Shown piece after piece: positions 1-64,000 of a stretch of 64,000 nucleotides of DNA. The notes beneath the pieces are model-generated. The model worked only from the letters and a program-made list of their open reading frames with translations. It did not search any database and was not told the origin of the DNA. Numbering within the stretch: position 1 is the stretch's first letter; the number at the start of each line of letters is the position of its first letter. The stretch covers positions 10,382,885 to 10,446,884 of the forward strand of contig OZ024783.1 of NCBI GenBank assembly GCA_964017065.1, written 5' to 3'. This DNA comes from Haliclona indistincta. Taxonomy: Eukaryota; Porifera; Demospongiae; Haplosclerida; Chalinidae. Position numbers and translations under genes: made by a program.

Positions 1-2
1 CC

Positions 3-419
3 TCTAATCCTAACGTGTCTACTGCACGCTTGGACTGCTTCAACACAAGCTTTATAGAGAAAATCAACATCACATCCTTCAGCTGCTACCGGTTTGTGTT
101 CAAACTAGGTCCAGCCACTGGGTCTGCAGTTGGTATAGTAACAACCACTGCTTTCATCATAAAGTACATCGTCCTGTACTTTCTCCTTAAAATTTCCAAA
201 GGAACAAGTGGCTCGAAATGTCAAAAATACTCAACTATAGCTATGCAACTCATTATAGCACTAGTGACAATACTGCTAACCAGTCTCACAATATACTTGC
301 GCTATGCGATATCGTACTCACTTTTCGAACTGCTCAATGCTATCAGATACCTACCAATAGGGTATATCATAGCAAGCAACATTATCTTTGTTCCCTGCAT
401 GGTACAAATTCGAAAGTGA
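3..419 (+). CDS. 5TM-family protein, C-terminal part (cut by window edge)
   Basis: The reading frame is open from base 3, so the gene starts before the window. It begins in the extracellular loop (LDCFNTSF, then FSCYRFVF) and continues through the family signature GPATGSAVGIVTTTAF, membrane span 3, the positive loop KISKGTSG, span 4 and span 5. Intact paralogues at 2493, 4783 and 24363 end span 5 with (F)FPWYK and then an acidic tail. Here the frame reads VPCMVQIRK and stops. The next frame gives WYKFESDESSQEDQYKD and stops at 508-510, so a one-base frameshift near 392-400 probably truncated the tail. Function unknown. It may be a recent pseudogene or a sequencing error. Confidence 0.7.
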   Translation, partial: SNPNVSTARLDCFNTSFIEKINITSFSCYRFVFKLGPATGSAVGIVTTTAFIIKYIVLYFLLKISKGTSGSKCQKYSTIAMQLIIALVTILLTSLTIYLRYAISYSLFELLNAIRYLPIGYIIASNIIFVPCMVQIRK

Positions 420-510
420 TGAGAGCAGTCAAGAAGACCAGTACAAAGACATAACGTCATCAATAAAAATTAATGATTACAAACCAATACAACAGGATGA
501 TGATTATTAG

Positions 511-1035
511 TGATCATTTTTATAACCGTGACTAGATAAATGCACTATGTGTGTAAAATGTTTATATAACAGTACGTTATAACAGTAAATGTTTATTTAT
601 ATAGACACAACAGTACATTTATATAGTTTAAAATGATAAAAGTAGTGATAGAGAACCCAAGCCTCAGGGACTTCCCCTAGATAGGACTTTATCATGTAGC
701 ATGATTTAACAATCTTATAAGCCTGCAAGGAAACTTAGAATATTGCACAATCCACATTGTGCTGCTTTCTTAGTACACTAGCAAGCTACTTCATCAATGA
801 CTTTTGGCTCTAAGAGAACAAAAGGCATCAATAAGTACATGTAAGGCTAAAGTACGCTCTTCTTGAAGCACACAGAATAGCGCTTCATTAAACACAGCCA
901 TAATAACCAGAAAGTGACGTAGGTAGTATTGCAAACGTTACAGAGAAATCAGGAATATTGTAGATTCATGACTTGCAAGTACCTTACGTAAACAGTATTT
1001 TTCTTCACACTGAGTCTCGTTCTCACCACTGAAAC
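511..1035. other. Noncoding AT-rich DNA
   Basis: No gene, RNA or clear repeat recognised. This is 3' flank of the truncated 5TM gene running into the mobile element at 1036. Confidence 0.4.
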
Positions 1036-1985
1036 TAGGCACCGAAGGTGCTTATGCCTCGGTGGAATGTTATGCATACATGCCTGTCTGACTAAATATG
1101 CTGAACTGAAATACACAAGCAGTAATGAAAATCTGCTGTTGCTAGTTGAACACTATGTTAGTGGCTGACAACTTATAAAATCATTACGAATTTCAGTTTA
1201 TCATGCTTAATTTTGCACCTCATGTGAGAGACATTAAATCTGACATGGTATTCAGTAATGGCAAGGATTATTTTACATAATTATACTAGTGAGATGTAAG
1301 GAGTAGAGAAAAGAAAATAAACATACACAGTAAAGTTAAACTGCAGCTGTTGTACCTTCTTTCTGTACAGCAATCACAATGCAGTATAATAGTTATGCAA
1401 TCAGAAGCCAATCAGTGCTGACCACTAATTCAACTGGGCGTGTCTAGACTATATTGTTCAGGGCACAGCACGTACAACGAGCGTCCATAGCTTGCTTACA
1501 CAATTTCTTTAGACATACGATGTAACCTATCAGCTTCTAGGCAGTCAACTGTGGATAGTTTCGTCTACGGAGAACTCTAGATCGCCAGCAACGGCCATCG
1601 ATCTAGAGGTAAGCAAAGCTACGCCATAACTCTAGAACGCAGCTTCATATAAAAGTCTGCCGTGCTGTTCTGAAGTAAAGGCGAACTCACTAGCTGTAAG
1701 GCAGCCAGCAATAGACAATTTTGTCTTTACATCAGCAACTAGATCGCCAGCCGGCGATCGCGAGGTAAGTAATCACGCTATAACTCACGAACAGAGCCTT
1801 ATAACCAAAATCCTTACAATTCATTTTCAAGCAAATATCGACTTTAGCTTGTGTCGCACGTTTCAGCGCTTAGTTTTCAGCGAGCGACGAGAAATCCTGC
1901 CGACAGACAGACAGATACACAGATACACAGATACACAACACGACTACTGTATGCCCCGTGGCTCCGCCCACCGAGGCATAATGAT
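1036..1985 (+). mobile_element. MITE-like element, family P, long copy
   Basis: The ends are inverted copies of TATGCCTCGGTG: left near 1053-1064, right as CACCGAGGCATA near 1970-1982. The left end is preceded by the small palindrome GCACCGAAGGTGC. The same ends flank elements at 59356-59998 and 61374-61917. The interior shares a segment near 1370-1450 (CAATCACAATGCAGT, then GCAATCAGAAGCC, then TCAACTGGGCGTG) with 22976-23390 and 61480-61540. Two internal blocks (about 1560-1650 and 1725-1800) are near-duplicates. No transposase ORF, so non-autonomous. A short GATACACA microsatellite lies at 1910-1935. Confidence 0.6.
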
Positions 1986-2492
1986 CATGAACAGACACAA
2001 TTCATTGAGCGATGGTTCGTTCATAATTTATATTAACAACAGAAATAATTATTTGATGCACTGCATGTACCCACCAATACATAACTGTACTATGTGATAA
2101 TTATTGCGGAAGTTCCAGAAGCGCCAAATATTTGGAGGTATGCTAAGAGCACATTTTTAAAACGAGAACACATCTACAGCTCTGTTCTATGATGTACATG
2201 ACTTTTGCTGGCTGACTATGACGAAGAACTAATTAAAGCACTTGCCGAAATTGGGAGGCTCAGTGTGCATTACAGCAACAAGGTGACGAAAAACAGGAGG
2301 CGCCAAACTTTGAGAAGAAATACAGTACTCACCACAAGTTATGTACACAGTAGTACTACACATAATAACATAATACATGTAGTACAAGTGGTCTGTCGAC
2401 CAAAAAGGCATCTACTGATAAGCTGAAATAACTACAAAGTAGGCAGTCTCACACATCACGTGTTCAATCTTCAAACACGTCAGTGAAGCTAG
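1986..2492. other. Noncoding upstream region of the 2493 gene
   Basis: No conserved ORF. No clear TATA box was found, unlike the other intact 5TM genes. CACGTG at about 2458-2463 is an E-box-type palindrome about 30 bp before the ATG, of unknown relevance. Confidence 0.3.
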
Positions 2493-3374
2493 ATGGATAT
2501 CACAGACTGTCAAACGTATACCTGCTACTCTAACCTACAAGAGAAGCCAGTAACGCTCTTGCTACTAATATTTGGAGTCACTGGTGTAGCTGTAGCACCA
2601 TTCTTACTGTTCCACGGAAGACACACCAAATTCATCAAGTTAGCAAAGTTCCACCGTCTCTTCACCAGATATGTGACTGAGCAAGCAATGGAACACTTCT
2701 TCAGCAGTATCCTGAAACACCACATTGATGAAAATGGTGAAAAGGTGTATATAGTCCTGAACTACAAAGCCCCTCGTGAATACACAGTTCAGTTGTTCAT
2801 GTACATGATTCAGCTAACAGGACTTGCATTAGCTCAGTTCTGGGATGACTTCCTACTCGAAGAATCTTACACATGTAGCCCTAATCCAAGCATTGCCTGT
2901 TTTCGAACACTTACACATCCTGTCATATACAACCAACGCTTGAACTGCTCTGACACAAACTATTTGAGAGAGAACAACATCACTTCCGTCATCTGCTACA
3001 GGTTCGTGCTCAACCTAGCCACAGCCACTGGGTCAGCTCTCGGCTTAGTAACAACCACCGCTTTGATTGTCTACATCATTACCCTGCTTCTTCTCAAAGT
3101 TTCTAAAGGAATACGCAAGAAATGGTGGAGCTATCTGACCACAATACTGATACAGATTATTCTAGTGATACTAACCATCACACTGACTGTGTTCCTGTGC
3201 ATCTATCACGCAAAAATATCCTCCACTTCTCTGTCAGAGTTTAATGTAATCACAAAGGACTGCATCATAGGTTTTATTATAACAACAAGCATATACAGGT
3301 TTCCATGGTACCACTTTAAAAAGATAGAAAATGACAATAACACACATGAGATAGTTAAATATGAAACCATATAA
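2493..3374 (+). CDS. 5TM-family membrane protein, 293 aa
   Basis: Single-exon gene of an unrecognised family. Predicted spans are roughly residues 20-40, 98-116, 176-202, 214-237 and 257-271. Between spans 1 and 2 is a basic/helical segment ending in YIVLNYKAPR, the most conserved block of the family. Between spans 2 and 3 is a loop with FWDDFLLEES, four cysteines (128, 136, 152, 168) and N-glycosylation sequons NCS and NIT, so that loop is probably extracellular. Span 3 starts with ATATGSALGLVTTTA. The positive loop KVSKGIRKK is probably cytosolic, giving N-out/C-in topology. The tail after FPWYHFKKI is short. Channel, receptor or structural roles cannot be told apart from sequence. The start is the first ATG and fits paralogue length. 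Confidence 0.75.
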   Translation: MDITDCQTYTCYSNLQEKPVTLLLLIFGVTGVAVAPFLLFHGRHTKFIKLAKFHRLFTRYVTEQAMEHFFSSILKHHIDENGEKVYIVLNYKAPREYTVQLFMYMIQLTGLALAQFWDDFLLEESYTCSPNPSIACFRTLTHPVIYNQRLNCSDTNYLRENNITSVICYRFVLNLATATGSALGLVTTTALIVYIITLLLLKVSKGIRKKWWSYLTTILIQIILVILTITLTVFLCIYHAKISSTSLSEFNVITKDCIIGFIITTSIYRFPWYHFKKIENDNNTHEIVKYETI

Positions 3375-4706
3375 CTGTAAATGAACAGAAGGATCGATAT
3401 CATTTTTTCTGTGTTGCTGAACATGATACATGTCACTGTTATACACACATGTGAATACTGCAGTTTGGAATTGTGATTAAAGTTCAAATACCGTAAAATT
3501 AATTTTCGTGGTGTTATTATTTCGCAAATTATGCTTATCGATAAATTTTGCAGTTTTTGGGTGTTGTTCTGTATAAAAGTGATTGGTTAAAATTGGTCAA
3601 TTTCACGATCAAACAGCACTCGTGAAATTTATGAAAAATTAAGCTATTGCAAAATTTTCTACGTTTACGTAACAGTTTCCTGTTACAACAATAATACACG
3701 TGTGTAACATATTATCTGTTTATGATGCATAACAAACATTTTTCTGTTCACAAACATAAACAAATCAATGTTTATGTTGTTAATAACATCTAAATTGCAT
3801 CACAAAAACATCAATTACATATCCACTGGAAATGCCCAACATTCCAATTGATGTTAACCTTTTGCATACACCAAACACAATAATATGACAGATTGCTGCT
3901 TTTGGTCTTCAGATGCAATGTATCATCATAATAATGTAACTCTCATGGCTATGTATAGCAATAGCCTGAGAATGCTTGTAATCTCCTGCTAGAAAATTCT
4001 ATATCACTGTTATTATTAGCTGGCAAGCAGCAGAGTGGCGATCTGCGAAATCCAAAGATTGCGGCGGTCATGTTTGTTTTAAGTAACATCCATAATTATA
4101 AGGATTATTGTGACGTAAGCGGATGTAATAACTAGTACACACCTCTACTAATAAATTAACGTCACCTGGGGCGTGTGCGGCAGCTGGAAGAGCCTTCCTT
4201 TCCATTTTGTGAAGCATCCATGTCTTGGTGCTGTCATTTGGAGCATCACCGTGGTCATCTTCTGCGTTTAATAACAGCATCAATCATAAATCATACGTTA
4301 GTGCAATACGGCGCTCACTGCTTGGCTGTGTTGTGCTGCAACCTTCTGAAAGTTCTGTTTGATCACGATCGGTCTCAGCAGTACTCTCCGTTTGTATACT
4401 AGTGGTAGCCATGGTACCGTGTTCACCACAGACACTAGCCCTACCATGTGCGCTCGCCAGAGCAATTTATTAGAGGCATGGTTAAAATACTCCTTACATG
4501 GATTCTAGTCCTTATAATTATGGCAACTGCTATTTTTAGAACACCCACCATGTTTGGATTTGGCATGCTCCCTTGCTTACCCAATGTGCTACTGCTAGAA
4601 GGTAACAACATCCTGGTATATACATACCTTGTAGTGTGTATAAAATTATACATACCTACTACAGAAATGTTATTCTTTGTTGTACAAGTAACATACTCAT
4701 ACTGGT
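3375..4706. other. Noncoding region, AT-rich
   Basis: No supported gene. Short ORFs on both strands, including one of about 110 codons overlapping the next gene's start (4448-4786), have no conserved counterpart upstream of the paralogue at 24363, so I treat them as chance. Confidence 0.4.
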
Positions 4707-4720
4707 GTTACCAAGGCAAC
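4707..4720 (+). promoter_or_regulatory. X-box-like RFX site
   Basis: GTTACCAAGGCAAC matches the RFX X-box form RYYNYY-N(1-3)-RRNRAC with AA between near-palindromic halves. It lies 63 bp before the ATG at 4783 and just upstream of a TATA-like motif. A similar site sits at 24273-24286 before the paralogue. X-boxes recruit RFX factors, classically at ciliary genes. Function here is inference. Confidence 0.55.
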
Positions 4721-4733
4721 ATGTCTGATGCAG

Positions 4734-4742
4734 CATATAAGG
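4734..4742 (+). promoter_or_regulatory. TATA-like box
   Basis: CATATAAGG lies 41-49 bp upstream of the ATG at 4783, matching the position of TATATAAG before the paralogue at 24363. It implies a very short 5' UTR. Confidence 0.5.
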
Positions 4743-4782
4743 CAATGATTTGTCAGCTTCATATCATTCTTAAGAAGTGGCC

Positions 4783-5793
4783 ATGATGGAAACATTAGTC
4801 TGTCCATATCCTTTCATCATCTTCTTATTTGACACACTACTAGGATTGGTGCTTTACTGCTTGCTTACTCTAAGCAGCATAATACTCCCTTGCTTTCTAT
4901 GCTGCAGAGGCACTGAACTAGGAGAATGGATTATCGACTGTACTGAAACTGTCGTGGAACACGTTTTTGACAGAGTTCTGAGAAGACATTACAACAAAAG
5001 TGGTAGAAGGATCTATAATGTACTAAACTACAAAGCCCCTAAGGCAGTATACACAACCATACTATCTACTCTTCTGATTCAAATGGTCGCTGTAGCAGCT
5101 GTGCAATTTTGCGACGACTTTTTCATTGAGGAGTCTCACGGTTGCAGCACAAGAGGGTTGATCTGCTGCTACAATATAGATCTATGGTCTGGACAATATA
5201 TAAACTGCTCCAACAACAACAACAACTACTCAGAAATCACCTGCTACAGGTTTGTGTCAAAGCTAGGCAATGCTACTGGATCTGCACTCGGTGTGGTAAC
5301 AACCACTGCTCTGATCGTCTACCTCATCACTATAGTCCTGTTAAAAGTTTCCAATGGAAAAAGAGGATCAGAATCTCGAAAATGTTGCACTATAACTATA
5401 CAAATCTCTGTAGCGTTACTGACAGCTGCTCTTACCGGCTTATTTTGCTGGTTAAAATTTGCATCGTATTATTCACATACAAAACAGATTAATGCGATTT
5501 CTGAGATATTACCCACAGGCATTATAATATTCGTGTACATCATCTTCTTTCCTTGGTACAAATGTGAACCAGTAGATAACAACGGCGGTAAAGGTAAAAA
5601 CAATGAAGATAACAATGGCGGTAAAGGTAAAAACAAAGAAGATGAAACCAGTGGTAAAATTATTAACGAAGACGAGATTCCCCTTGTTGAAAATAATGGC
5701 GGAGATGAAGAGATTCCCCTTGTCGAAAATAATGGCGGAGATGAAGAGATTCCCCTTTTTGACAATAATGGCGAAAATGAAACAGTAATGTAA
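4783..5793 (+). CDS. 5TM-family membrane protein with repeat tail, 336 aa
   Basis: Closest paralogue of the gene at 24363. The first in-frame ATG is 4783; an in-frame GTG at 4777 is not a likely eukaryotic start. Spans are about residues 11-40, 90-110, 165-188, 204-225 and 245-258. The family block is RIYNVLNYKAPK. The extracellular loop has FCDDFFIEESHGC, CC, INCSNNNNN and ITCYRF. Span 3 carries GNATGSALGVVTTTAL. After FFPWYK the tail is expanded: two GGKGKN(N/K)ED units, then three 12-residue repeats of the form EIPLVENNGGDE (36-bp DNA period, 5674-5781). The acidic tail is probably cytosolic. Single exon, with a compact TATA promoter and X-box-like site. Molecular function unknown. Confidence 0.75.
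   Translation: MMETLVCPYPFIIFLFDTLLGLVLYCLLTLSSIILPCFLCCRGTELGEWIIDCTETVVEHVFDRVLRRHYNKSGRRIYNVLNYKAPKAVYTTILSTLLIQMVAVAAVQFCDDFFIEESHGCSTRGLICCYNIDLWSGQYINCSNNNNNYSEITCYRFVSKLGNATGSALGVVTTTALIVYLITIVLLKVSNGKRGSESRKCCTITIQISVALLTAALTGLFCWLKFASYYSHTKQINAISEILPTGIIIFVYIIFFPWYKCEPVDNNGGKGKNNEDNNGGKGKNKEDETSGKIINEDEIPLVENNGGDEEIPLVENNGGDEEIPLFDNNGENETVM
5674..5781 (+). repeat. 36-bp coding tandem repeat, 3 units
   Basis: Three in-frame units begin at 5674, 5710 and 5746, each starting GAGATTCCCCTT and encoding EIPL followed by an acidic Asn/Gly stretch. The third unit diverges (EIPLFDNN). It lies in the C-terminal tail of the 5TM gene and is absent from paralogues. Confidence 0.85.
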
Positions 5794-7801
5794 CCACTGC
5801 TATTCTAGCTATTCTACTGTTGGAATTTCTTGTAATAACAATAACTATTGTGACAGTCTTCTTAGTACATTTAGTCATTCGTTCTCGTTTGTAGTAATGA
5901 TTTTGTATCACATTTATTACTTACATTTGTAACACATTTATTGCAATTAACTTGATTACTATTACTTTTCACAAATCGCTGATGCTGTGTTGCAAAACAA
6001 AAAAAGTACAATAACTGTGAAATCATACACTTGCATGCTTACATGAAAACATTTCCTGTGATAGGAAACACATCCATCCATCCTAGGCATTGTTGGCAGT
6101 ATAAATCAACTCATTGTGATGTTGAAAACATGCTGACGTGTACTGCAAAATTATTGTGCAAGAATGTGGACAATATTATCTATGTTCACAGTTAGGCGTA
6201 CAGCAATTATTCTACACACTGTATACCATCCCAGGAGAAGATCCAGGATAGTAGACAGAGGCTAATGAGAAAGGAACTCCATCAGTATTGACTGAGAATG
6301 CAAATACTAAAAAAACAAAAATGTGCTGGAATGACAGTCACATAATTATGGCAAGCTCTACTGACTGAGAATACCTGTACCTCACAGATCACCAACAGCG
6401 TTGGTGGGGACTTCAGGTGCCCACACTAATGGAAATAAAAAAGTTAAGATAACAAAGTAAAAAAGTTATTTATTCAAGATAACAAAGTTATTTATTCAAC
6501 GAATTGGTAAAAGCGATCTCCGTCTTCTTGCAATGAAAAGCGTAGAGAGTGTCACCTTCATGCACTAATGTGTTCAAACTCCATTAGTCCCATACAACCA
6601 GCATTTCGGACAAGTGCTTGAGACTGTAGAACAGATTTTTCCTTACAAGGCAGCCAAGTTGTCCAAAATGCTAGTAGTATGAGGGCTATTGGAGTTCGAT
6701 GCTCCTTTCTCGTTATGTGTTCCTGATAGAGGGAATAAGAAGCGGTACACAAAGCGTGCAACGAAAGTTAGCTAAAACTATTCATGAACATAATTATGTT
6801 TTTTTCACAATTTTCTTACGTTTGTGATTGTCTCTATAGTCATGTTTGTTCATTGGAAGGTGAAAGTGAGTGCTGTATGTAATAGTTAGACAGCATATCA
6901 GAGGATCTACGTGAATTAGAATCCCAAAAGCTGTTGTTATTATTATAGCGTCCGAGCGTAGCAGCAATACCATAGCAAACGTGCTATGGTAACAGTGTGA
7001 GAGCTTCTACATCGCATAGCTGATTTAGACAATAGCAACAGCAAACAGAAACAACACGAATCACGAGCATCGACACACAAGTGCATTATTCAAAAGAACT
7101 CAGTGCACAAAACAGTAATCTGCGCTGCATTGCGAGATTACATTATGAGAATAGAGACCCGCAGCTACACAACCTGATTGGTCAACAGCTGTGGTCTAGA
7201 AGTACAGCTATATAATTTCTATATCAGCCATTTTGTAGCCATTAATGCACACATGCCCAAGGACAGTTCAGTGATATGACAGAAATATTTCTCTTCAATG
7301 AAGCACCCAGTAAACCCCTCCCCTGAATTCGCCTTTGCGACCATCTAAAGTGTGTAGAACAGGAGCGTATAAGGGGAAGGAGCATTCAACAGTGAATAAC
7401 AAATTTAAAGTCAACCGCTTGCACTGGTAGTACAAGACGGCGATCATGGCTCTGGCTGAATGCTCACTTGTTTTAGCTGGAGATGGGCAGGACAAAGCGT
7501 GGATGAATGTATAGGTAGGAACTAGCGAGCCACAAAAAGAAAGGCTCAAGTCCCAACTAGCAACAGCAGACTTTAAACTTCGATAATATTACTGTAGCGA
7601 ATACGGCAGTTGAACGTTCCTTCGCCTTATACGCTCATGGTAAAATTAATGTTAGTCACAATCACCATAATAATTTATGTGGTTAAGAGAAAGAATAGTA
7701 GTATGAAACAGCTATTGTTAACGAGACAACAAATCAGTTAATCATGAATCATCATGTTCATAAACAGACTCTTCAGAATCAGAATCATCTAATTTCTTTT
7801 T
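5794..7801. other. Noncoding region between 5TM and dioxygenase genes
   Basis: No supported gene. Contains a perfect small hairpin at about 6969-6992 (arms TACCATAGCA/TGCTATGGTA). Short ORFs at 6558-6761 and 7295-7549 on the - strand are not recognisable. Confidence 0.4.
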
Positions 7802-9049
7802 CTAGTGTGCAATCTCCTCGTTTACATAACCATCAATACTTCTATCATGTAGAGGTGACCTATCGCTCCATTCAGGAACATCAACCAGAATAGCTGCAGC
7901 CATATAGCAGGTTTCTGGCGAATATTCATTACCGTAGGTGATCGCTGAAATAGCTGGCACCTTCTCTTTCAATTTCTGGCACCAGATAATATTTTCGGCA
8001 CTTTTATGTCGACAATCTTTAAAATACTGCTTCCAGCTATAGCCATTTTCCTTATCAATCAGATCATCCGTTACCTTATAATAAAATCCACAATGAAACA
8101 AACTATCTCCATACCAATCCTTTTCAGTTTTAACAATGGACGTTACAGCCACTTTGAGCCCAAGTGAAGTAGCAGCTAACATCACCATACGATCAGATCC
8201 CTTCAGTAGAAACTTAGGGTCCTTTGACTTTCCAAACTCTTTAAAAACATATGAATGTTGACAGGCAAAACCAAGGACACCGCCTTCACGTAGGAAATGT
8301 GGCTGACCTAGTGCTGCCTTGAGATTTTGGTAGAATGGAGTGGTAGTAACATTCAACGAAGGAACTGGATTAAGCTGGTCACAATGGTAGAGGTTGTAGG
8401 TTAAAGTCACACGATAGCCATTGGTAACTGGAAGTATTTCATGTTCCACATCACTGAAGAATGCTGCCCACTGAATGACAGGATCACTAGTTGGTGAGGA
8501 CCAGTCATAAGTAACCTCTTGACCTTGGTGTCTAGTAACAAGTGATCCTCCAGTGAACTGTGAAGGTAAACACACAACCAGACTACCAAACATGTTACCT
8601 CCACGAGGAGTGTCAACATGAGCCTTGAAGCATCCAGTAGGACCACTGTACACATTCATCTTGTACAACTCAGCTCGAATATTGAGAACATCTGGAACTA
8701 ACGACACACGTACATCTCCTAGAATGCCACAGTCTGAAAGGTGAAATGAAGTAAAGAACTTTTCCGGCTCTAATGCATAAGCATCTCTGTAACTCTTGTC
8801 AGTAACTGTTTCCTTTCCTTTTCCAAAACTGGCAACACTTGAAGATTCAATAAGCTTGAGAATATCAGCACCTTGCAAACCAGGAAAAGCAACAGTATTC
8901 CATTGTCCAACTTTGTTGAGATAAGCAACTTGTACTTTAGAAGGTGTTAGAATACTACCACCACAGGTAAATCGTTCAGTAGCTATCTCTCCCAAAGACT
9001 TCACAATCTGAGAATTGGCCATCTCCCCCAAAGATTGTACTTCAGCCAT
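7802..9049 (-). CDS. 2-oxoglutarate/Fe(II)-dependent dioxygenase-like protein, 415 aa
   Basis: Intact single-exon gene. The start is the ATG (MAEVQSLGEMAN) at 9049. The 2OG/Fe(II) core is visible: HVD of KAHVDTPRGG (His144, Asp146), the distal His in DVEHEILPV (His203) and the 2OG-binding Arg in NGYRVTLTYNLY (Arg213). The strand QFTGGSLVTRHQGQE between them is typical of the prolyl-4-hydroxylase-like double-stranded beta-helix. The N-terminal 90 residues (ERFTCGG, then TYLN-like, then PGLQGADILKL) and the C-terminal AAAILVDVPEWSDRSPLHD block recur in all copies in the window. There is no signal peptide, so it is probably cytosolic or nuclear. Substrate unknown. It is the only undamaged copy here. 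Confidence 0.8.
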   Translation of the reverse strand: MAEVQSLGEMANSQIVKSLGEIATERFTCGGSILTPSKVQVAYLNKVGQWNTVAFPGLQGADILKLIESSSVASFGKGKETVTDKSYRDAYALEPEKFFTSFHLSDCGILGDVRVSLVPDVLNIRAELYKMNVYSGPTGCFKAHVDTPRGGNMFGSLVVCLPSQFTGGSLVTRHQGQEVTYDWSSPTSDPVIQWAAFFSDVEHEILPVTNGYRVTLTYNLYHCDQLNPVPSLNVTTTPFYQNLKAALGQPHFLREGGVLGFACQHSYVFKEFGKSKDPKFLLKGSDRMVMLAATSLGLKVAVTSIVKTEKDWYGDSLFHCGFYYKVTDDLIDKENGYSWKQYFKDCRHKSAENIIWCQKLKEKVPAISAITYGNEYSPETCYMAAAILVDVPEWSDRSPLHDRSIDGYVNEEIAH

Positions 9050-9158
9050 CTTCTGATTCACTATAGAAAACTCCTAACAGCACACCTCAATACTTTTCTG
9101 CAACGTACCAGCTGATATTGTAAGTATAACCAGAGCACTGAAGTTGCACACTTAAATA

Positions 9159-9172
9159 GAATATTGTAATGT
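9159..9172. repeat. 14-bp flanking direct repeat, left copy
   Basis: TAGAATATTGTAAT here and again at 11601-11614 brackets the 2.4-kb insertion 9173-11600. The paralogous dioxygenase upstream region at 46600 has a single version of the site followed by the same downstream sequence, so this looks like a target-site duplication. Confidence 0.6.
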
Positions 9173-9892
9173 AGGGATGACCTCGAATTAAGATGGCGGC
9201 TACTCATGTGTGAAAATGAGTTTTCGCACATATCTCTACTATTATGCATCTATACTGCATTTTAACTATCTTTAAGTGACTCTGAAGTGTAAGCGCTTGT
9301 AGGACGTCTATGAAAGTCGCCGGGACTGCTTGTTTGACGACGAAAATCAAGACAGAGAGCATTTGCAGATCTTCGCTGTTATAGCGTTTCTCGAGATTCT
9401 AGACATCTAGGATTGATCAGGCGATTGTTCTGAGCATGAAAATACCATTGGCGAAGCTGGCAGACGTTTCTAAAGCGGTAAACTGAAATCGCCGCCCACG
9501 CGAATTGTTCATCTTCTTTCTTCTTCTTCTTCTTTGACAAGCATAGCGCTGTACTGAGTGAACGAATCACTACCAAACCTGCACCATCGCATGTGTATAT
9601 ATCTGGGTTAGTGCACTTACTTGTTAGATAGGCATCAAACACTACCAGAAGCGAGTAATCCTTGAAAAACATGGTTTTTGGACCGTTTTGGACTAGCGAT
9701 TCATTAATTATTAACCCTCTTGTCGCTTCTTATCATTAACTCTGCCCACATCAGTTTTGCAGCTATCTCGCTACTGCGTTTTGTCTCTGCTCTGGACGCT
9801 TCAGCGCGCTAGCCAGAGGTATTAAAATGTGTCTAGACCAGTACTATACCCTAAATAACACTGATCTGTTCGTTAAAGCTTCAGATGGCGGG

Positions 9893-10490
9893 TTAAGGGT
9901 GCTCGGTCATTATTAATATTCATGAGGCGGCGCTGTTGCTATGGGCCAGATTTCCAGATGTAAAGCAGCTACAAACGCATCGCTAGCTGCATAACAACAC
10001 GACTGGAAGTACTGCTTGTATACCAAGTTTTAGCGAGACAGCTTACCGGGAAAGACCGCCAGAGGCGCGACAAAAACCACGCCTATTTGTCTGACAGACT
10101 TTTTAGCGGAGCATGCCAGGTTGCTGAAACCACGTTTCTGTGGCTATCTTGACACGAGGAATCCAGTAACGGAGAGCTTTTGGCAGTAAAGCAACGACAA
10201 ACAGTACTTACGTAACTTATCTTGGCTGTTGAATACGCAATTCGAAAAAACTCTCCGTTACAGTGTTGGCCACGTGTAGCTTACCATCTTTGCACTGTAT
10301 AAGCGTAGTCAGACGCTTCATGCCCGAGTTTTATACTGTTTTGTGCTTTCCCAGCACGTATACGAAGTACAGCATACTACAAAGCGCGAAATGATATTCA
10401 CAACCACGTGCCGATATTCACAACCGCATAATGATATTCACAAGTACTGACCGCCTGATGAATATTAATAATGACCGAGCACCCTTAAAG
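9893..10490. mobile_element. Nested TIR element, about 600 bp
   Basis: Terminal inverted repeats of about 37 bp: TTAAGGGTGCTCGGTCATTA near 9893 and its reverse complement ending near 10490, both continuing into ATATTCAT(G/C)AGGCGG. No coding capacity seen; MITE-like. Confidence 0.55.
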
Positions 10491-10956
10491 CTGACTTACA
10501 CAGACGTGAACAACTTGAGTATTCTCCGAGCTTACCGGCGGCAAGATTCTACGCACAGTAAGGTTCCTACACCACGCATCGTAAGTTGTAAAGGACTAGA
10601 AGCCTCTGTGAGTGTGATATTGACATCAACACGTGCTCCTACTATTTAGGCTCGCAGCATCATGAATTGTCAGTACTAGTGCTCAGTAGTCTCTTCTTCA
10701 TCCATTATAATACTAACAAGTATCATGTTGTCAAATCATACCTGGACTTGAAATTTTAAACCTTTCATTGAATGATTATTCTTGTGATTGGTAATATTAA
10801 ACATTTAAACCACACTCCTTACTCTCAAGAGGCTGTGCACGTTCACATCGGTATCTATTGTACTGCTTACAGAGTTGTAAAAATGAAATAACATCCAACA
10901 TAGAATACAACTAATAAGTTCAAACTGATAGTGATCAAAAAAGTAACAGGAACAAG

Positions 10957-11600
10957 TAAAGTAAAAAATCTTTAATAAAAAAACTGAAAAGTATAGGGAT
11001 GACTCTTAAAAAAGGAAAGAAACAAGATGGGATGATGCTTGCAAAAGTAAAGGAACAAGATGGAATAATGCTTGCAAATGTAAAAGTCCCAAGTATCCCT
11101 ACATCAGCGGCTTGAATGAGGATGCAGTCCGATGGAGTAATTGACGGTTGTAAATAACTAGAGGTATCTGTGTTTGGAGGACGCAGTCCGATGAAGTAAT
11201 TGACGGTTGTGAATAACTAGAGGTATCTGTGTTTAGGAGGACGCAGTCCGATGAGGTAATTGACGGTTGTGAATAACTAGAGGTATCTGTGTTTAGGAGG
11301 ACGCAGTCCGATGAAGTAGTTGACAGTTGTAAGTAAGCTGCAGGTAGCTGTGTTTGGAGGACGCAGTCCGATGAAGTAAATGGCGGTTGTAAAAGGTATA
11401 GGAAGAGGATTCCGCATTTGTCAGTAGCACGTCGTCGCAGCAAGCCGCTGATGTAGGGATACTTGGGACTTTTACATTTGCAAGCATTATTCCATCTTGT
11501 TCCTTTACTTTTGCAAGCATCATCCCATCTTGTTTCTTTCCTTTTTTAAGAGTCATCCCTACACTTTTCAGTTTTTTTATTAAAGATTTTTTACTTTACT
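10957..11600. repeat. Foldback: 160-bp inverted arms around tandem repeats
   Basis: Arms at about 10957-11117 and 11440-11600 are nearly perfect inverted copies. Each holds, from outside in, an AT-rich stretch of about 40 bp, TAGGGATGACTC and GGAACAAGATGG-like runs, ending in ATCCCTACATCAGCGGCTTG. The spacer is a tandem array. The same inner motif (CCCTACATCAGTGGCTG) closes the foldback at 36014-36424. Confidence 0.85.
11124..11385. repeat. Tandem repeat, about 60 bp x 5
   Basis: GCAGTCCGATG recurs at 11124, 11183, 11243, 11303 and 11363. Each unit continues with GTAATTGACGGTTGT and CTAGAGGTATCTGTGTTT. It forms the loop of the foldback. Small ORFs over it are repeat artefacts. Confidence 0.9.
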
Positions 11601-11614
11601 TAGAATATTGTAAT

Positions 11615-12664
11615 ACTGACTCAGCAATAGCACAATTTCATAATTAGTATTGTCTAGTGCAGTGCTGTTGTGTTGTCTATTGTTTGTGTATTGTGTGTTA
11701 GTGCTCCACTGTGCTGTTTCTTATTGCGCAATAGAGAGAAGGTGATCACACAGCACTAACAGTTCATTGTAGTACCATAGGTGGCATCTCTCTTTCAGCC
11801 AGCAGGGAGGCAAGCCTTTTATAGAAAACTGAAGCTTGTCTACCCATGCCTCCAGTAGCAAACAGAACCACAGGAACAAACGAAGCTCTCTCAACCTCTT
11901 GCACTCTCTGTTCGTACATTCTGCGTTTCTCATTTTCGTGCTTCTGGTATGTGGCAGAATTGGAAGAGTCTTATTAGAGTCAACATGTGGGATAGAAACT
12001 CTGAGTCGTCTCGTACCGCCCAGCCCAGAATCCATTCACTGCAACATCGAGTCAAGCACATGAGTTAGCTGAAGCTCCAACCAAAGGGGAGATAACAGGA
12101 ATGGGCTGGAGGTCTAGTTCTATCCTTACATCCCTACAGACTTCAGTGAGAAGATGGGCAGTAAGATCACGGATCTCGTTATGCCTAATAGATGGAAAAC
12201 CAACCCCTTGGGCACGAGAGGGCATGACCAACAGAAAAAGAGTTACCACACACACAAGAGAGGGGAGTGTTCAACAGAGACCAACCATACCTCAAAGCAA
12301 GGGTGTCAAGGAAAGCTCACCAATGTAAGCTGAATCCAAATTCTTCAATCGGTAGACAGGTCAGCCACATAGAAGCTCCCTTTTCACTTGCTAGAGATAT
12401 GTTCCTCAGCATCTCATCAGAGAGAGACTCCTTTAGAGTAGCAACTTCAGCAGACGTACAGGTTTTCTTCCTTGATTTCTCTCGTCGTTTGATGGAAAAC
12501 TGTTCATCAAGAATCGAACTGATGCACTTGGGAGCATGACATACAATCTGGTCAGAGAGGGGCTGACAGATTTTCACAGCCAACTCGTCTGTGCACCCTT
12601 GGAGATGCATTCTAAAATTTTTCAAATCTATGAAGTCATCAGAGGTCTGTTCTGATGAAAACAT
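11615..12664 (-). pseudogene. Decayed LINE-type retrotransposon ORF, C-terminal part
   Basis: Three broken frames on the - strand line up in the order of one protein. 12664-12317 ends SLASEKGASMWLTCLPIEEF. Then comes IRHNEIRDLTAHLLTEVC at 12255-12052. Then, in a third frame near 11930-11730, QEVERASFVPVV, GGMGRQASVFYKRLASLLAE and TFSLLR. I recognise this order from the C-terminal part of widespread metazoan retrotransposon-derived proteins. Frameshifts and stops make it non-functional. Its terminal about 110 bp is repeated at 46612-46722, so the insertion predates duplication of the dioxygenase locus. Confidence 0.55.
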
Positions 12665-12739
12665 ACACTCTGGTTACATGCTGCATTGCTTGTAATAACA
12701 GCATGGCTGATCACAAACTATATTCATTGCTCTAGTACC

Positions 12740-12746
12740 TATAAAA
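12740..12746 (+). promoter_or_regulatory. TATA box of 5TM pseudogene
   Basis: TATAAAA lies 55 bp before the ATG at 12795. The paralogues at 21534 and 50017 have TATAATA at exactly the same distance, inside a conserved upstream block (GTACCTATAA, then CACAG, then CTCTGGAATTCAACT). Confidence 0.55.
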
Positions 12747-12864
12747 CACAGAGGATATCTCTGGAATTCAACTCAACTAGTTTAGTGTAGCACTATGTCA
12801 GCATTAGTGTTATGGTCATCCTCAAGTTCTTGCCAGCTATTATTGCCAACTTAACAATTTCACA

Positions 12865-13359
12865 GCTATAACATGCCTACTGGTGGTATGTCACGAATAC
12901 ACGAAGCAATCCCGAGGGCGTAGGTGAAGAGCAGTGAGCACCTTATATGCACAGCTAGCACGTTAACGCTAGTGGGACTTTGAACGAGTAATAACAAAAC
13001 AATTAGTGAATGGCTCCTCGTGTAACATTAGATTTGTCCGCACTCAATTCCGGTCTCATTGTTATTGATAGACCACAAGGGCGTACCCCAAGTGGTCTTA
13101 TCAATAACAACGAGACCGGAAGCTCGTGCGTACAAATCCAATGTGATATGCGGAGCGTCCTATAGTAACAGACCATTGCGTCTTTGCGAGTTTGAATAAT
13201 TCGCGATGTTATGGCACTCACACTCAACTTAGCCAAAGTTGAGTGTGAGTGCAATGGGAAAGTCGGTTGCCCTCGACCGTTGCTCGGGCAACTCAACTTT
13301 CCCGTGGTCATTTTTGTCTGTTAATGCCCTCGTGTGAGGGCAATAACTAATACTTATAA
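12865..13359. mobile_element. Hairpin-rich insertion in 5TM pseudogene
   Basis: About 495 bp absent from paralogues, with four consecutive inverted repeats: 13050-13076 with 13092-13119; 13214-13230 with 13236-13252 (perfect 17-bp arms, GCACTCACACTCAACTT); 13256-13272 with 13286-13303; and 13325-13331 with 13336-13342. No ORF. Probably a non-autonomous element; class unknown. Confidence 0.6.
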
Positions 13360-13491
13360 TCTATATGCTGCCTTCACATCAAGAGGACAAGCAAGATTCT
13401 ACAGATAATATTCTCAACAAAATACTGAAATAAACAGAAATAAACATGGAGATGAATCCTATATTGTATTCAACCACAAAGCTCCTAACTA

Positions 13492-13708
13492 GTTAAAGCA
13501 CCGTTGGGTGCTATAACTGGTTTGTAGCACAACGGCTCGCCAATGTCACTGGATCTTTGTGCCCAGGCGGCTTTTTCTCGAGATAGAGCCAAGGTCAGTC
13601 TCCGCCCAATGTGCTATAACTTCCCTGCCCATGCTATAATAGTCCAACCATTCACATTTTGGAAATTATAGCATGGGTGGTGCCTTTGATACGCCCACGC
13701 AGAGTGCT
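13492..13708. mobile_element. Small insertion with hairpin, about 217 bp
   Basis: Interrupts the 5TM pseudogene between codons that are adjacent in the gene at 50017. Contains TGCTATAA three times and a 13-bp perfect inverted repeat, CCCATGCTATAAT (13628-13640) with its complement at 13665-13677. MITE-like. Confidence 0.55.
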
Positions 13709-14024
13709 ACAAGTATTCATATTGTTCACAATATTGATTCAGTTGATTGCTATTGCTGTGGTACAGTTTTGGGATGAATTTTACTGAATGAAACTTTTGG
13801 TTGTACTGCAAATGGCTTTGCCTGTTGCTACAGTTTACAGAACGTTTCGGTTTCAAAATTCTTATTTCCAAATGTTTAGGTTTTGTGTGAGATATCTTAT
13901 CTGGATCCGAAGCTTCTTTCTAACACCTATCTCGGGTTATCTGGAGCTAGTTAAACAAGACAGACTATCTGATTCGAATTGATCTTATTCAGCAAGCACA
14001 TGGCAATATCAGAATCAAATGCAT

Positions 14025-14172
14025 AAATAATTTTACTAGGCTTCAGCCTTATAAAGAGTTAATAACAACGAAGGGCCACGCCTCCATGGTAGCCACGTGT
14101 TGCGCGTGCGCAGGGTTTTCACAGCTAGTGCTAGCACGTGTTGAACAGCAACCTGTCTGAGCAGCGCTTGAC
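14025..14172 (+). repeat. Split direct repeat A1, 148 bp
   Basis: Starts AAATAATTTTACTAGGCTTC and ends GAGCAGCGCTTGAC; matches 20062-20209 throughout. Confidence 0.92.
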
Positions 14173-14198
14173 TGTGTGATTCTTACTAGCTGTCTACG

Positions 14199-14549
14199 AT
14201 GTCCGGCCACGGGACGAGAAGCAGCTCACGATCGTCTAGGGTTCCCCGTCGCCGTATCCAACAGCGCCACAACGCGGGCGCGAACGTGGCCGTGGTTGGG
14301 GCGGTCGAGGCCGAGCAGGTCATGGACAGGTACCAGGAGCGCCGACAACACTGTTCTGGACGCTGGGAGCGCGCAACTACTCCTGAGGCGTCGTCGTCTG
14401 GAGATGGGCAAGACGTGGTCGCCGGTTTCTCCATTGATCTGAACTACTCACACTTACAAGAGCAGATGTACGAGCGCGAATCGCCAGCCATCACAAGATC
14501 AGACGCCAATAGAGGAAGGTTAGCGTCTTGCCCACGTGCTTGCGCATAG
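14199..14549 (+). CDS. Gag-like ORF of the YR retrotransposon, 116 aa
   Basis: First ORF after repeat A1, starting MSGHGTRSSSRSSRVPRRR. It is Arg/Ser-rich at the start, then VVGAVEAEQVMDRYQERRQ. GC-rich compared with neighbours. Position and basic start fit the N-terminus of a gag protein; no zinc knuckle remains. Probably truncated, since gag of this class is normally longer. Confidence 0.45.
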   Translation: MSGHGTRSSSRSSRVPRRRIQQRHNAGANVAVVGAVEAEQVMDRYQERRQHCSGRWERATTPEASSSGDGQDVVAGFSIDLNYSHLQEQMYERESPAITRSDANRGRLASCPRACA

Positions 14550-14603
14550 TGGCTTGCTCAACCGTTGTTGGTTAAAAGCTGCGTAATTTTGGTTTGATCG
14601 TGT

Positions 14604-14698
14604 GGTTGCCAATGGCTCAGTGTGTTAGTCATTGGTTTCTGGTTGTAAGGGGTTGTGTTCGAGTCCTCAGCTCTTCCTCGTTTTATTTTATTTTTTTT
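14604..14698 (+). other. tRNA-like Pol III promoter boxes
   Basis: TGGCTCAGTGTGTTAG (14613 on) resembles an A box and GTGTTCGAGTCCTC (14655 on) a B box, followed by a T-run terminator at 14691-14698. The anticodon and T stems do not pair well, so this is not a convincing tRNA. Could be a SINE head or a chance match. Confidence 0.3.
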
Positions 14699-14699
14699 C

Positions 14700-17600
14700 C
14701 CTGATTATTTTTTGCTTCTTAGTGGGCAATGTGTGTTGTTCTAGTACCTCTATCTAGTTGGACCTTTGTGTGCCTTTTGGGTGGTAAGCTGGTCATAGAA
14801 TGCACCACGGGTCCAAGCGTTGTAATAGAGGGTTGAGTTTTTAGGTATAGTGGATGTAAATAGTGCTATTGCGTCTTTGATCATTATGTATATATATATT
14901 TTGTGAATAAATACCTGTGATTTAGCACATTAATGACTGCCAGGTGACACTTTGTACTCGAACCTTCCTTTTGGGAAGCGATAGAGCCGCTGTATCAATT
15001 TGTTTGACGCGTGTGTATGGTAGATAGTGTGGTGGGTAGGCTACGTTGGAAAGTTGTTCTTGAGCGTTTGTGATGCAATTATTCGGTTAAAAACAAGTGA
15101 CCACTCTCCATGCTGGTGGTATTTAGAGGCTTGACAAGTTCAGTCTGGCTCGTCCGCGTTACTTTCATCTTTGGCTACTATCTGTTGCTTCTTACGCGTC
15201 CTGGTCGTAGCTGTGTCTCTACTGGCAAGTTCACCAGCGGTTTCCGGTTGTACTATTCTCTGCTGCTTGCTGCTCGTGCCTCCTGTGTCCTCTGTCTATA
15301 CCGTGGGCATGTGACACGTGGCTTGTGACTCGTCAGAGTTCTTGTTGCTACTGCTGTTCAGCACGGTTTTGTTCCAAGTTCTTTGAACACCTCGGGTCTT
15401 TGTCGTCAATGCTGTGCTGCGTGGTTCATCCCGATGCTGTGTGAGCAGGGAGACTTGCTGAGCTGTTCAGTGATGTCTGCTTCACAGCTAGCCTGGAGTT
15501 TACAGTGTATGTATTATTGGTGCGTGTTGTGTCATGTGGAGTGACAGTGTTCTGAGCATGGTTGTGTTCGAGTCAGCAGTACGTAGTGATAATTATACTG
15601 ATCTGTGTGTCGTGTTGCGTTGTGTGTTTTGTTGTGGACTGGTGCTTCTGTGTGCAATAGGCATGAGGGTGCTGCTTCTTGTTCGCTGTCCTGCGCATAC
15701 TATCGTATTGTGGTACTGAATATGTTCTTTAGCTTGATTGTCTTGGTTGTAGGACTTGTACGTATTATGGGTTATTGCGGGTATGATCATACTGTAGTGT
15801 GGGTTGTCGTATTCCTTATGTGCGTCATGCTGCTGTGTATTAGTACTGTGCTGTATGGTGAGGTTCCATATGTCATGTGTTTTGTAGCCCTGTCTCTGGG
15901 ACAGAATGTTTTGGAGCTTTTAATATTTATCACACTGTGGGACAGATGGTCTAGGCTGTCTTTGGGTTCGTTTAACAGACTGTCTTTAGGTGCATTGTTG
16001 TAAGCTACACCTCAGCTGGCATTTTGTGTGGAGAGATGCTGGGCTCTAAGCACATTATTTGATGGCTTGTACTTTAGTCCTCGCTTGTGTGGCTTCATTC
16101 TAAATTCATGTCTGACTCATTGTTAGCAGTAGGGACATGCTACATCACTGGCCCTATTTTTTATGGTTTAGCGTAATATTTCTATGACTTTGAGTATGGT
16201 TGCTTGGGTAATGTTGCGTAATGTTGCCCATGTGAGTATGGGGTTCTGCCTAGGCTGTTTCCAACCTGCCTGTAGTGTGACAGGGCATCTTATGTCTTCA
16301 TATTGTAGGATGTGAATTCATATGTATGGCTATTAGTTTCTATGGTTGGTTGTTGACGATGGGACTCACCCTTCGGCGTCCGGTGGCTGCGGTTGCTGAT
16401 CACTTGTTTTTATTTTGAGTGGTGCTCTAGTGGTTGTGAGTCACAGTTCCACTCCGCATCCCATTTTCATTCGGCGGTCCTAGGAATTATTTTTCCTGTC
16501 ATGGTTCCCTGATCGCTGGTGTTGTTCGCATAATAATAGGTATGCGTTAGTGGTTCGTGGTGGAATGAGTTATTATTTGCAGGGTTGTATGACTGTGTGG
16601 ACTTTAGTTACTCTGCTTTGTTTGCTTAATGCTTATGGCTGTGCAGTGGTTGGGTTGCCTGTACAGGATGTGTTGTTTGCTGTTCTATTGTTAGTTGTAG
16701 GCATTGTCGGCTAGCGGTGTTTGGCAGTACGCATTCCTTGCTGGTTGCTTGTAGGTGTAATTTCCAATGTCTTTGCAATCGAGTACATTGCGTTTGCCTA
16801 CTGTTCTTTGCGGCGTTGTATGCATATTTTTTTTTTTTTTGGTGTCTACAGTTTGCTCATCTCCCGTATGCAGGAGGTTGTTTCCTTCTCTATACAGGTC
16901 TGTATTGTACGCGTTGGCTTTGCAGTGCAGTATGTTTCTTCCTTACCTTTGTGTGTATGTGCTGGCTTTTGTCTGTATTATGTGCTTTTCTCGGCTGCTT
17001 CTTGGTTGCTTTGCTTAATCATTGTGTAGGGTGTCAGTGGTACCTGTTCCTTGCTTCCTTACCCCTTACCCATGTGGTGTTTTTTTTTGGTTGCTCTTAC
17101 TATTGTTGTTGTTGCATTTTGCCGGTAAGCATTGTGTACTTCACCTTCGTGGTTTCTCGTGTCATTGTTGGCATGTTGCATTATGTCGTGGGCCGGTTAT
17201 TATTCTTTGTCGGGTCGCTATCTGTTTTATCTTGCTGTTTCGTGTTTGTACTGTAAGTATCGTTACACTCATCAGTACGTACTACTTGGCCTGCTGAGCA
17301 ATATATTGTTTCCTCCATTGTTAGCACAATGCTGTATGTGTTACCTGCTGGACTATGTTTTTCTTTTTCCGGCTAGCTCAATGCTGTATGGGTTACCTGC
17401 CGGACTATGTTGTCTCCTCTCTGTACTGCTAACACTGTGTAGTATGTGTTGCTCTGTTCTATGTTTTGTGCTGTAGTTGTTGCTATTTATTGTCCATGTG
17501 TGTTCTGCTTACGCTGTGCAGTACTTAGGTTGTGCTTTATTTATTGTTTGTCTCTCAGTTGCATGTGCGTTGCTTGCACTGTGCGGTATGTGTTGGGCTG

Positions 17601-18060
17601 TATGTGTGGCACCATACCTGTTTCTTGTCTATGTAGTATGCACTCGCTGATTGCGCTCGCTGTCTTGTGTATTGCACTATCCTATTTGTCTGATGTTATG
17701 TGCTGCGCATGTGCTGTACAGTATAGTGTTTTGCACTACACGTTGATTGTTACTTGCGCTGGCTGTATTGTATGTTGCACTTATTGTTTGTCTGTTTTAC
17801 TTGTGCTGAGTTGTGCTACACACATGCGTGTGTTGTTTCTTGTTTATATAGTACGCATTGCCTGCATTAGCTGTGCTGTGTGTTATATCATTCCGATTGT
17901 GCGATATTCATTGCCTGTGCTGTGTTGTGGATTTGCGGTATGCCTATAGTTGAATTAGCGTCTACCATACTTGTGCTGTGCAGTAGGTGATGGTTACAAT
18001 AGGCATTGTTACCCGTGCGCAGTATGCGCCAGGGTTATGCGTTGGTGTCCGTCTGTATTA
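14700..18060 (+). other. T/G-rich, A-poor interior of the retrotransposon
   Basis: About 3.4 kb where the + strand is rich in T and G with very little A, unlike the rest of the window. Loose repetition of phrases such as GCTGTGCAGTA, and a near-tandem pair at about 17326-17412 (CAATGCTGTATG(T/G)GTTACC). Open frames of 90-180 codons here are Cys/Leu/Phe-rich by-products of composition. The reverse transcriptase expected here is not detectable. Confidence 0.6.
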
Positions 18061-18519
18061 TGTGTGTGTGTGTGTTGTCAAAAAACAAGCCTGTTTGCAT
18101 CTTGCAGCTCGAAAATCTCCACGAAAACACTCTCTGCAGCTTCTTAACTGAATTTATAGCCCTATGAAGACGTGTTCTGTGCTGGCAAGCCTTGTTCGAG
18201 CAGCTAATCCATGGCTATCTAAAGCTACGTGTCCTTGTAAGAGCACTTTACGGTATTGTGGGTGTGTCCCTCCACCTCCTATCAATGTCGATGTCTTCAC
18301 TCAGTCTCACATGTACCGTACGTCAGAGCCATTAAGTAACGTGCGTGTTTAGCTCATAGTTCAGCGCATGGGTATGTGTTCATTAGAACTCTAGTTTCTT
18401 CATTGTCAGGAATGTCTACGCATAATTTATTGCTTGCTACAGCCGGTTTGAGGCGCACACATGTGGCTGGTTGTGTAGCCTCAGTGTTCGTTTGTTACCT
18501 TGCGACTTGAGTTTTCATC

Positions 18520-18860
18520 CATTGCTTTATGTTTCCCACGAGGCGTCTTGTACTTATGGTTATGGTGGTTACTTTGCTCTGGTTGGTTTAGCTTTCAGTG
18601 GCCTTCACCATGGGTTGATTCTATTATATTTCTGTTTCTTGGGATGTGCTGGCTGGGTTTGCATGTTCATGCTAATAACTCAGCTGTGATGGCCATGATT
18701 CTAGGTGGTCTGTGAGACCTGTTTGTGTATTGCGCTGTCATTCTTTTATTTGTCCCTTTTATCGGTGTAATTTTTCAGCTAGGCATATTTTCTGGTACAT
18801 CCGATGTAGCGGTCGATGCCTTGCCTCACAATAGGTTTCACTTGTTTACCATCTCTTTGC
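18520..18860 (+). pseudogene. RNase H domain remnant of the YR retrotransposon
   Basis: Pieces in different frames give, in order, EASCTYGYGGYF (first acidic position plus the YGxGxYF strand), GWFSFQWPSPW, VHANNSAVMAMILGG (the family's DN-x-AVVA segment with the Asp lost) and SGTSDVAVDALPHNRFHLF (the G-x-N-x-ADALSR end). Frameshifts separate them. This is the RNase H that follows reverse transcriptase in DIRS/Ngaro-type elements, now inactive. Confidence 0.65.
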
Positions 18861-19508
18861 ATATTCCTTGGCGCCTATTGCAATTGGCAGCCTCGTTGGG
18901 ATTGACCAATTGGATCGGGGTGTTCATGGCTAGCTTGAGTGCGGTCTCGTTTCACAGTCTATGCTTCCGCGGCAAGACGCTAGGTGGATTCTGGTGTTGA
19001 TGATAGTTCTATTCATGTTTATTTGAATGGTGGTCGCTTTTATCATTACGTCTTACGGGGTGTCTGTCGCTCCTCTCCTACAGCGAATGTTCGCCCTCTG
19101 CGTTTGCCTGTTACACTTGACAGCCGCGGTCTGTATGGTCTGTGGTTCTGTCGGATGTTGGTTTGATGCTGCTATGCTATGTCTATGTGGGACGAACCTA
19201 TGACAGCATATGTCCAGCGTCCCCAGTGCTGGCTTACCTTGCAAGGCGTCCAGGCACGCCGGGGTCGTTGTTAATGGTGGTGTTCCATTGTCTCGCTCTC
19301 TTGTGCTGAATTCTCTTCGCACTGCACTGACTGATGCAGAGATCGATATAGTGCGAATAGCTTCCGGATCGGAACAGCTTCAGCGGCAGCGAGGGCGAAT
19401 TCAATGATTCAGTCGTTGGGTCGCTGGAAGTCAGCTGCATTCTTGTCGTACATCATGATACCAGTTGACCGCCTAGTTTCCTCCTCTCGTATGATCAATC
19501 ACGCATAG
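18861..19508 (+). pseudogene. Tyrosine recombinase remnant of the YR retrotransposon
   Basis: VLRGVCRSSPTANVRPLRLP followed by VTLDSRGLYGLW (about 19040-19145) matches the segment before the first catalytic Arg in DIRS-type recombinases. GVPLSRSLVLNSLRTALTDA and EID (about 19275-19345), then in another frame SFRIGTASAAARA and QSLGRWKSAAFLSYI (19359-19460), match the catalytic C-terminus. The HxxR motif reads NSFR (Asn codon 19356-19358), so the catalytic His is lost. Part of the central domain is missing and at least one frameshift is present. It lies directly before repeat B1, as expected. Confidence 0.72.
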
Positions 19509-19670
19509 GTGATGTGGATCTGAACTAACTGGGTTGTAGATATTGGACTGTAGCGGTGTTCGGATTAATATTGTTCTTATTACTTGATGTGTTTGTATGT
19601 AAAAGGAATGTGTCGATCTAGATAATATGGTATTGGTGGTTGGGAGTGTATAGCGCGATGCGCTATTGGA

Positions 19671-20066
19671 GGATGTCATTCTGTCATAATACACTCCCAG
19701 TAGGAAGCACCTACGGGACCATCGTATTTGTGGGCTGTGTGCGGGCTGGGATCGAGCAGGTCATGTAAAGTGCTAATGGCTGTGTTGTATGTGCTGTTTA
19801 GTGCTAATGGCTGCTAATTGCTAATAATGTATTGCTGCTAACTGCTGCTAATTGCTAATAATTGTATTGCTGCTAACTGCTGCTAATTGCTGCTGTCTGC
19901 CTGGCTGTTTGGCTCATGCTGCTGCTGCTCACACCTGCCGATCCCAGCCCTAGGCTAACCTGTGCTTTAGAAGTACAGTGCGCTCTGGGGGAGTGGCCCA
20001 TGTGATACTCCCAAACCCCTCTCTCCGCTAAAGCGGTTACGGAGGCCCTGAGATTGGAATTAAATA
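19671..20066 (+). repeat. Split direct repeat B1, 396 bp
   Basis: Starts GGATGTCATTCTGTCATAAT; matches B2 at 20389-20784. Contains CTGCTAATTGCTAATAA-type simple repeats. Its last bases overlap the start of A2. Confidence 0.92.
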
Positions 20067-20209
20067 ATTTTACTAGGCTTCAGCCTTATAAAGAGTTAAT
20101 AACAACGAAGGGCCACGCCTCCATGGTAGCCACGTGTTGCGCGTGCGCAGGGTTTTCACAGCTAGTGCTAGCACGTGTTGAACAGCAACCTGTCTGAGCA
20201 GCGCTTGAC
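20062..20209 (+). repeat. Split direct repeat A2, 148 bp
   Basis: Second copy of A1, directly joined to B1. Confidence 0.92.
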
Positions 20210-20388
20210 CCCATCCCAACCCTCCCTCGGTAAGTTAAGTAAGTTCAACGTGGTGAGTTATTAGTGTTAGGATTTGTGTGTTCATTCTTAGCATTATTAA
20301 TTTCATATTGTTCTCCACTCTTCGGAGTGTGAAAGTCACATGGGTCTGCCTTAAATGGTGAACTTCCCCGGATGTAGTGTGTGTGTGT

Positions 20389-20784
20389 GGATGTCATTCT
20401 GTCATAATACACTCCCAGTAGGAAGCACCTACGGGACCATCGTATTTGTGGGCTGTGTGCGGGCTGGGATCGAGCAGGTCATGTAAAGTGCTAATGGCTG
20501 TGTTGTATGTGCTGTTTAGTGCTAATGGCTGCTAATTGCTAATAATGTATTGCTGCTAACTGCTGCTAATTGCTAATAATTGTATTGCTGCTAACTGCTG
20601 CTAATTGCTGCTGTCTGCCTGGCTGTTTGGCTCATGCTGCTGCTGCTCACACCTGCCGATCCCAGCCCTAGGCTAACCTGTGCTTTAGAAGTACAGTGCG
20701 CTCTGGGGGAGTGGCCCATGTGATACTCCCAAACCCCTCTCTCCGCTAAAGCGGTTACGGAGGCCCTGAGATTGGAATTAAATA
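20389..20784 (+). repeat. Split direct repeat B2, 396 bp
   Basis: Second copy of B1; its end (GGAATTAAATA) is the 3' end of the element. A (GT)n run precedes it. Confidence 0.92.
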
Positions 20785-21533
20785 GAGTTCAAGTAATTGA
20801 ATAATAAATAAGAAAATCAATGGAGTTTAGTTCCAGTACAGGTTTCAAAAAATTATATTTGAGCAAACAGATGACCAAAATATTTGAGTGTTTTTGCTTT
20901 AAAAAAACAACAAATGAAAGAGTTCACTTTACAGACTTGGAGAATGGGGTGAGCAAAGCATTACCAGCTATAAATTATATGTGCATTATTTTTATGGTAA
21001 TATGTCTGTTTGCATGCTTCCATGGTTCCACTGCTTTTAGTGCACTTACTGTTTGAATCTGTGCACCTTTGGAGATACATTCTAAAAAATTAAAATCTAT
21101 GAAGTGATACAGATCAGAGAGTGTGCCAGCAATCACCAACTGAATTACTTACAGCATCAGAAAGCCTGATCAATTGCACACTAACATGCTTGTTGAAGCC
21201 AGATAGGTTTGAATTCTCTAGTTTGGAACAAATTTAATCTTCAATTGTGATATCAGCTCAAATATGCATTATGATCATTCCTAACATACTTGTGTAACCA
21301 TATCTGCATGACCCCTATGCATGCATACAATATGCTAGCACAGTATAGTGTTCTCTGCTAGAGTAGTGCATTGTGCAATATGAACACCTGTGCTGATAAG
21401 AACATACACTTGTGTGGTCTCTGGTTTCACATAATAACAGCATGGCTGATCAAAAATAATATTCATTGCTCTAGTACCTATAATACACAGAGGATATCTC
21501 TGGAATTCAACTTAGTTATTTTAGTGTAGCACA
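20785..21533 (+). promoter_or_regulatory. Upstream region of 5TM pseudogene
   Basis: Matches 49530-50016 upstream of the intact gene at 50017 (GAGCAAACAGATGACCAA, GTGCACCTTTGGAGATACAT, ACCTATAATACACAG). TATAATA at 21479-21485 is 55 bp before the ATG. A small ORF at 20820-21056 is a by-product. Confidence 0.6.
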
Positions 21534-22560
21534 ATGTCAGCGTTCTGTTATAGCTTTAGTGTTATGGTCATCCTCAAGCTCCTACCAATGAGTATTGCCT
21601 TCTTCGTAATTTTACTAAGTGGTTTTATACCTATATGCTGCCAGCACATCAAGAGGACAAGCAAGATTCGCAAAATAGCTGAAAGTGCTACAGAAAAAAT
21701 TCTCAACAAAATCCTGAAAAAACGCAGAAATGAAGGAGATGAATCCTATATTGTATTAAACTACAAAGCTCCCAAAACACACGTATTCATACTGTTCACG
21801 ATATTGATTCAATTGATTAGTATTGCTGTGATACAGTTTTGGGATACGTTCCTACTAAGTGAAACTCTACAGTTTAGATACCACAATTAATCAACCCTTG
21901 GACTGCCACAACATGAGCTATTTGCAAGAAAACAACATCAATTCCATCATTTGTTACAGATATGTTTTCAGAGTCGGCTCAGCCACTGGGTCAGCACTTG
22001 GTACAGTAACAACCACTGTTATATTTTTACTGGTCATTACTTGGATTCTTCTGAAATGTTCTAAGGGAGCCAGACGAACAGTGCGTAGAGGATGGTGTAC
22101 TGCAGTCACACAAGTTATAATGGCATTGACAACCCTAGCTGTTACTGGTATACTGATCTATTTAGAGTTGGAAACTAACCAACTACCAACAACCAGTTGG
22201 ATCAATGGTTTTGGTAAAATCTATCCTACAGGATTAACAATATTTATTTAAACCATAGCATGAATAATTCTCTTTGATGTAACGAACGTTAATGAGGGCT
22301 ATAAATCGTGTACAGCCAGCACGCGTTTCAAGATGGCCGCCACGTTCGAGAATCCACAAACAAACGGCGCTCGGGCTGCCCTGCGGTCTTCCTGCGACGC
22401 AAGGTAGCCAGCTAGACGATAGGCAAGCAGCGCACTATGGTTTAAAGTAGTTATATACCTCACAGTCGGTATATAACTACTATTTACATCCTGCAATTTC
22501 AATGGTGGAAATTTGAAAAGAATTGTGCTGATGACAATCAAAGTGATCAAGTGCCATATC
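21534..22560 (+). pseudogene. 5TM-family pseudogene (deletion plus insertion)
   Basis: Close paralogue of 50017. Frame one (21534 on) runs through ICCQHIKRTSKIRKIAESAT, YIVLNYKAPKTHV and FWDTFLLSET. There about 31 bp present in the paralogue, encoding the first loop cysteines, are deleted (about 21866), shifting the frame. A second frame continues from LDCHNMSYLQENNINSIICY through GSATGSALGTVTTT to YPTG. Near 22251 a 230-bp element interrupts the last span, after which the tail resumes at 22487 (QFQWWKFEK) and stops near 22560. Otherwise well preserved, so the decay is fairly recent. Confidence 0.8.
22251..22480. mobile_element. 230-bp insertion with 6-bp TSD
   Basis: Flanked by TATTTA at 22245-22250 and 22481-22486; removing the insert and one TATTTA restores the paralogue reading frame. 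Contains CAAGATGGCCGCCA (YY1-like) and a terminal hairpin TAGTTATATA/TATATAACTA at about 22448-22479. Starts AACCATAGC and has CTATGGTT internally. Non-autonomous, class unknown. Confidence 0.7.
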
Positions 22561-22975
22561 ATAGGTTAATGACTTAACATAGTTTACTTTATTGTGTGCA
22601 AGTTTATGATACACTTCTTAATGTGTGTACTGGTAAAGTAGATGTCATTGTGACAAGAAGATAAATTCACATAAGTTCCAGATAAGATAACATAATTATG
22701 TTCTAGAAGTACATGTACATGTCTACAGTATAGAAATTGTACTTAGTTCGTATGCTATTTGTTTTTAAAAGAATGAAGTCAATTGTAATAATGGTTTCAT
22801 GTGATCTGTTTATAGCACCTGCTAATTTTGGATGTTATCGCACCATTGCTGATACTTAGTTACCTGATTGTTTATTTTGGGTTCAAGAATGTGCTATCGG
22901 CTACTAGTCTAAATAAAAACTAAAAACATACATCTACCATTCCACAAACACAGCAACAGCTGCAGATGCATGCAT

Positions 22976-23390
22976 ACTTTCTGTACAGCAATCACAATGC
23001 AGTGCTTTAGTTATGCAATCAAAAGCCATCAACAAGCCAATCAGTTCTAACCACAATTCAACTGGGCGTGTCTACAATGCTCAGTACAGCACAGGCATAC
23101 TGAACACGAGCGACTCAGATAGCGTCCATAGCTTGTTTACACAATTTCTCTGGACCTGCGCTGCTATCCTGTAGTGAAATTCTAACCTATCAGCTTCTAT
23201 GAAGTCAATTGTGGGTAGCTAGCCTTTGAAGAACTCCAGATCGCCATCGATCGCGAGGTACTGAACCAAGTCACGCCATAACTCACGAACAGAGCCTTAT
23301 AACCAAAATCCTTACAATTTATTTTCAAGCAAATTAATATCAACTTTAGCTTGTGTTGCACGTTTCAGTGCTTAGACATAAAAAGCAGCC
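22976..23390 (+). mobile_element. Partial family P element
   Basis: Shares CTGTACAGCAATCACAATGC, TCAACTGGGCGTGTC, the GATCGCGAGGTA region and CACGCCATAACTCACGAACA with 1370-1860. The ends with the TGCCTCGGTG inverted repeat were not seen. Confidence 0.55.
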
Positions 23391-24272
23391 ATTCATGCAC
23401 TAACTTTGTCTCACACATGCTGTTTTGACCAAAGCAGCGTTTTTTTGCTCTAGTGAGAGTGTTCTATCATACGACAGTTGGTAGATCGTCAAATGGGCGT
23501 AGTTAACTGCACTTGTCATTGACAACAAGCCCGCACGTTGTGCAAGTTGATTTTGCATATTAACGGTGATCACAGCACTAGTTTGTCTGTGTAATGGTTG
23601 CAAATGTTAGTAAAATCCACAGAAACAGAGGCTAGAATTGCTGTCTGCACTTGGAGGGTTAATTAATAATTAGAAATTTAGAATAGTTAGATAACATTGT
23701 GGTTTTCAACTTTTGGTAGTCTCCATAAAAGTACGCGGATTATTAAACACACTTTTATTATGACGCCTGATGCTCGAATTTTTTGTTAATTCAAGATCTG
23801 ATAGCTTCAAGGTGTACAGCCCGGTGTCCTTCGTGGTTCTATGCATGTGTTTGAATCATGATAACTTTTTGCTCGTGTTATGTTCGCCAGAGGGCGTACA
23901 CGATCGCTCGGTTGATGGCCTTAGAAGCTGAGGAACAATCCATGCATAGTCCCATGACCAGGTGTAAAACAAAGCTCTGTAGCGAATAATAGCTAGATAG
24001 AATGTTGTCTGTAAATTAGAACTGAGCCGTCACAAACCACCACATTTTTTAAATGATGAGCTACAAACGTTGATTCTTATTCGTAGCGCTGCATACTTTA
24101 CATAAAGTAAGTACACAATAGTACAAATGTGTACTGTAGGTATGCTTCTTCTGACCTGTACAGAAAGTAAAGAAGACGGTTAGAAAAAGTCATCCGTTAA
24201 TGATATTCATGTGCACCCGCCACCTTAAAATTCATCATTATTTAGAAAAAAAATTCATAGGACATGTATAGT
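23391..24272. other. Noncoding upstream region
   Basis: No gene or repeat recognised up to the promoter of the gene at 24363. Confidence 0.35.
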
Positions 24273-24286
24273 GCTTCCAAGGCAAC
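24273..24286 (+). promoter_or_regulatory. X-box-like RFX site
   Basis: GCTTCCAAGGCAAC fits RYYNYY-AA-RRNRAC and shares CCAAGGCAAC with the site at 4707-4720. It lies 76 bp upstream of the ATG at 24363 and 28 bp upstream of the TATA box. Confidence 0.45.
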
Positions 24287-24314
24287 AGCTATGCTTGATA
24301 CAGTCAAGGGAGGG

Positions 24315-24322
24315 TATATAAG
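24315..24322 (+). promoter_or_regulatory. TATA box
   Basis: TATATAAG, 41-48 bp before the ATG at 24363. A start about 30 bp downstream would leave a 5' UTR of under 25 nt. Confidence 0.7.
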
Positions 24323-24362
24323 CGAGTTCAAGTAAGAGTTTTGACTGTGTGGCCATAACACA

Positions 24363-25421
24363 ATGGCAATAATTTGCAAACCCACTGTTATCCTCTTGTT
24401 TGATTCAGTACTAGGATTGATCCTGTATGGTTTACTTGCATTAAGCAGCTTTATACTGCCTTTGTTTCTATGCTGCAAACCCAACAGACTAGGAAATTGG
24501 ATTCTCGGCTGGACCGAAACCGTTGTCGAACAAGTTTTTGACAATGTTCTTGAAAAACATACAAGCAGAGAGGGCATAAAGATCTATACCGTGTTGAACT
24601 ACAAAGCTCCGAGAATATTCACAACCATTCTGTCGTTTATATTGATTCAAATGGTTGCTGTCGCAGCTATACAATTCTGTGATGACTTCTTTATTGAAGA
24701 ATCTCATGATTGCATCACAAATGGACTGACCTGCTGCTACAGTGAAGACCTCTTTTCTGAAACAATTTTGGACTGCTCTAACAAGAGCTACTCAGAAAAC
24801 AGCAACATTACCTGTTACAGATTCGTGTCAAACTTAGGTGACGCAACTGGATCTGCACTCGGTGTGGTAACAACCATTGCTCTGATTCTCTATATTATTA
24901 CCATAAGCATGTTGAAAGCTTCCAAAGGAAAAAAAGGAAAAAATTGTCGAAAATGTTGCACCATAATGATACAGGTCATTACAGCGCTGGTAACAATAGT
25001 TCTGACTGGTCTATTTTGCTGGTTAAAATTCTTATCATATTTCTCACTTACAAAAAAGATCAATGCGATTTCTGAGATATTACCTACAGGCATTATAATA
25101 TCCTTGTACATCATCTTCTTTCCTTGGTACAAATTAAAAAAAGTAGATGATAATAACAATGACGTCGAAGATGACAACGATGATGACAACAATGATCTTG
25201 GTTCTGGGTCACTCAAGGACTACAGTTGTTTTACTAGTGCTAGCTATAGAAGAGGTGACGATGAAACAGTATATGATGAAGAGGATGACAACAAAGACTC
25301 AAAAAGATATAGTAGGCACAATGTGTGTTGTATTGTGAAAACAGTCTTTAGAATAATTAATATCTTGTATCCTTTATTTTGTAACGCCATTACTATTCTT
25401 AAGTTAGTATGCTTTATGTAA
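24363..25421 (+). CDS. 5TM-family membrane protein, long tail, 352 aa
   Basis: Closest to the gene at 4783. Spans are about residues 9-38, 86-109, 166-189, 204-225 and 243-258. Conserved blocks: GNWILGWTETVVEQVFDNVL, IYTVLNYKAPR, QFCDDFFIEESHDC, TCCY, LDCSNKS, ITCYRF and GDATGSALGVVTT. After FFPWYK the tail is long and strongly acidic (runs of D/N, about 265-290, and DDETVYDEEDD), then ends in an extra hydrophobic segment, CCIVKTVFRIINILYPLF followed by CNAITILKLVCFM, absent from paralogues and possibly a sixth membrane or re-entrant segment. Single exon with a strong TATA box and X-box-like site. Function unknown. Confidence 0.78.
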   Translation: MAIICKPTVILLFDSVLGLILYGLLALSSFILPLFLCCKPNRLGNWILGWTETVVEQVFDNVLEKHTSREGIKIYTVLNYKAPRIFTTILSFILIQMVAVAAIQFCDDFFIEESHDCITNGLTCCYSEDLFSETILDCSNKSYSENSNITCYRFVSNLGDATGSALGVVTTIALILYIITISMLKASKGKKGKNCRKCCTIMIQVITALVTIVLTGLFCWLKFLSYFSLTKKINAISEILPTGIIISLYIIFFPWYKLKKVDDNNNDVEDDNDDDNNDLGSGSLKDYSCFTSASYRRGDDETVYDEEDDNKDSKRYSRHNVCCIVKTVFRIINILYPLFCNAITILKLVCFM

Positions 25422-27063
25422 AATGCACATTGCTGATGCTGATTTGACAAAGAAATTAAAAGAGCAGTCAAAAATTTTGTGTGTCAAACTAGATAATGTC
25501 ATAGGGATAGTAGCGCAAGAGTTTGCTTGCAATTACAATAATATACACTTTGCAAAGTTGTATATACACTTGTAAGAGAGGCAATTGATCACTTCTTGCA
25601 ATAAGTACTTTGGGAGCATGTATTAAACCCTAGAAATACGTTCAAGAGTGATTGTGTCAGTACAACTGGTTTACATGCACGTTGATTATAATAACATGCT
25701 CTTGGGAACTTCAAACCACTTGCAAAATAATGCGCACATTCATCAGTACACTACGAAAACGTCTCTAGCACACACACTAGCTCATTTTCTAGTATGAACT
25801 CTGGTGCATTAATCTGTGCTGTACTGAATCACCAGTCGTTGGTGTGAAGCGATATAAGGGCCGCCACTTGGCTAGGAGAGGCTTTTGTGATTTGTTCTAT
25901 AATAAACTTGGTGAAAATCATTACTGGAGCCTGACCATAGACATCCAAACCTGACTATAAATTCAATCAACATCCACTGCTGTGTGTAAAGACAACTGTC
26001 ACAAGTGGTTTAATCACTGGTATTCAGCTAATAATGAATTCATAGTCATGCTTGCAAGGGCTATAGTCAGGCTTCAGTAATGAATTTCTTAATATTTACA
26101 TGAGGATATCAAGAGCCTGCTAGCATGTATTGCAAACTCCAAGCCTAAAAACTCTAACATCAGTGATTAGCAGACAAAAGAAGCAAATGATGACAGTAGA
26201 ACTTGAAATGACATGCATGTTAAGGCAGCTATAATAGATCTAGCATGTTCACTTTGATGGACTCCAGGTTAGTAAAGATAGTAGTATGCATAGTTGGGTC
26301 TAAAGATAGCTCATAAGTAAGTTTACACAATGTCACAAAGTTTAATACTTCAGGCTAACTATGGCTTTAATCATGAATAATGGAATGTGGAGTGGAGTAA
26401 GAGCAAACATAGCTGCCATTTAGAATCGGTAATACCAAGGGTTCATCAAGCCGCAAGAGGGGAAGCAACTCCAACGTAAATCTCCAAAAAGGAGAATTAT
26501 AAACTGCTACTAAAAATAGACATCAGGTTGCTCATGAGACGTGTACATGCACAGACTTTTCCTAGAATCAACGGATAAAGACAACGCCAAGCAACTGTGC
26601 TGAATGAGAGAGTATGACAGAAATTGAAGCTAGCGTGCTCTATTCAGACTTCACTGTGTGTTTGAGGCGCTATCTTCTGTTCATCCATGAAATATTTCTA
26701 AGAATAGTAACAGTTAACAATTCAAACCTTTGTACTAGTTGTAATGCCCTCCCACAGCTTTGCGACTTGATATGCCCTTGATAAAACTTTTTGTGCCACT
26801 TTCCTGTGAAACAACTACTTCTTACTACTAAATGAGATTCATACTATTGGAGGTTTATATTACTTGCTCAATACTAGAGTTACATATAAGTACCATGAAT
26901 ATTGTTTTGTAATCAAGCACCATACCAACCACCCCTTATTTATTGTGTTGGGCAAAACACATAAGAGGGGATACTTATCTTTGCAGTTGGCCGTAAAGAC
27001 TCCACTGATTTTTGATCTACCCAAGACCAAAGGATCTCTTAGGAATTTACCAGAGGAGACAAT
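25422..27063. other. Noncoding region
   Basis: No supported gene, RNA or repeat seen. Short ORFs on both strands near 26860-27136 lie upstream of the 5TM pseudogene and lack family sequence. Confidence 0.4.
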
Positions 27064-27971
27064 ATGGAATACAGTTACTATGCTCATTGGCAGTTCCCAG
27101 TATATTTCTTCTTTGAAGTTACACCCCTTTCTCTAGGTTTGTACTCAGCATGTTTTGGACTAATGAGTTTGTGTATCAGTTTCTGCAACAAATCCAATGA
27201 ACGCGTCATTCAATGGATGGTAGAGAAAGCCTTTAACTTTATGCTAAAGAAACAAACTGGCAGTGATGGAAAAAATCTTACCGAATATTAAGCTACAAAG
27301 TTCCCAATGGATACATCTATCTGCTATTCTTCACTATAATCAACCTGTTTGTAGTTGGACTCATAACATTTTGGGATGAATATTAGTTAGACAAATCCCA
27401 TATTTGCAGCACAGATCCACAATTTGCTTGCTTTCCCTTATTCCCTAATATGGACACTCCACAATTGGACTGCTCTAACACAAGCTATTTGAAAAATAAC
27501 GAAATCGATTCTGTCGTCTGCTTCAACTTTGTATTCAGACTAGGCTCAGCCACTGGATCTGCTCTTGGTACAATATCAACTATTGTTCTGATCATTTGCC
27601 CAATACAACTGATTCTTCTCAAAGTATCTAACGGAAGCGAATGGAATAAGCGTCGTGTAATCTCTACTGTAGCCATACAGATCTTCACAGTAATAACAAC
27701 ACTAGTGTTTGGTTTTGGTCACTCATTCTTGGAATTTCAAATTTCCTCTACAAAAGAAGAAAACCTGGTAACAATTCTAACAAATACACTTGTAGTACTT
27801 ACAATCATAATGAGCACCATATCTTTCTCAATGACTTATTGCGCAAAGGCGTACGAGCAAAGAAAACAGAGAAGAATAGAGCACAAAGAACAGAAGAACG
27901 AATCTGATAATAATGAACAGCATGAAGAACATAACAAATTAGCGTATGAAGAGCGAGAAAAATACGAATAG
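27064..27971 (+). pseudogene. 5TM-family pseudogene, divergent
   Basis: N-terminal part in one frame (MEYSYYAHWQFPVYFFFE, span 1, then NERVIQWMVEKAFNFMLKKQ) stops at 27291. The conserved block continues in another frame as ILSYKVPNGYIYLLFF, then FWDEY followed by an in-frame TAG near 27385. From there the frame is open to 27971: C-S-T-D-P, ACF, LDCSNTSYLKNNEIDSVVC, GSATGSALGTISTIVL, spans 3-5 and a long basic/acidic tail (EQRKQRRIEHKEQKNE). Two lesions make it a pseudogene. An ORF from 27450 could encode a protein of about 170 aa without the first two spans. AATAAA at 28026-28031. Confidence 0.7.
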
Positions 27972-29319
27972 CAGTGTGATAAGAGATTATTGAGTATGAT
28001 AATTTCATTTCTAGCACACTGTACCAATAAATTTTTTTTTGTTTTGTTTGGTCAGTATAAACAATATTTTACTATGAACCTGTTGCCCTTCTGTGAGTTT
28101 GCTCACTCATTGCTGTTATGTGTACTTGTTTCTTAAAACCTACCAGTCCTTGCAACCAGTGTGTGCTCACTTTAACGCCCAAGGATATAATGAGTGTTGT
28201 GATGGAATAATGAGTGTATGATCCACCGGCATTACTGTGTTTCATGGATGACATCAAGCTTGTATACCACATGACAGCATGAATCTATACAGTGAAGCAT
28301 AGTGTGGTACTGTATGACTGTAACTCTTATTATGACGTTGGGAAATAAGGACACATTTATAATTTTTCTTAGACTTGAACAAGGCAACGCATGCCTAGGT
28401 GAAGACAACTTAGAGTCGTCAAAGTGAAGCAGTAAATGCACCATGATGTGGTGCAAGGGAAAATAGCACTCTGGATGCAATGCACATTCAGAACCAATTC
28501 AACCTATCAGTACACTGAATCAAGGCACATTCACCACAAACCACATTCAAATGTGTATTCATGAACAGAGGAGGCAGGACATGAGTCATGATTACATCAC
28601 ATTGGAATGCATGTATTGATAATCATGTACTGACCAGCTACCACGCCCCCACACGCCCCAAAGTGGAGGCTGCTTTTGCACGCTTGCTGGCTACTCATGC
28701 CGTTAACTTTCAGTGATCTTCAAGCTGATCGAGGAAGTACAGGACAACGTCTTTCCTGCTGTGATAGTTTATAGTCTTCCTTCTCTGCTTTTGGATGTTT
28801 TGCCAGTTCACAGGCTTCTACTCAAGATAAAAGTTAATTGACTATGTTCCCTATGTCCTAAAACTGCCAGCACACAAACATGTTAAGTTGATAAAATCGT
28901 TGCATGATTCAAGTTGGCCATTTTCCTCAACCATCAGACAATGTTTTCTCAATCTAGAAGTTTATCAGCTGTTACATACCCATGTCCTGCCTCCTCTGAT
29001 TCATGAACAAGATCGGCAGTGGGTGTGGCCTTGAGCACATGGCATGTGGCTAGCTGTAAAGAAGACGACTGAAATCATTTGACGTAGATCTCAAGACGTT
29101 CAATACCAATCCTTTCATTGCCAGTGGCTTCATCTAGACATAGACGTACCCTAATGGAGGCGGTAGTGCTTGCTGTGCTCTTCTTGAACCAAGGCAGTAT
29201 AGAGTGACTACAGCAAGGTCCCTCCTCCCCTTCACACTACATACCATCCCATAGAGGGTCATTAGTGCACCATGATCCTCTGTACATAGCACTGTTGAAC
29301 CAGCAAGCTACCTGGAACA
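27972..29319. other. Noncoding region before the receptor array
   Basis: No supported gene. The homology shared by receptor units starts at GCGCAAAA near 29320. Confidence 0.4.
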
Positions 29320-29659
29320 GCGCAAAATATACAAATAGTGTGTGACAAACGACGCTTAGTTGCTGCCTAGTGTGCAGTGGTGCCATCTTTTTACAACCGC
29401 CCACACACAAGGTAAGTACGCAAATTTGGACATCTCGCTACATCAAAAAGAATTATTCATATCATAGTTTAAATGTTTTTACTACTCGTACTGTATATAC
29501 ACTACCACTATTACACATTAGGATCACTTGTACATTACCAGTAAAATAAACTCAACAACAAGAATGAAGCTAATTTATAGTCAAATGGCTAGAAAGATGG
29601 TGTCCAGAAAGAGCTACTCATAGCCATGATGTGTGTACACAATAAGAAGCAGCTCAAGC

Positions 29660-32600
29660 TCAAGTGTCAAACAGTAGTGGTTCTCTTGCCAACAATACTG
29701 GAGAGACTGAATCACGACCATCATGAGATTGAAACTCCAGCACAAACCGATGTTCTCCTCTACTTGAGCCATAGACTATTGATGGTGGGGATCCTGGAGG
29801 AGGTCTGTCCTCTTCATTGTCCTCTTCTGCTGCTACCTGAGGCACTTCAATATACTCCGGTCTGTTTTTAAATCCAAGCTTTCTCTTGATCTTTTTAAAA
29901 TCAAGGTTCCACCAAAGATGTATTGCCATAGTGACAAGACAGACAACAAAGGACAGGCAAACAGAGACAATGGTTGCTATTTGATAATGCTTGAACCTTA
30001 GAGAAGAAGCAGCAAGACTAGCAGTACTCAGGAGTAATATGTTGAGAAGATAAAAGACTTCAAGTGTGCTCAGATAAATCTTCTTATACACACCTTTCGT
30101 GAAAGACCAAAATATAAAAATACCCGCTACAACGGTGATGATGATGTAACCATTGATGGCAGCCAATTTTCCTGAAGTAAAGGAAAATGTCACAGTGAGA
30201 GTTAGTCGTGCCATTAAAGTCACTCCTGTCCAGAATCGAAATTTATCTTTGTATGGACCTCCATAAGCGTCTAACAGTGGCTTGAACTTTGCCACGGGAT
30301 TCCACCTGTGTAGTGGGATACACTTGTCACTGTATCTCTCTAGCAGAGGAGCACACAACACTAAAACAGGATAAGCTAGTCCAATGACCAGGACACAACA
30401 GGAGACGGCTACCAGAATAAGGTGTTTAAAACTGCCATAATCAATGTTCCCATCTATACTCCACACTATCAGTATACTGTCATTGCATGGCAACTGAAAC
30501 ATGGAAAGAGCATTAGTGACTGTGAGTAGGATTTTAGTGTAGGACATGAGAAACAGTGTAGCTAGTGCTGGGACAGCATGAGAGCCACACAACCTGCACA
30601 GCCACACAGAGTAGCGGCAGCCCACAATAATACCACCTATGAGCAGGAACAGGTAAGCAGGAAAGGCAAACTGTAGCCAAGTGTTCCAGTAGCTATCCAG
30701 TCCATCAAACAAACACACTTCAATACCCAGTTCAAGGTTAAGCCATGAGATGAACTGGCTCACCACTGGAATACTACCATTAGGGAAGAAAAAAGCTTCA
30801 TTGAGCTTCACCATGTTAGCGTAGAACAGGAGTCCATTGATAGTTCCGACAGAAACACTCAAGTTGAGGAACATCAACATAGCCACCAACACTATGCCAG
30901 CGAGGGCAAATACCGGCAACAAGAAAAGATACCAGTTAGAGCAAGTACTACAGCGATTGGATCCCAGCATGATACTAAGGTGAGACTGGCATTGTCCACA
31001 GAGTATACCTGTTCTATTGCCTAAACACTGACGATCTGGTGCCATGATATCAAATGAGACATTGGATTGATTGCAGTAGTCAAAAGGACAATTGGTAGTA
31101 CCAGTTATACACTGAGTGTTGTTGATGTAGGCGAACCAACCGTTGCCTGATTTAAGAAACTCAACACTTGTGGTAGATAAATTGCATTGGACATTGCTAG
31201 CACTCAAGAACTGCTCGCAGTGACACTGTCCTGAAATCTTAGTAAAGCCAATTGGGCACTCCCTGATGTCAACTCCAATAGACAAACCCCAGCCCGGTAG
31301 TCCACTATCCACTCTGATATCAACCAGTGCTGTTGCTGAGGAAGTGTTCTGCAGGAGAATGTGGAGCTGAAAACAGTTTTTATTGACGCTTTGACCATAG
31401 GAACGAACAAGTGTTGCATGTTGAGTATTGACCTGCACAACACCAGGACTAGTACCGCCATAGTATCCTACTGTAGCTATTGATGTGTTGATCTCTAGTC
31501 CTGGATATGATTGCATGTGATGCTGGGTCCTATCAGAGCAATCTGGTAAGCCACTATTGTTACAGAAGCAGACCATGATGGGGTCAGAGGACATGGATGA
31601 GAGTCTGTCAGTGTTAGTGAAATGAAAGTATTTACTGAGAGGAGTGTCAAAGTACCACGAGGTTTCATTGGGTTGTCCCACATGTGGTACATGTGGTTCA
31701 GAATTACAACCCATGAGTACTGCACCATACATATCACTTCCTGCTTTTCTTGCTCTGTTGCCTGAGAAGTCTATTGTGCCATAACCAACTGAGATTGTGA
31801 TTGTGCATTCCTTTTGATGATCCACTGCATATATTGAAGATTGCAAAAGAATTGCTCCACCACGTTCATCAGCAGTATTGTTGTACAGACACAGCTCGCC
31901 TTCAACTCCAATGCTGGCTTGCATTGATAGTGTGATACCTGCTCCCTCTGTGTTTCCATTATTCTGTATCACATTTCGACCACTGAATTCAGCGTGACTT
32001 GCGATTAGAGTGATTCCAGTCATATTGTTATTTGATATCACACAGTTGTCAAAATTACTATAACTACTACTATAACCACTAAATGCGGTAGTACAAAATA
32101 ATACAATGACAGAGTTACCTCCTGTGTTGTTCGAGAAGATACAGTTTACGATTTGAGTGAATGATTCATCCACAGACAAAATGACTGATACATTGTGACT
32201 GCTCTCAAACTGGCAGTCACATATTAGCAAGGATGTAATCTTTCTCATGTAAATGCCAGCTAATTGTAAATTTGCGAATTTCATTCTATTGTCACTTAAT
32301 GTAACTTGGGTGTCCCCATCACTGATAATAGACACTCCATAGTCTGAATATGTCATGCCAGTATGCACAATAGTTGACCCCATCAAGAGAAAAGTATTAA
32401 TTATTTGTGAAAGTAAAGAGATTTCAAAGCTTATATCATTAATCGATTGACCGTAATTATCAACGAAATCTGTGTTGATAATATTAACAAGTAGCGTTGA
32501 TTTAGAAACATCAAAATACATTCCACCGCCTACTGCAGCTGTATTTTGTGACAATACCAAATGCTCAAAAAACAGTTTAAAAGATCCATACATTGCATTG

Positions 32601-33325
32601 AACCTTATACCGCCTCCATTGCCATTGGTACGACACTTGGTTATATTCGAGTATGATAAGTTTAGTTCGTTGTTTCCTTCAGAACTGGATGGTCCACTGT
32701 ATGTAAACTCTATTGCGCTGTACTGATGCTCCCAAAATTCTTGGCTGATATTGAATGCTGTTGAATTATAGAAAGAACAGTTTGTGATCACTATAGGATT
32801 ATTACAGAGATAAATACGTAGTCCACATCCCATCATGTGTTGTATTGAATTCTTGAGAAAGAGAACATTCGTGACCCAAGAAAAGGAAAATACTCCATTA
32901 TGATCGTCTCTTCCACAGTTGACTACTGTAAGACTTTCAACCGTAATACTATGAGAACTATTAAAGATGAACAATCCTCTCCCTCTGGTGCAGTTGATAA
33001 TTACTGTAGACTGCATCACAGTCTCCTCAGCTCCTTTTATCGGCCACTGACCTTGTCCTTTCAGAGTCAGATTATACACATGGCTTATTACTACATACAC
33101 CTCTCCATCATAGCTGTGATTTCCTTCCAAGAAGATGATGGTGGTGTTAGTGGTGAAGTAGCGGCCAGGCTGGGAGATGTAGTAGGAGAGGTTGTGGCAT
33201 ATCTGGTGCGGAGGACATGACTGCTCATGACCAGCATCATCAGCTATGACATAGTAGACATCAGTGCTAGTAAAGGCAGAGACAGGTACAGTCAACAACA
33301 GCAGAAACACTAGTAGTGTTGCCAT
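29660..33325 (-). CDS. Beta-helix / 8TM receptor-like protein, copy I, 1221 aa
   Basis: Single-exon gene. Signal peptide MATLLVFLLLLTVPVSA, then a Cys-containing lead (CPPHQICHN). Residues about 55-560 form right-handed beta-helix-like repeats: many short beta/turn units with sequons and GGGI/GGGMYF turns; RGGAI near residue 488 followed by FSGNRARKAG near 520 resembles GGA[IL]/FxxN repeats of polymorphic outer-membrane proteins, taken here as structural similarity. A Cys-rich spacer ends with an EGF-like motif, CLGNRTGILCGQCQ (about 770). From about 797 there are eight hydrophobic spans with SVSVGTINGLLFYAN, WLNLELGIEVCLFDGL and KPLLDAYGGPYKDKFRFWTG. The cytosolic tail is acidic and Pro-rich (EEDRPPPGSPPS). 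I know the architecture from demosponges; its function is not established. Cell-surface sensing or recognition is inferred. Confidence 0.8.
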   Translation of the reverse strand: MATLLVFLLLLTVPVSAFTSTDVYYVIADDAGHEQSCPPHQICHNLSYYISQPGRYFTTNTTIIFLEGNHSYDGEVYVVISHVYNLTLKGQGQWPIKGAEETVMQSTVIINCTRGRGLFIFNSSHSITVESLTVVNCGRDDHNGVFSFSWVTNVLFLKNSIQHMMGCGLRIYLCNNPIVITNCSFYNSTAFNISQEFWEHQYSAIEFTYSGPSSSEGNNELNLSYSNITKCRTNGNGGGIRFNAMYGSFKLFFEHLVLSQNTAAVGGGMYFDVSKSTLLVNIINTDFVDNYGQSINDISFEISLLSQIINTFLLMGSTIVHTGMTYSDYGVSIISDGDTQVTLSDNRMKFANLQLAGIYMRKITSLLICDCQFESSHNVSVILSVDESFTQIVNCIFSNNTGGNSVIVLFCTTAFSGYSSSYSNFDNCVISNNNMTGITLIASHAEFSGRNVIQNNGNTEGAGITLSMQASIGVEGELCLYNNTADERGGAILLQSSIYAVDHQKECTITISVGYGTIDFSGNRARKAGSDMYGAVLMGCNSEPHVPHVGQPNETSWYFDTPLSKYFHFTNTDRLSSMSSDPIMVCFCNNSGLPDCSDRTQHHMQSYPGLEINTSIATVGYYGGTSPGVVQVNTQHATLVRSYGQSVNKNCFQLHILLQNTSSATALVDIRVDSGLPGWGLSIGVDIRECPIGFTKISGQCHCEQFLSASNVQCNLSTTSVEFLKSGNGWFAYINNTQCITGTTNCPFDYCNQSNVSFDIMAPDRQCLGNRTGILCGQCQSHLSIMLGSNRCSTCSNWYLFLLPVFALAGIVLVAMLMFLNLSVSVGTINGLLFYANMVKLNEAFFFPNGSIPVVSQFISWLNLELGIEVCLFDGLDSYWNTWLQFAFPAYLFLLIGGIIVGCRYSVWLCRLCGSHAVPALATLFLMSYTKILLTVTNALSMFQLPCNDSILIVWSIDGNIDYGSFKHLILVAVSCCVLVIGLAYPVLVLCAPLLERYSDKCIPLHRWNPVAKFKPLLDAYGGPYKDKFRFWTGVTLMARLTLTVTFSFTSGKLAAINGYIIITVVAGIFIFWSFTKGVYKKIYLSTLEVFYLLNILLLSTASLAASSLRFKHYQIATIVSVCLSFVVCLVTMAIHLWWNLDFKKIKRKLGFKNRPEYIEVPQVAAEEDNEEDRPPPGSPPSIVYGSSRGEHRFVLEFQSHDGRDSVSPVLLAREPLLFDT

Positions 33326-33395
33326 CAGCTGGTGATGCTGTTCAGTTAGTTATACAAGCGATTTTCTGAGTTTAAGACTGAGAGTCAGCCTCTAT

Positions 33396-33423
33396 TTAAT
33401 GTAGTAGAATGCGGCTACATTAA
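33396..33423 (-). promoter_or_regulatory. Conserved 28-bp palindrome upstream of receptor copy I
   Basis: TTAATGTAGY arms with an 8-bp centre, about 70 bp before the ATG. The same element is at 42210-42237, 57963-57990 and 63572-63599. On the coding strand a TATA-like TTAAATAGAGG overlaps its downstream edge here. Confidence 0.6.
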
Positions 33424-35159
33424 GTATGCTACAAAAACAACAAAGTCATCCATTGATGGGTAACATATGGCACTGAAAGGAAGTGGTGTGCAACTATGTA
33501 GTAGCCTAATGGAATGCTCTTAAAGGGTAACTGAAGTGATTTCTTCATGTTCCGCATTTTTCAATAGATGTACCATCACTAGCATCTGAACTAAAACAAT
33601 AACCACAGACCACATTCCTGACCACAGTGTAATTGCATTGGTAAACCACTCATTGACCCCCCATCTACATCAATATCTACTCATAAATATAAATATAAAC
33701 ATCATAAATATAGTAGAGGCCCTGACTAAGATTTGTATGCATTTAATAAAATTATAGGAGAGGATACCTCAACTGTTTTAGGGTAATTTGACCCCAAGGA
33801 ATAAGATGTAATAATGTGCAAAATTGTCTATCCGCTGCGAAATACCTGAAAATGACCACGCCCTTTTATCGGCAGTGTCACTAACAATAATTGCTCTATC
33901 TTCTTAACCAGTTTTAGTAACCTACTTTCTAGCAACTGTTCTAAGGTAATATGACCTTAAGTAATGTATTGGGATGTGAGCCAAAACCAATATTCACTGG
34001 AAAAAAAACGGCTAAAGCTTTTTCAGAAATGCATTAACATTTCTTTAAAGAGTTTAATAAGATTCTGTTGGTTTGAAAACAGTATAAATACATGGTATTA
34101 CCAACAAAAAGAGACAATTTAATAACTTGAGCAGTCACTTAAATATAAACTTAGGCAGTATTTAAAATGACGTTCACAAAAAATGGGTTTTTGCAGGTTC
34201 ACCTCCTTTACACTTGCAGTATTTGCAACACTTGATTTACCACATGTACAAGGATCAGGAAGGTCTTCAGGCTTGGAGGTAACAATACCAGGAACAATTA
34301 AATTTCTTTGTGAAACCATACAACTCAGTGTTCATTTCTAAACCATCTTCAAGTGGGGCTTGTATCCACAGCTGTTGTTGATAATATGCCATTTGAATAT
34401 GCTTTCTTGCATTGGCTGATGTGTAGGGAATTTTCTCAAAGTCCATTTTGAGGGAATTGCTATTAAAAGCAGCAAGATGCAAGTCATCAAATGTTTCCAA
34501 GTCTTTTGTTGGCTTGAAACACCTTACTACAGCACTGGGGACAAGCTTGCAAGGTGTCTCCCTGCACTCCATGCTCTGACTGGATGTAATACAACTCTAT
34601 GAAGCATGCACCAATGCGAGCTATCCACAACAATTTAACACTGATACTGAACTTTACACTTATACAAAACGTCTGTAACAACTCAGTGTTGATACAGAAG
34701 GCAGAAAATTTTCTAGTGAGGTGTCTCAAGCCAACAAAAGACTTAAAACATTTGATGACTTGCGTCTTGCTGCTTTTAATAGCAATTCCCTCAAAATGGA
34801 CTTTGAGAAATTTCCTGCACGTCAGCCAATGCAAGAAAGCATATTCAAAGGGCATAATATTATCAACAACAGCTGTGGATACAAGCCCCACTTGAAGATG
34901 GTTTAGAAATGAACGCTGAGTTGTATGGTTTCACATATGAAATTTAATGGCTCCTAGTATTGTTACCTCCAAGCCTGAAGACCTTCCTGATCCTTGTACA
35001 TGTGGTAAATGTGCCCACAAGAATGGATATGTTGTTGCAGGGTACATGTAGCTGGAATCAAGTGTTGCAAATACTGCAAGTGTAAAGGAGGTGAATCCTG
35101 CAAAAACCCATAACTTATTTTTTTGTGCACATCAATTTTAAATACTGCCCAAGTATATT

Positions 35160-36424
35160 AGGGAGACACGGTAGTGTCTCCCTATGTAGGGTTGAACGAG
35201 AAAACAAGATGACGGCTACATACATGTATTAGCGTTTAAACGCTGATATTTCGCCTGGTGATGAACTTTATACGTCCAAAGACACTTAGATCTGCTCTCT
35301 GGCGTTGCCCCATCTTACAGTAGCAAGGAGATTGCTCGAGATTGTTACTAAAGTGACGAACCTGGAAACGGTGAAAATCGAGTTTCGTCATCTTCGTTTT
35401 CTTCTTTCTTTCTTCTTTCTTTCTTCCACTCGCCTAGCGCCTTTACGCGAGCAGTGCCGAGACCAAAACATCCACGAACATTCGTGAAATTCTCCTGGCA
35501 GGTGCCTTCTGAACATTGTTTTTAGCGAAACGGCGATCTGAATTCCGCGAGTTCTCGATCGTGATCCATTGTCAGCTAAGTGTTAGACGCCATTATTGCG
35601 ATTGCGCAACACGCACGTGACCAAGCAGTGGCTAGCGCACGTGACCAAGCACTAGCTTGAGTATCGCCATGCCATACGGATCATGGAGAACACATATTTG
35701 TCTGGAGTCTTCGAATAACGGCAAGCTCGTGTAGGATCGCCATTCTGCGCTTGCCAGATAATTATAACCGGCGTACAGGTCTACAAATAAGTGTGGGCGG
35801 GGCTCGTATGCACTGCATGCATGCATGAATGCGTAGGCGAGCTAGTATGTACCACATAACAAATATTTTTAGCTACAAGTTTAAAATTGCTAATAATAAA
35901 GAAAAGCCATCAGCAACTGGAAAACTAAACCAATGGTGGAAACCATGACAAAGACAACTCAGTACATGGATGATATTGAACTGCACTTCACTGAAAATGA
36001 TAAAAGGACACAAACAAGAAAATAAAAAAGATTTCTATCGAAATCAAAAGGATGTAGGGTTGTGAAATCTACCACTGGTCCACAATGTAATCTAACAAGG
36101 AACAAGCATGGAATGGTAACACGATTGACTTGCTAACAGACCATAGATCCCTACATCAGTGGCTGTACATAAGATCAAGAATTATTTTGTCACAAGCTGA
36201 ATCCAATTCAATTTAATGCATGTCTGGTGTCAGTCAACAGCAACTAGCTGAATTAGCTATAGCCAACCACAGCAGCCACTGATGTAGGGATCTATGGTCT
36301 GTTAGCAAGTCAATCGTGTTACCATTCCATGCTTGTTCCTTGTTAGATTACATTGTGGACCAGTGGTAGATTTCACAACCCTACATCCTTTTGATTTCGA
36401 TAAAAATCTTTTTTATTTTCTTGT
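35160..36424. mobile_element. Composite foldback transposon, family H, copy 2
   Basis: Nested in the unit I palindrome; unit II has the empty site. A possible 4-bp duplication TATT flanks it (35156-35159, 36424-36427). The left end is a perfect hairpin (35160-35183, arms AGGGAGACAC/GTGTCTCCCT), then ATGTAGGGTTG and AAGATGACGGCTAC (one mismatch to the YY1-type motif), then a TTTCTTCTTTC tract near 35400. The right end is the foldback 36014-36424. No coding sequence. Confidence 0.6.
36014..36424. repeat. Foldback with 152-bp arms
   Basis: Arms 36014-36165 and 36273-36424 are near-perfect inverted repeats (ACAAGAAAATAAAAAAGATT, GATGTAGGGTTGTGAAATC, ending CCCTACATCAGTGGCTG) around a 107-bp spacer. 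Confidence 0.9.
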
Positions 36425-36697
36425 ATTTAAGTGACTCCTCAAGTTATTAAATTGTCTCTTTTGTTGGCAATACAATGTACTTGTACTGTTTTCAAACCAA
36501 CAGAATCTTAAAATATTAAACTCCTAAAAATATCATTAAAAGATCATTTTTGTGGTCGCTTGGCTCTTTCCATGTTGATCTTGCTTCCCGCCATCTCGCG
36601 GCTAGCTCGGCTAGACACACACAAGCGCTACAGACAGAGATAATTACACACATCACTAGCACACTATAATTGTCCTTCTGTCTCAAAAAAATATTCA

Positions 36698-36964
36698 TCA
36701 CAAGTCAGTAACTGCTTCCTTTCCTTTTCCGAAAACAGCAACACTAGAGGATTCAGTAAGCTTCAAAATATCAGCATCTTGCAAACCAGGAAAAGCAACT
36801 CCATTCCATTGTCCATCTCTGTTAAGATAAGTAACTTGTATTTTAGAAGGTTTTGGTAAAGCTCCTCCACAGGTAAATCGTTCAGAAGATAACTTTCCCA
36901 AGGATCGTATAAATTCAGCGTTAGCTATATCTGCCAAAGAATTTACTGTTTCACTGCTAGCCAT
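36698..36964 (-). pseudogene. Dioxygenase family, 5' fragment
   Basis: Encodes the first 88 residues of a divergent paralogue (MASSETVNSLADIANAEFIR, ERFTCGGALPKPSK, VAFPGLQDADILKL, GKGKEAVTD), then leaves homology just before KSYRD and stops. No catalytic residues are present. In unit II all but the first about 10 codons are deleted. Confidence 0.75.
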
Positions 36965-37739
36965 TAGTCTTGTGGTTATAAAGTAAAATATACAAGTAAA
37001 ACCAAGTTCATGTTTACAGTGATAGTGGTGGGCGATGGACCAACATCAAACTCTCAATACTAAACTTTAGTTTGTTCTCTTAGCTCTACATAACTAATTC
37101 TTACACTCTGTCTATACTTCTTAGATAGATAATAACAGTTTCAGTAATTGATTAAATCTCTACTAAGCTGTATCAAAATTGTCATTTTTGATATCGTCCA
37201 CCATCAGTCAATAGTGTGAGACTGACTGTGAGATGAAAGAATTCTTGACAAATGATTATCAAAGAATTAGAGTAAGCTATTCAGAAAGCTGCTTGCCGGC
37301 TTCAAATATTGCATGTCGCGATTATAAGAAAACTTGCTGAGAAATCTGTGGTCAAGTACTTCACTCTAGGAGAGCCAAGAGCAGTGCTGTGGTCATTGCT
37401 TATAGAGCCTTTTAATAAACAATGTCCTGTGGTACTAGTGGGTCTCAATTCAGCACCTATCGTGCATGACTATCATAGGATTTTGTAGCTACGTGCACAT
37501 TTACAACAAGACAGCGGCAATTAAATTTTGTGTCTAAAGTCGAACTGCAAAATTAAATTCCCTCAGCATTGTCATGCGGTGCCAGCCATACGGTGTGCAT
37601 TGTGAGCAGCAACACTATTCATAGTACTTTTTGAATAGCAAGTACACAATCTTTTTTAATGTTAGGATCACTCTAACACATGTGTACACAAGAAATAAAT
37701 TTTATGTAGAGCTACTTTAGACTTCAATCCTTATGAGCC

Positions 37740-38112
37740 CATTGCAATTAGCTGCTACAGTTATAATAATGTTCAACTACACACTGTCAATGACAGTTAA
37801 TAGTCTTATTCAGCATCTTCATTTGCTTATGTTTTCTCTTTTCTTCATCTTCTTTGTTGTCTTTGTTTTCTTTCATTTTGCTGCCCTCTTTGATGTTGGT
37901 ACACTTTGTCCATTGGCATATTCTTCATCGATATCATGTAGAGGTGACCTATCGTTCCATGTAGGTACAGTAACTAAAATAGCTGCAGCCATGTACAAAG
38001 TTTCTGTACCATGAAATGAATCATGGGTAAAATCAGGAGCTACAATACCTGGTACCTTCTGCTTAAATTCCTGACACCAGATGATACCTTCAGCATTTTT
38101 ATAACCGAAATA
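37740..38112 (-). pseudogene. Dioxygenase family, 3' fragment, unit I/II junction
   Basis: Encodes only the C-terminal block (YFGYKNAEGIIWCQEFKQK, TLYMAAAILVTVP, DRSPLHDIDEEY) and a lysine-rich 3' region. Upstream coding sequence is cut at the boundary where the receptor unit begins (38113). Parallel to 53560-53939. Confidence 0.75.
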
Positions 38113-38436
38113 GCGCAAAAGATACAAATAGTGTGTGACTAGCTTGCTGCAGTGGTGCCATGTTTTTTACACCCGCCCACGCAGCAGGTATGTACGCAAA
38201 TTTCGATATCACGCTACATCAAAGAGAATTATTCATAACATAGTTTTAAATGTTTTTACTACTCGTACTGTATATACACTACCACTATTACACATTAGGA
38301 TCACTTGTGCATTACCAGTATAACAAACTAAACAACAAGACTGAAGCTAATTTAAAGTCAAATGGCTAGAAAGATGGTGTCCGGAAAGAGCTACTCATAG
38401 CCATGATGTGTGTACACGATAAGGAGCAGCTCAAGC

Positions 38437-41400
38437 TCAAGTGTCAAACAGTAGTGGTTCTCTTGCCAACAATACTGGAGAGACTGAATCACGACCATCA
38501 TGAGATTGAAACTGCAGCACAAACCGATGTTCTTCTCTACTTGAGCCATAAACTACTGATGGTGGGGATCCTGGAGGAGGTTTGTCCTCTTCATCGTCCA
38601 CATCTCCTGCTACCTGAGGCGCTGCAATATACTCCGGTCTGTCTTTAAATCCAAGCTTTCTCCTGATCTTTTTAAAATCAAAATTCCACCAGAGATGTAT
38701 TGCCATAGTGACAAGACAGACAACAAAGGACAGGCAAACAGAGACAATGGTTGCTATTTGATAATGCTTGAACCTTAGAGAAGCAGCAGCCAGACTAACA
38801 GTGCTCAGGAGAAGTATGTTGAGAAGATAAAAAATTTCAAGTATGCTCAGATAAATCTTCTTATACACACCTTTCGTGAGAGACCAAAATATGAAAATAC
38901 CTGCTACAACAGTAATAATGATGTAACCATTGACGACAGCCAATTTTCCTGAAGTAAAAGAAAATGTCACAGAAAGAGTTAGTCGTACCATTAAAGTCAC
39001 TCCTGTCCAGAATCGAAATTTATCTTTGTAAGGACCTCCATAAGCGTCTAACAGTGGCTTGAACTTTGCCACGGGATTCCACCTGTGTAGTGGGATACAC
39101 TTGTCACTGTATCTCTCCAGCAGAGGAGCACACAACACTAAAACAGGATAAGCCAGTCCAACGACCAGGACACAACAGGAGATGGCTACCAGAATAAGGT
39201 GTTTAAAACTGCCATAATCAATGTTCCCATCTACACTCCACACTATCAGTATACTGTCATTGCATGGCAAGTGATACATGGAAAGAGCATTAGTGACTGT
39301 GAGTAGGATTTTAGTGTAGGACATGAAAAACAGAGTAGCTAGTGCTGGGACAGCATGAGAGCCACACAACCTACATAGCCACACAGAGTAGCGGCAGCCC
39401 ACAATAATACCACTTATGAGCAGGAACAGGTAAGCAGGAAAGGCAAACTGTAACCAAGTGTTCCAGTAGCCATCCAGTCCATCAAACAAACACACTTCAA
39501 TACCAAGTTCAAGATTAAGCCATGACATGAACTGGCTCACCACTGGAATACTACCATTAGGGAAGAAGAAAGCTTCATTGAGCTTCACCATGTTAGCGTA
39601 GAACAGGAGTCCATTGATAGTTCCGACAGAGACACTCAAGTTGAGGAACATCAACATAGCCACCAACACTATGCCAGCGAGGGTAAATACCGGCAACAAG
39701 AAAAGATACCAGTTAGAGCAAGTGCCACAGCGATTGGATCCTAGCATGATACTAAGGTGAGACTGGCATTGTCCACAGAGTATACCTGTTCTATTGCCTA
39801 TACATTGACGATCTGGTGCCATGATGTCAAATGAGACATTGGATCGATTGCAGTAGTCAAAAGGACAATTAGTAGTACCAGTTATACACTGAGTGTTGTT
39901 GATGTAGGCGAACCAACTGTTGCCTGATCTAAGAAACTCAACGCTTGTGGTAGATAAATTGCATTGGACATTGCTAGCACTCAAGAACTGCTCGCAGTGA
40001 CACTGTCCTGAAATCTTAGTAAAGCCAATTGGGCACTCCCTGATGTCAACTCCAATAGACAAACCCCAGCCCGGTAGTCCCCTATCCACTCTGATATCAA
40101 CCAGTGCTGTTGTTGAGGAAGTGTTCTGCAGGAGAATGTGGAGCTGAAAACAGTTTTTATTGAAGCTTTTACCATAGGAACGAACAAGTGTTGCATGTTG
40201 AGTACTGACCTGCACAACACCAGGACTAGTACCGCCATAGTATCCTACTGTAGCTATTGATGTGTTGATCTCTAGTCCTGGATATGATTGCATGTGATGC
40301 TGGGTCCTATCAGAGCAATCTGGTAAGCCACTATTGTTACAGAAGCAGACCATGATGGGGTCAGAGGCCATGGAGGAGAGTCTGTCAGTGTTAGTGAAAT
40401 GAAAGTATTTACTGAGAGGAGTGTCAAAGTACCACGAGGTTTCATTGGGTTGTCCCACATGTGGTACAACATGTCCATAAGGTAATGTAGGATTACAACC
40501 CATTAGTACTGCACCATACATATCACTTCCTCCTTTTCTTGCTCTGTTGCCTGAGAAGTTTATTGTGCCATTATCATCAACTGAGATTGAGCATTCCTTT
40601 TGATGATCCACTGCATATGGTAAAGACTGTAAAAGAATTGCTCCACCACGTTCATCAGCAGTGTTGTTGTACAGACACAGCTCGCCATCAACTGCAATGT
40701 TGGCTTGCATTGATAGTGTGATACCTGCTCCCTCTGTGTTTCTGTTATTCTGTATCACATTTCGACCTTTGAATTTAATCTTACTTGCGATTAGAGTGAT
40801 TCCAGTCATATTATTATTTGATATGACACAGTTTTCAAAAGAATTACCATCACTAAATGAGTTCTTACAAAAGAATACAATGACAGAGTTACCTCCTGTG
40901 TTGTTCGAGAAGATACAGTTTACGATATGAGTGAATGCTTCAAGCACAGACAAAATGACTGACACATTGTGACTGCTCTCAAACTGACAATCATATATTT
41001 GCAAGTTTTGAATGGCTTTCAACCTTTCCATGTAAAAGCCAGCTATATGTATATTTGCAAATTTCATTCTAGTGTCCCTTAATGTAACAGTAGTGTCCTC
41101 ATCACTGATAATAGACACTCCAGTCTCCATAGCCTGAATATGTCATGCCAGTATGCACAATAGTTGAGCCCAGCAAGGAAAAAGTAATATGTGAATCAAA
41201 GCCTTTGTGGTTGGTGGTTTGCATACCTGAAATGGCTGCTAATTTTATATCATTACAGAAATGACCATAATTATCAATAAAATCTGTGTTGATAATATTA
41301 ACATGTAGCGTTGCCTTATAAACAACAAAATACATTCCGCCTACTGCAGCTGTATTTTGTGACAATACCAAATGCTCAAAAAACAGTTCAAACGATCGAT

Positions 41401-42139
41401 CATATGCAGCACCGAACCCTATACCGCCTCCATAGCCATTGGTACAACACTTGGTTATATTCGAGTATGATAAGTTTAGTTGGTAGTTTCCTTCAGAACT
41501 GAATAGTCCAATGTATGAAAAATCTATTGCGCTGTAACGATACTCCCAAGTGTCTTGGCTGATATTGAATGCTGTTGAATTATAGAAAGAACAGTTTGTG
41601 ATCACTATAGGATTTTTACAGAGATGAATACTTAGTCCACATCCCATCATGTGCTGTATTGAATTCTTGAGAAAGAGAACATTCCTGACCAAAGAAAAGG
41701 AAAATACTCCATTATGATAGTCTCTTCCACAGTTGACTACTGTAAGACTTTCAACCGTAATATTATGAGACCTATCAAAGATGAACAATCCTCTCCCTCT
41801 GGTGCAGTTGATAATTACTGTAGACTGCATCACAGTCTCCTCAGCTCCTTTTATCGGCCACTGACCTTGTCCTTTCAGAGTCAGATTATGCACATGGCTT
41901 ATATTTACATGCGACTCTCTATCATAGCTGTGATTTCCTTCCAAGAAGATGATGGTGGTGTTAGAGGTGAAGTAGCGACCAGGCTGGGAGATGTAGTAGG
42001 AGAAGTTGTGGCATATCTGGTGTGGAGGACATGACTGCTCATGACCAGCATCATCAGCTATGACATAGTAGACATCAGTGCTTGTAAAGGCAGAGACAGG
42101 TACAGTCAACAACAGCAGAAACACTAGTAGTGTTGCCAT
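38437..42139 (-). pseudogene. Beta-helix / 8TM receptor-like gene, copy II, frameshifted
   Basis: Full-length homology to copies I and III, but the frame breaks at about residue 340. The N-terminal frame (42139 to 41102) ends SGYGDWSVYYQ; the rest (from about 41130) resumes GVSIISDEDTTVTL. Compared with copy I, 7 bp are inserted (about 41119-41128). Everything downstream is intact, including RGGAIL, the EGF-like CIGNRTGILCGQCQ, eight spans and the acidic tail. A single lesion in 3.7 kb suggests a very recent pseudogene, an assembly error or an allele. The 5' frame would give a secreted beta-helix fragment of about 345 aa. Confidence 0.8.
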
Positions 42140-42209
42140 CAGCTGGTGATGCTGTTCAGTTAGTTATACAAGCGATGTTCTGAGTTTAAGACTGAGAGTC
42201 AGCCTCTAT

Positions 42210-42237
42210 TTAATGTAGTGGAATGCGGCTACATTAA
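42210..42237 (-). promoter_or_regulatory. Conserved 28-bp palindrome upstream of receptor copy II
   Basis: Same element and spacing as at 33396-33423, overlapping the TATA-like TTAAATAGAGG. Confidence 0.6.
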
Positions 42238-42852
42238 GTATGCTACAAAATCAACAAAGTCATCCATTGATGGGTAACAGATGGCACTGAAAGGAAGTGG
42301 TGTGCAACTATGGAGTAGCCTAATGGAATGCTCTTAAAGGGTAACTGAAGTGATTTCTTCGTGTTCCATTTTATTGCATTTTTCAATAGAAGTACCATCA
42401 CTAGCATCTGAACTAAAACAATAACCACAGACCACAGTACTGACCACAGTGTAATTGCATTGGTAAACCACTCATTGATCCCCATCTACATCAATATCTA
42501 CTCTAGACATCATAAATATAGTAGAGGCCCTGACTAAGATTTGTATGCATTTAATATAGGAGAGGATACCTCAACTGTTTTAGGGTAATTTGACCCCAAG
42601 GAATAAGATGTAATAATGTGCAAAATTGTCTATCCGCTGCGAAATACCTGAAAATGACCACGCCCTTTTATCGGCAGTGTCACTAACAATAATTGCTCTA
42701 TCTTCTCAACCATTTTAGTAACCTACTTTCTAGTAACTGTTCTAAGGTAATATGACCTTAAGTAATGTATTGTGATGTGTGCCAAAACCAATATTCACTG
42801 GAAAAAAAACGGCTAAAGCTTTTTCAGAAATGCATTAACATTTCTTTTAAAG

Positions 42853-44085
42853 AGTTTAATAAGATTCTGGTGGTTTGAAAACAGTATAAGTACATGGTAT
42901 TACCAACAAAAAGAGACAATTTATTAACTTGAGGAGTCACTTAAATATAAACTTGGGCAGCATTTAAAATTGATGTTCACAAAAAAATGTTTTTTGCAGG
43001 ATTTACACATTTGTAGTATTTGCAACACTTGATTCCAGCTACCCTGCAGCGATATATCCATTCTTGTGGGCACATTTACCACATGTACAAGGAAGGTCTT
43101 CAGGCTTGGAGGCAACAATACCAGGAACCATTAAATTTTCTTTGTGAAACCATACAACTCAGTGTTCATTTCTAAACCATCTTCAAGTGGGGTTTGTATC
43201 CACAGCTGTTGTTGATAATATGCCCTTTGAATATGCTTTCTTGCATTGGCTGACGTGGAGGGAATTTTCTCAAAGTCCATTTTGAGGGAATTGCTATTAA
43301 AAGCAGCAAGATGCAAGTCATCAAATGTTTCCAAGTCTTTTGTTGGCTTGAGACACCTTACTACAGCACTGGGGACAAGCTTGCAAGGTGTCTCCCTGCA
43401 CTCCATGCTCTGACTGGATGTGATACAACTAGCAAGATTTCAACGAAGCATGCACCAATGCAAGCTATCCACAACTATTTAACACTGATACTGAACTTTA
43501 CACTGATAAAGAACGTCTGTAACAACTCAGAGTTGATACAGAAGGCAGAAAATCTTTTAGTAAGGTGTCTCAAGCCAACAAAAGACTTAAAACATTTGAT
43601 GACTTGCGTCTTGCTGCTTTTACTAGCAATTCCCTCAAAATGGACTTTGAGAAAATTCCCTGCACGTCAGCCAATGCAAGAAAGCATATTCAAAGGGCAT
43701 ATTATCAACAACAGCTGTGGATACAAGCCCCACTTAAAGATGGTTTAGAAATGAACACTGAGTTGTATGGTTTCACATAGAAAATTTAATGGTTCCTGGT
43801 ATTGTTACCTCCAAGCCTGAAGACTTTCCTGATCCTTGTACATGTGGTAAATGTGCCCACAAGAATGGATATGCCGCTGCAGGGTAGCTGGAATCAAGTG
43901 TTGTAATTACTGCAAGTGTAAAGGAGGTGAATCCTGCAAAAACCCATAACTTATTTTTTGTGAACATCATTTTCAAATACTGCCTAAGTTTATATTTAAG
44001 TGACTCCTCAACTTATTAAATTGTCTCTTTTGTTGGTAATACAATGTACTTGTACTGTTTCAAACCAACAGAATCTTAAAATAAC
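42853..44085. mobile_element. Palindromic transposon fragment, unit II
   Basis: Uninterrupted version of the unit I palindrome. Left arm about 42853-43365 (- strand protein piece), right arm 43561-44085 (+ strand piece), spacer with LPALHALTGCDTTSKISTKH. Ends resemble inverted repeats (AGAGTT, AAGATTCTG(G/T)TGGTTTGAAA). Frames are shifted near 43590, so no intact protein. Confidence 0.55.
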
Positions 44086-44249
44086 TCTTTACAAAAGATC
44101 ATTTTTTGTGGTCACTTGGCTCTTTCCATGCTGATCTTACTTCCCGCCATCTCGCGGCTAGCTCGGCTAGACACACACAAGCACTAAAGACAGAGATAAT
44201 TACACACATCACTAGCACACTATTATTGCCCTTCTGTCTCTAAAAGAAT

Positions 44250-45060
44250 TTACTGTTTCACTGCTAGCCATTAGTCTTGTGGTGATAAAGTAAAATATAC
44301 AAGTAAAACCAAGTTCATGTTTACAGTGATAGTGGTGGGCGATGGCCCAACATCAAACTCTCAATACTAAACTTTAGTTTGTCCTCTTAGCTCTACATAA
44401 CTAATTCTTACACTCTGTCTATACTTCTTAGATAGATAATAACAGTTTCAGTAATTGATTAAATCTCTACTAAGCTGTATCAAAATTGTCATTTTTGATA
44501 TCGTCCACCATCAGCCAATAGTGTGAGACCGACTGTGAGATGAAAAAATTCTTGACAAATGATTATCAAAGAATTGGGGTAAGTTATTCAGAAAGCTGCT
44601 TGCCGGCTTCAAATATTGCATGTCACGATTATAAGAAAACTTGCTGAGAAATCTGTGGTCAAGTACATTGCTCTGGGAGAGCCAAGAGCAGTGCTGTGGT
44701 CATTGCTTATAGAGCCTTTTAATAAACAATATCCTGTGGTACTAGTGGGCCTCAATTCAGCACCTATAGTGCATGACTATCATAGGATTTTGTAGCTAAG
44801 TGTACATATACAACAAGACAGCGGCAATTAAATTTTGTGTCTAAAGTCGAACTGCAAAATTAAATTCCCACCTCATTGTCATAAGGTGCCAGCCATACGG
44901 TGTGCATTGAGAGTAGCAACACTATTCATAGTACTTCTTTGAATAGCATGACTGTACACATTTTAATGTTAGGATCACTCTGTATCATTGAATAGTAACA
45001 CATCTGTACACAAGAAATCTATGTAGAGCTACTTTAGACTTTAATCCTTATGAGCACATT
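44250..45060. other. Unit II spacer with remnant of dioxygenase start
   Basis: 44250-44275 keeps only the first codons of the dioxygenase 5' fragment (MASSETVNS) after an internal deletion relative to 36698-36964. The rest aligns with 36965-37735 and is noncoding. Confidence 0.55.
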
Positions 45061-45199
45061 GAAATTAGCTGCTACAGTTATAATAATGTTCAACTACACA
45101 CTGTCAATGACAGTTAATAGTCTTATTCAGCATCTTCATTTCCTTTTTTTCTCTTTCCTTCATTTTCTTTGTTGTATTCGTTTTCTTTCATTTTGCTGC

Positions 45200-46469
45200 T
45201 CTCTTTGATGTTGGTTCACTTTGTCCATTGGCAAATTCTTCACCGATAATATGTAGAGGTGACCTATCGCTCCATTTAGGTACAGTAACTAAAATAGCTG
45301 CAGCCATGTACAAAGTCTCTGTACCATCGCATTCATGTTCGGGGCCAAAATCAGGAGCTGCAAAACCTGGTACTTTCTACTTAAATTCCTGGCACCAGAT
45401 GATACCTTCAGCATTTTTATAACCATGACGATAAAACCACTTCTTCCAGGAATATATTTCAATCCAAAGTTCGGATCCTTGTTCGCCATCTCATAGTGAA
45501 ACTGGCAATGAAACAAACATTCCTGTATGTCATAATTATCGTCAAAGTCCTTAGCACTAACAATGGACTTCACTTCTACTTCGAGCCCAAGTGAAGTAGC
45601 AGCTAACATCACCATACGATCAGATCCCTTCAGTAGAATTTTGGGGTCTTTTGACTCTCCAATCTCTTCAAAAACATATGAATGTTGACAGGCAAAACCA
45701 AGGACACCACCTTCACGTAGGAAATGTGGCTGACCTAGTGCTGCCTTGAGATTTTGGTACAATGGAGTGGTAGTAACATCCAATGAAGGAACTGGATTAA
45801 GCTGGTCACAATGGTAGAGGTTATAGGTTAAAGTCACACGATAGCCATTGGTAACTGGAAGTATTTCGTGTTCCACATCACTGAAGAATGCTGCCCACTG
45901 AATGACAGGATCACTAGTTGGTGAGGACCAGTAACCTCTTGACCTTGGTGTCTAGTAACAAGTGATCCTCCAGTGAACTGTGAAGGTAAACACACAACCA
46001 GACTACCAAACATGTCACCTCCACGAGGAGTGTCAACATGAGCCTTGAAGCATCCAGTAGGACCACTGTACACATTCATCTTGTACAACTCAGCTCGAAT
46101 ATTGAGAACATCTGGAACTAACAACACACGTACTTCTCCAATAATTCCACAGTCTGAAAGGTGAAATGAAGTAAAGAACTTTTCTGGCTCTAATGCATAA
46201 GCGTCTCTGTAACTCTTGTCAGTAACTGTTTCCTTTCCTTTTCCAAAACTAGCAACACTAGAGGATTCAATAAGCTTGAGAATATCAGCATCTTGCAAAC
46301 CAGGAAAAGCAACAGTATTCCATTGTCCAACTTTGTTGAGATAAGCAGCTTGTACTTTAGAAGGTGTTAGAATACTACCACCACAGGTAAATCGTTCAGT
46401 AGCTATCTCTCCCAAAGACTTCACAATCTGAGAATTGGCCATCTCCTCTAAAGATCGTCCTTCAGCCAT
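45200..46469 (-). pseudogene. Dioxygenase family pseudogene, near full length
   Basis: Starts MAEGRSLEEMANSQIVKSLG at 46469 and matches the intact gene at 7802-9049 closely. It keeps HVDTPRGG, but 7 bp (TCATAAG on +) are missing near 45931, shifting the frame right after QEVT. The HEI and YRVTLTYNLY motifs continue in the next frame. A second shift occurs near 45450 and an in-frame TAG replaces Gln in EFK-Q-KVPG near 45378. The 3' end resembles the unit fragments (AAAILVTVP) rather than the gene at 7802, so it may be a chimera. Confidence 0.8.
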
Positions 46470-46611
46470 CTTCTGATTCACCAAAGAAAAACTCCTAACA
46501 GCACGCCTCAATACTTTTCCACAACGTAGCAGCTGCATACTGTAAATCCAGAGTCTAAATAAGATGTTGAACAGCACTGAAGATGCACACTTAAATAGAA
46601 TACTGTAGTGC

Positions 46612-46722
46612 CGACTCAGCAATAGCACAATTTCATAATTAGTATATTCTAGTGCAGTGCTGTTGTGTTGTCTATTGTTTGTGTATTGTGTGTCAGTGCT
46701 CCACTGTGCTGTTTCTTATTGT
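46612..46722 (-). mobile_element. LINE 3' remnant
   Basis: Matches 11615-11727 (ACTCAGCAATAGCACAATTT, GTGCTCCACTGTGCTGTTTC) next to the dioxygenase upstream region, as at the 7802 locus. Confidence 0.6.
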
Positions 46723-47834
46723 AACAGTAATGGACCATCTCAGCACTTGTTCATTTCTGCTGACAGATGGTAAAACCCCCAGAATAGCTGAATTCCAGGA
46801 ATTCCCCAGTATTATTGGTTGACACAGAAAGACTAAGTGTATGGGTGGGGCCCGTGTTACAGCAACACTGACATACAGCTAACTGCATACAACATTCATA
46901 CATATACTCATACTCTTTGATAAGTGGAGCAAAAGCGCCTTGACAACCGTCAGTCCTGCATAGAACATGGAACATCTCTATCACACATATCGGGCTGGCG
47001 TGCACTTTTTGAGCATGCGTTTTCACACCAAAACCACGTACATACACTCGATCATGGCGTGTACTACCATAGTACTAAAGCGTGTTCACTTTGGCAGCTG
47101 CTTTTCATTGTTCCCGTCCTGTCTGTCTACTTTACTGAGCAACAGAAGAGGCAGGCTATATAGTGTGTGTCAGTTCTACGAGCGACGACTCCAACAACTG
47201 CCTAATGTGGAGTACCAGTGATTCAGACTCGAGTGTAGAACTGAAGCCAAGAGTGAAGAAGCGTAGGTATGTTACACACATGCCAGTAATTGTAATGCCA
47301 ATAACGTCTTGTCATCATAGATTGACTGATAGCCTGATTGATGAACTGAGTGATAATGTTATAGACTGCAACAGCAACAAGTAATTCTGAGCAAACATAT
47401 TGGTAGTGTGTGGTCAGTAATAATGTAATTTGTAATTTTGGTCTACAGAGTAGAAGCTGTGGGTAGTACCTCGTTTCAACCTATAGTCGTCTGATGAATG
47501 CGCTTCAGATCTAGAAGAACTTAACGATAATAATAATAAACATTAAAAGGGAGAACACAGATGGTGACAGCCAAGATGAGGAGGAGAGCCAAAAGTAACA
47601 GTTTACTTAGCGCCATCTATAGGCTCGTCAATTTTGCAAAACTGAATCGTGAATCAATGCGCATTTGTCCCGTACAGTAGCACCATGAATTCACCTTTAA
47701 AACCCTCTAATATTAATTTGGTAACAATCACAAATTGCAGCCATAATTAAGTGAAAGAACTGAAGCAGTAGGCAACATCTATAGTAATGAGACATCAAGT
47801 CAGTATCACTATGCTCACAAACAGATGGTTTATC
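46723..47834. other. Noncoding or unrecognised region
   Basis: Short + strand ORFs (47163-47384: SSTSDDSNNC, STSDSDSSVELKPRVKKRRY) have an acidic/Ser then basic composition that could be an exon, but there is no family match. Otherwise nothing seen. Confidence 0.3.
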
Positions 47835-48085
47835 ATTAGAATCATCTAATTTCGTCTAATCTCTTCATTTAGATAATCTTCAACAGCTCTATCGTGTAGG
47901 GATGACATTTGCTCCATTTAGGCATATCACCAGAATAGCTGCAGACATGTAGCAGGTTTCTGCCGAAGGATCATTACTATAGGTGGGCGCTGTAATAGCT
48001 GGTACCATCTCCTTAAATGTTTGGCACAAGAGAATATTTCAGTACTTCTGTATCCATTGTTTTCAAAAACAGCTTTCGGTTATCT
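47835..48085 (-). pseudogene. Dioxygenase family, 3' fragment
   Basis: Decayed C-terminal coding sequence closest to the 7802 gene: TCTATCGTGTAGGGATGACATTTGC-like region (SSLHDRAVEDYLNEEI) and the AGAATAGCTGCAGACATGTAGC segment. Frameshifts and stops throughout. Confidence 0.6.
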
Positions 48086-48344
48086 CCCTCTCCTATTACT
48101 GCATCAGTCGCCCAACCCATGATATATGCGATTACAACTGTGATTTCCAATACAATGCATCGGTATACACAATAATAATAATATTGTGTTACTTCCTGTC
48201 CAACATCAAAGGCACCACCAGGACTATATAATTTCACAAGCGTAATAATTATTGAACGAACAATAAATTTCATGTAGCATGCGCCCCCGCCTACACAAGT
48301 CACCCGAGCGCTTTACAAGTTTGATGTCATCCAGGAAGCAACAT

Positions 48345-48436
48345 TTAATGTTGGTGAGTTGTGCTTTACATGATTTATGGCACTTGACCATGCCCTCATG
48401 CCATAAATCAGGTTAAGCACTCCACCCCAACATTAA
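48345..48436. ncRNA. miRNA-precursor-like hairpin (candidate)
   Basis: 92-nt imperfect inverted repeat, arms of about 38 nt with about seven mismatches and a 16-nt loop. The 5' arm begins TTAATGTTGGTGAG and ends TGATTTATGGCA; the 3' arm begins TGCCATAAATCA. Size and bulges resemble an animal pre-miRNA, but a small MITE fits equally well. No expression evidence. Confidence 0.3.
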
Positions 48437-48869
48437 GTTATACCATTGTGGTGCATTAGTGAGGCAGTACAGACAGTCTGGCAAATGCTGCACAGTGAAC
48501 TCAGTGAGGAAATCATAGACTTCATCATCAAAATATCTCTGCCGCCATGCCACCAGTGACGGCTGATTACAGCCTTATTCACATGTATGGTGAATCTGGC
48601 ATTACTCCAAGATAGCAAGTTGTTCTCAACTTTTGGAGTTAGCATAGGCACAGTTCTAAGGAATCTGCTTTTGAATATTCATGAGGTTCATAAACCTTAT
48701 TTCATAAATGAATTTTATCCGGTCAGTGAACTCAGCCAACACACTGCCTCCATAAAAGTGGTGATCAATGATGCATTGCCAACCTCCTCTAGTTCATCGC
48801 ATTCATGCACGTGTTCATGATAGTCACATGAAATCTTGTATAAACATAAATACCAGACTTGACTGACAG

Positions 48870-48995
48870 ATGTTGACAGTGAGAGCCAGGTGCTTCATCC
48901 ATACCTGGTGCAGGTGTGGATGTGTGGAGCCAGGTGCAGGTGCTTCATCCACACCTGGTGTGGTTTCATCCACACCAGGTGTGGATGAAACCTGC
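48870..48995. repeat. CAGGTGTGGATG minisatellite with perfect 20-bp palindrome arms
   Basis: Variants of CCAGGTG and CATCCACACCTGG repeat in both orientations. 48944-48963 and 48970-48989 are perfect 20-bp inverted arms around a 6-nt loop. Confidence 0.8.
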
Positions 48996-49486
48996 TGTGT
49001 TGAATTGGCAATTAAGCACATTCCATGCTTAGAGTATGTACAATATAGATGAAAATATTATCGATCAAAGTATTTTTAGAGTATGTCAAACAAAGACGAT
49101 GAAAATGATACCAAACATGCCAAAATTATATTATTAATCACATTATTATTAGAGCAAATTATGATCAAATAATTATTGTCTGACAACACAGCGTCTATTC
49201 CTATTATTTCCTAATACTACTCAATACCACATCATGCAATGTTCACCCACGCAAATCCATCATTTTGTGTTCAACGTCTATTTCATTCTTGTCCTTTAGC
49301 TGCCAGAATCACCATGCTATGAATCATCGGATTGTTTAAGTTCCAAGATGAGTGTCCAAGTGCCTTCAAGGATGGATGAGAATTTAATGGTAGGATTCAT
49401 TGATCAATCTGCACGAATCGCACTTAGTTAAATCAATCAAGCTTAGTCCTATCCCTTGACATTCTTTACGCACATACTAAGAACGT

Positions 49487-50016
49487 TCCGGTTTCAAAAT
49501 TCTTATTTACAAAATAATGTGTAGGTTATTTTATATTCGAGCAAACAGATGACCAAGATAATTTGAGTGTTTTTTTTTGCTTTTAAAAAACAGCAAATGA
49601 AAGAGTTCACTCTTCAGACTCGCCCTTTCGCTTGGAGAGTGGTGTGAGCAAAGCAATGCATTCATGTCCAGCTACATGTGTGCATTTAAAAAATGATAAT
49701 CTGTTTGCTTGCATGCTTCCATGGTTCCACTGCTTTTAGTGCACCACTGTTTGAATCTGTGCACCTTTGGAGATACATTCTTTAAATCTATGAAGTGATG
49801 TAAAGCACACCTGTGCATGGTTGTAATTGTGTGGTTTCTGGTTACATATGGTTGTGTGGTTTCTGGAACATGGTTGTGTGGTTGTGTGGTCACACAAGTT
49901 GTGTGGTTTCTGGTTACATGCTGCAATGCTTGTAATAACTGATCACAAATACTCTAGTACCTATAATACACAGTGGATGTCTCTGGAATTCAACTTAGCT
50001 AGTTTAGTGTAGCACA
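49487..50016 (+). promoter_or_regulatory. Upstream region of the 50017 5TM gene
   Basis: Homologous to the upstream DNA of 21534 and 12795. TATAATA at 49962-49968 lies 55 bp before the ATG. A minisatellite of GGTTGTGTGGTTTCTGG-type units (49822-49922) is expanded here relative to the paralogues. Confidence 0.6.
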
Positions 50017-50832
50017 ATGCCAGCGTTCTGTTATAGCTATAGTGTTATGGTCATCCTCAAGATTCTACCAGCTATACTTGTTTCCATCACAATTTCACTA
50101 AGTTGCGTTATACCTATATGCTGTCAGAACATCAAGAGGACAAGCAATATTCGCAAAATAGCTGAAAGTGCTACAGAAATCATTCTCGGCAAAATTCTGA
50201 AAAAACGCAGAAATGAAGAAGGAGATGAATCCTATATTGTATTCAACTACAAAGCTCCTAATACACACGTATTCATACTGTTCTCAATATTGATTCAATT
50301 GATTAGTATTGCTATGATTCAGTTCTGGGATACGTTCCTACTAAGTGACACTTTTGGCTGCACACCAAATGGCTTTGCCTGTTGCTACAGTTTAAATACA
50401 ACATTTAGTCAACCCTTGGACTGCCACAATACAACCTACTTAAAAGAAAACAACATCAATTTCATCATTTGTTACAGATATGTTTTCAGACTAGGAGCAG
50501 CCACTGGGTCAGCACTTGGTACAGTGACAACCACTGTTATATTGTTACTGGTCATTACTTGGATTCTTCTGAAGTGTTCCAAGGGAGCCAACCGAACAGT
50601 GCGTAGACGATGGTGTACTGCAATCACACAAGTTATAATGATATTGACAACCATAGCTGTTACTGGTATACTGATCTATTTGGAGTTGGAAACACATCTA
50701 TTAACACCTTCCAGTGTGATTAATGCTATCGGTAAAGTCTATCCTACAGGAGCAATAATATGTCTTTACATGTTCCACTTTCAATGGTGGCTATTTGAAA
50801 AGATTGCTGATGACAATGATCAGACACCATAA
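50017..50832 (+). CDS. 5TM-family membrane protein, short tail, 271 aa
   Basis: Intact representative of the subfamily that includes the pseudogenes at 12795 and 21534. Spans are about residues 10-34, 88-110, 166-189, 203-225 and 242-256. Conserved parts: ICCQNIKRTSNIRKIAESAT (basic cytosolic helix), YIVFNYKAPN, FWDTFLLSDTFGCTPNGFAC, LDCHNTTYLKENNINFIICY and GAATGSALGTVTTT. Four or five loop cysteines and sequons NTT and NAT-like sites point to an extracellular loop. The tail is short (FEKIADDNDQTP), unlike the long acidic tails at 4783 and 24363. Single exon. AATAAA at 50863-50868. Function unknown. Confidence 0.78.
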   Translation: MPAFCYSYSVMVILKILPAILVSITISLSCVIPICCQNIKRTSNIRKIAESATEIILGKILKKRRNEEGDESYIVFNYKAPNTHVFILFSILIQLISIAMIQFWDTFLLSDTFGCTPNGFACCYSLNTTFSQPLDCHNTTYLKENNINFIICYRYVFRLGAATGSALGTVTTTVILLLVITWILLKCSKGANRTVRRRWCTAITQVIMILTTIAVTGILIYLELETHLLTPSSVINAIGKVYPTGAIICLYMFHFQWWLFEKIADDNDQTP

Positions 50833-50862
50833 AATTGTGTGCAAGTTTGTGATGCACTTCAT

Positions 50863-50868
50863 AATAAA
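50863..50868 (+). terminator. Polyadenylation signal AATAAA
   Basis: 31 bp after the stop codon of the 50017 gene, in CATAATAAAGTT. Confidence 0.55.
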
Positions 50869-51061
50869 GTTGAATGTTAAATCATGCACTGTGTGAATTG
50901 ATAAGGTACAATGTTAAATCACGCACAAGAAGAGGACACAACATAAGTTATAAAAGTATATTGTACATGTATACTGTATTCTAGTTTGTATGCTATTGAT
51001 TTTTTAGAATTAAATATTGTGTATCAAGTCAATTATTCATAAACAAGACATACCATATTAC

Positions 51062-51352
51062 ACAAGTAATAAAATCATTTTAAACAAAATGGAAGAGATT
51101 TAGGGTTGGTACATTTATCGAAAAAGTATGGAAACAAGATTTTGAAATGAAAAGGATTGTAACAATAGCAGTGTAATGATACCTCCTATTAAATTAACCA
51201 CAACTATCGAAAGCAGTTAATTTAGGGAGGTATCATTACACTGCTATTGTTACAATCCTTTTCATTTCAAAATCTTGTTTCTATACTTTTTCGATAAATG
51301 TACCAACCCTAAATCTCTTGCATTTTGGTTAAAATGTTTTTTATTACTTGTA
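51062..51352. repeat. Long palindrome, about 125-bp arms
   Basis: Arms about 51062-51185 and 51224-51352 (ACAAGTAATAAAA, GAGATTTAGGGTTGGTACAT, GGATTGTAACAATAGCAGTG, ATGATACCTCC) flank a spacer of about 38 bp. Confidence 0.9.
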
Positions 51353-52237
51353 AAACACTTATGCTAATACAGTGTATAAAGATCAGCTGACTGCATTTCG
51401 GCGATCATCAGCTATAATAGGCGACTAGCAGCACTGCATGCAACACGTATCATGCAACATTAGCTAAGCTTAGGCTAGTATTCTTATTCTTACAAGCCTG
51501 AACAGACAAATCCAGTGTAACAGTGAAGATTTGCTCGTTGTTTGCTGTGAACACTGCTAGTGGCAGCAGCACTTGCGTTCCAATCAATTTATACTAAGGT
51601 GCGCTTGTATTAGAATAATTATATACACGGGCGTGTAACGGAGTTCAAAGGAATGGAGTCTGTTATGGACCAAAAATCGCTGTTTTCCTGAAAATACTCG
51701 TTTCTGCTAGTGTTTTAGGCTTAAATAGATATCAGGTGCACTGCTCCCAATGACTAGTGTACTTTCTGTGTAGGTTTTGTCTCGAATAGCTCACTAGCCA
51801 CGGCGCTAGGCTCTCTGAAGAAGAAGAATAAGAAGAAGAAAGAAGATGAACAAACGGGTGACCACGTGAACTCTGGTTTATCACCTTAGACCTGGTTTCT
51901 TTTGCTTCTGAAGGTCTCTTTGTAATCGCACAAATCGTGCAAAGAGCTTCAGAACGTTAGATTAGCTTGAAACGCCCGTACGGCGAAGATATGGCTGTGC
52001 CGTACTTAGTGCCTCCAGGCGAGACGCCATCTTGTCATGCCCATAGCAACTGACCTTATAGTCTTTATTAGTAGACTCATTGCAAGCGCTTATCTCTTAG
52101 GATAGCCCCTAGGTAGTTAAAATACCCCTGATGTCGTCAACAGCCAAGATATACGTGAATTATTGCGTTTAGCCTAAGTGTAGCCGCCATCTTGTTTTCC
52201 GCCCAACCCTAAATATGCCACGTCTACCGCGTGGCAT
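51062..52237. mobile_element. Composite foldback transposon, family H, copy 3 (reversed)
   Basis: The right end, read on the - strand, is a hairpin (ATGCCACG/CGTGGCAT, 52214-52237) followed by TTTAGGGTTGGG and CAAGATGGCGGCTAC; a TTCTTCTTC tract lies at 51822-51848 in complement. The left end is a palindrome (51062-51352) whose arms carry TTTAGGGTTGG. Direct duplicates of host sequence (about 50955-51050 and 52238-52330, TTCTAGTTTGTATGCTATTG) lie on both sides. Confidence 0.55.
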
Positions 52238-52337
52238 AGTAGAAGTATATTGTATTCTAGTTTGTATGCTATTGATTTTGAGAATTAAATATTGTTTATC
52301 AAGTCAATCATTCATAAAACAAGACATAGCATAATTA

Positions 52338-53302
52338 ATTTTTATTACATAATATTATTATTAATTTTTATTCTTCTCAATTACGGAAAAGTACATAACA
52401 AGCATTCAATGGTGTGAATATACTCAAAACTGTGCACACATGTGAGCTGAATACTGCAAGTTATGTGCCCGGTCTCTGAGGCAGTACGGGATATATTTAT
52501 CCCAATCGCCGAAGAGACTGGGAGTTAAAAGCGATTTTTTCATGTTCCATTTTATTGTATTTCTCAATAGATACTAGTACATAGACAATGTAAAAAAGTT
52601 TTAGCAAGCTAGTTCAAACAGTCCCAGAGTTATAGCAAGCTAAAAAAGCATGTACTCCCACGCAAAATTAAGTGGGCGTGTCAATTAATGATGTAGGTCA
52701 GGACCTAAAGGTTGATGGCTGGTCAGATGATAAAGAAAATGAGCCAGTTGAGAAGAGAAAAAGGTTAAGTCTCAACAAGAAGAAGCCTGCGGAGCAGCAG
52801 TCTTTCGCTGGGCGGGTTACGTCAATATGAGAAGGTGACAACAACTCAACAGCAAGCTGTTTGTCATGTGCTATCTGTGAATACAAATTCTACTTATGAC
52901 AACGAAGTTTCACGCATGAGCTTTCCTTCAACTTCTTCAGCAGTACCAAGCTCACATTCAACTTCAGCTTCACAAGTTGTACCAAGCACACCTACAACAG
53001 CTGCAGCTCTACCGCAAATGAATTTTAGCTCTTGCTCGGTTCACATTTATCAAGGCACTACCCCTTCGTGCAAGAATTGAGCTGATGGCAGCCATTTGAC
53101 TAACTCTTTGCTTTCTATTATAATTATCATTATATTATGCAATTTATTATGCATTACCCTCTTGAAATATAGCATTACCCTCTTGAAATATAGAATTAAC
53201 CACTCTAAATATAGCACCTCCACTTGTGATATTGCATTGATGTAAATGTAGCTTATTTAGAACACATCAATATCCTTAGCAACCACATAGCAACGGGATA
53301 TA
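52338..53302. other. Noncoding region
   Basis: No gene recognised. A Ser/Thr-rich ORF at 52835-53080 (MSFPSTSSAVPSSHSTSAS) has no match to the other families and may be a stray exon or chance. Confidence 0.3.
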
Positions 53303-53559
53303 AGTGTACATATACAACAAAACAGCGGCAATTAAAATTTGCATCTGAAGTCGAACTGCAAAATTAAATTCCCACCGCATTGTCATACGGTGCCATCCAT
53401 ACAGTGTGCATTGAGAGCAGCAACACTATTCATAGTACTTCTTTGAATAGCATGCACACATTTTAATGTTAGGATCACTCTGTATCATTGTATTGTAACA
53501 CATCTGTACACAAGAAATCTATGTAGAGCTACTTTAGACTTTAATCCTTATGAGCCCAT

Positions 53560-53939
53560 TGAAATTAGCTGCTACAGTTATAATAATGTTCAACAACACA
53601 CTGCCAATGACAGTCGATAGTCTTACTCAGCATCTTCAATTGCTTATTTTTTCTCTTTTCTTCATCTTCTTTGTTGTCTTTGTTTTCTTTCGTTTTGCTG
53701 CCCTCTTTGATGTTAGTACACTTTGTCCATTGGCACATTCTTCATCGATATCATGTAGAGGTGACCTATCGCTCCATGTAGGTACAGTAACTAAAATAGC
53801 TGCAGCCATGTACAAAGTTTCTGTACCATGGAATGAATCATGGGTAAAATCAGGAGCTACAATACCTGGTACCTTCTGCTTAAATTCCTGACACCAGATG
53901 ATACCTTCAGCATTTTCATAACCGAAATAGCGCAAAAGA
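53560..53939 (-). pseudogene. Dioxygenase family, 3' fragment, unit III
   Basis: Encodes YFGYENAEGIIWCQEFKQK, TLYMAAAILVTVPTWSDRSP and a lysine-rich end (KRKKTKTTKKMKKREK). Cut at 53940 at the same point as the copy at 38112, so the truncation predates duplication. Confidence 0.75.
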
Positions 53940-54253
53940 TACAAATAGTTTGACTAGCTTGCTGCCTAGTGTGCAGTGGTGCCATGTTTTTTATACCCGC
54001 CCACGCACCAGGTAAGTACGCAAATTTGAAAATCTCGCTACATCAAAGAAAATTATTCATATCATAGTTATAAATGTCTATACTACTCGTACTGTATATA
54101 CACTACCACTATTACACATTAGGATCACTTGTGCATTACCAGTAAAAAAACTCAACAACAAGACTGAAGCTAATTTAAAGTCAAATGGCTAGAAAGATGG
54201 TGTCCAGAAAGAGCTACTCATAGCCATAATGTGTGCACACGATAAGAAGCAGC

Positions 54254-57200
54254 TCAAGTGTCAAACAGTAGTGGTTCTCTTGCCAACAATACTGGAGAGA
54301 CTGAATCACGACCATCACGAGATCGAAACTCCAGCACAAACCGATGTTCTCCTCTACTTGAGCCATAAACTATTGATGGTGGAGATCCTGGAGGAGGTCT
54401 GTCCTCTTCATCGTCCACTTCTGCTGCTACCTGAGGCACTTCAACATACTCCGGTCGGTCTTTAAATCCAAGCCTTCTCTTGATCTTTTTAAAATCAAGG
54501 TTCCACCAGAGGTGTATTGCCATAGTGACAAGACAAACAACAAAGGACAGGCAAACAGAGACAATGGTTGCTATTTGATAATGCTTGAACCTTAGAGAAG
54601 CAGTAGCCAGACTAACAATGCTCAGAAGAAATATGTTGAGAAGATAAAATACTTCAAGTGTGCTCAGATATATATTCTTATACACACCTTTCGTGAAAGA
54701 CCAAAATATGAAAATACCCGCTACAACGGTAATAATGATGCAACTATTGATGGCAGCCAATTTTCCTGAAGTAAAGGAAAATGTCACAGTGAGAGTTAGT
54801 CGTACCATTAAAGTCACTCCTGTCCAGAATCGAAACTTATCTTTGTGAGGACCTCCATAAGCGTCTAACAGTGGCTTGAACTTTGCCACGGGATTCCACC
54901 TGTGTAGTGGGATACACTTGTCACTGTATCTCTCTAGCAGAGGAGCACACAACACTAAAATAGGATAAGCCAGTCCAACGACCAGGACACAACAGGAGAT
55001 GGCTACAAGAACAAGGTGTTTAAAACTGCCATAACCAATGTTCCCATCTACACTCCACACTATCAGTATACTGTCATTGCATGGCAACTGAAACATGGAA
55101 AGAGCATTAGTGACTGTGAGTAGGATTTTAGTGTAGGACATGAAAAACAGTGTAGCTAGTGCTGGGACAGCATGAGAGCCACACAACCTGCATAGCCACA
55201 CAGAGTAGCGGCAGCCCACAATAATACCACCTATGAGCAGGAACAGGTAAGCAGGAAATGCAAACTGTAGCCAAGTGTTCCAGTAGCCATCCAGTCCATC
55301 AAACAAACACACTTCAATACCCAGTTCAAGATTAAGCCATGAGATGAACTGGCTCACCACTGGAATACTACCATTAGGGAAGAAGAAAGCTTCATTGAGC
55401 TTCACCATGTTAGCGTAGAACAGGAGTCCATTGATAGTTCCGACAGAGACACTCAAGTTGAGGAACATCAACATAGCCACCAACACTATGCCAGCGAGGG
55501 CAAATACCGGCAACAAGAAAAGATACCAGTTAGAGCAAGTACCACAGCGATTGGATCCTAGCATGATACTAAGGTGAGACTGGCATTGTCCACAGAGTAT
55601 ACCTGTTCTGTTGCCCATACACTGACGATCAGGTGCCATGATGTCAAATGAGACATTGGATTGATTGCAGTAGTCAAAAGGACAATTAGTAGTACCAGTT
55701 ATACACTGAGTGTTGTTGATGTAGGTGAACCAACTGTTGCCTGATCTAAGAAACTCGACACTTGTGGTAGATAAATTGCATTGGACATTGCTAGCACTCA
55801 AGAACTGCTCGCAGTGACACTGTCCTGAAATCTTAGTAAAGCCAATTGGGCACTCCATTATGTCAACTCCAATAGACAAACCCCAGCCCGGTAGTCCACT
55901 ATCCACTCTGATATCAACCAGTGCTGTTGCTGAGGAAGTGTTCTGCAGGAGAATGTGGAGCTGAAAACAGTTTTTATTGACGCTTTGACCATAAGAACGA
56001 ACAAGTGTTGCATGTTGAGTACTGACCTGCACAACACCAGGACTAGTACCGCCATAGTATCCTACTGTAGCTATTGATGTGTTGATCTCTAGTCCTGGAT
56101 ATGATTGCATGTGATGCTGGGTCCTATCAGAGCAATCTGGTAAGCCACTATTGTTACAGAAGCAGACCATGATGGGGTCAGAGGCCATGGAGGAGAATCT
56201 GTCAGTGTTAGTGAAATGAAAGTATTTACTGAGAGGAGTGTCAAAGTACCACGAGGTTTCATTGGGTTGTCCCACATGTGGTACATCGCTACAACCCATG
56301 AGTACTGCACCATACATATCACTTCCTCCTTTTCTTGCTCTGTTGCCTGAGAATTTTATTGTGCCATAAACATCTGTGAATGTGCATTCCTTTCCAAGAT
56401 CCACTGCATATGTTGAAGACTGCAAAAAAATTGCTCCACCACGTTCATCAGCAGTGTTGTTGTACAAACACAGCTCGCCCCAAAGTGTAATGCTGGCTTG
56501 CATTGATAGTGTGATACCTGCTCCCTCTGTGTTTCTGTTATTCTGTATCACATTTCGACCATTGAATATAACCTTACTTGCGATTAGAGTGATTCCAGTC
56601 ATATTATTATTTGATACCACACAGTTTTCAAAAAAATTAGCATTATTAAATGGGACCATACAAAAGAATAAAATGACAGAGTTACCTCCTGTGTTGTTCG
56701 AGAAGATACAGTTTTCGATTGTAGTGGGTGCTTCAAGAACAGACAAAATGACTGACACGTTGTGACTGCTCTCAAACTGGCAGTCATATATTTCCAAACG
56801 TTGCTTGCCTCTCATACTTTTCATGTAAACGCCAGCTAAATCTAAATTTGCAAATTTCATTCTAGTGTTCCTTACTGTAACATAGGTGTACCCATTATTG
56901 ATAATAGACACTCCATAGTCTGAATATGCCATGCCAGTATGCACAATAGTTGACCTCAGCAAATTAAAAGAAATTGGTGAATCTGAAGAGCCTGCAAAGC
57001 TTATATCATTAATAGAAAGACCGTAATTATCAATAAAATCTGTGTTGATAATACTAACATGTAGCGCTGAAGTACCAGAATCAAAATACATTCCACCGCC
57101 TACTGCAGCTGTATTTTGTGACAATACCAAATGCTCAAGAAACAGTTTAAACGATCCAGAATTTGCTTGGAACCAAATACCGCCTCCATTGCCATTGGTA

Positions 57201-57889
57201 CGACATTTGGTTATATTTGAGTATGATAAGTCTAGTTGGTAGTTTCCTTCAGAACTGAATGGTCCATCGTATGACAAGACTATTACACTGCTTTGATGAG
57301 CGTCTTGGCTGATATTCAATGCTGTTGAAATATAGAAAGAACAGTTTGTGATCACTATAGGATTTCTACAGCCATAAATAGATAGTCCACATCCCATCAT
57401 GTGTTGTATTGAATTCTTGAGAAAGAAAACATTCGTGACCCAAGAAAAGGAAAATACTCCATTACGATCGTCTCTTCCACAGTTGACTACTGTAAGACTT
57501 TCAACCATAATATTATGAGACCAATCAAAGATGAACAATCCTCTCCCTCTGGTGCAGTTGATAATTACTGTAGACTGCAACACAGTCTCCTCAGCTCCTT
57601 TTATTGGCCATTGACCTTGTCCTTTCAGAGTCAGATTATACACATGGCTTATTACTACATGCACCTCTCTATCATAGGTGTGATTTCCTTCCAAGAAGAT
57701 GATGGTGGTGTTAGAGGTGAAGTAGTGGCCAGGCTGGGAGATGTAGTAGGAGAGGTTGTGGCATATCTGGTGTGGAGGACATGACTGCTCATGACCAGCA
57801 CCATCAGCTATGACATAGTAGACATCAGTGCTTGTAAAGGCAGAGACAGGTACAGTCAACAACAGCAGAAACACTAGTAGTGTTGCCAT
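54254..57889 (-). CDS. Beta-helix / 8TM receptor-like protein, copy III, 1211 aa
   Basis: Intact single-exon gene with the same order of parts as copy I: signal peptide MATLLVFLLLLTVPVSA, glycosylated beta-helix ectodomain (GGGIWF, GGGMYF, RGGAIFLQ, FSGNRARKGG), Cys-rich spacer with CMGNRTGILCGQCQ, eight membrane spans, acidic/Pro-rich tail. The membrane block differs from copy I at few positions. Differences concentrate in ectodomain patches, for example SQDAHQSSVIVLSY here versus SQEFWEHQYSAIEFTY in copy I, and DISFAGSSDSPISFNLL versus DISFEISLLSQIINTFLL. A shorter loop (GCSDVPHVG) lacks residues found in copy II. Function unknown; variable cell-surface sensing or recognition is inferred. 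Confidence 0.8.
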   Translation of the reverse strand: MATLLVFLLLLTVPVSAFTSTDVYYVIADGAGHEQSCPPHQICHNLSYYISQPGHYFTSNTTIIFLEGNHTYDREVHVVISHVYNLTLKGQGQWPIKGAEETVLQSTVIINCTRGRGLFIFDWSHNIMVESLTVVNCGRDDRNGVFSFSWVTNVFFLKNSIQHMMGCGLSIYGCRNPIVITNCSFYISTALNISQDAHQSSVIVLSYDGPFSSEGNYQLDLSYSNITKCRTNGNGGGIWFQANSGSFKLFLEHLVLSQNTAAVGGGMYFDSGTSALHVSIINTDFIDNYGLSINDISFAGSSDSPISFNLLRSTIVHTGMAYSDYGVSIINNGYTYVTVRNTRMKFANLDLAGVYMKSMRGKQRLEIYDCQFESSHNVSVILSVLEAPTTIENCIFSNNTGGNSVILFFCMVPFNNANFFENCVVSNNNMTGITLIASKVIFNGRNVIQNNRNTEGAGITLSMQASITLWGELCLYNNTADERGGAIFLQSSTYAVDLGKECTFTDVYGTIKFSGNRARKGGSDMYGAVLMGCSDVPHVGQPNETSWYFDTPLSKYFHFTNTDRFSSMASDPIMVCFCNNSGLPDCSDRTQHHMQSYPGLEINTSIATVGYYGGTSPGVVQVSTQHATLVRSYGQSVNKNCFQLHILLQNTSSATALVDIRVDSGLPGWGLSIGVDIMECPIGFTKISGQCHCEQFLSASNVQCNLSTTSVEFLRSGNSWFTYINNTQCITGTTNCPFDYCNQSNVSFDIMAPDRQCMGNRTGILCGQCQSHLSIMLGSNRCGTCSNWYLFLLPVFALAGIVLVAMLMFLNLSVSVGTINGLLFYANMVKLNEAFFFPNGSIPVVSQFISWLNLELGIEVCLFDGLDGYWNTWLQFAFPAYLFLLIGGIIVGCRYSVWLCRLCGSHAVPALATLFFMSYTKILLTVTNALSMFQLPCNDSILIVWSVDGNIGYGSFKHLVLVAISCCVLVVGLAYPILVLCAPLLERYSDKCIPLHRWNPVAKFKPLLDAYGGPHKDKFRFWTGVTLMVRLTLTVTFSFTSGKLAAINSCIIITVVAGIFIFWSFTKGVYKNIYLSTLEVFYLLNIFLLSIVSLATASLRFKHYQIATIVSVCLSFVVCLVTMAIHLWWNLDFKKIKRRLGFKDRPEYVEVPQVAAEVDDEEDRPPPGSPPSIVYGSSRGEHRFVLEFRSRDGRDSVSPVLLAREPLLFDT

Positions 57890-57962
57890 CAGCTGGTGAT
57901 GCTGTTCAGTTAGTTATACAAACGATGTTCTGAGTTTAATAAGACTGAGAGTCAGGCTTAAG

Positions 57963-57990
57963 TTAATGTAGCAGAAAGCGGCTACATTAA
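57963..57990 (-). promoter_or_regulatory. Conserved 28-bp palindrome upstream of receptor copy III
   Basis: TTAATGTAGC arms conserved, but the adjoining TATA-like sequence of copies I/II is changed to TTAACTTAAGCC, so core promoter strength may differ. Confidence 0.6.
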
Positions 57991-58689
57991 GTATGCTACA
58001 AAAAAACCACAAAGTCATGCATTGATGGGTAACAGATGGCACTGAAAGGAAGTGGTGTAGTAGCCAAATGGAATGCTCTTAAAGGGTAACTGAAGTGATT
58101 TTTTCATGTTCCATTTTATTGCATTTTTCAATATATGTACCATCATTAGCATCTAAACCACTGTGAGTTACTGTCGCAACTTGAAGTTCATTGCAGAGTG
58201 CATACAATAGCTGAAGTTACTGGCAGAACTTTATCTTCTACACTGGCAGATTTATTCTTGAGCATTAATGTTGGCTTGTTAAAAAAAGTTTTATGCTACC
58301 AGCTTATTTTCTAGCTCCAGTGAAGCGAAATACAGCAGTGATCAGTAGGTAAACTTGGCTCCACAACATACCTGCTGCTAAGCATTGGCTATTTCTATTG
58401 TATTTTAGTTTGTCTGCCTCAGCACTTACTGAAATAGCCTGGTATCATCTTTGTATGTTTGTTGTTTATTGCTGCAACAAGGTCCTGACCACAGTGTAAT
58501 TGCATTGGTAAACCACTCGTTGACCCCCCACATCTACATCATTAACCCTGTAAGCCTCAGTGAAGCATATATCATAATTGATTCCATCTACTCTAGACAT
58601 AGTAGAGGCCCTGACTAAGATTTGTGTGCATTTAATAATTATAGGAGAGGAAAACTCAACAGTTTTACAATAATTTGACCCCAAGGAAT

Positions 58690-60113
58690 TATCATTGCCG
58701 ATCGGCAATGATATGTAGGGATGACCTCGAACTAAGATGGCGGCTACTTATGTGTAAAATGAGTTATCGCACATATCTCTACTGTTATACATTTCTACTG
58801 CATTTTCACTATCTCTGAAGTGCGAGCGCTTGTAGGAAGTCTATGAAAGTCGCCGGGACTGCTTGCTTGTCGACGAAAATCAAGATGGCGACTCGCAGGG
58901 AGGGCGTTGCAGATCTTCGCTGTTGTAGCTTACCAAAAGTAAGCTTGCTGGATGACTATTCCGGTCCTTATTGTTGCAACAAAGCAAGCATGGAGTGTAT
59001 AGCAAGGTTATCTCTTCTGTTATGCACAAGATAGTCCTTCTATAACATCAAAATCACCTGCATTTTGGCTCGCGTGTAAACGGGACGTGATCTGGATTGT
59101 ATCCGGGTTGGGTTAATCCGGATAGGGTGTGTGTAAACGGGGCTTAAGTATACAGTATACTTTAACTTGTTTCTACTGCAGCTTACATTGCATGCTTCCA
59201 TGATACTGTTTTGATCCTTCCGTGGATCTACTGCATGCATATGTACGTGCTGTCATAATTATATTATGCATCTTTGCTTCTGCTTGTGCTATATTCGAAT
59301 GCTGGTAGCTGAATATGAATCCTACTCTGTTATAGCATTACATGCTCAAATTTTAACATCCACCGAGGCATAACCCGCACCAATGGTGCATTTTTCATTC
59401 TGTCCGCAGGCAGAACTCCGCGTCGGCTGAAAACTAAGCGCTGATACTTGCAATACATGTTCAACTCTGTGTTGCCTCGGAATTGAATTGATAGACTTTT
59501 GGTTCCAAAGCTTCGTTACCTTGAATGGCATTGCTGGACTCGCTCAGCATTGTGGGACTTCGCTGAAGATAAAGCTGTCTACTATAGTCTTCTTCACAGC
59601 TTGTAAGACAATTCTTTACTCAAGGTAGTACAGTGAGTGCTGAGAAATCAATCGTGCTATCGCTAAGCAGCACCAGCTCCAGCGGCAAGCTAGCAACCAG
59701 CGCTCACGTGCTGTGTTGATTATAGGCACGCCCAACTGAATTCCATGTGGTTAGCACTGCTAGGCTTCTGACCCACTAGATTATTCTGCAAACAGTGCTG
59801 TATTGCAGCTTGTTGCAGCGCTCTTCATTGCTGTACAGAAATCCTGTATAGAAGCATCTGCAGTTGCTGTGTTTGTGGAATGGTGGATAGTTACTGTACA
59901 GGAATTGTGCTATAGCTTGTATAATAGGTGGAGTTTACTGTAGCTAGTCCAGTGCTGTGTACAATGGAATTCCACTGAGGCATCAGCACCTTTGGTGGCT
60001 AGCTCCATCTTGTTCACTTACTTTTGCAAGAATCATCCCATCTTGTTCCTTTCCTTTTTTAAGAGTCATCCCTACACATGTCAGTTTTTTTATTAAAGCT
60101 TTTTTACTTTTAG
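58690..60113. mobile_element. Composite transposon, family H, copy 4
   Basis: The left end is a perfect palindrome (58691-58712, arms ATCATTGCCGA), then ATGTAGGGATGACC and AAGATGGCGGCTAC; 58713-58905 aligns with 9173-9365. The right end is a single foldback arm (about 60005-60113: GAGTCATCCCTACAC, then TTTTTTTATTAAAG) matching 11480-11600. Host DNA on both sides (GACCCCAAGGAAT and AGATG, ATGTGC, TGTCTATCCGCTGCGA) is contiguous in units I and II, giving an exact empty site with little or no duplication. A family P element is nested inside. Confidence 0.65.
59356..59998 (-). mobile_element. Family P element, reversed copy
   Basis: Ends CACCGAGGCATAACCCGCAC and CACTGAGGCATCAGCACC are inverted copies of TATGCCTCGGTG. 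The interior is the reverse complement of 61430-61870 (same GCGTCGGCTGAAAACTAAGC, TTGCTGGACTCGCTCAGCAT). No transposase. Confidence 0.7.
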
Positions 60114-61373
60114 ATGCAACAATGTGCCAACTTGTCTATCCGCTGCGACATCGATTTATGAGACTATGTAACCGGGATTTAAAATGACGGTGTGATATCA
60201 ATAGCAACGCGTAGAAACTTCATGAAGCACTCCATGTCCAATTAAAACATCTTATTTTTGGGCTGATTTTTGGCCTTTGTGACTTGTTTGCTGGAAAGCC
60301 CAAGCCGCTTCAAGAAATCCAACCAGCTTTTCAGACTCAATGCGCTCTCTTAATTCTCAGTGATGGTAAAAGCTTATAACCGAGATCGCTTTGAAAGAGT
60401 CCTTTGCGTGCAGTTCTTCATCTGCAAAGAAACAGCACGTTTTGCAGGGATCCCTCCTGTGAATTACTGAAGCTTCTGGTGGTTTACTTGGCTGTTTCTA
60501 AGTGTCAACCAATGCCTGCTGTATAAAGTAGTGTAATATTTGGCTGGATTAGCAATTTGTGTAGAACAAAATTGTCGCTAGAGTAGAGAATTTAGCTGTT
60601 CTTAGTCAATCCCTTTTGGGACAATACCAAGTAACTGGGAGCCAAGACAGCCATAATCATGTGGCATCGGTGCGATAGGATAACAGCCACATTAGCCGTT
60701 TGAACGTAGTTTGAGGAGCGCCTTTGCTTGGTTTTACGCCTTGGCTGAGGTCGTAGATATGCTGTTTCTGTGGGACTGTAACTGTCTGAGTATACTTCTG
60801 TGCTCAGTTCTCCTTATACAGTTGGAAAGCCTGGTTCTTTGCGCGCTTGGTAACAGTACTATGATGAGTATAGCTATCTTAGTCTTGGAGTACTGCAAGC
60901 ACAAACATGGCCAAGTACGCAGGTTTTGTACAATTTTGACAAAAAGTAACAACGTGGACAATTTAGCCCGAACACGGAGTGCCCGCGCTAATGTGCAAAA
61001 ATTCACTGTTTCCAATCCTCTACATGGGGTATTTATCTATGTGTCAGATGACCCACGAATGGATACAGCAGGACCGATAATCCTTGAGTAGCAAGAGCTA
61101 CCACTCTATAACATTTAAACGTATTCCCATTCAAGAACTCAAAATCTTTTTGACGCAGATTACAAAACTCCACCACCAGACAACAGACGATCACTAGCAG
61201 AGAACCACGTAGCTTCATGTTGATCTGAAACTATATAATCTTCGTATGCAATGAGTAACAAACATTATGTTGTTATTATAGTACATGAACTGAAACTAAA
61301 AAGAACAGCCTTAGTAACAATGTTGACTTTATATTCTCTTAATCAGGTTGTCACACTTCTACAATGAATGAAA
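60114..61373. other. Noncoding or unrecognised region
   Basis: Begins as host DNA resuming after the transposon. An ORF at 60711-61091 (MRSAFAWFYALAEVVDMLFL) shows no family I recognise. Nothing else seen. Confidence 0.3.
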
Positions 61374-61917
61374 GCACCAAGGTGCTGATGCCTCGGTGCA
61401 GTCATAAAATAAAGCTGACGAGCGCTGCAACAAGCTGCAATACAGCACTGTTTGCAGAATAAGCTAGTGGGTTGCAACTATGCAATCAGAAGCCTAGCAG
61501 TGCTAACCACATGGAATTCAGTTGGGCGTGCCTATAATCAACACAGCACGTGAGCGCTGGTTGCTAGTTTGCTGGAGCTGGTGCTGCTTAGCGATAGCAC
61601 GATTGATTTCTCAGCACTCACTGTACTACCTTCAGTAAAGAATTGTCTTACAAGCTGTGAAGAAGACTATAGTAGACAGCTTTATCTTCAGCGAAGTCCC
61701 ACAATGCTGAGCGAGTCCAGCAATGCCATTCAAGGTAACGAAGCTTTGGAACCAAAAGTCTATCAATTCAATTCCGAGGCAACACCGAGTTGAACATGTA
61801 TTGCAAGTATCAGCGCTTAGTTTCCAGCCGACGCGGAGTTCTGCCTGCGGACAGAATGAATGACAGACAAACCGACGAACTACTGTATGCCTCGTGGCTC
61901 CGCCCACCGAGGCATAA
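61374..61917 (+). mobile_element. Family P element, forward copy
   Basis: Left end hairpin GCACCAAGGTGC then GATGCCTCGGTG; right end CACCGAGGCATA (61905-61916). Inverted relative to the copy at 59356-59998, about 1.4 kb away. Conserved interior segment GCAATCAGAAGCCTAGCAGT, then AGTTGGGCGTGCC. Confidence 0.7.
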
Positions 61918-62302
61918 TAACAGTCATTTCTGCCTCAAGACAAGATAGGAGCACTAATATTGAAGAACCGCACAGCTTCTTGGTGAAAGATCTTACTACA
62001 TAGAGTTGATATAGCTATTTCCTTAAAATGTCATTGTCAGTTACTCGGCAATGCATGTAGTAGCATACTTAAGAGCACTGCATGTGGCTACTACATACTA
62101 CATAGTATAGTTGTGCACAACTTCTTTTCAGTGCCATCTGTTACCCATCAGTGCATGTTTTCAGCAGTGGTGGATCCAGGGGTGGGCCAGGTAGGGCCTG
62201 GCCCACCCAAACTAGCCCAGCTAAATTTTAATGTTTTAACTATAGTGCAACATTCTTACCGTTCTGAGCAGAGTTCTCACTACTGACTAGCGCACTGTTT
62301 TT

Positions 62303-62599
62303 CAGTGCCATCTGTTATCCATCAGTGCATGTTTTCAGTGCCATCTATTACCCATCAGTGCATGTTTTCAGTGCCATCTGTTATCCATCAGAGCATGTTT
62401 TCAGTGCCATCTGTTCTCCATCAGTGCATGTTTTCAGTGCCATCTGTTACCCATCAGTGCATGTTTTCTGTGCCATCTGTTACCCATCAGTGCATGTTTT
62501 CAGTGCCATCTGTTATCCATCAGTGCATGTTTTCAATGCCATCTGTTATCCATCAGTGCATGTTTTCAGTGCCATCTGTTACCCATCGGTGCATGTTTT
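62303..62599 (+). repeat. 33-bp satellite, 9 units
   Basis: CAGTGCCATCTGTTA starts at 62303, 62336, 62369, 62402, 62435, 62468, 62501, 62534 and 62567, exactly 33 bp apart. The unit equals the reverse complement of sequence found upstream of the receptor genes (about 33450-33475, 42260-42290, 58020-58045) and recurs singly at 62668 and 63467. Open frames over it are repeat artefacts. Confidence 0.92.
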
Positions 62600-63460
62600 C
62601 AGCAGCATACTTAAGAGCATTGCATGTGGCTACTACATACTACATAGTAGTTGTACACAACTTCTTTTCAGTGCCATTTGTTACCCATCAGTGCATGTTT
62701 TCAGCAGTATACTCATTCCATGTGGCTACTACATATAGATAGACAGCGAGTCCGAGGATCTACCCGATTTAGAAACCTGAGGCCTGTTGATATGGTGTTC
62801 GAGCGTAGCGAGACACTTCCAGCGGGCCGAGGGTTTCTAAATCGCTTGGATCCGATTGGATGAGCTGTCTAACTTATTTAGAGTCTACTAGGTTACCTGT
62901 TTGTACACACTTGCAAGTCATTGAAGTCAACATGTCTGACTAGCGCACGATGCTGACTGCTCTGTATGTGCGGCGAACTAGCTGATTTAACATAAACAAA
63001 TCTTCTAGTTAGATGTACGTAGGACAAACGGCAGTACTACTGACCTGCAACCAGCAAGCGTCGCCGAGAAAGATCGACTAGATCGATCGACGGTCGCCGC
63101 GCTCGAGCTAGCAGCATGGCAGGGGAGGAGCGCCAGACTAGGGTGGAGCTTGTGGGAATATGGCGAGTGACCTGCGAACGATAATACTACTTGGAACATC
63201 AGCGTTCAGCACTGTTTAGTTAGCATTCTGTACTTTTAGTGAGCGTCTCTGGACTAATATAGTGTCCTTTGACTCCAAAGCTGTAAGGAACAAGCCCATT
63301 ACAGGAAACACACACTCCATTCTTTGCTTATATCTGAATGCCTGAGGGTACACATAGAGCTTCGCTACCGTGGCTCTAAAGGAATTAGAGTCGCGGCTGT
63401 TGACCAATAAAATTACAGTACTTCAAATTAGTAGACTCTACATAGTAGTTGTACACAACT
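62600..63460. other. Noncoding region between satellite and receptor fragment
   Basis: Contains more single copies of the satellite-like sequence and an inverted repeat (CGATTTAGAAACC near 62767, GGTTTCTAAATCG near 62832). No gene recognised. Confidence 0.35.
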
Positions 63461-63571
63461 TCCTTTCAGTGCCATCTGTTACCCATCAGTCCATGTTTTC
63501 AGCAGTATACTCATTCCATGTGGCTTCAGAGTTGTACACCACTTTCTCACAGTGTTGTTTTAGTAGCATAC

Positions 63572-63599
63572 TTAATGTAGCCGCATTCCGCTACATTAA
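63572..63599 (+). promoter_or_regulatory. Conserved 28-bp palindrome, receptor fragment
   Basis: Best-preserved copy, with perfect TTAATGTAGC/GCTACATTAA arms around CGCATTCC. Followed by TTAAATAAAGC, TATA-like, and the same leader as the full genes. Confidence 0.6.
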
Positions 63600-63681
63600 C
63601 TTAGGAATTAAATAAAGCCTGACTCTCAGTCTTAAACTCAGATAATCGCTTGTATAACTAACTGAACAGAATCACCAGCTG

Positions 63682-63783
63682 ATGGCAACACTACTAGTGT
63701 TTCTGCTGTTGTTGACTGTACCTGTCTCTGCCTTTACAAGCACTGATGCACAGGACGAAAAGATGAATTTGAGTTGTATTTGA
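63682..63783 (+). pseudogene. Receptor gene start, signal peptide only
   Basis: Inverted relative to the other receptor genes. ATG at 63682 gives the same signal peptide (MATLLVFLLLLTVPVSAF) and TSTD, then departs from the family and stops after 33 codons at 63781-63783. Upstream promoter DNA matches the full genes for more than 100 bp. Either a truncated pseudogene or a first exon joined to something new; no GT-type splice junction is obvious at the breakpoint (about 63748). Confidence 0.7.
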
Positions 63784-64000
63784 TTGGTCTCACATGTATA
63801 TCACAGATGATAGGTCATATGTGACACACTATTGCACTGCATCAAATATGGAGCACACACAAGGGATGTTTGATTCATGTTTGTCAGCAGTCACAGCTAT
63901 GTCACACATGATATCATATGTGATACATCTGCACTACAGTTGACCACATGCTATCATTCATGTATTGTACATGTGTTTCCTGTTAATCAAATAAATATCA

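What the first reader, a model, noticed from the sequence alone, without database searches (positions are those of the whole stretch)
29660..57889. Receptor copies vary in ectodomain patches while the membrane block stays nearly fixed
Reading copies I, II and III side by side, differences cluster in short beta-helix stretches: the segment after NIS(Q), the one after NDI, the strand after FFC/LFC, and the loop before PHVG, including small indels. Long stretches in the 8TM block are identical or nearly so. Concentrated variation on an exposed glycosylated scaffold is what self/non-self or pathogen receptors show. Gene conversion of the membrane block would look similar. Allorecognition or immune function is inference; sponges are known to have polymorphic self-recognition.
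Basis: partly seen in the sequence, partly recalled or inferred. Interest (0 to 1): 0.75.

Follow-up and report, generated by a model that had tools for sequence, protein, structure and literature searches.

The report
Receptor family with hypervariable beta-helix
Three neighbouring genes belong to a large family of one-exon membrane receptors in an animal genome, whose outer beta-helix is being diversified by natural selection, mostly at positions that recur once per coil, while the membrane part is kept nearly fixed, as one expects of a recognition repertoire.

Summary
The three copies (I 29660-33325, II 38437-42139, III 54254-57889, minus strand) are 3 of 31 loci found in 2.8 Mb of one 19-Mb contig; 22 of the 31 are full length and open. 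Two searches together give at least 106 related places in the genome.

Across 19 copies synonymous divergence is similar in the variable ectodomain and the membrane block (dS 0.104, 0.088), but nonsynonymous divergence is 0.131 against 0.025. So the fixed membrane block is mainly purifying selection; conversion alone would lower dS too. Codon mixtures give strong diversifying selection in the ectodomain and none in the membrane block, repeated in a second cluster.

The ectodomain is predicted to be a right-handed beta-helix like polysaccharide lyases and phage tailspikes. Variable residues recur once per coil in one phase, probably the T3-PB1 face; PB1 carries the active site in PL6 lyases.

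Copies also exchange segments. Copy II is frameshifted. Self/non-self recognition is untested; a repertoire reading polymers such as glycans is my preferred, inferred reading.

The parts
29660..33325 (-). Copy I, single-exon receptor gene, 1221 aa, open
31658..33100 (-). Copy I, variable beta-helix ectodomain (aa 76-556)
   Evidence: structure model was made on copy III
29891..31093 (-). Copy I, conserved membrane block (aa 745-1145)
38437..42139 (-). Copy II, broken: 7-base insertion near 41122-41129 splits it into frames 41102-42163 and 38437-41142
54254..57889 (-). Copy III, single-exon receptor gene, 1211 aa, open
56252..57664 (-). Copy III, variable beta-helix ectodomain (aa 76-546)
54485..55687 (-). 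Copy III, conserved membrane block (aa 735-1135)
57254..57304 (-). Copy III, two neighbouring high-entropy patches after NISQ
57161..57169 (-). Copy III, high-entropy patch
57062..57082 (-). Copy III, high-entropy patch
56972..56986 (-). Copy III, high-entropy patch after NDI
56876..56896 (-). Copy III, high-entropy patch
56786..56821 (-). Copy III, high-entropy patch
56717..56734 (-). Copy III, high-entropy patch
56630..56665 (-). Copy III, two neighbouring high-entropy patches after FFC
56564..56572 (-). Copy III, high-entropy patch

Best explanation
These are members of a large family of single-exon recognition receptors. Supported by computation: a signal peptide, a roughly 14-coil right-handed beta-helix (predicted), a conserved multi-helix membrane block and a short tail; tandem and dispersed expansion; diversifying selection confined to the ectodomain; purifying selection on the membrane block; exchange of segments between copies. 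Inferred: one repeating face of the beta-helix (T3 turn plus PB1 strand of each coil) is the ligand-binding surface, so each copy reads a different ligand while a common membrane block passes on a common signal. Inferred more weakly: the ligands are extended polymers such as microbial, symbiont or self glycans, because many of the nearest solved folds are polysaccharide lyases, epimerases and phage tailspikes.
Confidence: 0.7

Rival explanations
1. Allorecognition: the cluster is a polymorphic self/non-self locus of the animal, with copies or haplotypes matched between individuals.
For: Clustered, diversified ectodomains with 19-21 possible N-glycosylation sites before the membrane block in copies III and I. 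Four database proteins (P0007, P0008, P0009, P0011) have best matches of only 88.4-94.5% among the fetched genome copies, which suggests copies that differ between assemblies. Sponge graft responses point to a polymorphic genetic system (PMC5450542, passages seen).
Against: Three informative near-identical counterparts differ by 1, 3 and 1 residues from genome copies, and 14 of 31 cluster copies have an identical, containing or contained protein among the 120 listed. Family members are spread over many contigs. No graft or population data.
Confidence: 0.2
2. Chemosensory repertoire: the genes detect dissolved or food-borne cues, like olfactory receptor families, not immunity.
For: At least 106 places of one membrane-receptor family, many in arrays.
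Against: Variation sits in a long solenoid, not in the membrane bundle. No seven-helix receptor family matched, though topology is unresolved.
Confidence: 0.2
3. Gene conversion keeps the membrane block uniform and the ectodomain merely drifts.
For: Gene segments reject each other's trees in 29 of 30 cross tests; low dS in the signal peptide region (0.019), in columns 601-720 (0.03-0.05) and in the tail (0.038), which is not seen for the signal peptide region in the C5 cluster (0.245), so local homogenisation probably occurs.
Against: dS of the membrane block is close to that of the ectodomain in both clusters; dN above dS at supported ectodomain sites.
Confidence: 0.07
4. Relaxed constraint: spare copies decaying, with an ectodomain that no longer matters.
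For: 8 of 31 cluster copies are not full length in one open frame and a ninth lacks the usual start. Masked ectodomain dN/dS is 0.89.
Against: 22 of 31 remain open over 1199-1225 codons; the positions around the coil anchors and 26 of 40 glycosylation-site columns (shared by at least 16 of 19 copies) are conserved; supported sites have dN above dS.
Confidence: 0.05

Closest known systems
Right-handed beta-helix polysaccharide lyases and epimerases (PL6, RbmB, AlgE) and phage tailspikes
   Different: 9-16% identity; attached to a multi-helix membrane block; no lyase or other enzyme family among the Pfam matches of copies I and III; catalytic residues not tested; animal gene family.
SRCR superfamily expansion in Amphimedon queenslandica (PMC10855680)
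   Same: A large recognition-type family in a sponge, 158 of 296 in tandem arrays (passages seen).
   Different: Another domain, several exons per gene; no SRCR match here.
NOD-like receptor repertoire of Dysidea avara (PMC12909245)
   Same: Sponge immune-receptor repertoire (search listing and start of abstract).
   Different: Another protein family; a word search of its main text found no beta-helix.
Sponge aggregation factor
   Same: Proposed in sponge self recognition (named in passages of PMC5450542).
   Different: Its defining domains (recalled: Calx-beta, VWD, Wreath) did not appear in the Pfam scan.
Variable lymphocyte receptors of jawless fish (recalled)
   Same: A solenoid with variable residues repeated on one face, over a conserved frame.
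   Different: Leucine-rich repeats and somatic assembly there; here germline genes with a beta-helix and a multi-helix membrane block.

Membership tests
Right-handed beta-helix domain (PF13229) | Pfam match above gathering score | tested here: met
   46.3 and 39 bits against cut-off 25.9 in copies I and III
Right-handed beta-helix domain (PF13229) | Parallel beta-helix fold | tested here: met
Polysaccharide lyase family 6 | Catalytic Lys, Arg and His (named in PMC6879350) | not tested
   Residues not superposed; coordinates could not be read
Polysaccharide lyase family 6 | Asparagine ladder at turn T2 | tested here: inconclusive
   9 of 14 anchor positions are Asn and one is Cys in copy III; anchors chosen by eye and the turn assigned from sequence register
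SRCR receptors | SRCR domain | tested here: not met
   No match at E up to 1 in copies I and III
NOD-like receptors | NACHT domain | tested here: not met
   No match at E up to 1 in copies I and III
Sponge aggregation factor | Calx-beta and VWD domains (recalled) | tested here: not met
   No match at E up to 1 in copies I and III
G-protein-coupled receptors | Match to a seven-helix receptor family | tested here: not met
   None at E up to 1 in copies I and III nor in 35 members of A1
G-protein-coupled receptors | Exactly seven membrane helices | tested here: inconclusive
   6 or 7 by hydropathy; model unusable
Diversity-generating retroelement target | Changes concentrated at adenines | tested here: not met
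   Derived states per site in the ectodomain A 0.54, C 0.55, G 0.52, T 0.40
Allorecognition receptor | Extreme allelic polymorphism matched to graft outcome | not testable with these tools
   No population data; indirect hints only

The most novel reading that the evidence does not exclude
A genome-encoded recognition repertoire in an early-branching animal that uses a polysaccharide-lyase-type beta-helix as its antigen-reading surface: one face is varied coil by coil, as leucine-rich repeats are in variable lymphocyte receptors, to tell microbial, symbiont or self glycans apart, and all copies share one membrane signalling block.
Probability: 0.35. Interest if true: 0.9.

Novelty: new variant of a known kind. 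Interest (0 to 1): 0.72.

Why it matters
How sponges tell self, symbionts and pathogens apart is largely unsolved (general knowledge). If it binds glycans it would be a new recognition scaffold beside immunoglobulin, leucine-rich repeat, SRCR and NOD-like families.

Tried and rejected
Gene conversion as the main cause of the fixed membrane block: rejected, dS is similar in both regions. Alignment error as the source of the signal: masking columns within 3 of any gap lowers but does not remove it. Retroelement-type targeted mutation: no adenine bias. Prokaryotic or viral origin: in genome contigs 12 stretches matched a pattern but none encoded a relative; in viral contigs nothing matched; both scans find close relatives only. 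Known family or fold for the membrane block: a profile of A1 gave no solved structure better than E 0.036, a GH110 enzyme, probably in beta-helix columns; Pfam gave weak matches only, DUF3611 in 5 of 35 members (best E 0.0021) and CGLD27-like in 4 of 35 (0.03), which were not followed up; the model was too poor for a fold search. A check that P0007 is absent from the genome did not complete (for P0011); the statement rests on comparison with the fetched copies, which come from searches that score only the best candidates. A second database search, with the sister subfamily, gave 129 proteins and again no names. Literature: 8 searches of an open-licence library; none of the rows listed is about a beta-helix receptor family in sponges. 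Only parts of the longer result lists were shown, not every search used beta-helix terms, and most subscription papers are not in the library. Passages only were seen of PMC6879350, PMC10445921 (beta-helix repeats named once in a list of abbreviations), PMC5450542, PMC4302439 (no beta helix) and PMC10855680; a word search of PMC12909245 returned nothing.

Full report
Setting. The window is G000:C1:10382885-10446884 of an unnamed 144.0-Mb genome in 46 contigs. Three Wnt loci, each matched in two or three pieces, point to an animal; sponge is likely but not proved.

The three copies. One search gives the open frames. Copies I and III run uninterrupted from a signal peptide to LLAREPLLFDT (1221 and 1211 aa). 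Copy II has a 7-base insertion relative to both others and is broken. Pfam finds only Beta_helix above threshold in copies I and III, and copy III has no sequence relative in the PDB at E up to 1.

The family. With copy I as query, 31 loci lie on C1 between 8.03 and 10.81 Mb, 25 of them on the minus strand, plus 7 paralogues on C4, C5, C6, C8 and C10; only 38 of 753 first-look candidates were scored. Of the 31, 22 are full length and open, one (L027) lacks the usual start and 8 are not full length in one open frame. Two searches with membrane-block pieces scored 95 of 552 and 91 of 635 candidates; comparing the two lists by hand, 11 of the 91 are new, so at least 106 places, some of them broken. 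PF13229 matches 121 places, 137 of 471 candidates being scored; some genes match more than once. In a protein database, 565 relatives were found among 7996 scored candidates.

Divergence. Mean Nei-Gojobori values over 171 pairs of 19 intact copies; L028, L029 and L030 were dropped because their C-terminal end is of another type. Variable ectodomain (columns 77-603): dS 0.104, dN 0.131; with columns near gaps masked, 0.087 and 0.077. Juxtamembrane part: 0.056 and 0.021. Membrane block: 0.088 and 0.025 (masked 0.090 and 0.025). Signal peptide region dS 0.019, tail 0.038. Similar dS with fivefold different dN is what purifying selection on the membrane block predicts. Against a simple picture: dS is not flat. 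It is 0.15-0.20 in four of the ectodomain windows and low at both gene ends. Homology upstream fades beyond about 200 bases, while downstream it holds for the 200 bases seen.

Selection. A two-rate codon mixture, with one tree per 100 codons, was compared with the same mixture limited to dN at or below dS. Ectodomain, 338 masked codons: 2dlnL 90.8, 33 sites above 0.9. Ectodomain, 465 codons with under 20% gaps: 220.6 and 119 sites. Juxtamembrane, 188 codons: 3.0 and none. Membrane, 404 codons: 2.0 and none. Twelve simulations under the limited model gave at most 10.3; one of the twelve gave 15 sites above 0.9, the others 0 to 3. In the recent pair L019/L022, synonymous proportions are 0.028 and 0.025 in ectodomain and membrane block, nonsynonymous 0.059 and 0.003 (one-sided Fisher p 0.013 for nonsynonymous over synonymous in the ectodomain). 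Other recent pairs, L020/L021 and L028/L029, have ectodomain ratios near 1, and L019/L020 gives p 0.065.

Replicate and control. On C5 twelve regions were fetched; L046 was dropped as too short and L055 left out as distant in place, L042 was added, giving 11 copies. dS is 0.233 and 0.216, dN 0.181 and 0.061 in ectodomain and membrane block; 2dlnL is 74.3 in the ectodomain with under 20% gaps, 41.4 masked, and 0.4 in the membrane block (no simulations, base rates taken from C1). Mean ectodomain dN/dS there is below 1 (0.78, masked 0.62). A sister subfamily of about 900-935 aa, 22-31% identical in matched stretches, lies in the same region: of six fetched, five are within the C1 cluster and one 0.4 Mb beyond, five on the plus strand. 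Five copies with long frames (four in the cluster) show dN/dS 0.56 in the beta-helix and 0.59 in the membrane part, with three of 16 windows of 60 codons above 1. So neighbourhood and architecture alone do not produce the pattern.

Exchange. Six gene segments were tested with each other's trees: of 30 cross tests 29 are rejected by the AU test; the juxtamembrane data accept the tree of columns 401-603 (0.07). A PHI-type test gave 0 of 500 permutations in the ectodomain, 273 of 500 juxtamembrane and 20 of 500 in the membrane block, so the juxtamembrane part gives no support. For 16 of 19 copies no other copy is nearest in more than 6 of 12 patches. Copies are mosaics, with four recent relatives (L019-L022) as the exception.

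Alleles. Of 31 cluster copies, 14 have an identical, containing or contained protein among the 120 listed. Three others compared one to one differ by 1, 3 and 1 residues (one of these is a second version of an exactly matched copy), and a fourth differs only in how the first codon was read. Four listed proteins have best matches of only 88.4-94.5%. The source individuals are unknown, so this bears only weakly on polymorphism.

Verdict. The evolutionary reading (diversification outside, constraint in the membrane) is supported, and self/non-self is one of several uses still open.

Noticed in passing
41102-41142: Copy II frames overlap around a 7-base insertion; the copy is a pseudogene or a recent break.
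   Followed up: yes
L056-L061; C1 9.09-11.19 Mb: A second beta-helix plus multi-helix subfamily, about 900-935 aa, lies in the same region, five of six fetched on the plus strand; its beta-helix is rather conserved, and more change falls in the N-terminus and in parts of the membrane block.
   Followed up: partly
L028, L029, L030: Three cluster copies join a cluster-type ectodomain to a different C-terminal end of the membrane block and tail, which in one window is only 49% identical to the best cluster copy and to the best of seven outside paralogues.
   Followed up: partly
21440-22166 and 49923-50684: Duplicated stretches (84-91% identical) that carry a short hydrophobic, multi-helix-like open frame (50008-50832).
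   Followed up: no
8131-9041 and 45558-46461, partly 36704-36947: A repeated coding-like stretch; the frame at 45834-46715 reads like a 2-oxoglutarate/iron oxygenase (recalled resemblance, not searched).
   Followed up: no
14001-20000: Strong AT skew (-0.28 to -0.47), unlike the rest of the window.
   Followed up: no
59394-61860, 43081-43839, 10954-11601, 36014-36424: Inverted repeat pairs of 152-290 bases, 95-99% complementary, perhaps small mobile elements.
   Followed up: no
19671-20688: Two identical 300-base stretches, 718 bases from start to start.
   Followed up: no
G000:C6:1050331-1141828: Six further family members stand in one array, five with open frames of 1270-1273 aa and one of 2839, apparently a recent expansion.
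   Followed up: no
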